This document shows, piece after piece, positions 1 through 61,733 of a DNA stretch of 61,733 nt. This DNA comes from Melioribacteraceae bacterium (GTDB lineage: Bacteria > Bacteroidota > Ignavibacteria > Ignavibacteriales > Melioribacteraceae), in contig WGCV01000022.1 of assembly GCA_015493615.1 (NCBI GenBank), positions 80,001 through 141,733 on the forward strand, read 5' to 3'. The position numbers and the translations under genes were made by a program. The notes under the pieces were generated by a model. It was not told the origin of the DNA. It made no database searches and worked only from the letters and a program-made list of their open reading frames with translations. Position 1 is the stretch's first letter. Each line of letters begins with the position of its first letter.

Positions 1-1797
<1,797 letters not shown>

Positions 1798-1856
1798 TTT
1801 TATTAAAAAATATATTCTAATTCAACTCTTCCGATCTTAAATTTTGATTAAAATTT

Positions 1857-1970
<114 letters not shown>

Positions 1971-1979
1971 TTTTTATTT

Positions 1980-2016
1980 TAGCCCGTTTCGCTTTGCGAT
2001 TCGGGCTTTTTTTTTG
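1980..2016 (+). terminator. rRNA operon terminator
   Basis: AGCCCG (1981-1986) pairs with CGGGCT (2002-2007) and is followed by nine T residues, a textbook intrinsic terminator ten bases after the 5S gene. Confidence 0.9.
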
Positions 2017-2072
2017 TGATTCTATTTGTTATTATTATGTATTGATAATTAATAAATAATTTTGAGGTTCCA

Positions 2073-2846
2073 ATGAGATCGTTTAAATTCTTGATTTTTT
2101 ATTTCTCTTTATTTGTATCCCTTTTTGCACAAGGTTCAGCCGGAACTTCCGCTAAGTTTGAATATAGAAAATTAATTGATATGGAATCAGCCGGTATTTT
2201 AGAAAAAGGTTTTGTAGCGGTTACAACTCATGCTTTACCTTATGGCGTTGTAGATATGGGGCTTGAAGTCGGAGTTTTTGAGAATCTCAGTTTCGGGATT
2301 TCCTACGGTGGAGAAAATATTATTGGTGATTCTCAAATTAAATGGTACAGCTGGCCCGGTATCAATATTAAATACAGGTTAATTAATGAATCTGAATCTG
2401 TTCCTGCTGTTGCTTTAGGATTTGATTCTCAGGGAAGAGGGAGAGAAAATAAAGAGCTAAAACGGTTTGATTATAAATCGGATGGGTTGTTTGTTGCAGC
2501 TTCAAAAAATTTTAATTTTCTCGGTTATTTAAGTCTGCATGGAGAAATTAATTACTCGGTTCGAAACGGAGATGGCGACAGAACACCAAACTTGAAAATC
2601 GGGCTTGAAAAAACAATAGGCAAATCTGTTTCTTTTCTGGCAGAGTATGATTTCGCGCTTAATGATAATGGAGAACTTTCGTTTGGGGCGGGTAAAGGAT
2701 ATCTTAATTTTGGAATAAGAGCTTCTTTAGGAAAAGGATTAACCTTTGGAGTTGATTTAAGGAACATGCTGGAAAATAAGAAGATAAACTCGGCAGTTGC
2801 CGAACGAGGAATCTTTTTGGAGTATGTTTCACCTATTTTTAATTAG
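2073..2846 (+). CDS. Outer-membrane beta-barrel protein, function unknown
   Basis: A 257-residue protein with a clear Sec signal peptide (hydrophobic residues 4-18, likely cut after LFAQG). The rest alternates short amphipathic strands with glycine/aromatic turns and ends in a segment (FLEYVSPIFN) suited to a terminal beta strand, so I infer a 10-14 strand outer-membrane barrel. I do not recognise the family with certainty; it has a loose YjbH/transporter-like feel. The start follows a GAGG at 2062-2065. The gene stands alone between two terminators, so it is probably monocistronic. Confidence 0.7.
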   Translation: MRSFKFLIFYFSLFVSLFAQGSAGTSAKFEYRKLIDMESAGILEKGFVAVTTHALPYGVVDMGLEVGVFENLSFGISYGGENIIGDSQIKWYSWPGINIKYRLINESESVPAVALGFDSQGRGRENKELKRFDYKSDGLFVAASKNFNFLGYLSLHGEINYSVRNGDGDRTPNLKIGLEKTIGKSVSFLAEYDFALNDNGELSFGAGKGYLNFGIRASLGKGLTFGVDLRNMLENKKINSAVAERGIFLEYVSPIFN

Positions 2847-2880
2847 CTGTACAAATTTTAGTCATTGAGTTTTTATTATA

Positions 2881-2911
2881 GACAAAGCCTTTCGGGTTTT
2901 GTCTTTTTTTT
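2881..2911 (+). terminator. Intrinsic terminator
   Basis: GACAAA (2881-2886) pairs with TTTGTC (2898-2903), with additional pairing inward, and eight T residues follow. It ends transcription of the barrel gene ending at 2846. Confidence 0.85.
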
Positions 2912-2981
2912 ATCCTAAATTACAGAAACACTTTGGCACTTAAATTGTTGTTCATATAGTAAAGAATAACAGGAGTTAGTC

Positions 2982-4316
2982 ATGAAAAAAATAAAAATAC
3001 TTAGTCTGATTGTATTGATGGGATTTTCGCTTTCAGGTTGCTATACGCAGATTGCAAAGGAAGATCCATACGCTTCGGAATACTCGCGGGTGAAAAGCGA
3101 GCGAGAAAATAATTACTCCAATTCGGATAATTACAGTAAGTCGGGACAAGATAATCAATATTACGGCGATAATAATGATTCAACTTATTATTCCGATCAA
3201 GATGGAGAATCAGCATATTACAGAGATCAGAATGATGACGGCGATACTTACATCAATAATTATTATTTTGACGATGACGACGATTATTTCCCGAGTTACA
3301 GAAGATATTTCTGGAGTTACACTCCCGGCGTAACAATTATTGATTTCGGATATGATCCTTGGAATATTTATTATTGGGGAAGCTGTTGGGCATGTTATCC
3401 CCCGTATTATTCCCCGTATTATTATAATCCGTACGGACCATATTATACGGGGTACTGGGGCTGGTACGATCCATATTATTCACCTTATGTTTGGAATGAC
3501 GGATTTTATAAAACAAGAAGGAACAGATATTATGCGGGATTACGAAACCGAACTTATCTGAACGGAAGAACCGGACGAAGAGGGGGCGTTGTAAGGCGAA
3601 CGAGCGGGACTGTTGCAAGAAGAGGCGATAGCGGCAGAAACGGAGTTACTCGCAATGAAGGAGTATCGCGCAGAGCGCCAGGAGTGAGCAGGGAAGTTAA
3701 TCTGGATAACTTATCAGCCGGACGCGCCGGAGCAAACGGGAGCAAGAGAGGAACGGTTAGAAACAATCGAAATGAAAACACTCGTCCTGTTAAAAACAGA
3801 GAAGTTAGAGAAAGTCGCAGAGATAAAATAAACAGCGGAAGAACTCCGAGCCCCGTTGTTAGGAAGAAAAAATTGGACAGAAGAAAAACCGTTGATACCG
3901 GAAGAAAAGTTAAAAATTTTAATAGAAAGTACAATACGTCAAGAAGATATAAAGATAACGAACGTAACGGACGGAACGAGAGAAGATATCAATCCGAAAG
4001 AAAAAATAAGAAAGAAAGCGTACGGAAAAAGGAAAACCGTTCAAGAAGATATTATGTTCCTCCGGCACAGAGAAGAAAAAGTTCTTCAGAGAAAAAATAC
4101 AGACCGGCTCCGCCGAGAAAAAGTTACACGCCTAAGCGCGAGACTTCAAGAAGTTGCTCCTCACCGAGAAGAAGCGAGAGAAGCTACTCTTCCTCGCGTA
4201 GCAGAAGTTCTTCGCCAAGCAGGTCGTACTCGGCGCCTTCGTCCTCAAGCCGCTCATCAGGGCGCTCTTCGGGAGGTTCGCGCGGCGGTTCATCAAGAAG
4301 TTCAAGAAGAAGATAG
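2982..4316 (+). CDS. Charge-segregated low-complexity lipoprotein
   Basis: A 444-residue protein of unrecognised family. Residues 1-20 are a lipoprotein signal ending in LSGC (lipid Cys at 20). About residues 25-110 are rich in Asp, Asn, Tyr and Ser with runs such as DDDDDYF; about 110-175 are a Tyr/Pro/Trp/Gly-rich segment; from about 178 to the end the chain is strongly basic, Arg/Ser/Lys-rich, finishing in SRSSRRR. There is no folded domain I can identify. A possible promoter (TTGGCA, 16 bases, TATAGT) lies at about 2932-2959 and AGGAG at 2971-2975 is the ribosome site. The next gene begins within 13 bases and is probably cotranscribed. Role unknown; a surface or cell-wall-binding lipoprotein is a guess. 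Confidence 0.75.
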   Translation: MKKIKILSLIVLMGFSLSGCYTQIAKEDPYASEYSRVKSERENNYSNSDNYSKSGQDNQYYGDNNDSTYYSDQDGESAYYRDQNDDGDTYINNYYFDDDDDYFPSYRRYFWSYTPGVTIIDFGYDPWNIYYWGSCWACYPPYYSPYYYNPYGPYYTGYWGWYDPYYSPYVWNDGFYKTRRNRYYAGLRNRTYLNGRTGRRGGVVRRTSGTVARRGDSGRNGVTRNEGVSRRAPGVSREVNLDNLSAGRAGANGSKRGTVRNNRNENTRPVKNREVRESRRDKINSGRTPSPVVRKKKLDRRKTVDTGRKVKNFNRKYNTSRRYKDNERNGRNERRYQSERKNKKESVRKKENRSRRYYVPPAQRRKSSSEKKYRPAPPRKSYTPKRETSRSCSSPRRSERSYSSSRSRSSSPSRSYSAPSSSSRSSGRSSGGSRGGSSRSSRRR

Positions 4317-4328
4317 GAAGGAATGGAA

Positions 4329-5786
4329 ATGAAAAATAAAATGTCAAAAATATGCGGACTAATTTTTATTCTTATTATTAGCGGAACATCCTTAAGCGCG
4401 CAAACTTACAATGATGCCCTTCGCCTTGCCGAGCCGGGAATTATTAATTCCGCCGCGGGACTTGGAATGGGCAATGCGACAATGGGAGAAGATATAGGTT
4501 ACTCGAATTTCTTAAATAATCCTGCCGCGCTGGGGCTTACGAACAGTACGGAATTTGCCATTTCTTTTAATTTCGATTCGGTAGCTTCCGACAATTCATT
4601 TTTTGCCAATAAAACTAATGTTAATCAAAATTCTAACGGAATAAGGGAGTTGGGTTTTGTCTATAAAGTCCCGACTTCACAGGGAAGCATGGTTTTCGGA
4701 TTCGGTTACAGTCAGATTAAGAATTTTAATAACATTACGCAATTCAGCGGATATAACGCGTCGAATACCTCGATGATTCAGGATTTGACTTCCGTCAATT
4801 CCCAGCTTACATACGATTTACGCTTAAGCCACGGCGTTTATGATTCCGGCGGAAATTACCTTTATGATGAAACTTTGATTAACGGCGGCTTGCAGCAGGA
4901 AGGAACGATTCAGGAAAAAGGAGAAATAAACACGTGGCAATTTTCCGGAGCGGTGGAAGTGGCAAAGAATCTTTACGTAGGAGCGACAATAAATCTGCTC
5001 GGAGGAACATATTCCAACGACAGAGAGTATTCCGAGATCGACACAAAGAATCTATACGGAAATAATTTACAGATAGACCCGGACGACCCGTTAACCGTTG
5101 ATTTTCAGGAGTTTGACGTTAATGATAATATATCTTGGGATATTGACGGTTTGAATTTAAAAGCCGGTTTTGTTTATGATATGTCTGAAACGCTCAGGCT
5201 CTCCGGCGCGATTCAAACGCCGACAAGTTACGATATTAAAGAAACTTACTTTGTGCAAGGTTCCAGTTATTTCAAAGACAATTACGGCTATGATGTTACT
5301 CCGCAAACGAGCAAGTCGGAGTATTCCGTTTTAACTCCGTTTGTTTACTCCTTTGGCGTTAATACTTTTTATAAATTTTTAACATTAAGCGCGGAAGCCG
5401 AATTGCTTGATTATTCTCAAACCGAGTTCACAGACGGCTTTACCGAACCGGAAAGAATTCAGAAGAATAAAGATATTGCAAGCGCTTTGGGTTTTGCGCC
5501 GCGATTAAGATTCGGAACGGCTTTTGATATTCCGGGCGCCGGCATTACTTTGAAAGCGGGCTACATATACGCCTATTCTCCTTTTGTGAATGCGCCAAAA
5601 GAAAATAATAAACAATATTTTACCGGAGGCGTTGATCTATTTACAGATAATGAATTTGTTGTTGACATTGCCGGCGCGTACGGATATTGGAAAGATTATA
5701 TTGATATTTACGGAGACGGCGTAGCGAGAGTTAACAGAGACGTAACCGATTTGAAAATAGTCGCATCGTTGAAATACAAATTCTAA
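4329..5786 (+). CDS. OmpP1/FadL-like outer-membrane protein
   Basis: A 485-residue barrel protein with a signal peptide cut after SLSAQ. The segment after it, SAAGLGMGNATMGEDIG followed by NNPAALG, is the hallmark N-terminal motif of the OmpP1/FadL/PorV-type barrels, which move hydrophobic compounds or act as outer-membrane scaffolds. The C-terminus (VASLKYKF) ends in Phe as expected for a barrel. I chose ATG 4329 over 4323 because AGGAAGGA (4315-4322) is six bases upstream of it but abuts the earlier ATG. It follows the charge-segregated lipoprotein by 12 bases and is likely in one operon with it. Substrate unknown. Confidence 0.8.
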   Translation: MKNKMSKICGLIFILIISGTSLSAQTYNDALRLAEPGIINSAAGLGMGNATMGEDIGYSNFLNNPAALGLTNSTEFAISFNFDSVASDNSFFANKTNVNQNSNGIRELGFVYKVPTSQGSMVFGFGYSQIKNFNNITQFSGYNASNTSMIQDLTSVNSQLTYDLRLSHGVYDSGGNYLYDETLINGGLQQEGTIQEKGEINTWQFSGAVEVAKNLYVGATINLLGGTYSNDREYSEIDTKNLYGNNLQIDPDDPLTVDFQEFDVNDNISWDIDGLNLKAGFVYDMSETLRLSGAIQTPTSYDIKETYFVQGSSYFKDNYGYDVTPQTSKSEYSVLTPFVYSFGVNTFYKFLTLSAEAELLDYSQTEFTDGFTEPERIQKNKDIASALGFAPRLRFGTAFDIPGAGITLKAGYIYAYSPFVNAPKENNKQYFTGGVDLFTDNEFVVDIAGAYGYWKDYIDIYGDGVARVNRDVTDLKIVASLKYKF

Positions 5787-5799
5787 ATTTTGATATAAA

Positions 5800-5957
5800 A
5801 GAAGGCTTTGCATAACCTACTTTATATGTCATTCTGATCCTCCGCCAAGGCGGAGCGGGAGAAGAATCTCAAAACCGGTAATTATACCGAATTTAGAGAT
5901 ATTTCGGACGGCTTACACCGTCCTCAATATGACAAATTTAGGTTATGCAAGGTTTCT
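5800..5957 (+). repeat. MITE-like interspersed repeat, copy A
   Basis: A 158-bp element bounded by imperfect terminal inverted repeats: AGAAGGCTTTGCATAACCTA at the left and TAGGTTATGCAAGGTTTCT at the right; the pairing continues inward (ATATGTCATT against AATATGAC). Inside lie two GC-rich hairpins, TCCGCC/GGCGGA and GGACGG/CCGTCC. Nearly the same sequence occurs at 61583-61733, an internally deleted one at 28947-29045 and a fragment near 29494-29555. It has no coding capacity. Confidence 0.85.
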
Positions 5958-5967
5958 AAAAGCTGTA

Positions 5968-6011
5968 AAAGGGATGTAAAATCGGAATGGTTTCATCATC
6001 CCTTTCTTTTT
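5968..6011 (+). terminator. Likely intrinsic terminator
   Basis: AAAGGGATG (5968-5976) pairs with CATCCCTTT (5997-6005) across a 20-base loop, followed by CTTTTT. It lies beyond the repeat element and probably ends the FadL-like transcript, meaning the repeat sits inside the transcribed 3' region. Confidence 0.6.
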
Positions 6012-6046
6012 ATATTTTGAAACAAAATAAATTAAGTTAAAAACGG

Positions 6047-7003
6047 ATGATAAAAGGAAAAGCAGTTAGAATTGAAAGCAAGGATATTTACGTTCTTACC
6101 GAAAAAAATAAAGAGCTTAGATGTTCGCTTCCCGGAAAGTTTAAGAAAAAGTACAATCTTAAAAAAGATAAACTGAGAACTCTCGACATCGTTGCCGTCG
6201 GCGATTACGTGGAGGTTGAACTTGCCGCCGCAGACCACGGAATAATCAAGAAAATTGAAGAGCGTAGAAATTACATTTCTCGGAAAGCCCCGAGAATTAA
6301 AGGTTCGGGAATAAGAGGAGGAAGATTAGAACAAATAATTGCGGCTAATCTCGATTTGTTTATTCACGTTGCAAGTATTAATGAACCAGAGTTCAATAAT
6401 CGCTTTGTTGACAGAATGATTGTGATTGCCGAGAGCAGTAATGTGGAATTTGCGCTTCTAATTAATAAAATCGATTTAGCCGAACCGGTAGAATACCAAA
6501 AATGGGAAAAGCTATATAACAAACTGGGATATAAGGTGATTCTTACAAGCGCCGAAGAGAAGATGAACATCGATGCAGTGAAAGATTTGATAGCGGGGAA
6601 AACTACTTTGCTGTGGGGACAATCGGGAGTAGGGAAGTCCTCGATTGCTAATGAAATTGAACCGCGAATAAACTTAAAGGTTGGGGAAATCAGTGATTTT
6701 TCGGGAAAGGGAAAGCACACAACCGTAACGAGCCGGTTAATCCGTTTGGAAAATAATACGGAGATAATTGACACCCCCGGCGTTCGGGAGCTTGAGCCGT
6801 TCGGAATTAAAAAGGAAGATTTGGGACACTACTTTGTCGAGTTCGGGGATTTCATTCCCGAATGTAAATTCAATTCGTGCACTCATTTTCACGAGCCGGG
6901 ATGCGCCGTACGCTCGGCTGTGGAATCGGGTGAAATTACCGCAGAAAGATATGAAAGCTATTTGAATCTTCTGCAGACAGTGGAAGAGGATATAATTTTT
7001 TAA
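6047..7003 (+). CDS. rsgA: Ribosome small-subunit-dependent GTPase A (RsgA)
   Basis: A 318-residue circularly permuted GTPase that checks late 30S subunit maturation. The N-terminal OB-fold covers about residues 1-75. The GTPase motifs appear in permuted order: G4 NKID (140-143), G1 GQSGVGKSS (191-199), then G3 DTPG (242-245). The C-terminal zinc knuckle is intact with C273, C278, H280 and C286. Length is normal for the family. It lies alone after a terminator and is followed by two weak hairpins. All functional residues expected of RsgA are present. Confidence 0.97.
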   Translation: MIKGKAVRIESKDIYVLTEKNKELRCSLPGKFKKKYNLKKDKLRTLDIVAVGDYVEVELAAADHGIIKKIEERRNYISRKAPRIKGSGIRGGRLEQIIAANLDLFIHVASINEPEFNNRFVDRMIVIAESSNVEFALLINKIDLAEPVEYQKWEKLYNKLGYKVILTSAEEKMNIDAVKDLIAGKTTLLWGQSGVGKSSIANEIEPRINLKVGEISDFSGKGKHTTVTSRLIRLENNTEIIDTPGVRELEPFGIKKEDLGHYFVEFGDFIPECKFNSCTHFHEPGCAVRSAVESGEITAERYESYLNLLQTVEEDIIF

Positions 7004-7329
7004 TATGTGAAAGTTTTGCTTTGGAATATCTTTGGTAATTCAGTAATTGATAAACCTTTGAGGTTTAACTGATTTTTTAAGAAATTTGCTATTTTTAAAA
7101 CAAAAAACGAATTTTCATTATCTGTAGAATATTCAAAACCCTGAAGGTTTTTTCGAAAACAATTTTGGTTGGTGTATTAAACGCGGATAAAATAATTACT
7201 GCCGGAAGTGCAACTTGATTGGATTTTCATAGACGCGGACATTTCTGTATTTGCAATTATATCAAATTTATTTCCGCAAATTAATTACGATTTCCCTAAT
7301 TTATAAAATTAAACTAAAAATTTTGGGTT
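7004..7329 (+). other. Intergenic region, no gene seen
   Basis: This 326-base gap holds no convincing frame. It has two short hairpins: TAAACC/GGTTTA (7051-7056 with 7062-7067), extended by CAGT/ACTG and followed by ATTTTTT, a probable rsgA terminator; and AAAACC/GGTTTT (7135-7140 with 7146-7151) followed by TT. The rest is plain AT-rich sequence upstream of the TPR lipoprotein gene. Confidence 0.6.
7041..7078 (+). terminator. Probable rsgA terminator
   Basis: Stem TAAACC-TTTGA-GGTTTA with flanking CAGT/ACTG pairing and a run of six T. It lies 38 bases after the rsgA stop codon. Confidence 0.55.
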
Positions 7330-9162
7330 ATGAAAAAATTAGCTCTCTTTTACGTCTTAACATTATTGTTGGCCGGTTGCGCTTCTTCGGAACGCGTTGC
7401 GGATAAAGCTGTTTCCGTCAATGACGATACCGGCAGAATAGAAAATTATTTTAAATCCCGCGCTGCTGAAAACAAATTTATTAACGGTTTGATTCGCGAA
7501 CAGAAGGGAGATTATTCCGGCGCTATTTTAGAATATTACGATGCTTTGAATTACGATTCAAGCGCGGGAATTTATTACACGATAGCCAAAGATTATTACG
7601 CCTTGAATAAAATCAGCAATGCGCTTAACAATATTCAAATAGCTATAAATAAAGAGCCGCGTAATATCAACTACAGATTTCTTGCCGCATCAATTTATAA
7701 ATTTGCTCACTTACGAGATTCTGCCGTAACGCAGTTTAAGGCAATACTTAAAGCCGATTCCACTAACCCCAAAGCTCTGTTCGGGTTGGCGAAGCTTTAT
7801 GAAGCCAAACGTCCGATGGAAGCGATGGAGCTTTATAAAAAAGCGCTTGATGTTGTCGGTCCCGACTGGGAAGTTCTTCTTGCAATGGCGGATTTAAGCG
7901 AAAGGTTGGGACGGCTCGAAAAGACAATCGATTACGTGAAAAAGCTGATTTCATTGGCTCCGTCTAATCTCAATCTTAAAAAAATTCTGATAGAACTTTA
8001 CATCAGAGATAAAAAATATGACGACGCTCTCGCGGCGCTCGATAATCTGATTCCGCTTTTCCCCAATGATTTGAACTTGATAGAATATAAGGCGCATATT
8101 TATGTGATTAAAAAAGAATGGGGTAAAAGTTTTGAAGAATACCGGAAAATCATAGGGAGCAACGATGTTAAATTCAACAAAAAGTTCCTGATTGCCGCAT
8201 CATTTATTAATCAGGCTCAAACCGATAACGATACAACGCTTCTTCCGTATGCGGAAAAATTAATGCTCCGGATAGATTCCGATTCGCTTGATTGGCGCGT
8301 CAAAGCGGCTCTCGGCGATGTTTATCAGCGGGAGCGGAAAGATAGTCTTGCGATTGAATACTTAAAGCAAGCCGTAAATCTTGCGGAATGGAACAGTACA
8401 ATTTGGGTGCAGCTCGGCGGACTTTTATTCGATAATCATAAGTATGACGAAGCAATTGCGGAAATGACAAAAGCCGTGGACCACTTCCCCGATAACTTTG
8501 TAGTAAATATTATTCTCGGGCTATCGTACTCGCAGAAAGGGGAAAATAAAAAAGCAAAGAAATTTCTGATGAAAGCCGTTTCGTTAAATCCTAATGATTT
8601 GAACGCCAATTCGGCTCTCGGCTTTACTCTTTATCAGCTTAAGGAATACAAAGACGCCGAAAAATATTTGCGCAACGCAATTAAGATTTCGCCCGATAAC
8701 GCGCAAATTTACGGTATGCTCGGGATGATTTACGACGATCAAAAGGAGTGGCAAAAATGCGACGAAGCGTATAAAAAAGCGCTCTCGATTGATTCTACAA
8801 GCGCACTGACAATGAACAACTATGCTTATTCTTTGACCAAGCGTGATTCGTCCGACCTTAAATACGCGCTGGAGCTGGTAAATAAAGCTCTTGAAAAAGA
8901 ACCGGAAAATTCATCCTATCTCGATACGAAAGGGTGGGTTTTGTATAAAATGGGTAAACCCAAAGAAGCCGCCGATTATGTTTTGCGCGCCCTGAAAAAG
9001 GACGAGAAGAATGAAGAAGTCCTTAAGCATATGGCGGAAATATACAAGGCGCTCGGAGAGGATGCGAAAGCGAACGAATATTTTAAGAAAGTTAAAGATG
9101 CTGCAAAAGTAAAGGAAGCCGCGCGGGAAAAACCGGACGGGAAAAAAGGTAATAAACAATGA
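7330..9162 (+). CDS. TPR-repeat lipoprotein
   Basis: A 610-residue lipoprotein: the signal ends in LLLAGC with the lipid Cys at 17. From about residue 45 to 590 the chain is built of successive 34-residue tetratricopeptide repeats (for example NPKALFGLAKLYEAKRPMEA and the later NSALGFTLYQLKEYKDAEKY). TPR arrays are protein-interaction scaffolds, here facing the periplasm. The C-terminus is lysine-rich. The stop overlaps the next start (ATGA, 9159-9162), so it is translationally coupled to the DUF4292 lipoprotein and, further on, to the EnvC-like protein. I infer a scaffold for an envelope complex; the partner is not known. Confidence 0.9.
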   Translation: MKKLALFYVLTLLLAGCASSERVADKAVSVNDDTGRIENYFKSRAAENKFINGLIREQKGDYSGAILEYYDALNYDSSAGIYYTIAKDYYALNKISNALNNIQIAINKEPRNINYRFLAASIYKFAHLRDSAVTQFKAILKADSTNPKALFGLAKLYEAKRPMEAMELYKKALDVVGPDWEVLLAMADLSERLGRLEKTIDYVKKLISLAPSNLNLKKILIELYIRDKKYDDALAALDNLIPLFPNDLNLIEYKAHIYVIKKEWGKSFEEYRKIIGSNDVKFNKKFLIAASFINQAQTDNDTTLLPYAEKLMLRIDSDSLDWRVKAALGDVYQRERKDSLAIEYLKQAVNLAEWNSTIWVQLGGLLFDNHKYDEAIAEMTKAVDHFPDNFVVNIILGLSYSQKGENKKAKKFLMKAVSLNPNDLNANSALGFTLYQLKEYKDAEKYLRNAIKISPDNAQIYGMLGMIYDDQKEWQKCDEAYKKALSIDSTSALTMNNYAYSLTKRDSSDLKYALELVNKALEKEPENSSYLDTKGWVLYKMGKPKEAADYVLRALKKDEKNEEVLKHMAEIYKALGEDAKANEYFKKVKDAAKVKEAAREKPDGKKGNKQ

Positions 9163-9950
9163 AAAGGATTCATCTTTATTTTTTAACAGGCTTGTTTGTT
9201 CTCGGACTGGCAAGCGGATGCGCCGAAAAAAAAATCGTTAAAAGAGAATCTGTAATTCCCGCCGAAAGAGTAATGATTAAAATGGAGGCGAAGCGGAGAA
9301 GAGTAAAAACGTTTCTTGGGAAGGGAGCGATTCATATTCGCGCGAAATCGGATGAAAACAAATTTAATTTCATCCTAAAATTTAAGAAGCCCGATTCATT
9401 ATACGTTGCCGGTTACGGACCGTTTGGGATAACGATTGCGGAGTTCATTCTTACCGACGACTCTTTTGAATATTACGACGACGTTCATAACAAAGTCTAT
9501 CGCGGGGAAAATCCGGGAAAAATAATCGGAAAAATTTTTAATATTAACCTTGCTCCGAATGAATTTCGGAATCTGCTTATCGGTCTCGCGGATTTTAATC
9601 TCGATTTAAGGCGCGCTCCCCAAAAATATTATTACGATAAAAACTATTTTCACCTAGTTTTTCAGGATTCGGCAAATACAATCAGAAAATATGAAATTGG
9701 AAGAAAAAAGATGGCGCTTGAAGAGTTTGAGTTTGCCGGCGTAAAATCAAACGCAGTTAAGTTGAATGTGAAATATTTCGACTTCAACGATTACGCTCGC
9801 GGAAAATTATTTCTTCCGTCTAGGATAAAAGTTGTTAGCAAAAATCCTTTTACATCGCTGAATATTACCTACAAACATATTGAGATAAATAAAAAAATAT
9901 CTTCGCTTAGATTTTTAATCCCTAACGATGCTCAAATTATCGAATGGTAG
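9159..9950 (+). CDS. DUF4292-family lipoprotein
   Basis: A 263-residue lipoprotein with the signal ending in LASGC (Cys 21). The body resembles the DUF4292 family of Bacteroidota, with LolA/LolB-like alternating beta strands (FLGKGAIHIRAKSDENKFNF, then DSLYVAGYGPFGITIAEF). LolB-like folds carry lipids or lipoproteins across the periplasm, but that role is only an inference. It overlaps the TPR gene by four bases and the next gene by seven, so the three are one coupled unit. Confidence 0.8.
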   Translation: MKRIHLYFLTGLFVLGLASGCAEKKIVKRESVIPAERVMIKMEAKRRRVKTFLGKGAIHIRAKSDENKFNFILKFKKPDSLYVAGYGPFGITIAEFILTDDSFEYYDDVHNKVYRGENPGKIIGKIFNINLAPNEFRNLLIGLADFNLDLRRAPQKYYYDKNYFHLVFQDSANTIRKYEIGRKKMALEEFEFAGVKSNAVKLNVKYFDFNDYARGKLFLPSRIKVVSKNPFTSLNITYKHIEINKKISSLRFLIPNDAQIIEW

Positions 9951-11176
9951 CTCGAACATCCAAAATATTTTTTTTGCTCCTGTTTTTTTTCGCTGCGATA
10001 AGCGGTCAAACCGTGCGGCAGATAAAGTCGAAAAACAAAGAGCTTACCAAAATTCGGGAAGAAATCAGTCGGCTCGAAAAAGATGTGAGAAAATTGTCCT
10101 TGAGAGAAAAATCAGCCGGAGCGGAACTTGAGAATATCGAAAAACAGATTTTTCTGGTTGAAAGATTAATCGAAAAAACGAACCGGCAAATTAAGAGAAC
10201 TAAAATCCGCGTATCAGAACTGGGGAACTCAATCGACGGATTGGAGAAAGAGAAAAAAAGAATAAATGCGGCTCTTAATCAATATGCCGTATGGCTTTAT
10301 GAATCGCGGGATGTCGGACTTCTTGATTTCCTCCTCGATTCCAAATCCTTTAATGAAGCGTACGATAAAGTTTATTACTTCATCTTCTTTAACCGTTCAG
10401 TTAAGGAAAAAATCAAAAAACTGAATAATATTAAATCAGAATTGCAAGTGAAAAAATCTCGGTTAACAGAGAAAGAAAGGACGCTGAAAACGCTTGTCGC
10501 TGCAAACAAAAAAACAGCGTCAAAATTAAAAAAGAAGTTAACCGAACAAAAAACGATGCTCGCGGAAATCAGAAAAAACAAAAAGCGGAAAGCCGCTCTC
10601 GTTGCGAGGAAGAGGAGAAGCGCAAAGGAAATCGCCGGATTAATCAATAATTTGATTAAGAAAGAAAAGGAGCTTGAAGAAGCCAAACGGAAAGAGAAAC
10701 TTGCCGCCGCCCAAAAGATTAAAAAGGAGAAAGCGACGACTGAAAAGAAAAATGTCTATTTCCCGAATGTTAAATTCGGCGTGCTAAAAGGAAAACTGCC
10801 ATGGCCAGTTAAAGGAGGACGAATTGTAAAGAAATTCGGGAAAGTACGAAACAGCAAGCTGAAGACGGTTACCGTTAATTCGGGCATCGATATTAAAACA
10901 GGGCGGGGAAAGCCAGTGCGCGCCGTAGCCGGAGGCGTTGTTTCCACGATTGCTTGGCTTCCCGGTTTCGGAAGCGTAGTGATTGTATCGCACAACAAAA
11001 AGTACAGAACCGTTTACGGACACCTCGGAAACATTAAAGTTGAAGAGGGGGAAAAAGTGAAAGCGGGGGAAGTCCTCGGGAATGTATCGGAAGGCATTGA
11101 AGGCAACATTCTCCATTTTGAAATTTGGAAAGAAAGAAAATATCAAAATCCTCAGAAGTGGTTGGCGAGGAAATAG
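9944..11176 (+). CDS. EnvC-like murein hydrolase activator (degenerate LytM domain)
   Basis: A 410-residue periplasmic protein: signal peptide (cut after AISGQ), a long Lys/Glu-rich coiled coil (about residues 25-245), and a C-terminal LytM/M23 domain (about 285-408). In active M23 enzymes the zinc site is HxxxD plus HxH. Here the first His is Asn (N312, with D316 kept) and the HxH reads I389-L390-H391, while H360 of YGHLG remains. Loss of these residues is what defines EnvC/NlpD-type proteins, which activate amidases rather than cut peptidoglycan. Coiled coil plus inactive LytM fits EnvC. No FtsEX or amidase gene is nearby. Confidence 0.85.
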   Translation: MVARTSKIFFLLLFFFAAISGQTVRQIKSKNKELTKIREEISRLEKDVRKLSLREKSAGAELENIEKQIFLVERLIEKTNRQIKRTKIRVSELGNSIDGLEKEKKRINAALNQYAVWLYESRDVGLLDFLLDSKSFNEAYDKVYYFIFFNRSVKEKIKKLNNIKSELQVKKSRLTEKERTLKTLVAANKKTASKLKKKLTEQKTMLAEIRKNKKRKAALVARKRRSAKEIAGLINNLIKKEKELEEAKRKEKLAAAQKIKKEKATTEKKNVYFPNVKFGVLKGKLPWPVKGGRIVKKFGKVRNSKLKTVTVNSGIDIKTGRGKPVRAVAGGVVSTIAWLPGFGSVVIVSHNKKYRTVYGHLGNIKVEEGEKVKAGEVLGNVSEGIEGNILHFEIWKERKYQNPQKWLARK

Positions 11177-11182
11177 TTTTTT

Positions 11183-12451
11183 ATGAGTTTAATTGCGTCG
11201 ATAAAAAACAATCCTCTTCTTGTGAAGAACTTTTCTTCTCTAACATTACTCCAGTTTTCAAACTATCTTTTCCCTCTGATTACTTTTCCATATCTTGTTC
11301 GGGTTTTAGGGCCTGAAAAATTCGGCTTAATTAACTTTGCCGCGGCGTTTGTGGCGTATTTCAGCGTTTTTACCGATTACGGGTTTAACCTTTCAGCGAC
11401 GCGGGAAATATCAATTCATAGAAAAGATATTGGAAAAGTAAGCTCTCTGTTTTCGAATGTAATGACTACAAAGCTGATTCTATTTTTTACGGGAGCGATT
11501 GTTTTTCTTCCTCTCTTATTTTTAATCCCCAAGTTTTCAGCCGATTACCTGATTTACATGGGAACATATCTATTTGTTTTCGGAAGCGTCCTTTTCCCCA
11601 GTTGGTTTTTTCAGGGAATGGAAGAAATGAAATATATTACGATAATTAACATCGCTGTAAAAACGGTTTGGTTGATTTCTGTCTTCCTCTTTATTAAATC
11701 TTCTGCTGATGCTTTATTACTCGTTTTATTGAATTCTGCTTCATTAATATTAATCGGGGCAATTAGTTTAATTGTGATTAAAACAAAATTTCATATTTTT
11801 TTCAGAAGACCACTTGTTTCGGAGATTACGCGGCAGCTATCGGAAGGATGGTATTACTTTGTTTCCACTGCGTCGATAACGCTCTACACAAACTCAAACA
11901 TTTTCATACTCGGACTTTTTACAAACAACGAAGTTGTAGGATATTTTGCCGCTGCGGATAAACTTCGTATGGCGATACAAGGATTGTTCGGCAATGCCGC
12001 GCAAACCGTTTTCCCCCATTTATCGCTGATGTTTGAGGAATCAAAAATTAAAGCGGTTCGTTTTGTTAAAAAATATCTCCGTTTAAGTCTGCTTGTCGCG
12101 GGTATAGTTACATTAACGGTTTTTATTTTCTCAAAGGAAATTGTTGTAGTGGTTCTCGGACAAAATTATTTGAGTTCGCTGCCGGTTTTTCGTGTTATTC
12201 TTTTCCTCCCAATTATTATATTAGTGAGCAATATTTACGGGATTCAAGTAATGTTAAATCTCGGATATAAAAAGGAGTTCTTCAAAGTAATTTTTTATGC
12301 GGGAATCGGAAATCTGATTTTGTCTTTTGTTTTAGTGCCAAAATATTATGCAATCGGTACGGCTTTTGCGGTAACAATTACTGAGATAATTGTTTCTCTC
12401 GGTATGTGGGCATTTACACAAAAAAAGAAGTTACTGAAGGAAAACGATTAG
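11183..12451 (+). CDS. Polysaccharide flippase (Wzx/MATE-type)
   Basis: A 422-residue integral membrane protein with about 12-14 hydrophobic helices. The N-terminus (NFSSLTLLQFSNYLFPLITF, then PYLVRVLGPEKFGLINFAAA) is typical of the oligosaccharide flippase family, which turns lipid-linked repeat units from the inner to the outer leaflet of the inner membrane. It begins six bases after the EnvC-like gene and opens the polysaccharide cluster. Substrate cannot be told. Confidence in the family is high. Confidence 0.93.
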   Translation: MSLIASIKNNPLLVKNFSSLTLLQFSNYLFPLITFPYLVRVLGPEKFGLINFAAAFVAYFSVFTDYGFNLSATREISIHRKDIGKVSSLFSNVMTTKLILFFTGAIVFLPLLFLIPKFSADYLIYMGTYLFVFGSVLFPSWFFQGMEEMKYITIINIAVKTVWLISVFLFIKSSADALLLVLLNSASLILIGAISLIVIKTKFHIFFRRPLVSEITRQLSEGWYYFVSTASITLYTNSNIFILGLFTNNEVVGYFAAADKLRMAIQGLFGNAAQTVFPHLSLMFEESKIKAVRFVKKYLRLSLLVAGIVTLTVFIFSKEIVVVVLGQNYLSSLPVFRVILFLPIIILVSNIYGIQVMLNLGYKKEFFKVIFYAGIGNLILSFVLVPKYYAIGTAFAVTITEIIVSLGMWAFTQKKKLLKEND

Positions 12452-12479
12452 TTGTGGTTATTAGTTTAAATTAGTCATC

Positions 12480-12564
12480 TTGTAAAACGATTTGACAAAA
12501 TACCCGCCTTTTTGTAAAATGATTTGACAAAACAACTATTTTCTTGTAAAATAGAGTGTCAAAT
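12480..12564 (+). promoter_or_regulatory. Three-copy 32-bp periodic imperfect-palindrome array (putative operator)
   Basis: Three related 21-base sites start at 12480, 12512 and 12544, exactly 32 bases apart. Each opens with TTGTAAAA and ends with a TTTGACAAAA or GTGTCAAAT half, so each is an imperfect inverted repeat (TTGTAAAAT against TTGTCAAAT). Copies 1 and 2 differ by one base; copy 3 is more diverged. The last lies 10 bases before the ATPase start codon, covering its likely promoter and leader. I infer a protein-binding array controlling the ATPase gene. Confidence 0.65.
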
Positions 12565-12574
12565 TGGAATAATT

Positions 12575-13768
12575 ATGGATATTGAAAAAATAATTGAATT
12601 ACATCGACAAGCTCTTTCACTAAACAGCAAATACAAGAAAAAGAGATTTGTTGCTCAAAAAATATTGGAGGATGCCGGGAATCATTTTGTCGGCGTAATA
12701 GGTCCGCGCGGGGTTGGGAAATCGGTATTATTCAGGCAGTTAGCTTCTCTTGACGAAAATTCAATTTACATATCGATTGATTCGGTTGATTTCGAGAATT
12801 TGTTTGAGCTTGTAAAAACCTTGTATGAAACTTACGGGTACAAAAATTACTTCCTCGATGAAATCCATTTTTATAAGGATTATGAAAAAGACTTAAAAAC
12901 TATTTATGATTTTTTAGACGTAAAAGTTTTTTTTACAAGCTCGGTTTCTTTATCTCTTTATGAATCTGCTTACGATTTATCGAGAAGAGTGAAAATATAT
13001 AATATTTTTCCATTTAGTTATCGGGAATATCTTTTTTTTAGGGAAGATAAGAATTTGAATGTATTGAAATTGATTGACATTAAAAATAAAGAATGGAATC
13101 CGGAACATATTAGAAACGGGCATCTTTTTCAAAAATATATTTCCGGCGCTTTGATGCCTTTCTCCCTTGAAGAAGCCGATATTTTGCCAATGATGAAAAA
13201 TATTTTGGATAAAATAATTTTTAAGGATATTCCGTTAGTTGCAAGTTTAAGGATTGAAGAGTTAGATATAATAAAAAAAATTGTCGGATTTATAGGCAAA
13301 TCCCAAATTGACGGAATAAGTTATTCAACCCTTTCCAACAACTTAAAAATTACCAAATACAAGGCGGAACAATATATAAACCTTTTGCAGAAGGCTTTTG
13401 TTGTGAATGTGATTCTCCCGAAAGGGACAAACGTTCTGAAAGAGCCGAAGATAGTATTGGGACTGCCTTTTAGACTGCTTTATAAAGATTACGACGAGGC
13501 AATAGGTGGATTAAGAGAAGATTATTTTGTCGGGTGCGTAAAAATGTCCGGGAAGAAAATTCATTACTTAAAAACAAAAAAGGGAAAAAAAACGCCTGAT
13601 TATTTAGTAGAAGAAAATGGGAAGGAGTATATTGTTGAAGTCGGCGGAAAGGGAAAAGGAATTAGCCAATTTAAAGGAATAGATTTGGAAAAATCAATTA
13701 TTTTCACTGATGCAAATATTGTTGAGGGAATTAAAAGACCATTGTTTCTATCGGGATTTTTAAGTTGA
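12575..13768 (+). CDS. AAA-family ATPase with DUF4143 domain
   Basis: A 397-residue protein of the AAA_14/DUF4143 group, predicted ATPases of unknown role common in Bacteroidota and archaea. Walker A GPRGVGKS lies at 43-50, Walker B YFLDEIH at 92-98, and a sensor-like TSSVSLSLYES near 121. The C-terminal third has the DUF4143 nuclease-like end (KKTPDYLVEENGKEYIVEVGGKGKG). I start at 12575, not 12524: the upstream ATG lies inside a regulatory repeat and its 17 extra residues only translate that repeat. It sits inside the polysaccharide cluster but has no link to it, so it is probably an inserted accessory gene. Confidence 0.85.
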   Translation: MDIEKIIELHRQALSLNSKYKKKRFVAQKILEDAGNHFVGVIGPRGVGKSVLFRQLASLDENSIYISIDSVDFENLFELVKTLYETYGYKNYFLDEIHFYKDYEKDLKTIYDFLDVKVFFTSSVSLSLYESAYDLSRRVKIYNIFPFSYREYLFFREDKNLNVLKLIDIKNKEWNPEHIRNGHLFQKYISGALMPFSLEEADILPMMKNILDKIIFKDIPLVASLRIEELDIIKKIVGFIGKSQIDGISYSTLSNNLKITKYKAEQYINLLQKAFVVNVILPKGTNVLKEPKIVLGLPFRLLYKDYDEAIGGLREDYFVGCVKMSGKKIHYLKTKKGKKTPDYLVEENGKEYIVEVGGKGKGISQFKGIDLEKSIIFTDANIVEGIKRPLFLSGFLS

Positions 13769-13776
13769 AATTAAAT

Positions 13777-14856
13777 ATGAAATACGATTATCTGATTGTC
13801 GGAGCGGGATTTGCCGGAGCGGTAGCGGCGGAAAGATTAGCATCCAAAGGGAACAAAGTTTTAGTGGTTGAAAAGCGTTCGCACATCGGGGGCAATGCGT
13901 ACGATGAATACGACGAACACGGAATTTTAGTCCACCGCTACGGACCTCATATTTTTCATACCAACAGCAAAGATGTGTTTGATTATTTATCGCAATTTAC
14001 AGAGTGGCGGTTTTACGAGCATCGCGTTCTCGCGCAATTAAACGGCGAACTTTATCCCATCCCGATTAACAGAACCACGATAAATAAATTGTACGGTAAA
14101 AATTTCCGGACTGACGAGGAAGTGCGGCGATTTTTTAATTCCGTAAGGAAAAACATTAATACGGTTACAAACTCGGAAGAAAAAATCGTTAGTCAAATTG
14201 GCGAGGATTTGTTTGAAAAATTCTTTAAGCGCTACACAAAAAAGCAGTGGGGAATTGAAGCGAACCAATTATCGCCTTCAGTGTTGGGTCGTATCCCCGT
14301 TAGAACAAACACCGATGATAGATATTTTACGGACAAATATCAGTTTATGCCCAAAGAAGGTTATACTAAAATGTTCGAGCGGATGTTGAATCAAAAAAAT
14401 ATTGAAATTATGTTAAACACAGATTACAAAACAATTGTAAACGATGTTATATTTGACAAAATGATTTACACCGGACCGATTGACTCTTTTTTCGATTATA
14501 AATTCGGTAAGCTGCCATATCGTTCGATTAGGTTTGAGTGGGAACACTTTGATGAGGAATTTCATCTGAAAGCAACTTCGCATAATTTTGTCGGTAACGA
14601 GATCGAATTTACACGCAAAACAGAATATAAATATATGACCGGACAAAAAAGCGGAACGACTACACTCAGTACGGAATATCCGACATCTAAAGGAGATCCC
14701 TATTATCCGATTCCGAATGATGAGAATTATTCGCTTTATCAGAAATACAAAATTGAATCTCAAAAGTTAAAAAATGTTGAATTTATCGGACGTTTAGCGG
14801 AATATAAATATTACAATATGGATCAGGTAGTGGGGAAGGTTTTGTTGTTATGGTAA
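13777..14856 (+). CDS. glf: UDP-galactopyranose mutase
   Basis: A 359-residue flavoprotein converting UDP-galactopyranose to UDP-galactofuranose. The FAD-binding motif GAGFAG is at 9-14, followed by VVEKRSHIGGNAYDEYDEHG and the signature RYGPHIFHT. The KQWGIEANQLSPSVLGRIPV segment and the final YKYYNMDQVVGKVL match the family. ATG 13777 gives the normal MKYDYLIVGAG start; a TTG at 13765 overlapping the upstream stop is less likely. It implies that galactofuranose is part of the surface glycan made by this cluster. Confidence 0.95.
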   Translation: MKYDYLIVGAGFAGAVAAERLASKGNKVLVVEKRSHIGGNAYDEYDEHGILVHRYGPHIFHTNSKDVFDYLSQFTEWRFYEHRVLAQLNGELYPIPINRTTINKLYGKNFRTDEEVRRFFNSVRKNINTVTNSEEKIVSQIGEDLFEKFFKRYTKKQWGIEANQLSPSVLGRIPVRTNTDDRYFTDKYQFMPKEGYTKMFERMLNQKNIEIMLNTDYKTIVNDVIFDKMIYTGPIDSFFDYKFGKLPYRSIRFEWEHFDEEFHLKATSHNFVGNEIEFTRKTEYKYMTGQKSGTTTLSTEYPTSKGDPYYPIPNDENYSLYQKYKIESQKLKNVEFIGRLAEYKYYNMDQVVGKVLLLW

Positions 14857-14890
14857 CTATACGATATAAACGAATAAAATATTTGGAAAT

Positions 14891-14909
14891 TATACGATGA
14901 TGTCGTATA
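14891..14909. repeat. Short perfect inverted repeat before the SGNH gene
   Basis: TATACGA (14891-14897) and TCGTATA (14903-14909) form a perfect seven-base inverted repeat with a five-base loop. A third TATACGA occurs near 14863. It lies in the short gap between glf and the SGNH hydrolase gene and might be an operator or only AT-rich chance. Confidence 0.35.
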
Positions 14910-14942
14910 TCAACATTTATAAGAAAGCAATTATATATTAAT

Positions 14943-16154
14943 ATGAAAAGATTACCAAAAATATTTTTATTTATTGGCTTTTTGGAAATTGTTTCAGGTG
15001 TAATTGTATATCCTAAAATTGCAATATATTGGAGGAATTTGCCCATAATTAATTATTATAAACCAATGATGCAATATTCATATTTTTCAATAATTATTGG
15101 TTCAATAACAGCTTTTTTAGGAATAATTTTTAAAAAAACTAAGAAAGAAATATTAATAAATATTTCTTTCCTTTTTATTTCGTTGTCATTTATTTTTTTA
15201 AGTGACAGGTTATTACTAGCTAAATATGGTTTGGGGCTTTGGGAATATGACTGCGTTTTGCATTATAAACATCGTCCAAATACAACTTTTTCTTGGGGAG
15301 AAAAATTTGAGAACAAATTAATTAAAATAAATTCACAAGGTTATCATGATGATGAGTTTACTTTTAAGAAAAGGAATAATGAATTAAGAATTTTTGTATT
15401 AGGGAATTCAATAACAATGGGGCATGGCGTAACAAAAGAGGAAACTTTCTCTTCTCAATTAGAATTGTTTTCTTCAAAACAGAAAGTAATTAATGTTTTT
15501 AATCTTGGTGTACAAGGATATAGCACTGAACAAGAATTAGAAGTTTTTAAAAGAGAATTAAAATTTAATCCAGACATAGTTTTATTGGAATTTTGTTTAA
15601 ATGATATCACTGAACCGATATATGTTAATAAAGACCTGGGCGGCAGCGGTTTCGATTATCATAGAGTTTTTCAAACCAAAAATAAACTTATTGGCCTTTT
15701 TGTAAATGAAACCGGATTTGGAAGATTTATTTACTGGCAGAAATATAAAAGTGAAATATCTAAGGAAAGAGAAAAGGAATTATTTTCAATCAAACAACTC
15801 TCTATAAATCCTTTTAGTAATGAAAAATTTAAAAAGAGTTGGAATAGAACAAAAAATTCAATTATAGAAATAAAAAAAATTTGCGGTAGAAAAAATATTC
15901 CTTTCATCATTTTAATTTTTCCCTATACATTTCAATTATGGAAATATGATTTGCAAAAACCTCAACAATATCTTAAGAAATTTTTAGCATCTGAGAAAAT
16001 CCATTATATAGATTTTACTGAAGTTTTTGAGAATAATATGACGACAAAAGACATTAAAAAATGTTTTTTAGACGAAGATCATTATACAAAGTTTGGACAC
16101 TCAATTATTGCTAAAACAATTTTTGAGTTTTTAACTAAAAACTCTTTATTATGA
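14943..16154 (+). CDS. Membrane-anchored SGNH/GDSL hydrolase
   Basis: A 403-residue protein with three N-terminal hydrophobic helices (about 6-24, 47-63, 70-88) and a periplasmic SGNH hydrolase domain. Block I is GNSITMG with the nucleophile Ser156; block II glycine is in NLGVQGYS (about 188-194); block III Asn is N220 in CLNDI; block V is D377-E378-D379-H380. All four catalytic elements are kept, so I expect an active esterase, plausibly an O-acetyl esterase or acetyltransferase acting on the glycan. The gene is notably AT-rich. It overlaps the next gene by four bases. Confidence 0.85.
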   Translation: MKRLPKIFLFIGFLEIVSGVIVYPKIAIYWRNLPIINYYKPMMQYSYFSIIIGSITAFLGIIFKKTKKEILINISFLFISLSFIFLSDRLLLAKYGLGLWEYDCVLHYKHRPNTTFSWGEKFENKLIKINSQGYHDDEFTFKKRNNELRIFVLGNSITMGHGVTKEETFSSQLELFSSKQKVINVFNLGVQGYSTEQELEVFKRELKFNPDIVLLEFCLNDITEPIYVNKDLGGSGFDYHRVFQTKNKLIGLFVNETGFGRFIYWQKYKSEISKEREKELFSIKQLSINPFSNEKFKKSWNRTKNSIIEIKKICGRKNIPFIILIFPYTFQLWKYDLQKPQQYLKKFLASEKIHYIDFTEVFENNMTTKDIKKCFLDEDHYTKFGHSIIAKTIFEFLTKNSLL

Positions 16155-17029
16155 ATAACCCGCTAGTTACCGTAAATATTTTATCTTTTAACAGAAGAGA
16201 CGAACTGCGTCATACTTTAACAAAAGTTTTTGAGCAAGATTACAAAAACATTGAAGTAATTGTAGCTGATAACGCTTCTTCGGATGGATCGCCGGAAATG
16301 GTTGAAAAGGAATTCCCGCAAGTAAATTTGGTTCGTTTGAAAAAAAACATAGGTATTGCCGGCTGGAATAAAGGTTTTGAAATTGCTAAAGGGGAGTATG
16401 TTTTGGTTTTGGATGATGATGCTTTTCCCGAAAAAAATACGATAGATTTATGTTTGGGATCTATGCGGAATAAAGCGGAAGTGGCTTGTATTGCAATAAA
16501 TACATTGGATATTAATAAAAAAATAAGAACTAAATGGTTGCCTTCGGAAAATGTTAGAGAGTGTTTTTGGCCTGTTTTTGTCGGTTGTGCGGCGTTTTTT
16601 AGAAAAAATTATTTAGATTCCGAGCCAATGCCGAAAGATTATTTTATTTATCAACATGAATTACCTGTCTCGGCTGATATTTATTTGAATAATTATAAAA
16701 TTTATTTTCACCATAAAATAAAAGCATACCATAATTTTAAATCAGGCAATGTCTATAGTCAATTTTCCGATAAGTATTTATTTAGAAACAATCTTAAGTT
16801 TATATCAAAATATCTACCTGTTTATTTGGCAATTATGTATTGGTTTCAAGCTGTTGCGTTTTTTTTTACGCGTTCAATTAGACGACGGTGGTTTAAAGAT
16901 TATATTGAAATTGTTTTAACAGTCAAACCTTTTATATTAAATAGTAAAAAAATTAGTCTTGATTACTTTTTAATGTTACGTGATAAGCATTATTTTAATT
17001 TACCTTTAATTTCAAAATTAAGCAGATGA
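16151..17029 (+). CDS. Family 2 glycosyltransferase
   Basis: A 292-residue GT-A enzyme. The N-terminus VTVNILSFNRRDEL is the family-2 opening, VIVADNASSDGSPEM follows, and the metal/nucleotide-binding motif is LVLDDDAFP (DDD at 88-90). A hydrophobic stretch near 225-245 may anchor it to the inner membrane. It overlaps both neighbours by four bases (16151-16154, 17026-17029), so it is coupled to the SGNH gene and the next transferase. Sugar specificity unknown. Confidence 0.93.
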   Translation: MNNPLVTVNILSFNRRDELRHTLTKVFEQDYKNIEVIVADNASSDGSPEMVEKEFPQVNLVRLKKNIGIAGWNKGFEIAKGEYVLVLDDDAFPEKNTIDLCLGSMRNKAEVACIAINTLDINKKIRTKWLPSENVRECFWPVFVGCAAFFRKNYLDSEPMPKDYFIYQHELPVSADIYLNNYKIYFHHKIKAYHNFKSGNVYSQFSDKYLFRNNLKFISKYLPVYLAIMYWFQAVAFFFTRSIRRRWFKDYIEIVLTVKPFILNSKKISLDYFLMLRDKHYFNLPLISKLSR

Positions 17030-18084
17030 AAATTCTTTTTTTAGTAAATCAATTACTTAATGTTTGCGGAATAAGTAAGCATTTTTATCATTTACTTAGC
17101 GGATTAAAGGAGTTTTATCCTGAAAACGACTATTTTGTGATATGTGGCGGAGGCGACGCAATTGAAAAATTCGAGAGATTAGGCGTAAAAATATTAGTAA
17201 ATGAGAATATTAGACATGAAACAAGAACTTTAAGAGGGTATTTAAAAGGAACTTACGATATTTATAAATTTGCAAAGCGTAATAAAATAGATATCATTCA
17301 TTCTCACCACCATTATGCCGCAAGTATGGCACAAAAGGCGGTTAAATTTCTAAATAGCAAAACCGTATTTACTAATCACGGTATTTTGCCGAAAATCGGG
17401 TTGCTAAATCATTTTAACGCGGATTATTTTATTGCGATTAACGAGCATATTCGCGAATATTTGTTGGAAAATAAAATTGCTAATTCTCAAAGAATTTCGC
17501 TAATTCGTTTGGGATTCCCAAAGTTCGAATTTGAAAAGAAAAAAAACAAAAAAATTAAAGTAATTTCCGGCGGAAGATTTGTAAAAGAAAAAGGATTTGA
17601 AGACTATATTAAAGCGGTTTCAAAACTTCCTTCCGAAGTTATGGGCAAAGTTGAATTTTATTTAGCTGGTTCTGGTGAAGGAGAAGCAAACTTAAAAAAA
17701 CTTAATTATGAATTAAATGCCGGAATTGAATTTTTAGGAGAAATTGAAGATTTTCAAATTTTTTTAAAATACACTGATATTTTTGTTATGCCAACGCATT
17801 TACCAGAGGGGTTCCCAACAGTTATTATTGAAGCGGGTTTATCGAAAAATTTACTAATTGCATCTAATTTTAGGGGCGCCCAATCTGTTTTATCCAATCA
17901 AGAAGCGTTGATTTTTTCTATTGGAGATGTTGAAACTTTAACGAAATTATTAAGTGACGCAATTAATAATTATGATAAATATATCAATAAAATTGAAAAA
18001 TTGGAAAAATTAATGACGGAAAAGTTCTCCATTGAAGAAATGACTGCTAAAACATATAACTTTTATCAAAGGATTCTGCGGTGA
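17026..18084 (+). CDS. Family 4 glycosyltransferase
   Basis: A 352-residue GT-B enzyme. The N-terminal half ends in IDIIHSHHHYAASMA, and the C-terminal nucleotide-sugar domain holds GGRFVKEKGFEDYIKAV and the E-x7-E motif in PEGFPTVIIEAG, typical of retaining family 4. It probably adds one sugar to the lipid-linked unit at the cytoplasmic face. It overlaps neighbours by four bases on both sides. Confidence 0.93.
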   Translation: MKILFLVNQLLNVCGISKHFYHLLSGLKEFYPENDYFVICGGGDAIEKFERLGVKILVNENIRHETRTLRGYLKGTYDIYKFAKRNKIDIIHSHHHYAASMAQKAVKFLNSKTVFTNHGILPKIGLLNHFNADYFIAINEHIREYLLENKIANSQRISLIRLGFPKFEFEKKKNKKIKVISGGRFVKEKGFEDYIKAVSKLPSEVMGKVEFYLAGSGEGEANLKKLNYELNAGIEFLGEIEDFQIFLKYTDIFVMPTHLPEGFPTVIIEAGLSKNLLIASNFRGAQSVLSNQEALIFSIGDVETLTKLLSDAINNYDKYINKIEKLEKLMTEKFSIEEMTAKTYNFYQRILR

Positions 18085-19211
18085 GACGTAAAATTTTGTT
18101 TTTGTTTTATCGAGAGCCAAGAGTCGACGGATATTATAATACTTACAAACATTATGTTTTCCTGAATGCTTGTAAAGAGAAATTTAACGTAAGATATTTG
18201 ACATATGAGAAAATTGTTGACGGTAAATTAGTAACGCCAAAAGACGCGCCTGGCACAATTAATAAAATAGGAAATTTATTTTTAGGTAAATCTTCAAGGA
18301 TTACACATTATCAGAGTAAAAGTTTTTTCCGTGAGTATTTGAGTATTCTAAATGAGTTTAATCCAGATATTATTTATGTTGAACATGTTGTTATGATGCA
18401 GTTTATTTTAAGAAAAACGAACGGCGCGAAAATTGTTTTTTACGATGATGAAAGCGTTCTGTTTCAAAAAAGCATTGGTCTTTTACACGGACTAAAAGAG
18501 CAAGTTAAAAATTTTAATCTTGAAAAACTTGAATATCAAGGCTTAAAAAGTTCCAATTTAATATTGACAATTACCGACGAAGAAAGAGATTTCTTAAAAA
18601 ATTTAACTAATAATCGTGTTGTAACCGTATCTTGGCCAATTGATTTGAGCAAATACAGTTATAGTTTTAATCCGTATAATGATAAAAGATTTAACATTTT
18701 GTTTGTAGGTAATTTTTCTCATTACCCAAATCGTGAAGCCGCGAAAATAATTGTCAAAGAGATTTTCCCTAAATTTAAGAATAACAAAAAAACTGTATTC
18801 ACAATTGTTGGCATTAATACTCAAAGAATAAAAAATATTTTGCCGAAGGGAATAATTGTATTTGAAAATGTTCCGGATGTTAAACCTTTTTTGGAGAGAG
18901 CGGATTTATTCATCGCGCCGATATTTTCCGGCAGTGGAATGAGAATAAAAATTTTAGAAGCGGCAGCTATCGGCGTGCCGTTATTAATATCTGAAACTGC
19001 TAATTTCGGTTTTAATTTTGAAAACAATAAAGAATGTATTATTGCTGAAAACAAAAATGAATTTGCTTTCATGATCGAAAAGATTATTAATAAGTCTAAA
19101 AAAGAAATGAGAGAAATATCATTAAATGCACGAAAAATAATTGAATTAAATTTTTCGAGAGAAGTTATTGGGAAGAAATTTATAAATTATTTGGAGGAAC
19201 TTTTTGATTAA
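18081..19211 (+). CDS. Glycosyltransferase (GT4-like, Glyco_trans_1_4)
   Basis: A 376-residue GT-B enzyme. The C-terminal half carries FNILFVGNFSHYPNREAAK and the GSGMRIKILEAAAIGVPLL motif that places the phospho-binding Gly and conserved Glu of family 4. The N-terminal half (DIIYVEHVVMMQFI) is the acceptor domain. Gene composition is AT-rich like the neighbours. It overlaps the previous gene by four bases and ends five bases before the truncated transferase. Confidence 0.9.
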   Translation: MRRKILFLFYREPRVDGYYNTYKHYVFLNACKEKFNVRYLTYEKIVDGKLVTPKDAPGTINKIGNLFLGKSSRITHYQSKSFFREYLSILNEFNPDIIYVEHVVMMQFILRKTNGAKIVFYDDESVLFQKSIGLLHGLKEQVKNFNLEKLEYQGLKSSNLILTITDEERDFLKNLTNNRVVTVSWPIDLSKYSYSFNPYNDKRFNILFVGNFSHYPNREAAKIIVKEIFPKFKNNKKTVFTIVGINTQRIKNILPKGIIVFENVPDVKPFLERADLFIAPIFSGSGMRIKILEAAAIGVPLLISETANFGFNFENNKECIIAENKNEFAFMIEKIINKSKKEMREISLNARKIIELNFSREVIGKKFINYLEELFD

Positions 19212-19215
19212 TTGA

Positions 19216-19857
19216 ATGAGAATGAAAAGAGTTGTATTAAAATTTGTATATTATAGATTCTTGCAAAACATAAAATTGTCATATCGAGTTCGCTACAGTG
19301 AAAAAGGATGCTGTACAAAATATCCCGAAATTCAGCGTATTTGGTTTAACGGCGGCTATGTTGATAAGTTTCGGATGGAAGGGAAGCACTACGACATTGA
19401 CAAAGATGAAAATGAAATTAAACAAAGAGATTTTAGGGAAACAGATTTTTTTACCGGAGCGGCGTTTTATATTGCGGCTGAAACCTTTAATACAATCGGC
19501 GGCTTCGACGAGAAATTTTTTCTTTATTACGAGGATCTTGATTTTTCTTTAAGAGCTAAACAAAACGGAATTACAATTTTATTTTTACCGGAATTACAAC
19601 TGTTTCATCTCGTTTCGGCAAATACCCGCAAATCCGAACGTTCATTGATAAAATTTAAAAATGAAGTTTATTTTTCTCGAATAAAAAATAAGATTATCAT
19701 AATTAAACGATACGCAATCGGAATTTATTTTGTTACTTCGTCAATTAGTTTAATATTAAAAATCTTAAAATATTTTGCGATGTTTTTGTCTGCGGGAGAT
19801 TTTGTAAGCGTTAAGTTTTTATTAAAGAATTTTATCGAAGGTTTAAGAGCAGGATAA
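19216..19857 (+). pseudogene. N-terminally truncated family 2 glycosyltransferase remnant
   Basis: The 213-residue product matches only the C-terminal half of GT2 rhamnosyltransferase-like enzymes: RIWFNGGYVD (about 37-46), the FTGAAFYIAAETFNTIGGFD segment and FFLYYEDLDFSLRAKQNG. The N-terminal GT-A half with the VxIVNYN opening and DxD motif, usually about 100 residues more, is missing, and I cannot find it in another frame upstream since the preceding gene ends five bases before. The first 35 residues look unrelated. It is either a decayed gene or a small domain still expressed from ATG 19216; I favour a remnant. Confidence 0.65.
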
Positions 19858-19864
19858 CGAAAAA

Positions 19865-20503
19865 ATGGTCGAACAATACAAATATAAATTTGCACGGAAT
19901 TATTTTCCGAAAGGCGTCGGCAAAGCGCTTGAAATCGGGATTGGAAACGACAGTCCGTTGATATTTAAGAAAATTTATCCGGACGCGGAATATTACGGAA
20001 TAGATAAAACGCTTGAATACAATTTAAGCGATAAAAGCAAATCTCTTATGGACAAATTTTACTTGATTGATTTGGAGAAAAAATCGCTTGATGTAGCGCC
20101 GGATAATAACTTTGATTACGTAATAATCGCGCATGTAATCGAACACCTTACGAACGGAGAAAAAGTTATTAACGAATTATGCAATAAAGTAAAAAATAAC
20201 GGCGGTTTATACATCGAATATCCGAGGAAAGCGTCGGCGCGTTTCCCTTCGATGAAAGGTACGTTAAACTTTTACGACGACCCGACGCACAAGCGTTTTT
20301 ACGAAATTGACGACTTGAAAAACATTCTCATAAAAAACGGATTTAAAATAATCAAAAGCGGAGTTAAAAGAGATTTTATGAGAATAGTTGGACTTCCGTT
20401 AATGATAATTAAATCATACGCAAAATTGGGATATTTGCGCGGCAGTGTTTTCTGGGATTTGCTCGGTTTCGCGGACTATATTCTCGCTGAAAAAGAAAGA
20501 TGA
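19865..20503 (+). CDS. SAM-dependent methyltransferase (class I)
   Basis: A 212-residue class I methyltransferase. Motif I is ALEIGIGND (about 20-28), the acidic ribose-binding residue follows in YYGIDKT, and motif IV is DYVIIAHVIEHL, typical of the Methyltransf_11/23 group. Its place among glycosyltransferases suggests methylation of a sugar or terminal capping of the glycan. It overlaps the next gene by four bases. Confidence 0.88.
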   Translation: MVEQYKYKFARNYFPKGVGKALEIGIGNDSPLIFKKIYPDAEYYGIDKTLEYNLSDKSKSLMDKFYLIDLEKKSLDVAPDNNFDYVIIAHVIEHLTNGEKVINELCNKVKNNGGLYIEYPRKASARFPSMKGTLNFYDDPTHKRFYEIDDLKNILIKNGFKIIKSGVKRDFMRIVGLPLMIIKSYAKLGYLRGSVFWDLLGFADYILAEKER

Positions 20504-21438
20504 AAAAAATTCTCATCATATCAACAAACGCTATTGGCGATACTTACCTTTCGATGGCTGCAATACCGGTATTGAAAGAAAATTTAAATAATATTGTTGT
20601 GGATTTTGTAATAGAAGAACATTCAGCTTTTTTATTTCAACACGAGAAAACAAGAAAATTAATTATTGTGAAAAGAAGCGTTGCCGATTTGTTTCCCAAA
20701 ATGATTCAAATGCGTAAAGAGAAATACGATTATGTTTTTTCTTTTTTCCCCGGGGTTGTAAATACATTTTTTCTCTTTGGAGTACGAGCAAAATATAAAG
20801 GTGGTTTCCCCAATATTATTAAAAGAACGGAATGGGCAAATAGGAATCAGCGAGGGGTTGTTTTTGATAATCGAAAGATTAAGTTTGTTTATTGGAGAAA
20901 AGAGGAAAATTATCTTGATAGAATGATAATAATATTAAACAATTTTAATTTTGGTTTAAGCGTTTTGCAAAAGTATAATTTAGATGATAGAGAAATTTCG
21001 GAAATCTTTAATAATACGGTCGTTTTGCACCCCTTTTCACGATATGCCGACAGGAGTCTTTCACTAAATCAGATTGAAGCAATTATTGACTTTTTTATTC
21101 AACATGGAGATGTAAATTTTATTATTGTCGGAGACGAAAAGATTCTGAAAATAAATAATATGCCGGGGAAAAAAGTGGAGATAAAAGTTAAACCTCCGAT
21201 TGACGAGTTGGTTTCTCTTGTGCATAGTAAATTATTTATCAGCGTTGACTCTTTCCCGTTACATATTGCGGATGCGTACAATACGAATTTTTTAGGAATT
21301 TTTTCAACAACTAAACCTCGCTCGGTATTGGTAAATTTTAATAAAGCGATTGTTTTTGATGCAAAAGAGTTATCGGAAATTTCCGCTGAAAACATTATTT
21401 CAAAAATAGAGCAATACTTAACGGATAATGAATTTTAA
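20500..21438 (+). CDS. Family 9 glycosyltransferase (heptosyltransferase-like)
   Basis: A 312-residue GT-B enzyme. The opening KKILIISTNAIGDTYLSMAA is the family 9 hallmark (ADP-heptose:LPS heptosyltransferases), and the C-terminal half keeps VVLHPFSRYADRSLS and SVDSFPLHIADAYNTNFLGIF, which line the nucleotide site. Family 9 enzymes usually act on LPS core; here it sits at the end of a polysaccharide cluster. The next gene starts 11 bases inside it. Confidence 0.9.
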   Translation: MKKILIISTNAIGDTYLSMAAIPVLKENLNNIVVDFVIEEHSAFLFQHEKTRKLIIVKRSVADLFPKMIQMRKEKYDYVFSFFPGVVNTFFLFGVRAKYKGGFPNIIKRTEWANRNQRGVVFDNRKIKFVYWRKEENYLDRMIIILNNFNFGLSVLQKYNLDDREISEIFNNTVVLHPFSRYADRSLSLNQIEAIIDFFIQHGDVNFIIVGDEKILKINNMPGKKVEIKVKPPIDELVSLVHSKLFISVDSFPLHIADAYNTNFLGIFSTTKPRSVLVNFNKAIVFDAKELSEISAENIISKIEQYLTDNEF

Positions 21439-22165
21439 AATATTTGACATAAATATTGAGCGAATAAATTATTCGGGATTGCGTGATTTTATTTCATTTT
21501 CCATAAATAATAATAAAAAAAAACTAATCACTTATGTTACGGCGGCTTCATTAAATACGATCTACGAAAATCCGGAATTAAAAAATGTATATCATAAATT
21601 TGATTTGATTCATCCTGACGGAGTAGGAGTTTGTTGGGCTTCAAAATTTTTGTTCGGTAAAAAAGGAGCAACCGAAAAAATAACCGGCTCTGATTTTTAT
21701 CCTATTCTTGAAAAAGAGATAAAAAAGAATAAATGGAGAATTTTCTTTTTCGGTGAAACAAATACAACTTTAAATAAATTACATAATAAAGGAGAATTAT
21801 CGGAATATATTGTTGGTTCGCAAAACGGATTTAATTTTCAAACAGAGAGGTTGATTAAAAGAGTTAATTCGCTTACTCCCGATATTTTAATCGTAGGGAT
21901 TGGTGCGCCGAGACAGGAAAAATGGATAGTTGAAAATCAAGATGATTTGAATGTGAATGTTATTCTAAGCGTTGGGGAAGGAATAAAAGTTTTTGCATCC
22001 GCAGATAAAGTAAGGGGACCTAAATTTATACAAAAAGCGGGACTGGAATGGTTTGTTAGGTTAATTTATAATCCGAGAAAATTTTGGAGAAGATATTTAA
22101 TCGGAATACCGCTTTTTATTGCAAGAATTATTATATTAAAACTTAAAAAGGGGAAGGAGTATTAA
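21428..22165 (+). CDS. WecG/TagA/CpsF-family glycosyltransferase (GT26)
   Basis: A 245-residue GT26 enzyme. Diagnostic segments are YVTAASLNTIYENPEL, DLIHPDGVGVCWASKF, DILIVGIGAPRQEKWI and the C-terminal RLIYNPRKFWRRYLIGIP. WecG and TagA add the second sugar, usually an N-acetylmannosamine type, onto undecaprenyl-PP-linked GlcNAc. That points to an undecaprenyl-linked, flippase-exported glycan. No initiating phosphosugar transferase and no obvious Wzy polymerase is in the window. The C25 gene starts only five bases downstream. Confidence 0.92.
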   Translation: MNFKIFDINIERINYSGLRDFISFSINNNKKKLITYVTAASLNTIYENPELKNVYHKFDLIHPDGVGVCWASKFLFGKKGATEKITGSDFYPILEKEIKKNKWRIFFFGETNTTLNKLHNKGELSEYIVGSQNGFNFQTERLIKRVNSLTPDILIVGIGAPRQEKWIVENQDDLNVNVILSVGEGIKVFASADKVRGPKFIQKAGLEWFVRLIYNPRKFWRRYLIGIPLFIARIIILKLKKGKEY

Positions 22166-22170
22166 GCGCT

Positions 22171-25100
22171 ATGAGGAAATCAGTATTAATCATTCTTTTT
22201 GTTTTTTCGTCGGTTTTATTTTCGCAAACTTCAATTAAAGTAATCTCTTCCAATGCTTTTGAGGCGGAAATTACAATTCCCGAACCGTTTCACAAAATTT
22301 CTCATAAAGGTAAGTTCAGCGTTATTGATTATCCGGAATATAGCAATTATTCAAAAGCGGGGGAATATAAGCTGCCTTATTCAATTTTTACTTTTGCAAT
22401 TCCAAAAGGAAGCGAACCGAAAATAAAAGTTGTTTCTAAAAAGGAAGAAGTTTTAAGAAATGTTGTGCCCGCTCTCAATCCCGAAATTAAAAGATTAAAT
22501 GACTCCACGCTTGTTGAAGTTCCGGCGACCGCGCTTCCCGCTAAGATACAAAATGCAGATGATATTGAGATTCTGAACAAATTTTGGTTCCGCGATTTTT
22601 ATTGCGTTTCCGTTAAAATAAACTCGCATAAATATTTCCCGTCTTCCAATCAATTGAAAGAAATTAAAAAGTTAAAACTGAAATTCCAATTTCAGAATGT
22701 TTCTCTCAAAAATGATTCGCCAATCATTATACGAAACAGTTACGATAAATTGACGCGTTCGTTGATTTCAAATGCGGAAATCGCTGAGCAGTTCCGTTCC
22801 CATATGCCAAATAATCTTCTTGCCGACACAACCGGACAGTGGATAAACTATGATGCAGATTACATTAAAATAGCAGTTGCGCGTAATGGAATATATAGAT
22901 TTTACGGAAGTCGAATTTCAAGTTTGGGATATGATATTTCATCGATTATTCCATCGCAATTGCAACTTTATGAAAGCGGAAATTTAGTGCCAATAATAGT
23001 TTTTGACGGCAACGACGGAAGTTTTGATGAAAATGATTACATAGAATTTTGGGGACATAAAAATCGTCCGAAAGGAAATTATAAAATTATTAATGCGGAC
23101 AATGAAGAGTATAATGAATTTGAAAATCGTTACACCGATACGACTTATTATTTCTTGACTTGGAATAATGGTAACACGAAAAATTTATTTATTCAAGATA
23201 ATTTCAACAATAATTTGCAAGACACTCTTAACTATTATACGGAAATACTGCATTCTGAAAAAAACAATTGGATACAGAATATGAACGGCGATGAAACGGT
23301 CAATCAATTACCGGATTGGAATAAAAATAAAACTTGGTATTGGGGATGGATCGGGTATTGGTCGCCCACTAAAAATTTTTCGTTTTCAGCCGAAGGCGTA
23401 GTTCCGAATAAATCCGCGCGAGCTTATTTTAAGGCTTCCGTAGCGGGACTTAGAAATTATATGCGATTTAAGTTATCGGTTAACAATGTTCAATTAGATT
23501 CGCAACGAGTCAATAAATTTCATCAAGTTTTATTATCCGGCGAATTCGATTCGTCAATACTTACCGAGTCGGGAAATAATTTAAAGGAAGTATGTTTTTC
23601 GGAGGATGGCAATTACGCGGCATATGATTGGTATGAGATCGATTATCCGAGACAACTGAATTTGGTCAACGATTCTTTGACTATAATTGTTCCGAACGAT
23701 GTAAATCCGGGCGAAAAAGTTTTCTCGATTGAAAATGCAACTTCATCTTCATATATGATTTATAAAATTTTTCCTAAACTCAAAAAGATATCAAATTATT
23801 CTGTTAATAATGGGAAATTGTATTTTTCGGACACGGTTAATGTCAATAACAAATATTTTATCTGTCACGAGTCAAACATTCTTTCCCCTCAAAATTATTA
23901 CTCAAAACATTTTATCAATTTGCGCTCTTCTCAAATACAAGCCGATTACATTACAATAACAAACAAGATTTTTGATGATGATGTTGATAACTATTTGAAT
24001 TATATCTCTTCGGAATATAATCTTAATGTGTATCGCGCCGATGTCTCAGATATTTTTGACGAGTTTTCCTTTGGATATCCTTATCCGGTTGGAATTAAAT
24101 TATTCTTGTATAAGGCATATACAAATTGGAAGCAACCGAAGCCGCAGTTTGTTACATTAATCGGAGACGCTTCCTATGATTATAAATATATCAAATTTAG
24201 AAACGAAGGAGTTAAAAGCAGTATAAATTATGTGCCTTCGCGAGGATATCCTGTCGGCGATAATTGGTATGTCGCTTGGGACGAAACCGCTCCTCCTGTC
24301 CCACAATTAATGTTGGGCAGAATTCCGATTTTGAATCCCGATGAATTGGGAAATTACTTAGCGAAATTGCAAAGTGAGAATTCAAAATTGTTTGGCGATT
24401 GGAATAAACGCTCATTATTTTTCTCTGGCGGTAATCCGAATGTATCCGGTGAAATTGAAACTTTTAGAACTACGAGCGAAAGTATAATAAACCAATATGT
24501 AAAACCTAAGCCGTTGGCGGGCAAATACACACATTTTTATAAAACGGTTGATCCGCCTTCTGATTTTGGACCATATACGCAAGAAGAAGTTAATAATGCG
24601 ATAGAAAAAGGGGGCGTTTTTATTTCTTATTTGGGGCATAGCGGGACCGCCACTTGGGATAACGGGATAAATTCGGTTATTCAATTGCAGAATAACGAAG
24701 GAAGATTTCCGTTAATTACCGATTTCGGTTGCTCCACAAATAAATTTGCCGAACCGGATATAGTATGTTTCGGAGAGAGATTTATATTGGATAATAGCGG
24801 AGAGGCAATAGGTTATTTGGGGAATTCTTCATTAGGCTTTTTCACTACTTCCACTAAAATATCAAAAGTTTTTTATGAAAAGATGATATATGATTCCTTG
24901 TACACAATCGGCGAAGCTCATGCTGCGGCAAAAATAGATATGTTTAATCTTTACGGGACATCAAATGTATATCGTATTTTTGCTTATACAAATGTATTCC
25001 TCGGCGAGCCGGTTTTTCAAGTAAAGCTTCCTTATAAACCGAATCTTTCCATAAATAATTCGTCCTTAATAACAGATGTCTCGGCGTTAGATGATCAAAG

Positions 25101-27489
25101 CGATTCCGTGGCAATAAAAATTGTTTATCAAAATCTCGGACTTGCAAATGACAGTTCTTTTAATATAAAAATAGAAGAAAAATATTCGGGAGAAAATATT
25201 CATGAAAAGAATTATCAAAGAATTTTACCGGATTATTCGGATACTTTGGTGTATTTCATGCATACGAAAGGTTTAAGCGGTCCGCATATTTTGAAAGTTA
25301 CATTGGATGATGAAAATGTAATTGATGAAATTTACGAAGACGACAATCAATATAATTTCGAAATAAATGTTTACTCGACGTCAATAAGGGATTTGGTCAA
25401 TTATGATATTGAAAACGGGAATATGAGAGCATTAACTATTGTAAATCCTGTTACAAAAAAACCGTTATCCGACAAGATAAAAGTTTATTTGTCGGATGAT
25501 GGTGAATTTTCGTCGCCTGTAATATTAAATCAACCAATGGGCGCGTTTTACACTAATATAAATTTCCCCGATTTATCGCCCGACAAAAGATATTGGTACA
25601 AATTTAAAATTAATCTCGACGAAGCCGAATTTAGCGTTCCGCGTTCATTTAATACTAAATTAGATTACAAATTCTTGCTTTCGGATTCAATTTCATTTGA
25701 CAAACAATTAAGAGAACATTTAAGTATTGATAGAGTCGGTTTATCGCTTGTCGATGACAGCATAAATATTTCGGTATTGTCTGCCGGTTGGTATTGTGGC
25801 GCTACATGTGTTATTGCATTAAACGGTGAAAATTTATTAAGAAATTCATTTTTTCCGGGGATGGGAATTGTAGTTTTTGATTCTGTTTCGTTTCATGTTG
25901 ATACTACAGCTGTTTTTCCCTTGTTCGGGAATCCTGACAATGTTCAAGCGTTAGCGGATATGATAAATGGAATTCCTACCGGAAAAATTGTAGCGCTTGG
26001 GGTCGCAGATGATGCAAGAAATAATATGTCCACTGAACTGAAAAATGCTATAAAAGCGCTTGGGAGCAGTAAAATAGATTCGCTTCAATTTAGAGGCTCT
26101 TGGGCTATAATTGGTAGGAAAGGCGCGCCTACCGGTTCCGTGCCCGAAGGAGTAAAAGGACCTTACGACGGACAAGTTTATATTGATACGACTTATGTTC
26201 TCAAGAACGCAGAAGGAAACTTAACTACCACTCTTATCGGTCCCGCGCCTCATTGGAAACAGCTGACTGTTTCCGATTCGATACCTGCCGGCAGTTCAAT
26301 TAATTATAGAATTTTGGGGAAGAAATCGGAGAATGTTTATGATACGCTGAATTATCTCAGTTTACATAACGGGAGCGCCGATTTGTCGTTCCTTAATGAT
26401 TCCGGTTACTCTTACATTAAAGTTCAAGCCGATTTTAAGGCGTCTCCCGAAAAAGTTTCTCCTGTGTTTAAGTCTCTCGGAGTCGATTATAACACTAACG
26501 CCGAACTCGGCACAAACTACCAAGTTGTGTCAATCAGTAAGGACACCTTAAAACAGGGAGAGGATGTTAGTTTGAATTTTTATGTTTATAATGTGGGCGG
26601 TTCGACTGCGGATAGTTTTTATGTTAGCGTTGATTTGAAAAAGGGGAACACTTTTGAGCGCAATGTATTCTCCCGATTGGTTGATTCGCTTGGCGCGGGG
26701 AATCGGCGGAAATTCTCGTTTGATTACAACACCGCTTCTTTATCGGGCGAAAATAATTTTACGATTCGTATTGACACTTCAAATGTCGTCCCTGAATTTT
26801 TTGAGGACAACAACTATTATCCGGTCTCGTTTTATGTAGAAAAGGACACTACGCGCCCGACGGTTGAGATTACATTCAACGGTAAGGAAATTTTGGACGG
26901 GGAATATATTTCGCCCGAGCCTGAAATAAAGATAAATCTGGACGACGAAACGCTTGTGCCCGTTACGGATACTTCCGCCGTTACTCTCTTTTTGAATAAC
27001 GAACCGGTTTATTATTCAGGCAATCCCGATATTAATTTCTCTTTCTCATCGGAAAATCCCAAAGTTACCGTTGAATATACGCCGAAACTTAAAAGCGGGT
27101 CTTACACTCTTGCGGTATTGGCAAAAAACGGTTTGGGCACGCTTGCCGACAGTTCGGGTATAATTAAGAATTTTACCGTAAACAGCGAAGCTAAACTGCT
27201 GAACGTTTATAATTATCCGAATCCCTTTAGCGACGATACATACTTTACTTTTAAGCTGACAAGAATCCCGGATAAAATGGGAATTGATATTTACACGGTT
27301 GCCGGAAGATTGATAAATAAAATAATAATCTCTCCAAGCGAACTGAATTATGACTTTAATAAAATTTACTGGGACGGAAAAGATTTTGACGGAGATAGAA
27401 TTGCAAACGGAGTTTATTTCTATAAAATCAAGATGAAGTTTGGCGATAAGGAAATTACGGACATTCGTAAGCTTGCCGTGATGAGATAA
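22171..27489 (+). CDS. C25 (gingipain/PorU-like) protein with ILEI-like domain and T9SS C-terminal signal
   Basis: A 1772-residue secreted protein. Domains in order: signal peptide (1-18); N-terminal region with pro-domain-like beta strands (about 20-590); C25 caspase-fold domain (about 600-960) with catalytic His823 in SYLGHSGTATW and Cys854 in DFGCSTNKF, close to the His-Cys spacing of gingipains; CARDB-like beta sandwiches (about 970-1080 and 1450-1560); a region resembling the ILEI/FAM3 domain (about 1225-1325, with GIVVFDSVSFHVD, PTGKIVALGVADDA and RGSWAIIGRKG); and a T9SS sorting domain (about 1675-1772, with NYPNPFSDDT). The architecture resembles proteins annotated as PorU2, a proposed second T9SS sortase. 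Peptidase versus sortase activity cannot be decided here. Confidence 0.88.
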   Translation: MRKSVLIILFVFSSVLFSQTSIKVISSNAFEAEITIPEPFHKISHKGKFSVIDYPEYSNYSKAGEYKLPYSIFTFAIPKGSEPKIKVVSKKEEVLRNVVPALNPEIKRLNDSTLVEVPATALPAKIQNADDIEILNKFWFRDFYCVSVKINSHKYFPSSNQLKEIKKLKLKFQFQNVSLKNDSPIIIRNSYDKLTRSLISNAEIAEQFRSHMPNNLLADTTGQWINYDADYIKIAVARNGIYRFYGSRISSLGYDISSIIPSQLQLYESGNLVPIIVFDGNDGSFDENDYIEFWGHKNRPKGNYKIINADNEEYNEFENRYTDTTYYFLTWNNGNTKNLFIQDNFNNNLQDTLNYYTEILHSEKNNWIQNMNGDETVNQLPDWNKNKTWYWGWIGYWSPTKNFSFSAEGVVPNKSARAYFKASVAGLRNYMRFKLSVNNVQLDSQRVNKFHQVLLSGEFDSSILTESGNNLKEVCFSEDGNYAAYDWYEIDYPRQLNLVNDSLTIIVPNDVNPGEKVFSIENATSSSYMIYKIFPKLKKISNYSVNNGKLYFSDTVNVNNKYFICHESNILSPQNYYSKHFINLRSSQIQADYITITNKIFDDDVDNYLNYISSEYNLNVYRADVSDIFDEFSFGYPYPVGIKLFLYKAYTNWKQPKPQFVTLIGDASYDYKYIKFRNEGVKSSINYVPSRGYPVGDNWYVAWDETAPPVPQLMLGRIPILNPDELGNYLAKLQSENSKLFGDWNKRSLFFSGGNPNVSGEIETFRTTSESIINQYVKPKPLAGKYTHFYKTVDPPSDFGPYTQEEVNNAIEKGGVFISYLGHSGTATWDNGINSVIQLQNNEGRFPLITDFGCSTNKFAEPDIVCFGERFILDNSGEAIGYLGNSSLGFFTTSTKISKVFYEKMIYDSLYTIGEAHAAAKIDMFNLYGTSNVYRIFAYTNVFLGEPVFQVKLPYKPNLSINNSSLITDVSALDDQSDSVAIKIVYQNLGLANDSSFNIKIEEKYSGENIHEKNYQRILPDYSDTLVYFMHTKGLSGPHILKVTLDDENVIDEIYEDDNQYNFEINVYSTSIRDLVNYDIENGNMRALTIVNPVTKKPLSDKIKVYLSDDGEFSSPVILNQPMGAFYTNINFPDLSPDKRYWYKFKINLDEAEFSVPRSFNTKLDYKFLLSDSISFDKQLREHLSIDRVGLSLVDDSINISVLSAGWYCGATCVIALNGENLLRNSFFPGMGIVVFDSVSFHVDTTAVFPLFGNPDNVQALADMINGIPTGKIVALGVADDARNNMSTELKNAIKALGSSKIDSLQFRGSWAIIGRKGAPTGSVPEGVKGPYDGQVYIDTTYVLKNAEGNLTTTLIGPAPHWKQLTVSDSIPAGSSINYRILGKKSENVYDTLNYLSLHNGSADLSFLNDSGYSYIKVQADFKASPEKVSPVFKSLGVDYNTNAELGTNYQVVSISKDTLKQGEDVSLNFYVYNVGGSTADSFYVSVDLKKGNTFERNVFSRLVDSLGAGNRRKFSFDYNTASLSGENNFTIRIDTSNVVPEFFEDNNYYPVSFYVEKDTTRPTVEITFNGKEILDGEYISPEPEIKINLDDETLVPVTDTSAVTLFLNNEPVYYSGNPDINFSFSSENPKVTVEYTPKLKSGSYTLAVLAKNGLGTLADSSGIIKNFTVNSEAKLLNVYNYPNPFSDDTYFTFKLTRIPDKMGIDIYTVAGRLINKIIISPSELNYDFNKIYWDGKDFDGDRIANGVYFYKIKMKFGDKEITDIRKLAVMR

Positions 27490-27544
27490 ATATCAATTTA
27501 TCAAAATATTTATTACATTTGAAAAACAACAAAAAGAGGTTAAT

Positions 27545-28873
27545 ATGAAAAAAATAGCTGTACTTGTTTTGGCGCTTTTCTTTACGACGCCGGTTTTTTC
27601 ACAGTTTGATTTTAACGATCAAGATGCCGGAATGCTGCAGGGCGGCTTGGGAACTTCGTGGATTAACGGTTCCCCTTATTTTACTTTCAGATTCAGACCC
27701 GAAGTTGCCGTTGGAAAATTCGGAATGGGCTTGGACTTAAACCTTGAATTTAACGGCGACGGTATTCGCGCTGAAGATTTCAAGACCGTCGGCGATTATC
27801 TTGCCATTATCCGCTATATTCGCTGGGGACACAAGCACGATCCTCTTTATATACGCGTTGGCGCGCTCGATTACGCTACGCTCGGCTACGGCAACATAAT
27901 GTATATGTATAATAACAGTCCGAGTTTCGACGCGCGTACAATTGGGCTTTCTTTTGATTTTGACACGGATAAATTCGGGCTTGAAACGGTTTACAGCAAC
28001 TTTGCCGAGCCGGGCGTGCTTGGCGTGCGCGGTTTTTTCCGTCCTCTTAAATTTACCGCGATAGGGGATATTCCTATTATCGGCGGGCTGGAAGTTGGCG
28101 CATCCTACGCTACCGATCTTAACAAAAACGCCGCCGTCCTTGGCGGTTATACCGACGCGAACGGGAAATTTGTCGATACGCTTACGACCGACAGACCTCA
28201 AATTGTTTCGGCTGACGTTGGACTTCCTCTCTTCAAGAACTCGATTTTCGATGCAAAACTCTATTACGCTTTTACCAAAATTCTTGATTACGGTCAGGGA
28301 CAATCCTACGGATTATTATTTAATATGAACTTCCCGCTTCTTGATATTAAGATGAAGTTTGAAAGAACTATGAACGGCAAACAATATCTGCCTTCTTATT
28401 TTGACGCGCTTTACGAATTGGATAGGTTTAGCTACAGTAATAATTCCGTTAGCAGTAAACTTGCTAAACTGCAGAACGCCGATTTGGAAGACGACAACGG
28501 CTGGTACGGGGGATTGCTTGTAAGAGTGCTTGGAACATTTGATATTCGCGGAAGTTACCAGCGTCTTGAAAAAAGCCCGAACAGCGGACTTCTGCATCTC
28601 GGAACAGAAGTGGCGCCCGCCGGAATGCCTTTCCTATTTAGAGCCGGTTACGATAAAACCGACATCGGCGGCGAGACGGAAATTTTCAAGCTTGACGACC
28701 GTTCTCTTTTCTTTACGGAACTCGGTTACAAGCCTTATCCGTTTCTGATTGTTTCAATGGTTTACAAATGGACATTCCAACCGGTATATGACGCAAACGA
28801 CGCGGTCATATCGTACGAACCGCAGAAAAGAATTGAGCCGAGAGTTTCGTTTGTTTATCCTCTTGATTTTTAG
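27545..28873 (+). CDS. Outer-membrane protein, unknown function
   Basis: A 442-residue protein with a signal peptide cut after TPVFSQ and a chain of amphipathic strands ending in RVSFVYPLDF, so probably a beta-barrel. No family is recognised with confidence. An AAGAGG at 27533-27538 precedes the ATG. It lies 55 bases after the C25 gene and before a strong terminator, so it may be cotranscribed with it. Base composition is clearly richer in G+C than the glycosyltransferase genes upstream. A partner barrel for the C25 protein is possible but unproven. Confidence 0.75.
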   Translation: MKKIAVLVLALFFTTPVFSQFDFNDQDAGMLQGGLGTSWINGSPYFTFRFRPEVAVGKFGMGLDLNLEFNGDGIRAEDFKTVGDYLAIIRYIRWGHKHDPLYIRVGALDYATLGYGNIMYMYNNSPSFDARTIGLSFDFDTDKFGLETVYSNFAEPGVLGVRGFFRPLKFTAIGDIPIIGGLEVGASYATDLNKNAAVLGGYTDANGKFVDTLTTDRPQIVSADVGLPLFKNSIFDAKLYYAFTKILDYGQGQSYGLLFNMNFPLLDIKMKFERTMNGKQYLPSYFDALYELDRFSYSNNSVSSKLAKLQNADLEDDNGWYGGLLVRVLGTFDIRGSYQRLEKSPNSGLLHLGTEVAPAGMPFLFRAGYDKTDIGGETEIFKLDDRSLFFTELGYKPYPFLIVSMVYKWTFQPVYDANDAVISYEPQKRIEPRVSFVYPLDF

Positions 28874-28894
28874 AGATAAAATGAATTTCGTTTT

Positions 28895-28924
28895 AAGCGC
28901 AGTCAAACGGCTGCGCTTTTTTTG
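28895..28924 (+). terminator. Intrinsic terminator
   Basis: AAGCGCAG (28895-28902) pairs with CTGCGCTT (28911-28918), followed by a run of T. It ends the outer-membrane protein transcript. Confidence 0.9.
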
Positions 28925-28946
28925 TTTACTGAGGATGTAAATTAAT

Positions 28947-29045
28947 AGGAGGCTTTGCAGAACCTAATTTATATGTCATTTTGATCCTCCGCCTTGGCGG
29001 ATTGGCGGACTTAATATGACAAATTTAGGTTATGCTAAAGTCTCT
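28947..29045 (+). repeat. MITE-like interspersed repeat, copy B (internally deleted)
   Basis: The left end GGCTTTGCAGAACCTA, the ATATGTCATT segment, a GC hairpin (TCCGCC/GGCGGA), then directly the right end AATATGACAAATTTAGGTTATGC. Compared with the copies at 5800 and 61583 it lacks the central 50-60 bases holding the GAATCTC and GGACGG/CCGTCC parts but keeps both terminal inverted repeats. Confidence 0.8.
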
Positions 29046-29230
29046 AGTAAATGTTTTGCCCTAACGAAAGTCAGTGGGTAAATTTCATCAGTTGTTATTA
29101 GTGATATTATTACAGCGGCTTTAAGAATGATAATATTAGTAGAATTAGATTTTAATTTTTACTCCGCATGGTCTAATTGCGTTTCGTGTCAACAGATTAA
29201 AGATGTTGTTCACATTCTATTAAAAAAGAA

Positions 29231-29393
29231 ACTCCGTAGGAGTGTCATCTTAGTAAAAAGGGAGCGTCCTATTATGTCTCAGCTCCGTAGGAGCGGCACT
29301 TTTCTGTATATTCTCTCTCCATTTTGTATCGCTCCTACGGAGCTTATGATTGATGATCTATTGTTTATTACAGAGGTTTTGCTCCTACGGAGC
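29231..29393. repeat. Four regularly spaced GCTCCGTAGGAGC palindromes
   Basis: Thirteen-base palindromes at 29231-29243 (ACTCCGTAGGAGT), 29282-29294 (GCTCCGTAGGAGC), 29331-29343 and 29381-29393 (both GCTCCTACGGAGC). The first two are in one orientation, the last two in the other. Start-to-start distances are 51, 49 and 50 bases. The sequences between them are unrelated. Similar short palindromes are known as dispersed repeats in Bacteroidota and cyanobacteria. There are no cas genes, and the repeat is too short for CRISPR. Confidence 0.8.
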
Positions 29394-29493
29394 AAGGGCA
29401 AAATAATATTGTTTATGTCATTATCAGAAGGATTTCGATAACCTAACATGACAGAAGCCGTAGCCAAAGATGTTTGAAAGTTGAATGGGAAAT

Positions 29494-29555
29494 TGAATCT
29501 CAAAGCCGGGAATTATACAGGATTTAGAGATGTTTTCAGACTGCGTTTACCAACG
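29494..29555 (+). repeat. Degenerate fragment of the MITE-like repeat, copy D
   Basis: TGAATCTCAAAGCCGGGAAT and ATACAGGATTTAGAGATGTT match the centre of the repeat at 5800-5957 with scattered substitutions. The terminal inverted repeats are not recognisable, so this is a remnant. Confidence 0.55.
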
Positions 29556-29611
29556 CCGCGGCAAACTCAATTTTGGCAATGGTCTCTTAAAGCTAATAAA
29601 GATCAACTGAG

Positions 29612-30508
29612 TTAATTTCCGTAAAGGCGAGTAATTTTGTAAATACTGTAGATTAATATTACGGCTCCTATCCATTGAGGAAGGTTTAATAATTTTCCGT
29701 GAATAAGATACTCGAGAAAAATTGCCGTAACGGGGAAGGCGAGTTCAAGAATGGTTGACTCTGAAGCCGAAACATATTTTAATCCGATGTAATAAAGATA
29801 AATTGCCAGTCCGCCGGTGGAAAAAGCGATGGCGATAAAAATCATTATTTGCTTTTGTGTGATTAAACCGAAAGCCGTGTAATCTCCCGTTCCCATTAGG
29901 ACAAATAGCATAATTAAGGAAGTGAAATAAAAACGGACTACGGTCGCGGTTGTGTGAGAGATATTTTTAATCCCTTTTTTACTTAGAACGGTAGAAAAAC
30001 CGAAGCTGAACGCTGCGAGAAGAGAATAAAGAACGGCGATTAAAGTTTTATTTTCCAAACTGAAAACGGGGGAACTGAAACCGAAAGTTAAAAAGTAGGA
30101 GCCGATAATTGCTAAGCCCGCCCATACAAAAAATATTTTAGGAAGTTTTTCTTTAAGTAAAATTGCGGCAAGCGAAATAGCGAAGACCGGCTGAAACTTT
30201 TGTATTAAAATTACAATTGAAAGGTTTACGTAACTAACATAAAAGAGCGCTTTGGTAATTGCCATAGTGCCAAGCGCGCCACCGAAGAACGCAACACCCA
30301 AGAAACTAAAAATTTCTTCTCTCGTCAGGTTTCGCAGTTCGCGGCGGAATCGGTACAGAACGGGAAGCAGAATTACGGAAACAATTGTGCTTTCGACAAA
30401 AACAACCAGCCCGACGGGCAATGTATAAAGCGCGGGACGAAAGACTATTCCGTCAACTCCCCAAAGGGAAGCGGCAATTATTATAAAGAGTGGAGCAAAT
30501 TTTTTCAT
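29612..30508 (-). CDS. EamA/DMT-family transporter
   Basis: A 298-residue protein with ten hydrophobic helices arranged as two five-helix EamA repeats (about 5-140 and 150-295), the drug/metabolite transporter layout. Glycine-rich helix ends such as GGALGTMAITKALFYVSYV and the second-half ESTILELAFPVTAIFLEYLI fit the family. It is an inner-membrane exporter or importer of small molecules with unknown substrate. It reads alone on the minus strand, away from the tRNA-Ser gene. Confidence 0.88.
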   Translation of the reverse strand: MKKFAPLFIIIAASLWGVDGIVFRPALYTLPVGLVVFVESTIVSVILLPVLYRFRRELRNLTREEIFSFLGVAFFGGALGTMAITKALFYVSYVNLSIVILIQKFQPVFAISLAAILLKEKLPKIFFVWAGLAIIGSYFLTFGFSSPVFSLENKTLIAVLYSLLAAFSFGFSTVLSKKGIKNISHTTATVVRFYFTSLIMLFVLMGTGDYTAFGLITQKQIMIFIAIAFSTGGLAIYLYYIGLKYVSASESTILELAFPVTAIFLEYLIHGKLLNLPQWIGAVILIYSIYKITRLYGN

Positions 30509-30613
30509 AGTTCTTTTAATTAAAAGAACAAATATAAAAACAGTTTACGATTTAGTGAAAAATTGTTTTTTAAATAAAGCCGAATTCTTTATATTAAGAA
30601 TTCAAATTTTTTC

Positions 30614-30700
30614 GGAAAGGTGCAGGAGTGGCTGAACTGGCACGCCTGGAAAGCGTGTGTACGTGCAAGCGTACCGTGGGTTCGAATCCCACCCTTTCCG
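30614..30700 (+). tRNA. tRNA-Ser (anticodon GGA)
   Basis: An 87-base class II tRNA. The acceptor GGAAAGG (30614-30620) pairs with CCTTTCC (30693-30699), with G as discriminator. The anticodon stem-loop is CACGC-CTGGAAA-GCGTG, giving anticodon GGA for UCC/UCU serine codons. The long variable arm (GTACGTGCAAGCGTAC) and T loop GGTTCGAATCC are as expected for serine. CCA is not encoded; the gene is followed by CGA. Confidence 0.97.
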
Positions 30701-30710
30701 CGAAATAGAA

Positions 30711-30736
30711 AAGGGAAGCTCAGCTTCCCTTTTTTT
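30711..30736. terminator. Bidirectional terminator
   Basis: AAGGGAAGCT (30711-30720) is followed at once by its near-complement CAGCTTCCCTT and a run of T. It ends the tRNA-Ser transcript on the plus strand, and on the minus strand it can end the T9SS protein gene, whose stop lies 33 bases away. Confidence 0.85.
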
Positions 30737-30768
30737 GTTACTTCTCTAACACATTTAAATTGAAATTT

Positions 30769-31833
30769 TTATTTCATCAATATCATCTTTTTCGTAACGC
30801 TGAGATTTCCGCTTTGCAATCTGTAATAATAAATTCCCGAGCTTAATTTACTAGCATCGAATTGAACGGAATATTTTCCCGGCGCTTGTTTTTTGTTTAC
30901 GAGCGTGGCTACTTTTTGTCCTAGTGCGTTGAAAACAATTAGCCGTAGAGACAGGGCATGCCCTGTCTCTACAGGAGGGATCGAATAATTTATTGTTGTT
31001 GTCGGATTGAACGGATTGGGATAGTTTTGCTCAAGCGAAAATGAGTTTGGAATGTCATTCCCGTTTTCTACTGATGTAATATCTTGCACAATAATTTTTT
31101 CACTGCCGGGGACAAATATAGGAGGAATTCCCAAATCGGGATAGGAAATCCAAACTGATTCTCTTCGTTCTTTAATCAACCAGTTATTTTCGGCAAGCCA
31201 AAAGTTTGTGGGAATTGAAATAATTTTAAGGGGAATAATTGCTATGTAATAAATGTTAAAAGAAATCTCGAATTTCTTCGCCGTGAACAATCCGAGTTCG
31301 GTTTGAATAAGTTCGTCCTGTAGTCGTCTGCGTTCGATAGTTAATCGAGCCGGAATGGTTGTGCTGTCTATTGTAATTGTTGTGTCAACTCTGAAAAGTT
31401 CTACTGTTTGCAGAGGAGCGGCTGTGAAATCATAAACCGGATACCAACCGGAGTAATTGTCTCCGCCGGTTTCCAAAAATCCGCCGACATATTGCCCCAA
31501 AACATTTCCGAAATAAATGTTTGCTAAATTATTATCGAGGTTAATAAACGAGGAATCTGTGTATGGCTGAAAGGGAAGAGTAGCCGGAGCGCCACTTTTT
31601 GAAATCACCAAATAGGCGTCTTTGTCGTAATAATTTCCCGAACCGGTTAATGAATCCCGTTCAAAGTATGTGGAAGATTCAACCGGATTGCCGAGCGTAT
31701 CGAGCGTTGTAATTTTGTAATTCCAGATGTGCCCCGGATTGTTTACAGGAAAGTAGTCCGAAGCGTTTTGAGCTTTTGAATTGACAGAGAACAAAACCAG
31801 AACAATCGAAAAAAGGAAAATTATTTTTTTCAT
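30769..31833 (-). CDS. T9SS-targeted secreted protein
   Basis: A 354-residue protein with a signal peptide cut after SKAQ and a type IX secretion C-terminal domain (about 260-354) opening with SFSLEQNYPNPFNPTTTINY and ending in TKKMILMK. The central part is an unrecognised beta-rich domain. I start at MKKIIFLF (ATG at 31833); a longer frame begins 93 bases upstream, inside the 3' end of the helicase gene, and would hide the signal peptide. The sorting domain carries an in-frame insert of about ten residues encoded by a 28-base perfect palindrome (30945-30972). Confidence 0.88.
   Translation of the reverse strand: MKKIIFLFSIVLVLFSVNSKAQNASDYFPVNNPGHIWNYKITTLDTLGNPVESSTYFERDSLTGSGNYYDKDAYLVISKSGAPATLPFQPYTDSSFINLDNNLANIYFGNVLGQYVGGFLETGGDNYSGWYPVYDFTAAPLQTVELFRVDTTITIDSTTIPARLTIERRRLQDELIQTELGLFTAKKFEISFNIYYIAIIPLKIISIPTNFWLAENNWLIKERRESVWISYPDLGIPPIFVPGSEKIIVQDITSVENGNDIPNSFSLEQNYPNPFNPTTTINYSIPPVETGHALSLRLIVFNALGQKVATLVNKKQAPGKYSVQFDASKLSSGIYYYRLQSGNLSVTKKMILMK
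30945..30972. repeat. 28-base perfect palindrome inside a coding region
   Basis: The 14 bases GTAGAGACAGGGCA are followed directly by their exact reverse complement. The element lies in the sorting-signal coding region of the T9SS protein and is read in frame as V-E-T-G-H-A-L-S-L-R. The GTAGAGAC ends resemble dispersed palindromes known from cyanobacteria and Bacteroidota. Confidence 0.9.
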
Positions 31834-31894
31834 AGCTACCTCATTTTTTATCTTAAAATAATAAGAAAAAGAAAATAAGTTGTGTCTGAAATCA

Positions 31895-34800
31895 CTAATC
31901 GACAACACAACGACCGGCAATTGCAAAGTGGCAGAACTTGCACGCTTCGGGATTTTTGGGGAAAACGGAGTTCCTGATATTTTCTACAATCGCCTGAACT
32001 TCCTCTTTGAAAGAAATAATTTCATCAGCCGTCATCTCTTTTTTCAGTTCGATTAACGGCGCTTTCAAAAAGATTAACCTCAGCTCGAAATTTTCCGTCC
32101 GGTCAAAAAGGGACTGAGCCAATAATGCGTATAATTTAAGCTGGGTTAAATAGTGATTAAACTTTCTTTGAATTTCCTTTTCCTTGACGTTATCGGATTT
32201 ATAATCGACGATAATAATTTTCTTTTTTTCTTCCTCAAAAATAATTTTATCGATAATCCCGTAGAGATAATAGTCGCTTACTTTGGAATAAATCTCAAAC
32301 TCGTTCTTAAAATTGTTTTTCGATTTTACCCAACCGTAAACTTCGGATGAGAAATAACCGTTTAATATTTCCTTGATTTTATCGCTGATTTGAATATCAA
32401 TTTTTTTAGATTTCTCTTTTCCCAAAATTGATTCGGATACATCCGCAAAGTTTTTCTCCAATGTTTCCGGAGTTGTCTCGAGTTCGAGCAGTTTATGTAA
32501 AATCTGACCTGCTACGTTTGACGGAATTTTTTCGCTCTTTTCAATATTTTCAAGTTCTTCTTTGCCAAATTCGAGTTCAGGTTTTTCTTTCAGCAGATTG
32601 TTTAATTCACCAAGCCCCAAATTATAAGTAAGATGATATTTCAGCGGGCATTCTTTGTAAAGAGTAATTTTTGTAGCCGAAATTATTTCTTCGGTTTCGG
32701 TATCGTTTATCTTTTCCAGTAACAAATCAAACTCGTTTTCCTCGGAAAAGGATTTCTCGGATGTTCCGCTTTGTTCAACCTCTTTAAGTATTTCAATTTC
32801 GAAATCAATCGTTCTGCGATCGACAATATTTTTCTCCAAGTCGATAAAAGGAAGAGATTCGCGAATCAATATTTTGTCGGAAGTTAAATCCGCATGAAGC
32901 GATTCGGCAAACATATTCATAAAAGAGTTTGCCGAAATTGAATCGTTTTTCCCGAGGGAGGCGGTAATGTAGAGTGAATTTATCGCTCTTGTAACCGCAA
33001 CATATAATAGCCGTTTTGCTTCGGCGGATTCCTTCCGGTTGTCGTAATAATTATACAGCCAGCCGATTGCCGGAAGTTTGTACTCCGAAAAGTAATTTCC
33101 TTTTTCCGGGACTTTGGTTATTACTCCAAACTCTTTATCAAGGATTACCGATTTGGAAGAAACGGAACTTGTATTGAGAGAATCGTTTGAGTTATAGAGA
33201 AAAACCGTATCAAATTCCAAACCTTTTGATTTGTGAATGGTAAGGAGTTTTACCGACTTGCTCTCTTCGCCGAGTTGGGCAAAGCCTTCATCGGTAGTTT
33301 CTTTTATGGCTGTCCCGAGTTTTTGAGTGAAATCGTAAAGCGAGGTAGTTTCGCTTGTAATTGATTCTACGGAAAATCGAAGGAGTTTTTTTGTATTCGC
33401 GATTTCCTGTTTGGCGTTTTTCTTCGACGCAATTACGCTCCAGTACGCGGTGTCGTCAAGTATTTGCGATAGAAGATTCCCGACATCGGAAGTAACCGAA
33501 ATAACGATATGTTTTTTTATTAACTCAACCGCGTCTTTAACAAATGGCGATTTTGCGGAATAAGATTTTACTTTTTCCCAAAGCGTTTTCCCTTTCTCGC
33601 TGTGGATGTTCAGAATCAGCGAATCAGGGAAGGAGTAAAAAGGGGCGCGAAGCGTTCCGAGAAGCGCCGCATCGTTATTTTGGGAAAGAAGAAAGGAAAG
33701 ATAATTATGAATATCTCCAACGACGAGCTGCTGGAAATATCCCCGTCCGCCTACAACCGAATAGGGAATGTTAAAATGTCCGAGCGTTTTTTCAAGCTCC
33801 TCAATTTCTTTATTCTTCCTGAATAAAATTGTGATGTCCCCGAAATCCAATTCCGAATTTTTAGTGATTTCAATTATTTTGCGCGCAATCAATTCCGCTT
33901 CGGTCGGAGCGCCATCCTCCTTCTTTGTAAGGATAAACTTAACTTCACCTTTTTCCTCCTCTTTTCGTACGGAAGCCAACTCACTGAATTCAACTTCGTT
34001 GTATAGCGGATTGGGATTCGCAAAGAGCCGACTGAAAACTTTGTTTGTAAAAAGCGCAATGTTCGGCGCTAGTCTGAAACTGTGAGGCAGTTCAAGCTTT
34101 TCCCCTTGGTGTGCAAGAACTTCCTTTTTCGTCTGACGGAAAACCTCCAACTCCGCGCTGTTAAACCGGTAGATGCTCTGTTTTTCATCTCCGACGACAA
34201 AGAGGTTTCCGGCGCGAAGTTCGTCCAGTATCGGAATGAAAATATCGTACTGAAGCTCGTTGGTGTCCTGATATTCGTCAATCATTATGTAGAGGTATTT
34301 GTTTTTCAGCTTTTCCAGAACGCTTTTTTCTTTAACGATTTTTTCAGCCGTTAAAAGAATGTCGTCAAAATCGAGATAGCCGTTCTGATATTTTTTCTCG
34401 GAATATTTTTCATCAAACATAGAGTAAAAGGCGAGAAACTTTTCTGCAAATTCCGCGAGTTCGTTTACATGCTCGTATTTATTTTCGTAGCCGAAGTTAA
34501 GTAAAAGTTTTGCGTAAGCATTGATGCGCGAAATCGTTTCACCGTCAAATTCTTTTGAATGAACCGCTTTTTTAATCTCTGATTTTTTAGTAAAAATGGT
34601 CCCTTTAAATTCCTCGCTGTTTAAGAAGCGCAATTTTTCAAAATAATCTTCTTTCTTTTTTATTCTTTCAATTAAAAGACGAACTGAATTTGCAGCTTTG
34701 TTTCCGGGTTTTTCAGCGAGGAGACTTTCATTTGCTTCCGATAAATCTTCAACAAATGAATTTAATATCGGGGGAATAATGTCGCCGAAAAGTTTGTCGA

Positions 34801-35419
34801 ACTTTTGTTTAACTTTTTCGGAGGAATAAACGCCCTTCTCAATAAACTCTTCGCTTATTTTCTTTACTGTGTCTCTTTTCCCCGACGCTCTCGAGAGCGC
34901 TTTCCACATCATTGTTTTAGAGCCGAAATATCTCATCAAATATTTCAGAAGAGGCGACTCCGTTTTAACAAGCTCGGAATACAATTCGTCGAAACTTTTT
35001 TCGCGGTAGGATTCCGCCACGGCAGGGTCAAGCGGTGTAAAGTTCGCGTCGATGCCGGCTTCGGGGGAAAAGTCGTGCAGCAAATCGATGCAGAATGAAT
35101 GAATCGTTGAAATCTTTGCCGAAACAAGACGCTTACGAATTTTATTTAATTTCCCGATTGCTTCTTTGTCGCCTTTTAATTCTTCCCGTTTTTCCGAGAC
35201 TTCCTTTACAATGCTTGAGTAAAGTTCTCCGGCTGCTTTCTCCGTGAATGTGATTGCGACAAGTTTGTCAAGCTCGGGATTTTCCTTAAGCGCTATATTT
35301 ACGAACCGTTTGGCAAAAACAAAAGTTTTTCCCGAACCTGCGTTGGCGGTAAGAACGATATGTTTATCGTAAGCGAGAGCTTCTTCCTGAAAAGGGGTTA
35401 ATGTTTTTTTATTTTTCAT
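31895..35419 (-). CDS. UvrD/AddA-type helicase-nuclease
   Basis: A 1174-residue RecB/AddA-like enzyme for double-strand-end processing. Motif I is LTANAGSGKT near residue 22, then AITFTEKAAGE (Ia), MIDEYQDTNELQ (II), VVGDEKQSIYRF (III), LLTIHKSKGLEFDTVFLYN (V) and LLYVAVTRAINSLYI (VI). The C-terminal nuclease has the YGIIDKIIF and IIVDYKSDN residues of the PD-(D/E)XK fold plus QLKLYALL. Cysteines in YKECPLKYHL and in CKFCHFAIAGRC near the end could bind an iron-sulfur cluster, as in AddB-type nucleases. No AddB-like partner is in the window. Confidence 0.9.
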   Translation of the reverse strand: MKNKKTLTPFQEEALAYDKHIVLTANAGSGKTFVFAKRFVNIALKENPELDKLVAITFTEKAAGELYSSIVKEVSEKREELKGDKEAIGKLNKIRKRLVSAKISTIHSFCIDLLHDFSPEAGIDANFTPLDPAVAESYREKSFDELYSELVKTESPLLKYLMRYFGSKTMMWKALSRASGKRDTVKKISEEFIEKGVYSSEKVKQKFDKLFGDIIPPILNSFVEDLSEANESLLAEKPGNKAANSVRLLIERIKKKEDYFEKLRFLNSEEFKGTIFTKKSEIKKAVHSKEFDGETISRINAYAKLLLNFGYENKYEHVNELAEFAEKFLAFYSMFDEKYSEKKYQNGYLDFDDILLTAEKIVKEKSVLEKLKNKYLYIMIDEYQDTNELQYDIFIPILDELRAGNLFVVGDEKQSIYRFNSAELEVFRQTKKEVLAHQGEKLELPHSFRLAPNIALFTNKVFSRLFANPNPLYNEVEFSELASVRKEEEKGEVKFILTKKEDGAPTEAELIARKIIEITKNSELDFGDITILFRKNKEIEELEKTLGHFNIPYSVVGGRGYFQQLVVGDIHNYLSFLLSQNNDAALLGTLRAPFYSFPDSLILNIHSEKGKTLWEKVKSYSAKSPFVKDAVELIKKHIVISVTSDVGNLLSQILDDTAYWSVIASKKNAKQEIANTKKLLRFSVESITSETTSLYDFTQKLGTAIKETTDEGFAQLGEESKSVKLLTIHKSKGLEFDTVFLYNSNDSLNTSSVSSKSVILDKEFGVITKVPEKGNYFSEYKLPAIGWLYNYYDNRKESAEAKRLLYVAVTRAINSLYITASLGKNDSISANSFMNMFAESLHADLTSDKILIRESLPFIDLEKNIVDRRTIDFEIEILKEVEQSGTSEKSFSEENEFDLLLEKINDTETEEIISATKITLYKECPLKYHLTYNLGLGELNNLLKEKPELEFGKEELENIEKSEKIPSNVAGQILHKLLELETTPETLEKNFADVSESILGKEKSKKIDIQISDKIKEILNGYFSSEVYGWVKSKNNFKNEFEIYSKVSDYYLYGIIDKIIFEEEKKKIIIVDYKSDNVKEKEIQRKFNHYLTQLKLYALLAQSLFDRTENFELRLIFLKAPLIELKKEMTADEIISFKEEVQAIVENIRNSVFPKNPEACKFCHFAIAGRCVVD

Positions 35420-35483
35420 ACTTTTTCAAAATGCCAAATAGAATTCTAAAGAATCTTTTTACTTCGGCAAAATAGTTTTTTTT

Positions 35484-35532
35484 GTTAACAGCCAACAGTT
35501 AACAGTCAACAGTTAACTGTCAACAGTGAACA
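35484..35532. repeat. Heptamer tandem repeat (GTTAACA-type)
   Basis: Seven contiguous seven-base units: GTTAACA, GCCAACA, GTTAACA, GTCAACA, GTTAACT, GTCAACA, GTGAACA. It lies in the 144-base gap between the histidine kinase and the helicase gene, 65 bases before the helicase start codon, so it may affect its expression. Heptamer arrays of this type occur in other Bacteroidota. Confidence 0.85.
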
Positions 35533-35563
35533 GTGCGTCTAATTTTTATTCAACATTTTTCTG

Positions 35564-38500
35564 TTAATTGAATTGTAATTCAAAAATCGTTTCCGCTTTA
35601 TCCGAGCGAAGCAGTTCAACGCTTCCGCCGCTTTGTTCGAGAAAACGCTTGCTTAAATATAACCCAATTCCCATTCCATCGGGTTTGGTTGTAAAGCTTC
35701 GCTCAAAAATTTTATCTTTAATTTCTTCGGGAATTTCCGCTCCGTCGTTTTTAATCTCAAGTGCAACGCTATTTTCTTTTTCGGAGATTGTGAAAAGAAC
35801 GTTCCGCGCGCCGCTTTCTTTAGCGTTTCTGATAAAGTTGACAATTACTCGTCCGAGATATTCTTTGTCGGAATTTATGAAGACGGGATTAATTCCCGAG
35901 TTTATTTCAATGGAAAATTCAGAGTCGGAAAAAACCGGTTTCAGTTCATTAAGCAATTCGACAAGATTAATTTTCTCCAGATTGATTTTCGGCATTTTCC
36001 CGAAAGCCGAAAACTCGGATGCAATATTACTCAGCAGTTCAATCTGACTTAATAACGACGAAGTAACTTTTTCAAAGTATTTCGGGAATTTCGGGGAGTC
36101 GTCCTTGTATGCCGCCATAAGCTGCTGAACCGAAAGCTTCATCGGCGTAAGGGGGTTTTTAATTTCGTGCGCGACTTGTTTTGCCATTTCGCGCCAAGCG
36201 GCTTCGCGTTCCGCCGAGATTAGCTTTTCCTGACTGGCTTTCAGTTTTCTCGACATAAGATTAAATCCGTTAATCAAATCCTGCAGTTCCCCGAATGTTT
36301 TAATATCAAGTTTGTAATCAAGTTCGCCGTGAGCGATTCTCCGCGTTCCTTCAACCAACTGCTGCAATGGACTTGTAATTCTGTTAATCAGGAAAAGACC
36401 AATCAGGATAATTAATATAAAAGCAAAAGAGTAAATTGTAATAAGAACTATGTCAAGCTCTCTTTCCGACATTGGGAGGAGAATAGGATTAAAAGCGTCG
36501 TTGACGGAAATGATGATTCTTTTATTTCCGAAACTCGCGGATTTGTAAAACGAATTAAAGTCGTACTTCTCGATATTTTCTTTAATCAATTTTTCCGTTA
36601 GACCGCTTCGCCCAATAAAATCAACTATTTCAGGATTTAGGAAGGACGAAATAATTCCGCAGTCGAAAAATCTTTGATGAGTCGAACCTAACAATCTCCC
36701 GTCGGAAAAAATAGAAAACTCAATTTTTAAATCTCTTTTGGCGTCGGTAATAATCTTGGCAACGTCGTTTTCGGCAAGATGATTTGATAGATATTTTTCG
36801 ACTTGCAATGCTCGTTTTCTAAGTTTATAGCTTGTCGAGTTAAGATTTTTTGAATCGGATAAATCCCTGAAATATCCGGCAAGAAGAATCATCGGGACTA
36901 TCGAAGTAAGAAGCAGTAAAATAAAAAGTGCGGAACGGAAAGTAAATCTTAATTTGTAATCTCGGCGTTTATATGCAAAAAGCAGAAAAATTAAAATCAG
37001 AGAAAAGATGAATTGAGCAAAGAAAATTTTAAGATTCTCAAAAACAAAAGTTAACGGGGCAAGCGCTTCTTTTGTGTAGAGTGAAACAATCTCGTGACCG
37101 TCGCGGTTTTTAATTACAGGATAACAGATATAATTTCGTCCGTTAATCCGGACGTCGAAAATTCGGCGTTTTTTTACTTTCGCCCGTTCAAGCATTGATT
37201 GGGAGAGTTTATTTGAAATAGAGATATTGTGCGAATTGTAAATCGGTTTTCCATCCTTAAAAATAAAGAGGAGGAAATTCTTTGCAGGCAGATATGAGTT
37301 GATAGCCAGTTTTTTTGTTATAAAAAATTCCGGTTCGGAAGGGGAAAAAATATTTTCGTCGCTCCAAGAGATTCCCGTTTTAATTAAAATTCTCTTCTCG
37401 TTTATTATAACGGGAATCGAAATTTCGGCTTTATCTTTTTTGCTTGTAATATCCGGCGGAGTGTTTTCTTTCCTCCAATTGTAATAGAAAGCGGCTGTTT
37501 TGTTAGAATCTTTTTTTATCGAAATGAACGATGAATACGCCTCGCGCGGAAGAAATGAGCCGCTCCACAAAGAGTAAACTTCGGCGTCGCTTATCGGTAA
37601 GCGCTCCCGCTCCAGTTTATCGGTTATTTCGTTTGCCGCCGTTCGCGCAAGTTCATCAAAATAAAATATGTTCGGATTTGCGAGTTTATCCGAAATCAAT
37701 TTGAATAAAGCATTCTCCAAATCCTTATTTTGCCGCTGTAAAACTGCGGTTGAAAATAATGAAGCGGCAACCAGAATTATAAAGGAACTCCGGAGCAGAT
37801 TCTGTTTGTTGAAATAATCCCAGAAAATAATGTGACCGAGGAAGAAAATAAGAAGAAATTTAACATAAATCTGCGTTTGAGGAGCGCGTTCAAGAAAATG
37901 AAAGAACAACGCAATTGCAAAAAGAGCTAAAGTAAGAATTACGGCGTTTGCTCTTTTCTTTGTTGAGAAGAAAAAATCGGCAATCGTAAAAAGAAGAAGC
38001 TGAAGCGCATATAGAGAAATTATAAAAGTTAATGCGACGAGAAGAATAGTAAAAATATGAAAAAGCGTTATCTCGTTAAAAATCGCTAATCGAGGATTGA
38101 AAAGTTTAATGTTGGAATCAAAAAGCATACTGCGCATTGAAGCTCCGAAACCGCGCAGAAGCAGTAAAAAAAGGATGAGGATAATAATTGCAAAAACGGG
38201 TAAAATCTTTTTTGAGGTTTTTGAAAGAAAAATTTTTGTTTCGTCGGAAGAAATAATTCGCAGTAAAATAACGGCTATCGCCAAACCTGCGAGCGTTGTC
38301 ATAAAAAGTGAAACGGGGGTTGAGCAAAGTCCCCACGCAAAGGAAGACGAGAAATTTGCCGGGTTTGTAAACGCTCCTTTTAAATTTGTAAAATCATTAA
38401 AAATGTAAAAGATTAATATTCTGAAAATAAGAATAAACAGGGCGGTCAATAAGGCGGCAATCTTTTCCGGCAAATACTCAGTTGCGGCACCGCTGAAGCG

Positions 38501-39241
38501 AAATATGAAAATGATTCCGCCGAATAAGAAAAAAAACATCGAGAACAGATAAACGGGCGGCGAAGAATTAGAAACATTTAGAATATAAATCACGGGAATA
38601 AAGTCGGCGCCGTTAATCGTTTTAAGTTTGAAGGAGTTTATGAAATTCGGAATTCGATTTGTTTTTTTATAGGCGATTAAGAGTTTAACATTATATTTTT
38701 TTTCAAGATTTTTCTTAAAACTGACGTCGTTCGCGTATTTGTTGTGCAGCGAGAATTTTTTCTCCAGCACATCCGAGATTTTAATGGAATATTTTTTCCC
38801 CTTAAAAACAAAGGAAGACTTTAATGAAAGCAGAGTGTAAAGTTCGCGGTCTTCTATAAAAGGTTTCCCCCGGAAAATATTATTCGGTTTATTTTTTTCA
38901 GATTGAAGAAGAGAAAAGTTTTTGTTCCAAGCCAAAATTTTGCCGGATGAATCGCGGACCGAGAGCCTGATATTTTTTAGACCGAACGAATTAAGAATTG
39001 TAAAAAAAGGTTTTACGTTCGTTTCTGAAGCCGCGTTGATTTTGTCCTTTATTTCGTTAAGCTGCCGATTTAATTCGGCGGTTTTTGAATTGAAATCATC
39101 CTGAATTTTTTTGCTTACATTTTCACTGTAAGATTTTAACGAACTTTCGGATGCGTTGCCGGATGAAAAAAGTGTGAGGACAAAGCCGAGGGAAAAAAGT
39201 AAAACGGCGACGAGAATTATTTTATCACGAAAAACCCGCAT
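35564..39241 (-). CDS. Large multi-spanning sensor histidine kinase
   Basis: A 1225-residue inner-membrane kinase. There are about 12 hydrophobic helices in groups: one at the N-terminus, an extracytoplasmic domain (about 30-215), a helix cluster, a second extracytoplasmic region, then a last helix before HAMP. The HAMP-like linker is LINRITSPLQQLVEGTRRIA, the phospho-acceptor H1025 lies in VAHEIKNPLTPMKLS, and the ATPase has N-box NFIRNAKESGA, F-box FERSFTTK and G2 GMGIGLYLS. All catalytic boxes are complete (NtrY-like). No response regulator is adjacent. Its start overlaps the stop of the DUF4783 gene by one base. Confidence 0.9.
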   Translation of the reverse strand: MRVFRDKIILVAVLLFSLGFVLTLFSSGNASESSLKSYSENVSKKIQDDFNSKTAELNRQLNEIKDKINAASETNVKPFFTILNSFGLKNIRLSVRDSSGKILAWNKNFSLLQSEKNKPNNIFRGKPFIEDRELYTLLSLKSSFVFKGKKYSIKISDVLEKKFSLHNKYANDVSFKKNLEKKYNVKLLIAYKKTNRIPNFINSFKLKTINGADFIPVIYILNVSNSSPPVYLFSMFFFLFGGIIFIFRFSGAATEYLPEKIAALLTALFILIFRILIFYIFNDFTNLKGAFTNPANFSSSFAWGLCSTPVSLFMTTLAGLAIAVILLRIISSDETKIFLSKTSKKILPVFAIIILILFLLLLRGFGASMRSMLFDSNIKLFNPRLAIFNEITLFHIFTILLVALTFIISLYALQLLLFTIADFFFSTKKRANAVILTLALFAIALFFHFLERAPQTQIYVKFLLIFFLGHIIFWDYFNKQNLLRSSFIILVAASLFSTAVLQRQNKDLENALFKLISDKLANPNIFYFDELARTAANEITDKLERERLPISDAEVYSLWSGSFLPREAYSSFISIKKDSNKTAAFYYNWRKENTPPDITSKKDKAEISIPVIINEKRILIKTGISWSDENIFSPSEPEFFITKKLAINSYLPAKNFLLFIFKDGKPIYNSHNISISNKLSQSMLERAKVKKRRIFDVRINGRNYICYPVIKNRDGHEIVSLYTKEALAPLTFVFENLKIFFAQFIFSLILIFLLFAYKRRDYKLRFTFRSALFILLLLTSIVPMILLAGYFRDLSDSKNLNSTSYKLRKRALQVEKYLSNHLAENDVAKIITDAKRDLKIEFSIFSDGRLLGSTHQRFFDCGIISSFLNPEIVDFIGRSGLTEKLIKENIEKYDFNSFYKSASFGNKRIIISVNDAFNPILLPMSERELDIVLITIYSFAFILIILIGLFLINRITSPLQQLVEGTRRIAHGELDYKLDIKTFGELQDLINGFNLMSRKLKASQEKLISAEREAAWREMAKQVAHEIKNPLTPMKLSVQQLMAAYKDDSPKFPKYFEKVTSSLLSQIELLSNIASEFSAFGKMPKINLEKINLVELLNELKPVFSDSEFSIEINSGINPVFINSDKEYLGRVIVNFIRNAKESGARNVLFTISEKENSVALEIKNDGAEIPEEIKDKIFERSFTTKPDGMGIGLYLSKRFLEQSGGSVELLRSDKAETIFELQFN

Positions 39242-39642
39242 CAGTTAAACGTAACTTGTGTGATTTGCCAAAAGTTGTCGATATATTTCAGCGTTATGAA
39301 AACACGCTTGTTGTTTTCGGAAGAATTTTTGTGGAATTTTATTTTTGCAGAGAGATAAGCCAAGTTGTTTTGCGATGAAAAATTGGTAATTTCAAAATCG
39401 TACTTTGGCAATGATGATAGAAAAGAGGCGATAATCTGCGAAGACTGTGACGGACTGAAATATCCTTCCTGATAATTTGAGATGCTTAGATAAGTTTTGA
39501 AATAGAAATCATCGGAAAGGAGTTTAACGTTGTGGTTGAAAGCAAACTCTATTTCTTTAATAACTTGTTTTGGCGAAGGCTGAGCCAAGCTCAACCTTGC
39601 CAATGAAAAAACTGCGAAAAATATAATTAATGTTTTTTTCAA
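39241..39642 (-). CDS. DUF4783-family periplasmic protein
   Basis: A 133-residue protein with a signal peptide cut after LSLAQ. The rest (SPKQVIKEIEFAFNHNVKLL, then the final FITLKYIDNFWQITQVTFN) matches DUF4783, a small NTF2-like/cystatin-like fold of Bacteroidota. Function unknown. Its stop shares one base with the kinase start (TGATG), a strong sign of translational coupling, so it may be a periplasmic partner of the sensor; that is inference. Confidence 0.8.
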   Translation of the reverse strand: MKKTLIIFFAVFSLARLSLAQPSPKQVIKEIEFAFNHNVKLLSDDFYFKTYLSISNYQEGYFSPSQSSQIIASFLSSLPKYDFEITNFSSQNNLAYLSAKIKFHKNSSENNKRVFITLKYIDNFWQITQVTFN

Positions 39643-39678
39643 TATTAAAAACTTCTTTTTTTAGTCAGTACTAAAATA

Positions 39679-40488
39679 CTAATTTCTTTCAAAGGTTAAA
39701 TGTCTCTCCGCATTACTTCGCGTTATTTTTTTCAGGTGCGTTTCTCCGGCTACAAGCTGATAAGCCCAATCAAACTGAACTCTTTGAGGCGTAATGTTGG
39801 TAACTCTGATTTTGGCAAAGTGGTTGTCAACAGTCCAGATAATATAAGTGTGACCGATTACGGCTTCAGCGTACTTAATGTTTTCGCCTTGTCCGAGCGG
39901 AACCCATCCGGTTGTAGGAGCTACGGTTACATCATAAATGCTCGTTGTGGGACCGACATCCTGAATATCCGTATCAGCCCAAACATCCAAGTAAAATGTT
40001 CCTTGATAATTTTCGAAAAAGAAATCTGTATTTTGGGAATCATACGGTTCGCGTGATTCGAGAGCAAAACTGTAACCCGATTCGTCGGGATAATTTCTGT
40101 AATCATACACAATTTCATTAAATCCTTCGGGACGGGGAATAGCGTACGCCAAGTCGTAACTCAGCTCGCTCTCGTTGCCGTTAATGTCCACTGCCGTTAC
40201 GGCGTAATAGTATGTCGTTCCATTGTCAACGTCGAGATCGGCGTAAAAATTATCTGTTGTGGAGGCAATCCTTAAATAATCGCCCTGATAAGAATTGTTA
40301 ACATAAACATTGTAGTGGGAAAAATCGTACGCAGTCGAAGGATTCCAAGTGATATCAACTTCTGTGTCGTATGCGGTTACTTGAACATTTGTGGGTGGCG
40401 GAGGAGGAGTAGTATCGTAAACAGGCTGAACCGATTTGCCGCATCCGAATAAAAATGCCGAGAGCAAGAGTATTTTCAAATATTTCAT
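39679..40488 (-). CDS. Fibronectin type III lipoprotein
   Basis: A 269-residue lipoprotein: the signal ends in AFLFGC (lipid Cys 16), a proline stretch (DTTPPPPPTNV) follows, then one Fn3 domain (about 31-115, with VDITWNPSTAYDFSHYNVYV and TTYYYAVTAVDINGNES). The C-terminal half contains GHTYIIWTVDNHFAKIRVTN, reminiscent of HmuY-like heme-binding lipoproteins, but I would not assign that function. I start at ATG 40488 since the upstream ATG at 40500 adds four residues before a normal signal peptide. Confidence 0.78.
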   Translation of the reverse strand: MKYLKILLLSAFLFGCGKSVQPVYDTTPPPPPTNVQVTAYDTEVDITWNPSTAYDFSHYNVYVNNSYQGDYLRIASTTDNFYADLDVDNGTTYYYAVTAVDINGNESELSYDLAYAIPRPEGFNEIVYDYRNYPDESGYSFALESREPYDSQNTDFFFENYQGTFYLDVWADTDIQDVGPTTSIYDVTVAPTTGWVPLGQGENIKYAEAVIGHTYIIWTVDNHFAKIRVTNITPQRVQFDWAYQLVAGETHLKKITRSNAERHLTFERN

Positions 40489-40717
40489 TTTGGACTCCAT
40501 TTGTTTTTTTATTTATTAAATAACAATCGGCGTGCCGAAAATGAAGTTAATTTTATCTAATTTTTCAAGTTTTATTTTGCGTCCTGTTTGAATCAAGCTA
40601 CAAAACGAACAAAAAGTGGACAGTAGATTCAATTATAAATTCTAAATTACAAATTTCAAATTTTAAGATGAAATTAGCTTTCTTCATACAAGGATTGAAT
40701 TGAAAGTTTTTCTTCAC

Positions 40718-41986
40718 CTAGTCAATAATATGTAATTGATTATTGTTGATTACTGCCAATGCTTTTCCGGTCAGCAGTTTTTTATCAAACGGCGTATTTC
40801 TTGATTTTGATTTGAATTTGTTTTTATCCACCGTCCAAAGTTTGTCGGCATCAAAAATTGTCAGGTTTGCTTTTTCTCCGATTTCAATGCGCGGGAGAGG
40901 CAGCCGCAGAATTTTTCTCGGATTAACGGATAATTTGTAAATTATTTCTTCCAGCGTTAATATTTTTTTATGATAAAGTTCGGTTAATGTCAATCCCAGT
41001 TCGGTCTCAAGTCCGATTATTCCGTTCGGAGCAAAGGTAAATTCCACTTCTTTATCTTCAACGGCGTGCGGAGCGTGGTCGCTGGCGATAACGTCAATCG
41101 TTCCGTCTTTCAGTCCTGCTATAATTGCCAGTTTATCCTCTTCGGTACGCAGCGGGGGATTCATCTTGTAGTTTGTATCGTAAGATTTTAAGGCGTTTTC
41201 TGTTAGTGTAAAATGATGCGGCGTTGCTTCGGCTGTGATTTTTAATCCCTTTTCTTTCGCATGTCGAACCAATTCCACAGATTTTTTTGTGCTGATGTGA
41301 GCAATATGTATAGGGGAATTTGTATATTCGGCAACAACAATATCTCTTGCGATTGTCAGTTCTTCGGCAATTGCGGGAACGGGGGGCAGACCAAGTTCGG
41401 TTGAAATTTTCCCTTCGTTCATTGCTCCGCCGGCAAGAGATTCATCCTCGCAATGCTCAATGATAATTTTGTTCAACATTCCCGAATATTCCAGCGCATA
41501 GCGAAGAAGTTTAGCCGTTTTAACAGCTGTCCCATCATCTGAAAATGCAACCGCTCCTTCTTCCGCCATTTCCGCCATTGGCGCAAGATGTTCTCCCTTC
41601 CGTCCGACGGTAACCGCTCCAATAGGCAAAACATCCACCAAATGAGATTTTGTTTTGGCAAGAACAGAATTAACCAAATCTCCGTTGTCGATTGCGAGCG
41701 ATGTGTTCGGCATAACGGCGACTCCCGTAAATCCACCTTCGGCTGCGGAATTGGCGCCGGTGAGCAAAGTTTCCGCTTGTTCATACCCCGGCTCGCGGAA
41801 GTGAACGTGCATATCGAAGAAACCGGGAACGCAATAAGCATTGGAAAATTCTAAAGTTTCAACATTGTTTATATTCTCAATTTTTCCGATTCTCTTAATC
41901 ACTCCGTTTTCAATCAGTAAATCGGTTACAGTATCAAGATTTTGCTCGGGATTAATTAAATGAATATTTTTTATTAAGACGTCCAT
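40718..41986 (-). CDS. pyrC: Dihydroorotase
   Basis: A 422-residue class I dihydroorotase that cyclises carbamoyl aspartate in pyrimidine synthesis. Metal-binding DMHVHFREPG is near 58-67, the carboxylated-lysine and His ligands follow in the central barrel, SDHAPH supplies the catalytic Asp near 305, and GLETELGL is the second signature. Length is typical. It starts nine bases after pyrB, as the last gene of pyrRBC. Confidence 0.96.
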   Translation of the reverse strand: MDVLIKNIHLINPEQNLDTVTDLLIENGVIKRIGKIENINNVETLEFSNAYCVPGFFDMHVHFREPGYEQAETLLTGANSAAEGGFTGVAVMPNTSLAIDNGDLVNSVLAKTKSHLVDVLPIGAVTVGRKGEHLAPMAEMAEEGAVAFSDDGTAVKTAKLLRYALEYSGMLNKIIIEHCEDESLAGGAMNEGKISTELGLPPVPAIAEELTIARDIVVAEYTNSPIHIAHISTKKSVELVRHAKEKGLKITAEATPHHFTLTENALKSYDTNYKMNPPLRTEEDKLAIIAGLKDGTIDVIASDHAPHAVEDKEVEFTFAPNGIIGLETELGLTLTELYHKKILTLEEIIYKLSVNPRKILRLPLPRIEIGEKANLTIFDADKLWTVDKNKFKSKSRNTPFDKKLLTGKALAVINNNQLHIID

Positions 41987-41995
41987 TTTTTCTCC

Positions 41996-42919
41996 TTAAC
42001 TTGGCAACGTACCCAAAAGATATAAAACCGCCATTCTGACGGCTACTCCGTTTGTAACTTGATCCAAAATTATTTGATACTCCCCGTCGGCGACTTCGGA
42101 GGTTAATTCCACTCCGCGGTTAATCGGTCCGGGATGAAGAATTAAAATATCCTTATTGTATTTGTCGAGGCGCTCTTTTGTTATCCCGAAATATTTATGA
42201 TATTCTCTGAGAGAGGGTATTGCATTGCCGGCGTCTCTTTCCAATTGGATTCTGAGAACATTCAAAATATCGTTTTCTTTTATTGCGGAATTAATGTCGT
42301 AATAAACTTTTACGCCGAGATTTTCGATTGAGCGGGGAAGCATTGTCGGAGGTCCGCAAACCGAAACTTTTGCGCCGAGCGACAGCAATCCGTAGATATT
42401 TGAAAGAGCGACGCGGCTGTGAGCAATATCGCCGACAATACAAACTTTCTTTCCCTCAATGTTTCCGAGTTTTTCCTTCATTGAATAAAAATCAAGCAGC
42501 GCTTGCGTGGGATGTTCGTGAAAACCATCGCCCGCGTTTATTATTGAAGCGTTTGAAATGCGAGTAAGAAAGGTTGGAACTCCCGCAGATTGATGGCGCA
42601 CAACAATAATATCGATTTTCATCGCTTCAATATTTCTTACGGTGTCCTTAAATGTTTCCCCTTTTTTTGTACTGCTTGAAGCTGTGGAAAAGTTTACAGT
42701 ATCTGCAGAAAGTCTTTTTTGAGCCAACTCAAATGAAATTCGTGTCCGGGTGGAATTCTCAAAAAAGAGATTTACGACAGTAGTCCCTGTGAGAGTCGGC
42801 ACTTTTTTTATCGGTCGGTCTAAAATTTCACGGAAGGTTGTTGCCGTGTCCAATATCAGCTCAATATCCTCGCGCGGAAGATTTTGTAAGCCGAGCAAAT
42901 GTTTTGTCGATAGAGACAT
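41996..42919 (-). CDS. pyrB: Aspartate carbamoyltransferase catalytic subunit
   Basis: A 307-residue transcarbamylase joining carbamoyl phosphate and aspartate. The carbamoyl-phosphate site FFENSTRTRISFE (about 52-64) and HPTQALLDFYSM are intact. No pyrI regulatory gene is adjacent, so the enzyme may work as a simple trimer or in complex with dihydroorotase. It lies 14 bases after pyrR. Confidence 0.97.
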   Translation of the reverse strand: MSLSTKHLLGLQNLPREDIELILDTATTFREILDRPIKKVPTLTGTTVVNLFFENSTRTRISFELAQKRLSADTVNFSTASSSTKKGETFKDTVRNIEAMKIDIIVVRHQSAGVPTFLTRISNASIINAGDGFHEHPTQALLDFYSMKEKLGNIEGKKVCIVGDIAHSRVALSNIYGLLSLGAKVSVCGPPTMLPRSIENLGVKVYYDINSAIKENDILNVLRIQLERDAGNAIPSLREYHKYFGITKERLDKYNKDILILHPGPINRGVELTSEVADGEYQIILDQVTNGVAVRMAVLYLLGTLPS

Positions 42920-42933
42920 AAAAACTCCTTTAT

Positions 42934-43473
42934 TTATGAATTGTCAACGAGGTAAACCGCATCTTCTTCGTCAACTTCTTTCAGCTTTACCTTAATTTCT
43001 TCATTGATAGAGGTAGGAATATTCTTCCCGACGTAATCTGCTTTGATAGGAAGCTGGCGATGACCTCTGTCAACGAGAACGCAGAGTTGGATGGAGTTAG
43101 GACGTCCCAAATCCATCAGTGCGTCAAGCGCAGCTCTGACTGTTCTTCCGGTGTAAAGCACATCGTCAATCAGGATGATGTCTTTTTCCGAAATATCGAA
43201 CTTAATGTCTGTTACGGAAATCTCCGGCTGTTTTAGTCTGGTACGAAAATCATCCCGATAAAGAGTAGCGTCGAGCGCGCCGAAAGGCAAGTCGATATTT
43301 TCTATCTCGGAAATTTTCTCCTTTAATCTTTTTGCAAGAAATTCTCCTCGCGTTCTGATACCGATTAAGACTAAATTTTTTGCTCCGCGATTTTTCTCAA
43401 GTATCTCATGAGCCAATCGCGTAATCGTGCGTTGTAAACCTACGGGATCAATTACAGTCGCTTTAATTTTCAT
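42934..43473 (-). CDS. pyrR: PyrR: pyrimidine operon regulator / uracil phosphoribosyltransferase
   Basis: A 179-residue PRTase-fold protein. The PRPP loop is DIILIDDVLYTGRTVRAALD, and NLVLIGIRTRGEFLAKRL and the final VDEEDAVYLVD match PyrR. In Gram-positive bacteria PyrR binds leader RNA to attenuate pyr transcription. I see no convincing attenuator or PyrR-binding hairpin in the short gap upstream (43474-43564), so regulation here may differ. It heads the pyrR-pyrB-pyrC unit. Confidence 0.95.
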   Translation of the reverse strand: MKIKATVIDPVGLQRTITRLAHEILEKNRGAKNLVLIGIRTRGEFLAKRLKEKISEIENIDLPFGALDATLYRDDFRTRLKQPEISVTDIKFDISEKDIILIDDVLYTGRTVRAALDALMDLGRPNSIQLCVLVDRGHRQLPIKADYVGKNIPTSINEEIKVKLKEVDEEDAVYLVDNS

Positions 43474-43564
43474 GGGAATCTTCCTTAAAATTGGAAAATT
43501 GGTTGGATAGATGTTGTGGAAATGTAAAATTCAAACTTTTTTTATCTCCCGGATAAAATTAAAA

Positions 43565-43597
43565 GCAAAAAAAAAGGGAGCTGAAAAGCTCCCTTTT
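43565..43597 (-). terminator. Intrinsic terminator of the OmpA-family gene
   Basis: The inverted repeat AAAAGGGAGCT (43572-43582) and AGCTCCCTTTT (43587-43597) is followed, read on the minus strand, by a run of T. It lies nine bases after the OmpA-family stop codon and separates it from pyrR. Confidence 0.88.
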
Positions 43598-43605
43598 GAA
43601 AATGT

Positions 43606-44736
43606 TTATTTGTGAACCTTAAATTCTATTCTTCGATTGAGCGCTCTGCCTTCGGCTGTTTTGTTGCTTGCTACAGGGTTATCTTCTCCCATTCCAACGG
43701 TGTTGATTCTTGCAGCGTCAACTCCGCGAGCTACTAAGTAGTTTTTAACTGCGTTGGCTCTCTTAAGTGAAAGCTGTTTGTTATATCTGGCGGAACCGAT
43801 GTTATCGGTGTAACCTACGATGTCAACTTTCAAATCGGGATTTTGCAATAATGTACGAGCTGCATAGAACAAAATCGGATATGATTCCGCTGTTAATTTA
43901 GCGCTGTTGAATTCAAAATTAACTCCGGAAAGAATAACTTTCTGGTTAGCTTTCATTTGTTTGTGGTGTTCGGCGATAGCGTCAAGAACTGCAGATTTAA
44001 CTTGCTCCTGGTTTATCCCGACTCTTGCAACGTTTTTCTTAACGATGTTGTCGATTCTTTCATAATCAACCGGGTCGTTTTTAGGTAAGCCGTTGTAGAG
44101 TTCGCATAATTTGGAGTCTGCGCCTTTCTTGAAGTAATAAACCGCGCCAAAGTTGAACGCCATGTAAGTATCGGTTTTACCTCCGAGGACTCCGTTTCCG
44201 GTTGTTCCCCAGTTGCCGTCTAAATTACTGGCGGCAGGCGAATGATAAACAAACTCAGCTTGTACATCCCATTTTTTGTTAAGTTTTAATGAAACGCCCA
44301 TGCCGAAATTAAATTCGTAATCTAAAAATGCATCGCTTGCTTTTCCGTTGCTTGCGCTGTTGTCGGCATAAATACCGCCGAGTCCAATCAAGAAATAAGG
44401 AGAAGCTTTTTCACAAGGAACGAATCTGTACAACAAGTCAAAATCAGCTCCTAAAACTGTGGTGCTGGTTGTTGACCAAGGATTGGTGTTTGTTTGTTTA
44501 AATCCTAAGCTTTGGTACTTTAAGTTTCCTCTCACACCAACGCTTTCGGAGAAGAATCGAACTACTCCGGCATAGAGACCATAATTAATGTTATCTACTA
44601 TTCCTGCATTTTCACTAATTGCATGAGGATAAGAAAGACCGAAGTCAAATCCCCAACTGTTTTTTGCGACCTGAGCATTTGAACTTCCTATAAAAGCAAA
44701 TAAGGAAAATATAGTTAGTACAAAAATTCTTTTCAT
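43606..44736 (-). CDS. OmpA-family outer-membrane protein
   Basis: A 376-residue protein: signal peptide cut after GSSNAQ, an eight-strand-type barrel (about 22-205), a linker (about 206-260), and an OmpA C-terminal peptidoglycan-binding domain (about 265-376) with VNFEFNSAKL, VDIVGYTDNIGSARYNKQLS and ALNRRIEFKV. It probably ties the outer membrane to the cell wall. A promoter of Bacteroidota type lies just upstream and the gene ends in a strong terminator, so it is a single-gene unit, likely highly expressed. Confidence 0.93.
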   Translation of the reverse strand: MKRIFVLTIFSLFAFIGSSNAQVAKNSWGFDFGLSYPHAISENAGIVDNINYGLYAGVVRFFSESVGVRGNLKYQSLGFKQTNTNPWSTTSTTVLGADFDLLYRFVPCEKASPYFLIGLGGIYADNSASNGKASDAFLDYEFNFGMGVSLKLNKKWDVQAEFVYHSPAASNLDGNWGTTGNGVLGGKTDTYMAFNFGAVYYFKKGADSKLCELYNGLPKNDPVDYERIDNIVKKNVARVGINQEQVKSAVLDAIAEHHKQMKANQKVILSGVNFEFNSAKLTAESYPILFYAARTLLQNPDLKVDIVGYTDNIGSARYNKQLSLKRANAVKNYLVARGVDAARINTVGMGEDNPVASNKTAEGRALNRRIEFKVHK

Positions 44737-44782
44737 GGTAAACCCCTTTTGTTAGATAATAGTTTTAATTCATATTATGATA

Positions 44783-44819
44783 TTTATCAAAAATAATGTT
44801 AATTGTCAAGAAATCAAAA
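44783..44819 (-). promoter_or_regulatory. Promoter of the OmpA-family gene (TTG-N19-TATTTTTG)
   Basis: On the minus strand a TTG (44817-44819) is separated by 19 bases from TATTTTTG (44790-44797), which fits the Bacteroidota -33/-7 consensus TTG and TAnnTTTG. Transcription would start near 44783, leaving a leader of about 45 bases. Confidence 0.6.
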
Positions 44820-44868
44820 AATATTTTTTTTTATTGCAAAAAATTATATTTTGCATATCTAAATTTTT

Positions 44869-44942
<74 letters not shown>

Positions 44943-45389
44943 CAAATTTTCCTCTCAAAATACATATATTCTTTGTCTCCTCGTGTGATAGCCGTCAAAA
45001 GTATTTCTTATTTAATGCTTAAAATCCAAAATATTTTTTTATAAGGTTGTTCCAATATAAAATATTGACTCAGCATATTTTTTAATATGCGTGTAAAAGT
45101 TTAGAATAAAGGTTTTGGGGTATGTAACCGGGAGGAAGATTACGGAACGGGAAATTTAATCTGTTTTTATAATTCAAATAATGCTTCGTTTCGACTCTAT
45201 AATATTAATATTATAAAATAGTGAAAAAATAATCACACAGTTTTATTACTTAAATAATATTATAACGACAGAGTTAATGTTATTGCTATTCAAGAAGAAC
45301 GGAGAAATTTTTAGTTTTTTTGTAACCGAGAGTAAAACCGCGCCAAACTGTTTCCTGTCCACAAAACTTTATTTTATTTTTATCGATTC
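44943..45389. other. Intergenic region, no gene seen
   Basis: About 450 bases between tRNA-Pro and the rplM promoter. It contains a perfect hairpin GCATATT-TTTT-AATATGC (45074-45091) and an 18-base AT-only palindrome at 45198-45215. No reading frame looks coding; a short minus-strand frame near 45286-45480 runs across the rplM promoter and start and is rejected. Confidence 0.6.
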
Positions 45390-45427
45390 TTGACATTTGA
45401 AAAGTATTAAAATATATTTGTAAGCTA
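45390..45427 (+). promoter_or_regulatory. rplM-rpsI promoter (TTG-N20-TATATTTG)
   Basis: TTGACA at 45390-45395 gives the -33 TTG; 20 bases on lies TATATTTG (45413-45420), matching TAnnTTTG. The next bases, TAAGCTA, are the same as in the rplU promoter at 55855-55892, with the same 20-base spacing. Confidence 0.75.
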
Positions 45428-45458
45428 TATAAAAAAGTTTTTCTATTTGGAGGAATTT

Positions 45459-45899
45459 GTGAAACAAGAGAAAATGACAAAATTTATTAAGACGGAAGAC
45501 GCTAATCACGATTGGTATGTTGTTGACGCTAAGGGAAAAGTGCTGGGAAGATTAGCTACCGAAATTGCTCGTGTTATCCGCGGAAAACACAAAGCAATTT
45601 TTACTCCTAATATGGATACAGGTGATTTTGTTGTGGTCATTAATGCAGATAAAGTTGTTTTGACCGGTAAAAGAGAATTACAAAAAACTTATTTCCATCA
45701 TACTCAATATCCGGGCGGAGTAAAAACCGAAACTTTTGCGGAAGTTATGCAGAAACATCCGGAAAGAGTTATCGAAAATGCCGTAAAAGGTATGTTGCCT
45801 AAAAACAGATTGGGCAGAAAGTTAATTAAAAAACTAAAAGTTTATGCAGGCGAAAATCATCCGCATGCGGCACAGCAACCTAAATCATTAAGTTTGTAA
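45459..45899 (+). CDS. rplM: 50S ribosomal protein L13
   Basis: A 147-residue L13. [39 protein letters not shown], the HTQYPGGVK segment and [18 protein letters not shown] are all characteristic. I place the start at GTG 45459, four bases after GGAGGA (45449-45454); the TTG at 45447 would put the ribosome site inside the gene. ATG 45474 is a weaker option. rpsI follows 10 bases later, the normal gene pair. Confidence 0.96.
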
Positions 45900-45909
45900 G
45901 AGGAAGTGA

Positions 45910-46296
45910 ATGTCAGATAAGATATTTGTAGGACGTAGAAAAAATTCAGTTGCAAGAGTTTACTTAAGAAACGGCTCGGGAAAAGTAACGATCAATAAAA
46001 GAGAATTTGAAAATTATTTTCCTTTGGAATTCCACAGAGATACGGTTGTTCAGCCGATGCAGGTTACCGATAATATGGGTAAATATGATATTTTTGTAAA
46101 TGTAAACGGCGGCGGAATTTCGGGGCAGGCGGAAGCTATCAGATTGGGCGTTTCAAGAGCGCTTGTTGCATTGAATGAAGATTATCGTCCGGTGCTTAAA
46201 GCCGAAGGACTTCTGAGAAGAGATCCGAGAATGGTTGAACGTAAAAAATACGGACAACCGAAAGCTAGAAAAAGATACCAATTTTCTAAACGTTAA
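45910..46296 (+). CDS. rpsI: 30S ribosomal protein S9
   Basis: A 128-residue S9. The opening [20 protein letters not shown] and the C-terminal tail [14 protein letters not shown], which reaches the P-site tRNA, are diagnostic. It is the second gene of the rplM-rpsI pair and is preceded by AGAGGAAG (45899-45906). Confidence 0.97.
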
Positions 46297-46401
46297 TAGA
46301 ATTTATCAATTAATCATACTTTCCGATTTGCTACCTGTGTCCTAAATTAAAAAGGATGGAATGCAAAGAAGACGAAAGTAGAAGCAAAACAGGAGAAAAA
46401 T
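46297..46401 (+). promoter_or_regulatory. rpsB leader with possible Shine-Dalgarno pairing
   Basis: The 105-base gap before rpsB holds two competing pairings: TTTGCT (46327-46332) with AGCAAA (46383-46388), and CCTGT (46334-46338) with ACAGG (46389-46393), the latter covering the Shine-Dalgarno AGGAG. They cannot both form without a pseudoknot. This could be a ribosomal-protein autoregulatory leader, but the stems are short. Confidence 0.3.
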
Positions 46402-47382
46402 ATGTCTAGAGTTACCCTCCAGCAGCTCGTGGAAGCGGGCGCGCATTTCGGTCATTTGACCAGTCGTTGGAATCCTAAAATGAAACCGTATATCTTTATG
46501 GAAAAGAACGGTATTCATATCATTGATTTAAAGAAAACAGTTAAACTTATCGATAAAGCCGCAGATTCATTGTACGACATCGTTTCAAAAGGAAACAATG
46601 TAATGTTTGTCGGGACAAAAAAACAGGCTAAAAACGTTATTGCCGATGAAGCAAGACGCGCCGGCGCAAACTGGGTTAGCGAAAGATGGCTCGGCGGTAT
46701 GCTGACTAACTTTCAGACAATCAAAAAAAGCATTAAACGCTTACAGATGATTGATAAAATGGAAGCCGATGGAACTTTTGAAAAAATCACCAAGAAAGAA
46801 GCTCTTTTCCTTACACGCGAAAGAGAAAAATTAAGAAAGGTTCTTGAAGGCGTTGAATCGATGAACAGACTTCCCGGCGCATTGTTTATTGTTGACATCA
46901 GAAAAGAATCAATCGCCGTTAAAGAAGCTCAAAGATTGAATATCCCGACATTCGCAATTGTTGACACTAACTGCGATCCGGAAGAGATTGATTACATTAT
47001 TCCCGCAAACGACGACGCGGCAAGTACGATCGAAGTTATTACTAAAACTTTGGCCGACGTGGTTATCGAAGGAATGCAGAAAGCTCAGGAATTAAGAGCC
47101 GAGAGAAAAGCAGAACAGGAAAATGAAAAGAAAGTTGCCGAAGATAAAAAAGAGACGACTAAAAGAAGGCGTCCGAGAATTCGGAAAGTAAGATTGGACG
47201 GAAAGGATGAAGCTAAAGGTGAGAAGAAAGAAGCCAAAAGAGCTAAAGAATCCGCGCCTAAAGAGGAAAAAGCTGAAGCAGTAAAGGAAACTCCGAAAGA
47301 AGAAACTCCGAAGGAAGTAGAAAATACTCCTAAAGCTGCCGAAGGTGATAATGCCCCAAAAGAAGAAAAGAGTGAAGAATAA
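46402..47382 (+). CDS. rpsB: 30S ribosomal protein S2 with long charged tail
   Basis: A 326-residue S2. The core (1-230) is standard: [39 protein letters not shown] and [16 protein letters not shown]. After about residue 235 it carries some 90 extra residues of Lys/Glu/Pro/Ala low-complexity sequence with a basic [11 protein letters not shown] patch, longer than in most bacteria. tsf follows 18 bases later as is usual. Confidence 0.97.
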
Positions 47383-47400
47383 GAAATAAGGAAGATAAAA

Positions 47401-48267
47401 ATGGCAATTAGTGCATCAGATGTAAAATTATTAAGAGACAAAACAGGAGCAGGAATGCTCGACTGCAAAAAAGCTCTCCAGGATGCCGATGGCGATTTTG
47501 ATAAAGCCATTGAAATTCTGAGAAAAAAAGGAGCTTCTGTCGCGGCAAAAAGAGCGGAAAGAAAAGCTCACGAAGGCGTTGTCGTAACCAAAATTTGGAA
47601 TGACGGCAAATCCGGAGCGATTTTGGACGTAAACTGTGAAACTGATTTTGTAGCCAACAGCGACGACTTTTTGAACTTTGCTCAGCAAGTTCTTGATATT
47701 ATCGTCGAGAAAAATCCCGCAAATATTGATGAACTTATGGAGCTTGATGTTGACGGCGTCAAAGTTTCCGATATGGTAACCGATACAGTTGGAAAAATTG
47801 GCGAAAAAATTGAAATCTCAAGATTTGCGGTAATTCATGAAGATAACGGAATGCTCGTTGATTATATTCATCACGGAGCAAATTTGGGCGTTTTGATTAA
47901 ATTCGAAAACGTTCCCGAAGCAACCGATGAATTGGTTACAATCGGAAAAGATATTGCAATGCAGATCGCCGCAATGAATCCGAAATATGTAAGCCGCGAC
48001 CAAGTCCCCGCTGAAGTTATCGAAAAAGAGAAAGAGATTTACAAAGAAGTCGCTCAGAAAGAAGGGAAACCTGAAAAGATTCTTGACAGAATTGCCGAAG
48101 GAAAATTAAATAAATTCTTTGGTGAAGTTTGTTTGCTTGAGCAGGCTTTTGTTAAAGATAACAGCAAAACTGTCGGCGACTTAATTAAAGATTATAACAA
48201 AGCTCACGGAACCGATGTGAAATTAACAGAATTTTATCGCTTCCACGTTGCTGACGAAACTAAATAA
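47401..48267 (+). CDS. tsf: Elongation factor Ts
   Basis: A 288-residue EF-Ts, the nucleotide exchange factor of EF-Tu. The N-terminal UBA-like part [20 protein letters not shown] and the core [23 protein letters not shown] and [20 protein letters not shown] are intact. It follows rpsB and ends at a strong terminator. Confidence 0.97.
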
Positions 48268-48286
48268 ATTTTATTTATTTAATTGT

Positions 48287-48319
48287 AAAAAGGTCTTATT
48301 TTATAAGACCTTTTTTTTT
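48287..48319 (+). terminator. rpsB-tsf terminator
   Basis: AAAGGTCTTA pairs with TAAGACCTTT across a short T/A loop and a run of T follows. It ends the rpsB-tsf transcript before pyrH. Confidence 0.9.
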
Positions 48320-48335
48320 ATCTATTGGGAAAAGC

Positions 48336-49064
48336 ATGGAATTAAAATATAATAGAGTTCTTTTAAAACTTAGCGGCGAATCGCTGATGGGAAAAAGTAA
48401 AGCCGGAATTGATCCTGAGATTCTTAAATTTTTTGCAGCTGAAATAAACAAAATTCATAAACTCGGCGTTCAAATAGGATTGGTAATCGGCGGCGGAAAT
48501 ATTTATCGCGGATTAAATGCGAAAGATCAGGGAATTGACCGAGTAACGGGCGATCACATGGGAATGCTAGCGACTATGATTAATTCACTTGCGCTGCAGA
48601 ATGCTTTGGAGCATGAAGGGATGTCCACAAGACTGATGAGCGCAATTAAGATGGAACAGATTGCAGAGCCGTACATCAGAAGAAGAGCGGTAAGGCATTT
48701 GGAAAAAGGACGGGTTGTGATTTTCGGCGCCGGAACGGGAAACCCGTATTTCAGCACGGACACGGCGGCTTCTCTGCGCGCAGTTGAAATTGACGCCGAT
48801 ATTATTTTGAAGGGAACGCGAGTTGACGGAGTTTTTGATTCCGATCCTGAGAAAAACAGCGAAGCCGAACTTTATTCGGAAATTAGCTACTTAGAAGTAT
48901 TAACCCGCAAACTGCGCGTTATGGATATGACGGCAATTTCGTTGTGCCAGGAAAATAATCTGGAAATTAAAGTTTTTAATATGAACATCGCCGATAATTT
49001 GGTTAAAATTGTAACAGGAAGCGATATTGGAACAAGCGTGAAAGAAATTCGAGTTAATCAATAA
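48336..49064 (+). CDS. pyrH: UMP kinase
   Basis: A 242-residue bacterial UMP kinase. [13 protein letters not shown] opens the nucleotide-binding site; [30 protein letters not shown] and [19 protein letters not shown] are family signatures. It makes UDP from UMP and joins the ribosome-recycling gene as in most bacteria, 16 bases apart. Confidence 0.97.
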
Positions 49065-49080
49065 ATATTGAGGCAATATT

Positions 49081-49638
49081 ATGCAAAACGAATATGTACA
49101 AGACGCCGATCACCGGATGGAAAAATCGGTTGAAGCATTTAAACATGAGATTTCCAAAGTAAGAACCGGGAAAGCTACAACCGCGTTGCTTGACGGAATT
49201 AAAGTGGATTATTACGGAACGATGACCCCGATTAACCAAGTCGGCAATGTTTCCGTGCTTGACGCCCATACGCTTTCTATTACTCCGTGGGATAAAAGTA
49301 TGGTGGATAAAGTTGATAAAGCCATTTTGCAGGCTGAATTGGGATTAAATCCCCAAAGCGACGGCACAAATCTGCGAATTCCTATTCCGCCGTTAACCGA
49401 AGAACGGAGAAAAGATTTGGTTAAACTTGTTAAAAAATTTGCCGAAGATGCAAAGATTGCTGTCCGGAACGTGAGACGCGATGCAAACGACCACTTGAAA
49501 CGGCAGGAAAAAAACAAAGAGATTTCCGAAGATATGATGCATGATTTTGAGGAAGAAGTTCAGAAATTAACGGATAAATATATCAAGAAAATTGATGAAA
49601 TTTTGGCTGAAAAAGAGAAAGATATTATGGAAATATAA
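49081..49638 (+). CDS. frr: Ribosome recycling factor
   Basis: A 185-residue RRF. MEKSVEAFKHEISKVRTGKA, GTMTPINQVGNVSVLDAHTL, WDKSMVDKVDKAI and the RNVRRDANDHLKRQEK helix are diagnostic. It splits post-termination ribosomes with EF-G. It follows pyrH and precedes a terminator. Confidence 0.97.
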   Translation: MQNEYVQDADHRMEKSVEAFKHEISKVRTGKATTALLDGIKVDYYGTMTPINQVGNVSVLDAHTLSITPWDKSMVDKVDKAILQAELGLNPQSDGTNLRIPIPPLTEERRKDLVKLVKKFAEDAKIAVRNVRRDANDHLKRQEKNKEISEDMMHDFEEEVQKLTDKYIKKIDEILAEKEKDIMEI

Positions 49639-49666
49639 AATTAATTTAAAAAAGTTGGGAATAAAG

Positions 49667-49696
49667 AAAAACCGTCTTTTTCAAGACGGTTTTTTT
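49667..49696 (+). terminator. pyrH-frr terminator
   Basis: AAAACCGTCTT (49668-49678) pairs with AAGACGGTTTT (49683-49693) with a four-base loop and a T run. Confidence 0.9.
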
Positions 49697-49747
49697 ATTT
49701 AATTTAGTAGATACAATTGTCCAATTTAAACAGAAGAGGCAAAAAAA

Positions 49748-52000
49748 ATGGCAATAACAAAAGAAGATGCACTTAAATATCACAGCGAAGGGCGCCCCGG
49801 AAAAATAGAGGTTGTCGCAACCAAACCATGTTTTACATCAAGAGAATTATCCATGGCTTATACGCCCGGAGTTGCAATTCCTTGTTTGGAAATCGAAAAA
49901 GACGAATCATTAGTCTATAAATATACCGCAAAAGGTAACTTGGTCGCGGTAGTTTCCAACGGAACTGCAGTTCTCGGATTGGGGGACATTGGTCCCATGG
50001 CGGGGAAACCTGTTATGGAAGGAAAAGGAGTGCTATTTAAAAGATTTGCGGATATTGACGTATTTGACATCGAAGTTAAATCGAAAGATCCGAAAGAAAT
50101 TATTTCAACGGTACAAAAATTAGAGCCGACATTCGGCGGAATTAATCTTGAAGACATCAAAGCTCCGGAATGTTTTGAAGTTGAAGAGGAATTAAAGAAA
50201 ACGATGAATATTCCGGTTTTCCATGACGACCAGCACGGAACGGCGATAATTTCGTGCGCGGCATTGATTAACGGCGCGGAAGTCGCCGGTAAAAAATTGG
50301 AAGATATGAGATTGGTTGTAGTCGGAGCCGGAGCGGCGGGAATTGCTTGCAGCAAGCTGTATGTAACAGCCGGAGTGAAAAAAGAAAATATCGCTATGTT
50401 TGATTCAAAAGGGCATATTCACAAAGGAAGAACCGATTTGAACAAATATAAAGCCGAATTTGCTACGGACGTTAAATACGATTCACTCGAAGAAGCAATG
50501 AAAGGCGCCGATGCTTTCTTAGGTCTTTCGAAAGCAAATTTGGTCAGCAAAGATATGGTTCGCGCTATGGCTGATACTCCGATTATTTTTGCGATGGCAA
50601 ATCCTGATCCGGAAATTACTTACGAAGATGCTACAGACGCTCGTCCCGATGTAATTATGGCTACCGGAAGAAGCGATTATCCGAACCAGGTTAATAATGT
50701 ACTCGGTTTCCCCTTTATTTTCAGAGGCGCTTTGGACGTTCGCGCAACGACAATTAACGAAGAAATGAAAATGGCTGCGGTTCGCGCTTTAGCCGGACTG
50801 GCAAAGGAAAAAGTTCCCGACGCGGTAAGCAGAGCTTACGGCGGACAGCATTTTACTTTCGGGCGCGAGTATATCATTCCGAAACCTTTCGATCCCCGTG
50901 TACTTTGGACAGTTGCTCCCGCAGTTGCAAAAGCGGCAATGGATTCTGGAGTAGCAAGGAAAAACATCGAGGATTGGGATGATTATAAAGAGCAGCTAAA
51001 AGAACGCTTGGGATTCTCGAAAGAGATTATTCGTTTGATGATTCATAAAGCCCAAATGACTCCGAAACGCGTTGTTTATCCCGAAGGAGAGGAGGAAACA
51101 ATTATTCGCGCGGCGCACGGAGTTTTCACCGGCAAAATTGCCAAGCCGATTTTGCTGGGGAACAAAGAAAAAATCACAAATACAATTACGAAACTCGGTT
51201 ATTCTCTCGAAAATTTTGATATTTGCGATCCTCAAAACAGTGAACATATTGAAGAATTTGCCGAATATTATTATAAACTTAGGCAGCGTAAAGGTGTAAC
51301 CTATAAAAAAGCTCGTAAACTGGTTGTTAATCCTTACTATTACGGTTCTCTGATGGTTCAGTTCGGATTAGCCGACGCTTTGGTCGGAGGTTACAGAGTT
51401 AATTATCCTACCACTATCCGTCCTGCTCTTGAAAGCGTTGGGATGAGCAAGGGAACGGGAATCGTTGCCGGAATGAGTATAATCGTTCTTGACAGAAAAG
51501 TTCTTTTCTTTGCCGATACCACGGTAAATGTTAATCCGAATGCCGAACAGCTTGCCGACATAGCTATGCTGGCTGCGGAAACTGTATCACGCTTTGAGCT
51601 TGATCCCAAGGTGGCTTTGTTATCATACAGTAACTTCGGCAGCGTTCGCGACGAAGAAACAATGAAAGTTCAGAAAGCGGTTGAATTAATTAAGAAAGCT
51701 AAACCCGATCTGAAGGTCGATGGCGAAATGCAGGTTGATATTGCTCTTAACAGCGATTTGGCTAAGGAAGAATTTGAGTTCTCCGGAATTAAGGGAGACG
51801 CCAATATTCTTATTTTCCCGAATCTTGCTTCCGGCAACATTGCTTACAAACTTATGGAAAGAGCCGCCGGCGCAACGGTTATCGGCCCGATTCTGCTCGG
51901 TATGAAAAAATCAATTCACGTACTGCAGCGCGGCGCAACAGCGGACGACATAATAAACGTTACCGCTATCGCAGTTGTAGATGCGGAATCAAAGAAATAA
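49748..52000 (+). CDS. maeB: NADP-type malic enzyme with phosphotransacetylase-like domain
   Basis: A 750-residue two-domain protein. The N-terminal malic enzyme (about 1-420) decarboxylates malate to pyruvate and has [33 protein letters not shown] and the [13 protein letters not shown] dinucleotide site. The C-terminal part (about 425-745) is a phosphotransacetylase-like domain, usual for the long MaeB form, where it acts in allosteric control rather than catalysis. Flanked by terminators, it is a single-gene unit. Confidence 0.96.
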
Positions 52001-52009
52001 ATTGAGTTA

Positions 52010-52047
52010 AAGATTGTCCCGTATTAAGCGGGGCAATCTTCTTTTTT
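52010..52047 (+). terminator. maeB terminator
   Basis: AAGATTGTCCCG pairs with CGGGGCAATCTT (one G-U pair) and CTTTTTT follows, ten bases after the stop codon. Confidence 0.85.
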
Positions 52048-52094
52048 CACTTCGTATTAATTATCTTACCTGTAACAATTATTAAGAAAACTCA

Positions 52095-52727
52095 TTGATT
52101 AAAAAATTTATATATCTCTTTATCAGTCTGCTGATATTTTTTGCCGGAATGCTCCTTTACGGAAATTTTATGAGAATGAAAGATTCCGGGAATTTGCTCA
52201 GCGTGAAAAATATTGCCTCGACTGACTCTGCAAAGATAAAAATTGAAATTAATCTGAAAAAGTATTCTTTAACACTATTTGATGGCGACGTTCCGCTTAA
52301 AAGTTACCGCGTATTTCTCGGTCATTCCGAAAGTAAGCTGGGAAGTTTAAGAAACGGTTTTGTTACTACTCCGACAGGTAAATATAAAGTAACTTCTATT
52401 GATACGAGTAAATTATTTTATATGCGGCTTGTGATTGATTATCCTAATTTTGAAGATATAAAAACAGCTTACAAAAACAATTTTATCAACAGAAAGGAAT
52501 TCCGCCGACTGTGGCAAAAGTTAAGCGACGGAAAACAAATTAAAGTAGATAAAAAGATTTTCGGACCGAAAATTAGTATAGAAGGTTACGGAAAGTTAAA
52601 TTACATACTTAAAAATTTACCTTTTGTTTTCAATTGGACAAACGGTTCGATTGCAATGTGCAATGAAGATATCAGTGAACTAATAAGATTTGTAAAACCG
52701 GGGACCGAAGTTAAAATTGTCGAATAA
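52095..52727 (+). CDS. YkuD-fold protein with lost catalytic residues (L,D-transpeptidase-like)
   Basis: A 210-residue membrane-anchored protein: one N-terminal helix (about 5-22) and a YkuD domain (about 48-208) recognised by KYSLTLFDGDVPLKSYRVFL and TPTGKYKV. Active enzymes need a His in IHG and a Cys in S-H-G-C. Here those places read ISIEG (E163) and TNGSIAMCNEDI (S185), with the nearest Cys four residues on (C189). It is therefore probably not an L,D-transpeptidase in the normal sense. It starts with TTG at 52095 without a strong ribosome site. It overlaps the BamA-like gene by 11 bases. Confidence 0.75.
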   Translation: MIKKFIYLFISLLIFFAGMLLYGNFMRMKDSGNLLSVKNIASTDSAKIKIEINLKKYSLTLFDGDVPLKSYRVFLGHSESKLGSLRNGFVTTPTGKYKVTSIDTSKLFYMRLVIDYPNFEDIKTAYKNNFINRKEFRRLWQKLSDGKQIKVDKKIFGPKISIEGYGKLNYILKNLPFVFNWTNGSIAMCNEDISELIRFVKPGTEVKIVE

Positions 52728-54837
52728 AATATTAAATATTATTTTCATTTTGTTTTTCTCCGCCGTAGCGCTTTGGGGCAAAGGAGTAACAAGGGAGGAA
52801 GTAGAAAACGTAGAAATTCGCGGAAACATTTCCATTCCGGATTATCAGATTGAAAACATTCTTGAGACAAGGGAAACGCCAAACTCTTTATCCCAGTTCC
52901 TTTACGGCATAAATCCTTCGCTTGGTTCTCCTCCGGTTTATTTTGATTCGCTTACAGTTGTTAAGGACGCCGAAAACATTACGAATTTTTATAAAACAAA
53001 AGGCTTTTTCAAAGCAAAAGTGGGATACAAAATTTTTCATAAAAAGGATAAATACGTAAAAATTCTTTTTGTGATTAAAGAAGGGGCGAGAGCAAGGATT
53101 GGTAAAGTAATTCTTAACGGATTTACAAATTTACCGAAGTATTTTAAAAACGATATTGACGACGAGGTAAAATTCGATTCGACCGAATTTTTCGACTCTG
53201 AAAAAATTTTGGCTGCAACGAAAAATATTACGAGTATTCTTCACAATAACGGTTATCTGATGTCGAGCATTCTTAATCCGAAAGCTCTTATCGATACTAA
53301 TCGTAATATCGTAAATTTAACTTTTACTTTGAAATTAGGCTCGAGAATTAAAGTAGCGGATGTTTACGTTCAAAACCAGAGCAGCGAAGAAAACTATGTT
53401 TCTAAAAAATTGATTCTTGAGATTGCCGATGTTCACAAAGGCGACTGGTTTGACGAAAGCCGTATCCAGAAAGGGGAAGTGCGTCTTTATCGCACGGATT
53501 TATTTAATTCCTCGCAGATAAATATCGGGCGGGTTGATTCTGTAAAAGATGAGGTGCCCGTAAAAGTCGTTACTTCGTTGAAGCCGCGCAACGAGGTCGC
53601 GCCGCAGCTGATTGCCAATAATGAAGATAACGTTTTTAATCTCGGTTTGGCAGTCGGGTATTCACGGCGAAACTTTTGGGGAGGCGCCAGAAAACTGAAC
53701 TTGCAGCTTTCGGCGACCGCGCAGGATCCGCTTTCGCTCGTTTCCAATCTTTCCCATATTGACAGTCTTTTTTACGGTTATCTCGATTTAAGAACAACTG
53801 TGTCGCAGCCGCTTCTTTTCGGAAAGTCTATTTTTACAAAGCTTCAGCTTTATTATACTGTACAAAACAGAAGGAGCGAGTATTTTTCTAACATATACGG
53901 TTCCAGGCTGAGTTTTGACTTTTCGCTTCCGAAGAAGGTTTATTTTTCGGGGCTAACCGCTTATATGAGAGCCGAGCGTTCAGTTTATCAGTACAAGGAA
54001 AGTTACATCCAGAACTTGTTTAATTCTTTTATCAGCAACACTCATCCTAATCCGGCGCAGCAGGCGACGCTTGACTCTTTGAGGGAAGTAAACCTGGCAA
54101 ACTTTAAGAGCGTCGGTTCAAACTTGTATATAGCCATTGACGCGGTAAAGAATGCAACGAACGATTTTGTTTTTCCAACTGAGGGTTACACTTTATTTTT
54201 TCATTTGGAAGATGGCAATAATTTACTCGGTGCAATAAATTCAATTTTTTCCGATAAGTTTTCGCGCCCGCGGTATATAAAAGTTATCGCAAATTCAACT
54301 TATTATCCGGAACTCTTTTCCACGTATCGCTCAACTTTGGGAATGAGAATCAGGGTTGGGGAAATATATTTAATCGGCGGTAACAGATCCGACATTCCTC
54401 TTGATGAAAGATTGTACGCCGGAGGAAGTAATTCCGTAAGAGGTTGGAGAAACAGGGAGCTTGTGCCGGTTAATTCATCCGTAAATCTGCAAACCACGAA
54501 TCCACACGATCTCGAGGCGATTCTGCTCCGTAATTTTTCGCCCGGAGGATTTTCGCTGATAGAAGGCTCCGTTGAATTCAGAAGTAAGCTGATTGGCAAT
54601 TTCGGCGGCGTCGTCTTCACGGATTGGGGAAACTCATGGATCGATTTTAAATACTTCCGCTGGGACGAAATTGCGGTAGCCGCGGGTGTCGGATTTCGGT
54701 ACTATACCAACTTTTTCCCAATCAGATTCGATTTGGGATTTAAAGTTTACGACCCCGATTACCGGAAGTCTTTTTTCAAAAAAAGAATAATTCCGGAAAC
54801 ATTTTCATTTCATATTGGGATAGGAGAAGCATTTTAA
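52717..54837 (+). CDS. BamA/TamA-family outer-membrane protein
   Basis: A 706-residue Omp85-type protein: signal peptide (1-20), at least three POTRA-like segments (about 27-100, 105-190, 205-290; VENVEIRGNISIPDYQIENI begins the first) and a C-terminal 16-strand barrel (about 300-706). The conserved ERLYAGGSNSVRGWRNREL is the lid-lock/VRGF region of Omp85. It lacks the full five POTRA length of BamA, so TamA-like or accessory Omp85 is more likely. TTG 52717 lies inside the YkuD gene, so the two are coupled. The terminator stem includes its stop codon. Confidence 0.88.
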   Translation: MSNKILNIIFILFFSAVALWGKGVTREEVENVEIRGNISIPDYQIENILETRETPNSLSQFLYGINPSLGSPPVYFDSLTVVKDAENITNFYKTKGFFKAKVGYKIFHKKDKYVKILFVIKEGARARIGKVILNGFTNLPKYFKNDIDDEVKFDSTEFFDSEKILAATKNITSILHNNGYLMSSILNPKALIDTNRNIVNLTFTLKLGSRIKVADVYVQNQSSEENYVSKKLILEIADVHKGDWFDESRIQKGEVRLYRTDLFNSSQINIGRVDSVKDEVPVKVVTSLKPRNEVAPQLIANNEDNVFNLGLAVGYSRRNFWGGARKLNLQLSATAQDPLSLVSNLSHIDSLFYGYLDLRTTVSQPLLFGKSIFTKLQLYYTVQNRRSEYFSNIYGSRLSFDFSLPKKVYFSGLTAYMRAERSVYQYKESYIQNLFNSFISNTHPNPAQQATLDSLREVNLANFKSVGSNLYIAIDAVKNATNDFVFPTEGYTLFFHLEDGNNLLGAINSIFSDKFSRPRYIKVIANSTYYPELFSTYRSTLGMRIRVGEIYLIGGNRSDIPLDERLYAGGSNSVRGWRNRELVPVNSSVNLQTTNPHDLEAILLRNFSPGGFSLIEGSVEFRSKLIGNFGGVVFTDWGNSWIDFKYFRWDEIAVAAGVGFRYYTNFFPIRFDLGFKVYDPDYRKSFFKKRIIPETFSFHIGIGEAF

Positions 54838-54858
54838 GCTTCTGCTTCTCCGGTTTTT
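54822..54858 (+). terminator. Terminator overlapping a stop codon
   Basis: GGAGAAGC (54823-54830) pairs with GCTTCTCC (54844-54851), and GGTTTTT follows. The loop holds the TAA of the BamA-like gene, so the stem forms across the end of the reading frame. Confidence 0.75.
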
Positions 54859-54869
54859 CCATGAAAAAT

Positions 54870-55805
54870 TTAATCAACAACCTTCTTGATAAAATGCTCA
54901 AGTTCAAGGGCGAATGAGTTTCTGTTAACGAGTTTTTTAATTTCTCCGAGACTTTCTCTTGCCGCGGAATATCCTTCGTTGATAATCGCGCGGTAGTTAA
55001 TAAAGTCCGCCCAAAAAACATCTTTTACTTCCGGATTGATTACCAAATCAGCCGCTTTTAATCTTTCCAAAGAGAGATGATAAGCCGAAATATCTCCCGT
55101 TCGATAGAGAATCTCAAAAAGGTTTTCCGGTTCTTTATCGGCTTTGATGCAATGCGAAACATTTATCGCCAGAACTCTGTCCGCTCCGATTTCCTTAACT
55201 TTACCGACAGGAACGCTTTCCGAGGCGGCTCCGTCCACAAGAAGCATATCGTCTTTTTTTACAGCGGGGAAAATTCCCGGAATAGAAGAGCTTGCTCTTA
55301 CGGCTTCGCGCAAACTGCCGCGAGTAAAATTAACTTCTTTGCCTGAAATCAAATCGGTTGAGATTGCTGAAAATGGAATTTTTAATTCCTCAATTTTTAC
55401 ATCCGGAATCAGCTCAAATATTTTTGAGGTTGTTTCTTCATCAAAGTAGGATGAGTTTTTTATTGTCCTAATCATATTAAATCGAAAACGGAAAAAACTG
55501 ATAAAAGATTCCCAGAAACTTTTATCCATCAACGGAAGATTTTCCCGTGAATTCTTTTTATTGCTTTCATTTAAATCTTGTAAACCGAGTTCCTCCAAAT
55601 CGATATTTTCGATAAAATCGGCGAGTACTTGCTCTGTTTTGTTCGCATTGCCGTAGTAAGCGTAAAGCGAACCTACAACCGACCCCATACTGCATCCTGT
55701 AATGGCGGAAATTTCGATTTTTTCTTTTTCCAATTTCTTAAGAACACCGATGTGGGCTAACCCGCGTGCGCCGCCGCCTCCAAGCGCGATTCCTAATTTT
55801 GACAT
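54870..55805 (-). CDS. Patatin-like phospholipase (RssA-type)
   Basis: A 311-residue patatin-fold lipase. The oxyanion loop is GGGGARGLAHIGVLKKLE (9-26), the nucleophile S39 lies in GCSMG, and the catalytic Asp is D191 in VDGAAS. All parts of the Ser-Asp dyad are present. It probably hydrolyses phospholipid or lysophospholipid acyl esters at the membrane. It faces away from rplU, with divergent promoters between them. Confidence 0.92.
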   Translation of the reverse strand: MSKLGIALGGGGARGLAHIGVLKKLEKEKIEISAITGCSMGSVVGSLYAYYGNANKTEQVLADFIENIDLEELGLQDLNESNKKNSRENLPLMDKSFWESFISFFRFRFNMIRTIKNSSYFDEETTSKIFELIPDVKIEELKIPFSAISTDLISGKEVNFTRGSLREAVRASSSIPGIFPAVKKDDMLLVDGAASESVPVGKVKEIGADRVLAINVSHCIKADKEPENLFEILYRTGDISAYHLSLERLKAADLVINPEVKDVFWADFINYRAIINEGYSAARESLGEIKKLVNRNSFALELEHFIKKVVD

Positions 55806-55854
55806 TTTTCACCATTTTTGTTAAAAACTTCTCTAAAATATATTCAAAATAATT

Positions 55855-55892
55855 TTGATAAAAAAAGATATTATAATTATATTTGTAAGCTA
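55855..55892 (+). promoter_or_regulatory. rplU-rpmA promoter (TTG-N20-TATATTTG)
   Basis: TTG (55855-55857), 20 bases, TATATTTG (55878-55885), then TAAGCTA (55886-55892). Spacing, -7 box and following bases are the same as in the rplM promoter. It precedes the L21 start by about 25 bases with GGAGGA at 55904-55909. Confidence 0.75.
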
Positions 55893-55914
55893 AGTTTAAT
55901 TATTGGAGGATTAG

Positions 55915-56223
55915 ATGTTCGCAGTCGTTGATATCGCTGGACAACAATTTAAAGTAACGGAAAACGAGACACATTACGTGCCTAAATTAGACGCTGAAGC
56001 CGACGCTTCGGTAACGTTTGATTCCGTGTTACTTTATAACGACGGAAAAGAAACAAAAGTTGGCGCTCCCACGGTTGAAGGAGTAAAAGTTGAAGCAAAA
56101 GTGCTTGAACACTTAAAAGACGAGAAAGTGATTGTTTTTAAGAAAAAGAGAAGAAAATCTTATAAAGTAAAAAACGGTCACAGACAGCAATTAACAAAAA
56201 TTGAAATAACAAAGATCGGCTAA
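55915..56223 (+). CDS. rplU: 50S ribosomal protein L21
   Basis: A 102-residue L21. MFAVVDIAGQQFKVTENE opens the protein and VIVFKKKRRKSYKVKNGHRQ is the conserved basic C-terminal part. It is transcribed from its own promoter together with rpmA, 14 bases downstream. Confidence 0.97.
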   Translation: MFAVVDIAGQQFKVTENETHYVPKLDAEADASVTFDSVLLYNDGKETKVGAPTVEGVKVEAKVLEHLKDEKVIVFKKKRRKSYKVKNGHRQQLTKIEITKIG

Positions 56224-56237
56224 TAGAGAGGTAATTC

Positions 56238-56492
56238 ATGGCTCATAAAAAAGGACAGGGTTCATCCAGAAACGGCCGCGATAGTAATCCGCAGTTTCTT
56301 GGCGTAAAAAGATTCGGCGGAGAAAAAGTTACTGCCGGTTCGATTATTGTTCGTCAGAGAGGCACAAAATTTCACCCGGGCGTTAATGTGAAAATTGGCG
56401 GAGACGATACTCTTTTTGCGGTTAAAGATGGATTCGTAAAATTTGAAACCAAAAAGAATAACAGAAAATATGTTTCCGTTTACGAAGCATAA
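56238..56492 (+). CDS. rpmA: 50S ribosomal protein L27
   Basis: An 84-residue L27 starting [20 protein letters not shown], so the N-terminal arm reaches the peptidyl-transferase centre without the cleaved extension found in Firmicutes. [15 protein letters not shown] and [12 protein letters not shown] follow. Normal rplU-rpmA pair. Confidence 0.97.
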
Positions 56493-56513
56493 ATAAGTTG
56501 TTAAATTTTTGCG

Positions 56514-56546
56514 CAAAAAAAAACCTCTCATTTCGAGAGGTTTTTT
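56514..56546. terminator. Bidirectional terminator between rpmA and mdh
   Basis: CCTCTC (56524-56529) pairs with GAGAGG (56535-56540), with an A run before and a T run after. It can stop both the rpmA transcript and, on the minus strand, the convergent mdh transcript. Confidence 0.88.
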
Positions 56547-56565
56547 CTTTTACATAAGATTTAGA

Positions 56566-57540
<975 letters not shown>

Positions 57541-57602
57541 CTATTTTATCTTAAATGACATTACAAAAATATAAAAAAAGATTAAGTTGTCATATTAAAG
57601 TT

Positions 57603-57631
57603 GAAAATTCGGAATAAAAAATCCGAATTAT
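57603..57631 (-). terminator. Terminator of the RsbW-like gene
   Basis: ATTCGGA (57607-57613) and TCCGAAT (57622-57628) flank an A-rich loop, and on the minus strand TTTTC follows. It lies directly after the stop codon of the RsbW-like gene. Confidence 0.6.
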
Positions 57632-58045
57632 TTATTTGATAAACATTTCGAGGATAGTTTCGGTTCCGTTATTTGTAAAATTAAAGGAAATTTTATCGAC
57701 GAGATTTTTGATAATGAAAATCCCGCGTCCGTTTTCCTTAAGGATATTCTGTTCGGTTGTAGGGTCGGGAATTTCTTCGGGATTAAAACCTTTGCCCTTA
57801 TCATAAATTTTAATAAAAAGAGAATTATCCTCAATTTCAATTTTTATTTTTATGGGAAGATTCGGATTGGATTTGTTTCCGTGTTCAATTCCGTTGGAAA
57901 CGGCTTCGGCAACGGCAAGAGCCAGCCTGTCTTTACGTTCGGCGTCTTTAATAAATCCGGAAACTTTTGATATTACGAATTCCTGAATTTTAGGAAGAAG
58001 TGAAATATCGCTTCCGTAGGTATTTTCTGCGATCAGTTTTGTCAT
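57632..58045 (-). CDS. RsbW/SpoIIAB-like serine kinase (anti-sigma factor type)
   Basis: A 137-residue GHKL ATPase of the HATPase_c_2 family. N-box ALAVAEAVSNGIEHGN, G1 YDKGKGFNP and G2 NGRGIFIIKNLVDKI are intact. Such proteins bind a sigma factor or phosphorylate an STAS antagonist. No sigma, STAS or phosphatase partner is adjacent, so its target is unknown. It stands alone on the minus strand. Confidence 0.88.
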   Translation of the reverse strand: MTKLIAENTYGSDISLLPKIQEFVISKVSGFIKDAERKDRLALAVAEAVSNGIEHGNKSNPNLPIKIKIEIEDNSLFIKIYDKGKGFNPEEIPDPTTEQNILKENGRGIFIIKNLVDKISFNFTNNGTETILEMFIK

Positions 58046-58097
58046 TAAATTTATTTTATTTCTTAATAAAATAGTTTAAATTATTTTTTCAATCAAG

Positions 58098-60014
58098 CTA
58101 AGGCATCCAATAAAAAGAGAATGTAAAATTTATTCTGGTTTTGTCGGGCGTCGTTCCCGATTTCACAAATTCATACCAGCCGTGAAAATTAAGTGAAAAG
58201 TTATTTGAGATCGGCGTAGCGGCAATCATACTCGGTCCGATACTTGTGTAATCGGAGACGGGAAAAAGTTGCAGTACGCTGTAATCGTAAGTTTGAAGCG
58301 AATAATATCTTAATCCCAAGCCGACATTAATAAGCCGGGTATTAAACTGCATCAGCGGCTCGACGTAAATTTCCGTCCGGTACTGAAACGGTTTTTCGCT
58401 GAAGTTTTTCCAGCTGAATTCTCCCTGCTCGGATATCTTGATATATCCGAAAAAATTTGCGGAAAGGAATTTGTTGAAAAATAACGAGGTGGAATCTTTT
58501 GCCGAAAATTGACGGAAAGCAAAACTTTGGTAATTCTGTGTGAGGTCCTCAAAATCGTAAACAGTGTAGTTTGCGGAAACTTCCGCGCTGTTGCTTGAGG
58601 TTAATCGTTTCCCTCTGTACGTTCCGCCGCCGATTAATCTTAAGATTCGCTTGATATTATTATTGGAACTTCGTTCGGCAAACACGTAAACCAGATGATT
58701 TCTGCTTGCTTCCAGTCCCAATCTGAAGATGAAAAAAGGGTTTACTTTTCGCTGGAATCCGAATCTGAGCATAGTCAGAAGTTCGTCTCTGTCGTCAAAG
58801 TTTTCTTCGCTCGGCGTGTCGTATCTCAGTTTGCGTTGGTAAAGCGATAGCGATAAAACGTTTTTTGTTCCGAGATAGCAGCGGAAACTTCCCGTAAAGT
58901 ATTCCAACGCCGATACATTATCTTTGTTGCTTTCCTGTGATTGGCGCAAATCGTAAAAAATAGCGTTTGCGCCGGGAATGTTGGCGACGGAAAAAGTTTC
59001 TTCTCTTCTGTTAAATCCTCCTTTAACAAGTAATCTGTAATCGCTTGTTCGATGTACAAATGATGTCGTAATGTTCATCAAAAGCCTGCTGACTGTAGGG
59101 TCAAAAGTTGAGGTAGTCGCCAAATCGGGAATTACATAACGCTTTTGCCGTTTCACATATTTTTGTTTTATGTAGCCGCCGATATCAATGCGCGATCTGG
59201 GAGAGAAGTAGATCTGCAACTCGTTACTCAACAGGTAATTGTTTTCCGTGCGCGATTCTATATTATTATTCACTCCGAAAACAGAGGCTAAGGTTGAATC
59301 GAGGGGAAGATAGAAATCTTTTCCGGATTGATCAAAACTTGCCGAGAGCGTATTACGGAAAACGCGGGAGCCGGAGGTTCTTATCTGAAACAGCATACTT
59401 CGAAGAGTATTTTTACGCGGAGAAATATCTTCGTTGGAATAATGAAAACGCCCGGATAAGTCCAAGTTTTCCATACTGATGCGATTAACGTTTCCCTCAA
59501 TTCCGTAAATCGGCCCGGCGTCTTTTGCTCCTGCTTGACTGTTTTGCGAAAAACCGGCGATTGGAGTTAAGTTCAAAACTCCCGAAACATTAATTTTAGA
59601 ATAAAGCATCGCCTGATTTACTTCCGCCGAAGAAATCGCCAGACGCTGATTATCATTGTAGGAACTGCGTTTGACTAACAATCCGGCGGCAAGCCAATCT
59701 GAAAAAGAATAATCCGCAAAGGTTTTAATAACGTGCGAAGTTCGGTAACTTTGTTGCGTGGCAAAAAAATAAGCCGAGGAATATTTCCCGTCAACGGCAA
59801 AGTTTACTTTACCATAGTTCCCCTGATAATAAAGATCATTCCGGAAATTCAAGGTGTTCAGATGTTTGTCGGAAGCGATTTTAATTCCGTTGATTTTGTA
59901 GGCGGGGAAAAAGAAATTTGTGGAATCGGAGGCGCTCTGAGCGTGAAGAATAACGCCCAGAGCGAAAAAAAACAGAATGAAAATTTTAACGCTATTTATT
60001 AAGCTTTTCTTCAA
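58098..60014 (-). CDS. Outer-membrane beta-barrel protein, unknown function
   Basis: A 638-residue protein with a signal peptide cut after ILHAQ and a long series of amphipathic strands ending in TRINFTFSFYWMP, so a large barrel is likely. Family not recognised. Its start overlaps the stop of the beta-CASP gene by four bases (60011-60014), so the two are in one operon even though their roles look unrelated. Confidence 0.78.
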   Translation of the reverse strand: MKKSLINSVKIFILFFFALGVILHAQSASDSTNFFFPAYKINGIKIASDKHLNTLNFRNDLYYQGNYGKVNFAVDGKYSSAYFFATQQSYRTSHVIKTFADYSFSDWLAAGLLVKRSSYNDNQRLAISSAEVNQAMLYSKINVSGVLNLTPIAGFSQNSQAGAKDAGPIYGIEGNVNRISMENLDLSGRFHYSNEDISPRKNTLRSMLFQIRTSGSRVFRNTLSASFDQSGKDFYLPLDSTLASVFGVNNNIESRTENNYLLSNELQIYFSPRSRIDIGGYIKQKYVKRQKRYVIPDLATTSTFDPTVSRLLMNITTSFVHRTSDYRLLVKGGFNRREETFSVANIPGANAIFYDLRQSQESNKDNVSALEYFTGSFRCYLGTKNVLSLSLYQRKLRYDTPSEENFDDRDELLTMLRFGFQRKVNPFFIFRLGLEASRNHLVYVFAERSSNNNIKRILRLIGGGTYRGKRLTSSNSAEVSANYTVYDFEDLTQNYQSFAFRQFSAKDSTSLFFNKFLSANFFGYIKISEQGEFSWKNFSEKPFQYRTEIYVEPLMQFNTRLINVGLGLRYYSLQTYDYSVLQLFPVSDYTSIGPSMIAATPISNNFSLNFHGWYEFVKSGTTPDKTRINFTFSFYWMP

Positions 60015-61408
60015 AAGTTAAATGAATGTCCCCGTTTCGGAATTTCAATATTATTAAAACCAATCCCTTCCAAACTTTTCTTAAAGTCGAGTTGGACGTC
60101 ATAATCCCCATGGACGAGGAAGAACTTTTTGATTTTTTCCCGATTGAATTTATCAAAATAACCGAGCATCTCATCTCTATCGGCATGGGCGCTGAATGAG
60201 TGAAAAACTTCGACTTGCGCGTTCAGTTTATATTCATCTCCGAATATTCTTACAACTTTTTCTTTATCGGTTATTCGTCTTCCCAAAGTATATTCGGCGG
60301 AATAGCCGACAATCATAATAATGGTGTTCGGTTTTTCAATGTTGTTTGCAAGGTGGTGAAGCACGCGTCCCCCTTCGCACATTCCGGATGCCGAGATAAT
60401 TATCATCGGTCCGCTTTGTTTGTTCAAAGCTTTCGACGCCTGCACGTCTCGGATATATGTTAACTTGTCAAATCCGAAGGGGTCTTCTCTGTCGCTGATT
60501 ATTGAACGGGTTTCTTTGTCGAAACATTCGGGATGCTGTTTGTAAATATCGGTTGCATTTACCGCGAGAGGGCTATCGACATAGACCGGAATTTCGGCTA
60601 CAAGTTTTTCGTCAAAAATTTTACGAAGATAATAAACGATTTCCTGCGTTCTTCCAACGCTGAAAGCTGGGATAATTATTTTTGATTTTTTTACAATCGC
60701 TCGGTTTATTATGCTTATAAATTTTTGAATAACGTCTTCGTCCTTGTCGTGAAGTCTGTTGCCGTAAGTGCTTTCGCTGATTAATATATCAACGTCGGGC
60801 AGTTGTTCCGGGTCGCGCAGAATAGGGCGGCGCGCTCTTCCGATGTCGCCGGTAAAACCGATTGTTAACTTTTTATCGCGTTCGGATATTTCAAGTAGCG
60901 TCATTGCCGAACCGAGAATATGTCCCGCGTCGTAGTATGTAAAGGCGATATCTTTATTAATTTTGAATCTGTTGTGGTATCCCAAACCAACAAAATGGTC
61001 GAGAGATTTCATCGCATCGTCAACTGTGTAAAGAGGCTCGAACGGTTTCTTTCCCTGTTCAATTCTTCGTTTGTTTACAAAGTAAACATCGTGTTCCTGA
61101 ATGCGGGCGCTGTCTTCAAGAAGAATCCTCGCTAAATCGCGCGAAGCAAAAGTGCTGAAAACATTGCCGTTAAAACCTTTTTTTACAAGCGTCGGTATGT
61201 TCCCTACATGATCTATGTGAGCGTGCGAAAGAATAACGTGATCGATTTCTTCCGGATGGAAAATAGAATATTGACGGTTAAGCTCAAAAGCTTCCTTCCG
61301 TTTTCCCTGATACATCCCATGATCTAATAAAATTTTTGTGTTGTTGATTTCGATTAGGTGTGACGAGCCTGTAACTGTTCGAGCGGCTCCGACAAAAGTG
61401 ATTTTCAT
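60011..61408 (-). CDS. Beta-CASP metallo-beta-lactamase RNA exonuclease
   Basis: A 465-residue MBL-fold enzyme of the beta-CASP/KH-less RNase group. Motif 2 HAHIDH is at 62-67; further ligands appear in DAGHILGSAMT and in FTGDIGR. The beta-CASP insert includes IIIPAFSVGRTQEIVYYLRK, then GPMIIISASGMCEGGRVLHH and the C-terminal HSFSAHADRDEM. It likely cuts or trims RNA. Upstream is a 14-base tandem repeat and then a MITE-like copy. Confidence 0.93.
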   Translation of the reverse strand: MKITFVGAARTVTGSSHLIEINNTKILLDHGMYQGKRKEAFELNRQYSIFHPEEIDHVILSHAHIDHVGNIPTLVKKGFNGNVFSTFASRDLARILLEDSARIQEHDVYFVNKRRIEQGKKPFEPLYTVDDAMKSLDHFVGLGYHNRFKINKDIAFTYYDAGHILGSAMTLLEISERDKKLTIGFTGDIGRARRPILRDPEQLPDVDILISESTYGNRLHDKDEDVIQKFISIINRAIVKKSKIIIPAFSVGRTQEIVYYLRKIFDEKLVAEIPVYVDSPLAVNATDIYKQHPECFDKETRSIISDREDPFGFDKLTYIRDVQASKALNKQSGPMIIISASGMCEGGRVLHHLANNIEKPNTIIMIVGYSAEYTLGRRITDKEKVVRIFGDEYKLNAQVEVFHSFSAHADRDEMLGYFDKFNREKIKKFFLVHGDYDVQLDFKKSLEGIGFNNIEIPKRGHSFNF

Positions 61409-61503
61409 TATTTCTCCGAATTAATTAGAAATTAAAAATAAATATATTCTAACTCATTATAAAAGGGAAATTTTTCTCTGAGAAAAAGCCACGGGAAAGA
61501 TAA

Positions 61504-61545
61504 AAAAAGGCAAAAGTAAAAAGGCAAAAGTAAAAAGGAAAACGC
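61504..61545. repeat. 14-base tandem repeat
   Basis: AAAAAGGCAAAAGT occurs twice in a row (61504-61517, 61518-61531), and a third unit starts the same way before diverging. It lies upstream of the beta-CASP gene. Confidence 0.7.
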
Positions 61546-61582
61546 GAGACAAAAAATATTAACTCAAACTAAGCTCACTAAA

Positions 61583-61733
61583 AGAAGGCTTTGCATAACC
61601 TACTTTATATGTCATTCTGATCCCGCCTTGGCGGGAGAAGAATCTCAAAACTGGTAATTTTACCGAATTTAGAGATATTTCGGACGGCTTACACCGTCCT
61701 CAATATGACAAATTTAGGTTTTGCAAAGCTTTC
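61583..61733 (+). repeat. MITE-like interspersed repeat, copy C (cut by window edge)
   Basis: The same element as at 5800-5957 in the same orientation, nearly identical along its length. Differences are confined mainly to the first GC hairpin (CCGCC/GGCGG here) and a few substitutions. The right end TAGGTTTTGCAAAGCTTTC reaches the last base of the window. Confidence 0.88.

Follow-up and report, generated by a model that had tools for sequence, protein, structure and literature searches.

A polysaccharide gene cluster linked to a PorU2-type C25 protein in a Melioribacteraceae bacterium and related genomes

Known links between sorting enzymes and surface glycans

PorU (PG0026) is the sortase of the type IX secretion system (T9SS) in Porphyromonas gingivalis, where T9SS cargo is received by a glycan end produced by the Wbp/Vim linking-sugar pathway of A-LPS (PMC7468200, available sections). 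The attachment chemistry is resolved in a small number of oral species, namely P. intermedia and, according to those sections of PMC7468200, P. gingivalis and T. forsythia; the same sections describe no porU paralogue beside glycan genes. They do cover the exosortase/PEP-CTERM/EPS systems, in which a C-terminal sorting enzyme is likewise tied genetically to polysaccharide genes, although exosortase differs from PorU2 in being a membrane-embedded enzyme of another protein family with another sorting signal. The curated PorU2 model, NF052324, carries a one-line description that makes no mention of glycan clusters. Rhombosortase systems also differ from PorU2, with a membrane-embedded enzyme of another family and another sorting signal. 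The window analysed here is the whole stretch of 61,733 nucleotides, and its cluster comprises the following:

11183 to 12451, plus strand: Wzx-type flippase (Polysacc_synt; PF01943, 8.7e-60)
12524 to 13768, plus strand: AAA_14/DUF4143 ATPase (PF13173, 4.9e-23), preceded by a 72-base gap
13765 to 14856, plus strand: UDP-galactopyranose mutase (GLF; PF03275, 4.4e-71)
14943 to 16154, plus strand: SGNH/GDSL esterase-like protein (PF00657, 3.5e-08)
16151 to 17029, plus strand: GT2 glycosyltransferase (PF00535, 2e-24)
17026 to 18084, plus strand: first GT4 glycosyltransferase (PF00534, 6e-25)
18081 to 19211, plus strand: second GT4 glycosyltransferase (PF13692, 2e-18; TIGR03087, 1.5e-27, under its cut-off)
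19216 to 19857, plus strand: short GT2-like protein (PF13632, 7.2e-07)
19865 to 20503, plus strand: methyltransferase (PF13847, 4.6e-11)
20500 to 21438, plus strand: GT9 heptosyltransferase-like protein (PF01075, 5.2e-05; TIGR02193, 5.7e-11, under its cut-off)
21428 to 22165, plus strand: WecG/TagA/CpsF family GT26 (PF03808, 1.9e-41; TIGR00696, 97.7 bits, above its cut-off of 69)
22171 to 27489, plus strand: PorU2-type C25 protein, 1772 aa (PF01364, 3.8e-56)
27545 to 28873, plus strand: predicted outer-membrane beta-barrel (pLDDT 72.8)
28895 to 28918, plus strand: terminator-like hairpin with a T run at the end of the unit (10-pair stem, consensus match only)

The Wzx flippase and the glycosyltransferases recognised by Pfam are a feature of Wzx/Wzy polysaccharide clusters; Pfam named neither a Wzy polymerase nor an initiating transferase in 11183–22165, and genes with PF02397 and PF00953 lie on other contigs. 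The AAA_14/DUF4143 ATPase is probably an insertion that interrupts the glycan genes. The cluster differs from the Wbp/Vim A-LPS pathway in that Pfam recognised no linking-sugar gene set, nor any amino-sugar linking pathway, within it, and the FemAB/VimA-type similarity in the genome (pepcterm_femAB) is weak (44 bits against a cut-off of 260) and lies on another contig. As the initial annotation had noted, five bases separate the end of the GT26 gene (22165) from the start of the C25 gene (22171), and the barrel-like protein gene follows at 27545–28873. Terminator-like matches in 9000–28999 numbered 17 against 15.2 expected.

The C25 protein and its active site

Pfam identifies C25, Propeptide_C25, ILEI and CARDB domains in the 1772-aa protein. 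Its best curated model is NF052324 ('putative type IX secretion system sortase PorU2'), matched over nearly the full length at 407.9 bits, short of the cut-off of 450, which was passed in 0 of the 294 genomes of the class. The PorU model, NF033707, gives 267.2 bits against a curated cut-off of 420, and is likewise outscored by the PorU2 model for L063 (396 versus 277.7) and L125 (402 versus 378.5). A PorU orthologue (912 bits) is encoded on another contig of the same genome, adjoining a PorV-family gene, whereas the PorU2 gene resides in the glycan cluster and adjoins no such gene. The translocon gene sprA is present in the genome; a search for PorV2 (NF052325) returned 13 matches (best 178 bits), all below the cut-off of 325. 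Within the C25 gene the relevant features are:

24637 to 24639, plus strand: codon of catalytic His823 (His in 94/94 PorU2, 18/18 third-class and 21/21 PorU proteins)
24730 to 24732, plus strand: codon of catalytic Cys854 (Cys in 133/133 C25 proteins aligned)
24829 to 24831, plus strand: codon of Ser887, where PorU has Arg (Arg in 21/21 PorU, 0/94 PorU2, 0/18 third class)
25858 to 26127, plus strand: ILEI/POMGnT1-stem-like domain (PF15711, 8e-23, 81.2 bits, cut-off 27)
26839 to 27477, plus strand: C-terminal part, CTD-like (NF033707 positions 874–1093, 79.5 bits)

Arg722, located 32 residues past the Cys, is reported to tell PorU from the gingipain proteases (PMC4560394). The Ser887 column was taken as the counterpart of P. 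gingivalis Arg722 as it is the sole PorU-conserved Arg column after the Cys, but it lies 33 residues on in the alignment made here. The missing arginine argues against a plain 'PorU sortase' reading of PorU2, though the Cys/His dyad is invariant. With a PorU orthologue elsewhere in the genome, scores below both curated cut-offs and the PorU arginine missing, the 'PorU' label fails, and on this point the initial reading does not hold in its original wording. On sequence grounds, the 1772-aa protein is a PorU paralogue of the PorU2 type and not the PorU of this genome. PorU2 and PorU separate into distinct clades; they have in common the C25 dyad, an alignable N-terminal region and an alignable C-terminal domain, whereas the window protein has the serine for arginine and carries ILEI and CARDB.

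Loss of the PorU-specific arginine with retention of the dyad would suit a gingipain-like surface cysteine protease, held at the polysaccharide by ILEI or by its own CTD and trimming, for example, proteins of the glycan layer or the barrel without any ligation. We consider such a protease somewhat unlikely, as more than 700 residues of PorU2, including the region N-terminal to the catalytic domain, plus the C-terminal part align to the PorU model, and as a plain protease would have no obvious need for linkage with the two unrelated glycan clusters described below. The C-terminal sorting domain that serves as the criterion for T9SS type A cargo was found as the C-terminal match to the PorU model; FlgD_ig occurs in 25 of the 28 aligned PorU2 proteins, and the window protein has no separate Pfam CTD match. 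This CTD-like C-terminus, and the large beta-rich region that separates it from the catalytic domain (residues 1085–1450 modelled), would also be compatible with PorU2 being itself cargo of the T9SS, or a structural component of the glycan layer, with a catalysis that serves its own processing. A role of that kind is improbable given that the dyad is invariant in 94/94 PorU2 proteins and that the PorU of this genome also aligns to that C-terminal stretch of the model, so that the CTD is no mark of mere cargo.

Linkage of WecG and glycan genes to C25 loci

ORFs in related genomes were called mechanically by taking the longest frame. BLAST at 1e-5, with the window proteins and named marker proteins as references, served to recognise glycan genes, so that any it missed are scored as absent. 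Of the 75 usable PorU2 loci, 59, spread over 9 of 12 sampled families, have a WecG/GT26 gene no more than three genes upstream, versus 0/20 PorU and 0/20 third-class loci; these counts are without correction for phylogeny and most loci come from related families. In 42 PorU2 loci WecG is the immediate same-strand neighbour, with a median gap of −4 bases and 36 of the 42 gaps at 17 bases or less, gene starts, and hence gaps, being set mechanically. Among the matches listed, PorU2 and WecG lie within 10 kb of each other in 27/29 genomes of the order, and PorU and WecG in 0/25. As the GT26–C25 neighbourhood recurs in related genomes and is absent around the PorU gene, it exceeds chance. At least one recognised glycan-type gene occurs among the six upstream genes in 70 of the 75 usable loci, contradicting the proposition, raised initially as a refutation, that the C25 gene is never next to glycan genes in relatives. 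Of the linked glycan-plus-sortase module put forward by the initial annotation, the glycan-plus-C25 linkage is thereby upheld, and its conservation is supported.

Using an ILEI match as the PorU2 mark (its residence within the C25 gene was checked in the fetched loci only), we observed both the mark and WecG in 43 of 59 sampled order genomes, neither in 11, and discordance in 3 and 2. Across the 294 genomes of the class, ILEI occurs without WecG in 55 and WecG without ILEI in 18. The link is absent in several families: 11/12 genomes of family f4 have WecG, yet 0/7 sampled loci have it at most three genes from C25. A further 18 usable loci came from divergent or doubtful families, and in 10 of them the six upstream genes included no recognised glycan gene; WecG lay within 10 kb of a listed ILEI match in 0/18 ILEI-positive genomes outside the class. 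The genes nearest the extra-phylum loci (KSB1, L057; LCP-89, L059) gave no BLAST match to glycan genes; two neighbours at L059 are BatA/BatB-like, below cut-off. Some recurrent upstream genes had no BLAST match to the window; among ten representatives of these, Pfam recognised three glycosyltransferases, one flippase, one Capsule_synth protein and one AMP-binding enzyme, left the other four without a match and found none to be FemAB-like.

A third C25 class of about 1900 aa resides in a different, DegT-PGT-CapD glycan cluster, with at least one PGT, DegT, CapD or Wzi gene among the six upstream genes in 17 of 20 loci; two of the 20 had supplied these markers. The relatedness of the sampled families could suggest that the shared neighbourhood reflects nothing more than inherited gene order, with no functional tie. 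This is very unlikely, since the WecG–C25 pair persists while the glycosyltransferase content changes between loci, the PorU2 mark and WecG are jointly absent in the 11 order genomes noted above, and another C25 class shows the same association with different glycan genes. The linkage kept over many families of these little-studied bacteria indicates that glycan and C25 enzyme probably act together.

A barrel gene follows within three genes in 19/100 PorU2 loci, 0/20 third-class and 0/20 PorU loci, and so accompanies only PorU2 among the loci examined. Pfam gave no match for the window's barrel protein (27545–28873). A PorV/PorQ assignment was not adopted, NCBIfam returning only ImpL63 (2.7e-16, far below its cut-off), and no profile similarity to Wzi (PF14052) was found, at an hhalign probability of 4 percent against a Wzi-like set. 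Among the fold matches listed there are only generic porins, mostly the Occ family, AlgE and LamB with rmsd mostly 5–6, and no FadL or PorV chain, which rules nothing out.

The ILEI domain and a possible attachment role

ILEI was found in 27 of 28 PorU2 proteins. The predicted structure of residues 1085–1450 (pLDDT 92.3) has the POMGnT1 stem entries 5ggl and 5ggj as its best PDB matches (target TM-score against 5ggl_A, 0.81), and PorU2 is thus predicted to share the fold of the POMGnT1 stem and FAM3 (ILEI). The POMGnT1 stem domain binds GlcNAc (PMC9802357). The three GlcNAc-contact residues of POMGnT1 are retained in part, with the caveat that their positions were deduced via the spacing in FAM3C and that distant members align uncertainly: the Arg129 position is Arg in 9/28 PorU2 proteins and Pro in the window protein, the Asp179 position is Asp or Glu in 23/28 and Asp in the window protein, and the Arg207 position is Arg in 19/28 and also in the window protein. 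This partial retention counts against the proposal that follows, as do the missing PorU arginine, the genomes and families without the WecG link and the lack of a recognised amino-sugar linking pathway in the cluster.

As the likeliest reading we tentatively propose a surface-glycan module whose PorU2 attaches T9SS cargo to the glycan of the cluster. The glycosyltransferases, GT26 and the flippase would build a polysaccharide, and the last genes of the unit would provide a T9SS-exported PorU2, joined in some family members by an outer-membrane barrel. This PorU2 would then act at the cell surface on this polysaccharide: its ILEI domain may hold the glycan, the Cys/His site may cut the CTD off at least one T9SS cargo protein, and the enzyme may move the cargo onto the glycan, which would thereby have its own attaching enzyme alongside the general PorU. 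A broader and rather doubtful extension is that in Ignavibacteria the general PorU and the two further C25 enzymes form parallel C-terminal ligation systems, the latter two each tied genetically to its own polysaccharide (a GT26/Wzx glycan and a PGT/DegT/CapD glycan) and using an Arg-less site to sort a different group of T9SS cargo onto a different surface glycan.

The glycan genes and the C25 gene, which also encodes a candidate glycan-binding domain, share one apparent transcription unit. Having the enzyme encoded beside the genes for its presumed acceptor glycan offers a direct genetic handle beyond the oral species, and the PorU arginine missing from PorU2 provides a sharp test of the role of that residue. 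If the proposal is true, the PorU2 module would parallel, for the T9SS, the tie between exosortase and EPS genes.

Gene order around the C25 gene

Across 7330-28873 of the window, which is 80001-141733 of contig C22, the plus-strand genes are collinear, with intergenic gaps of -11 to 86 bases, and a series of glycan genes leads directly into the gene for a 1772-residue C25 protein of the PorU2 type, a class of paralogues of the type IX secretion (T9SS) sortase PorU.

from 11183, plus strand: Wzx-type flippase, the first glycan gene
12524, plus strand: AAA_14/DUF4143 ATPase, one non-glycan gene within the run
ending at 22165, plus strand: WecG/GT26 glycosyltransferase, the last glycan gene before the C25 gene
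starting at 22171, plus strand: C25 gene
27545-28873, plus strand: predicted outer-membrane beta-barrel (the barrel)

A 10-pair terminator-like hairpin lies 3' of the run at 28895-28918, matches of this kind being barely more numerous (17) than expected from shuffling (15.2). Two TTGACA-17-TAAAAT promoter-like motifs, 32 bases apart (12492-12552), stand just before and at the mechanically called start of AAA_14/DUF4143, and would fit an insertion that brought a promoter along. Upstream of the glycan genes, 7330-11176 encodes a TPR protein, a DUF4292 protein and an M23 peptidase; DUF4292/M23 relatives also precede glycan genes in several related loci (e.g. L060, L063 and L071). Close to the module, the minus strand at 30769-31926 encodes a 385-residue secreted protein of T9SS type (Por_Secre_tail).

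Assignment of the C25 protein

The C25 protein carries Propeptide_C25, C25, ILEI and CARDB domains, and its C-terminal part aligns to the PorU model. Its scores against the NCBIfam PorU2 and PorU models, 407.9 and 267.2 bits, both lie below the respective cut-offs of 450 and 420. Its closest named relative, from a Melioribacteraceae MAG, is 90% identical over the last 998 residues; such named relatives are the basis for assigning the genomes compared to Ignavibacteria. The PorU of the same genome is a separate gene on another contig (C41, 912 bits) that adjoins a PorV-family gene, and the translocon gene sprA is also found. PorU exceeds its cut-off in 58 of 59 genomes drawn from the order Ignavibacteriales, a draw that overlaps, and is not identical with, the order members of the 294-genome set for the class Ignavibacteria. 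A tree of C25 catalytic regions resolves three groups: PorU2 (support 0.836), a third class with proteins of ∼1900 residues (support 1.0), and PorU, which is one group except for the tip taken as root. It was built from 133 of 150 regions, after removal of 17 that lacked the matched core or in which this core did not measure 550-1000 residues.

Neighbourhoods of the three C25 classes

To describe the PorU2 neighbourhood we used 80 loci from the 294 class genomes, picked by C25 match and not by neighbours, of which five with fewer than two upstream genes were excluded. In the 75 usable loci WecG is immediately upstream on the same strand in 42 and on the opposite strand in seven; counted over the nearest three genes, it is present in 59. 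The six upstream genes include one or more recognised glycan genes in 70 loci, and two or more in 67. By family, WecG is found within three genes in 22/23 loci of f1, 12/15 of f2, 1/1 of f3, 6/6 of f19, 5/6 of f14, 3/3 of f13, 3/3 of f24, 5/8 of f8, 2/2 of f15, 0/5 of f5, 0/2 of f4 and 0/1 of f23. A further 20 loci from divergent, doubtful or little-sampled families (18 after exclusion of two as too short) gave WecG within three genes in 4/18 and a recognised glycan gene in the first six upstream positions in 8/18. Family f4 holds both ILEI and WecG in 11 of 12 genomes, yet none of its seven sampled loci has WecG within three genes. WecG was found in 0/20 PorU control loci and 0/20 third-class loci. 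The six genes upstream of PorU include a glycan gene in only 1/20, an opposite-strand GT9 pair in the same genome as the window. WecG is present in 45 order genomes; among the matches listed, it lies within 10 kb of PorU2 in 27/29 order genomes (exceptions G149 and G218) and of PorU in 0/25.

The third class has glycan neighbours of its own. In L141 its gene is preceded by GT2, DegT aminotransferase, PF02397 sugar transferase (PGT) and CapD genes and followed by GlmS, and in L149 it adjoins the gene for a Wzi-like protein, whose PF14052 score of 29.3 bits is below the 30.1 cut-off. By BLAST with PGT, DegT, CapD and Wzi markers taken from L141 and L149, themselves among the 20 loci, at least one is present in the six upstream genes in 17/20 third-class loci and at least two in 15/20; upstream of PorU2 they were found in 0/75 usable first-sample loci. 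By these counts, each of the two classes is tied to its own glycan cluster, and PorU to neither. The third-class gene (loci L140-L159) sits inside a DegT-PGT-CapD(-Wzi) cluster, GlmS lying downstream, and often has after it genes for a 439-residue protein, an amino-acid kinase and a protein resembling carbamoyltransferases. At 2982-5786 of the window, two proteins of 444 and 487 residues with no Pfam match adjoin a YjbH-like gene (below cut-off), and relatives of both adjoin the third-class cluster in L155.

Downstream, the barrel is kept at 45-59% identity in 20 related loci and occurs within three genes in 19/100 PorU2 loci (three of the 100 had no downstream gene at all), 0/20 third-class and 0/20 PorU loci, that is, solely with PorU2 among the 140 examined. 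Its predicted model (pLDDT 72.8) indicates a porin-type barrel and nothing more specific. Tandem PorU2-type genes occur at L091, L097, L108, L124, L126, L132, L134, L197 and L198 (families f4, f8 and f14). Directly downstream of PorU2 at L064, L069, L081, L082, L083, L089, L096 and L101 is a small protein of 219-262 residues with a domain of the 'LPVEL.YF...TATE' type and a CTD, a candidate cargo; no gene of this type lies between the C25 gene and the barrel in the window.

At the genome level ILEI, found in 27 of 28 aligned PorU2 members, was taken as the PorU2 mark. The 294 class genomes comprise 133 with ILEI and WecG, 55 with ILEI alone, 18 with WecG alone and 88 with neither (Fisher p about 1.6e-19, uncorrected for relatedness); the corresponding numbers for 59 order genomes are 43, 3, 2 and 11. 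In four of the five discordant order genomes, G157, G215, G140 and G222, the ILEI or C25 match is in a shortened open frame, which in G157 lies on a 4,449-base contig and in G222 on one of 7,658 bases; the fifth, G093, carries WecG without any trace of PorU2. Counter to the rule, most members of families f16, f17, f21, f6 and f22 (47 genomes) have ILEI matches, and one has WecG. Outside the class WecG is present in 8/18 ILEI-positive genomes, and within 10 kb of a listed ILEI match in 0/18 (nearest about 30 kb, in G324, compared by eye). In the open-licence literature we found no paper naming 'PorU2' with type IX secretion, and none of the titles listed concerned C25 genes in glycan clusters; as the search covered open-licence papers only, the glycan-C25 link may already have been published, and this negative does not establish otherwise.

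Active site, ILEI domain and proposed role

The catalytic His and Cys are kept in all 133 C25 sequences. An Arg described as conserved in PorU and missing from gingipains (PMC4560394) is present in 21/21 PorU, 0/94 PorU2 and 0/18 third-class sequences. The predicted ILEI model of the C25 protein (pLDDT 92.3) finds its best solved-structure matches in the POMGnT1 stem and FAM3 proteins, and the former, according to PMC9802357, binds beta-linked GlcNAc via Arg129, Asp179 and Arg207. At these positions the window protein retains the Asp and the second Arg and has Pro for the first Arg; over 28 members the first is Arg in nine, the second Asp or Glu in 23 and the third Arg in 19. The main rival reading, somewhat less likely in our estimate than the one favoured below, is that PorU2 is a glycan-bound protease.

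The PorU of P. gingivalis is believed to attach cargo to an amino-sugar of A-LPS (PMC7468200, PMC13086638), and by this analogy we tentatively favour dedicated ligation for PorU2. Support is far stronger for a functional tie between glycan cluster and C25 gene than for the chemistry of PorU2, which would, in the favoured reading, ligate cargo to the glycan of its own cluster as a dedicated attachment.
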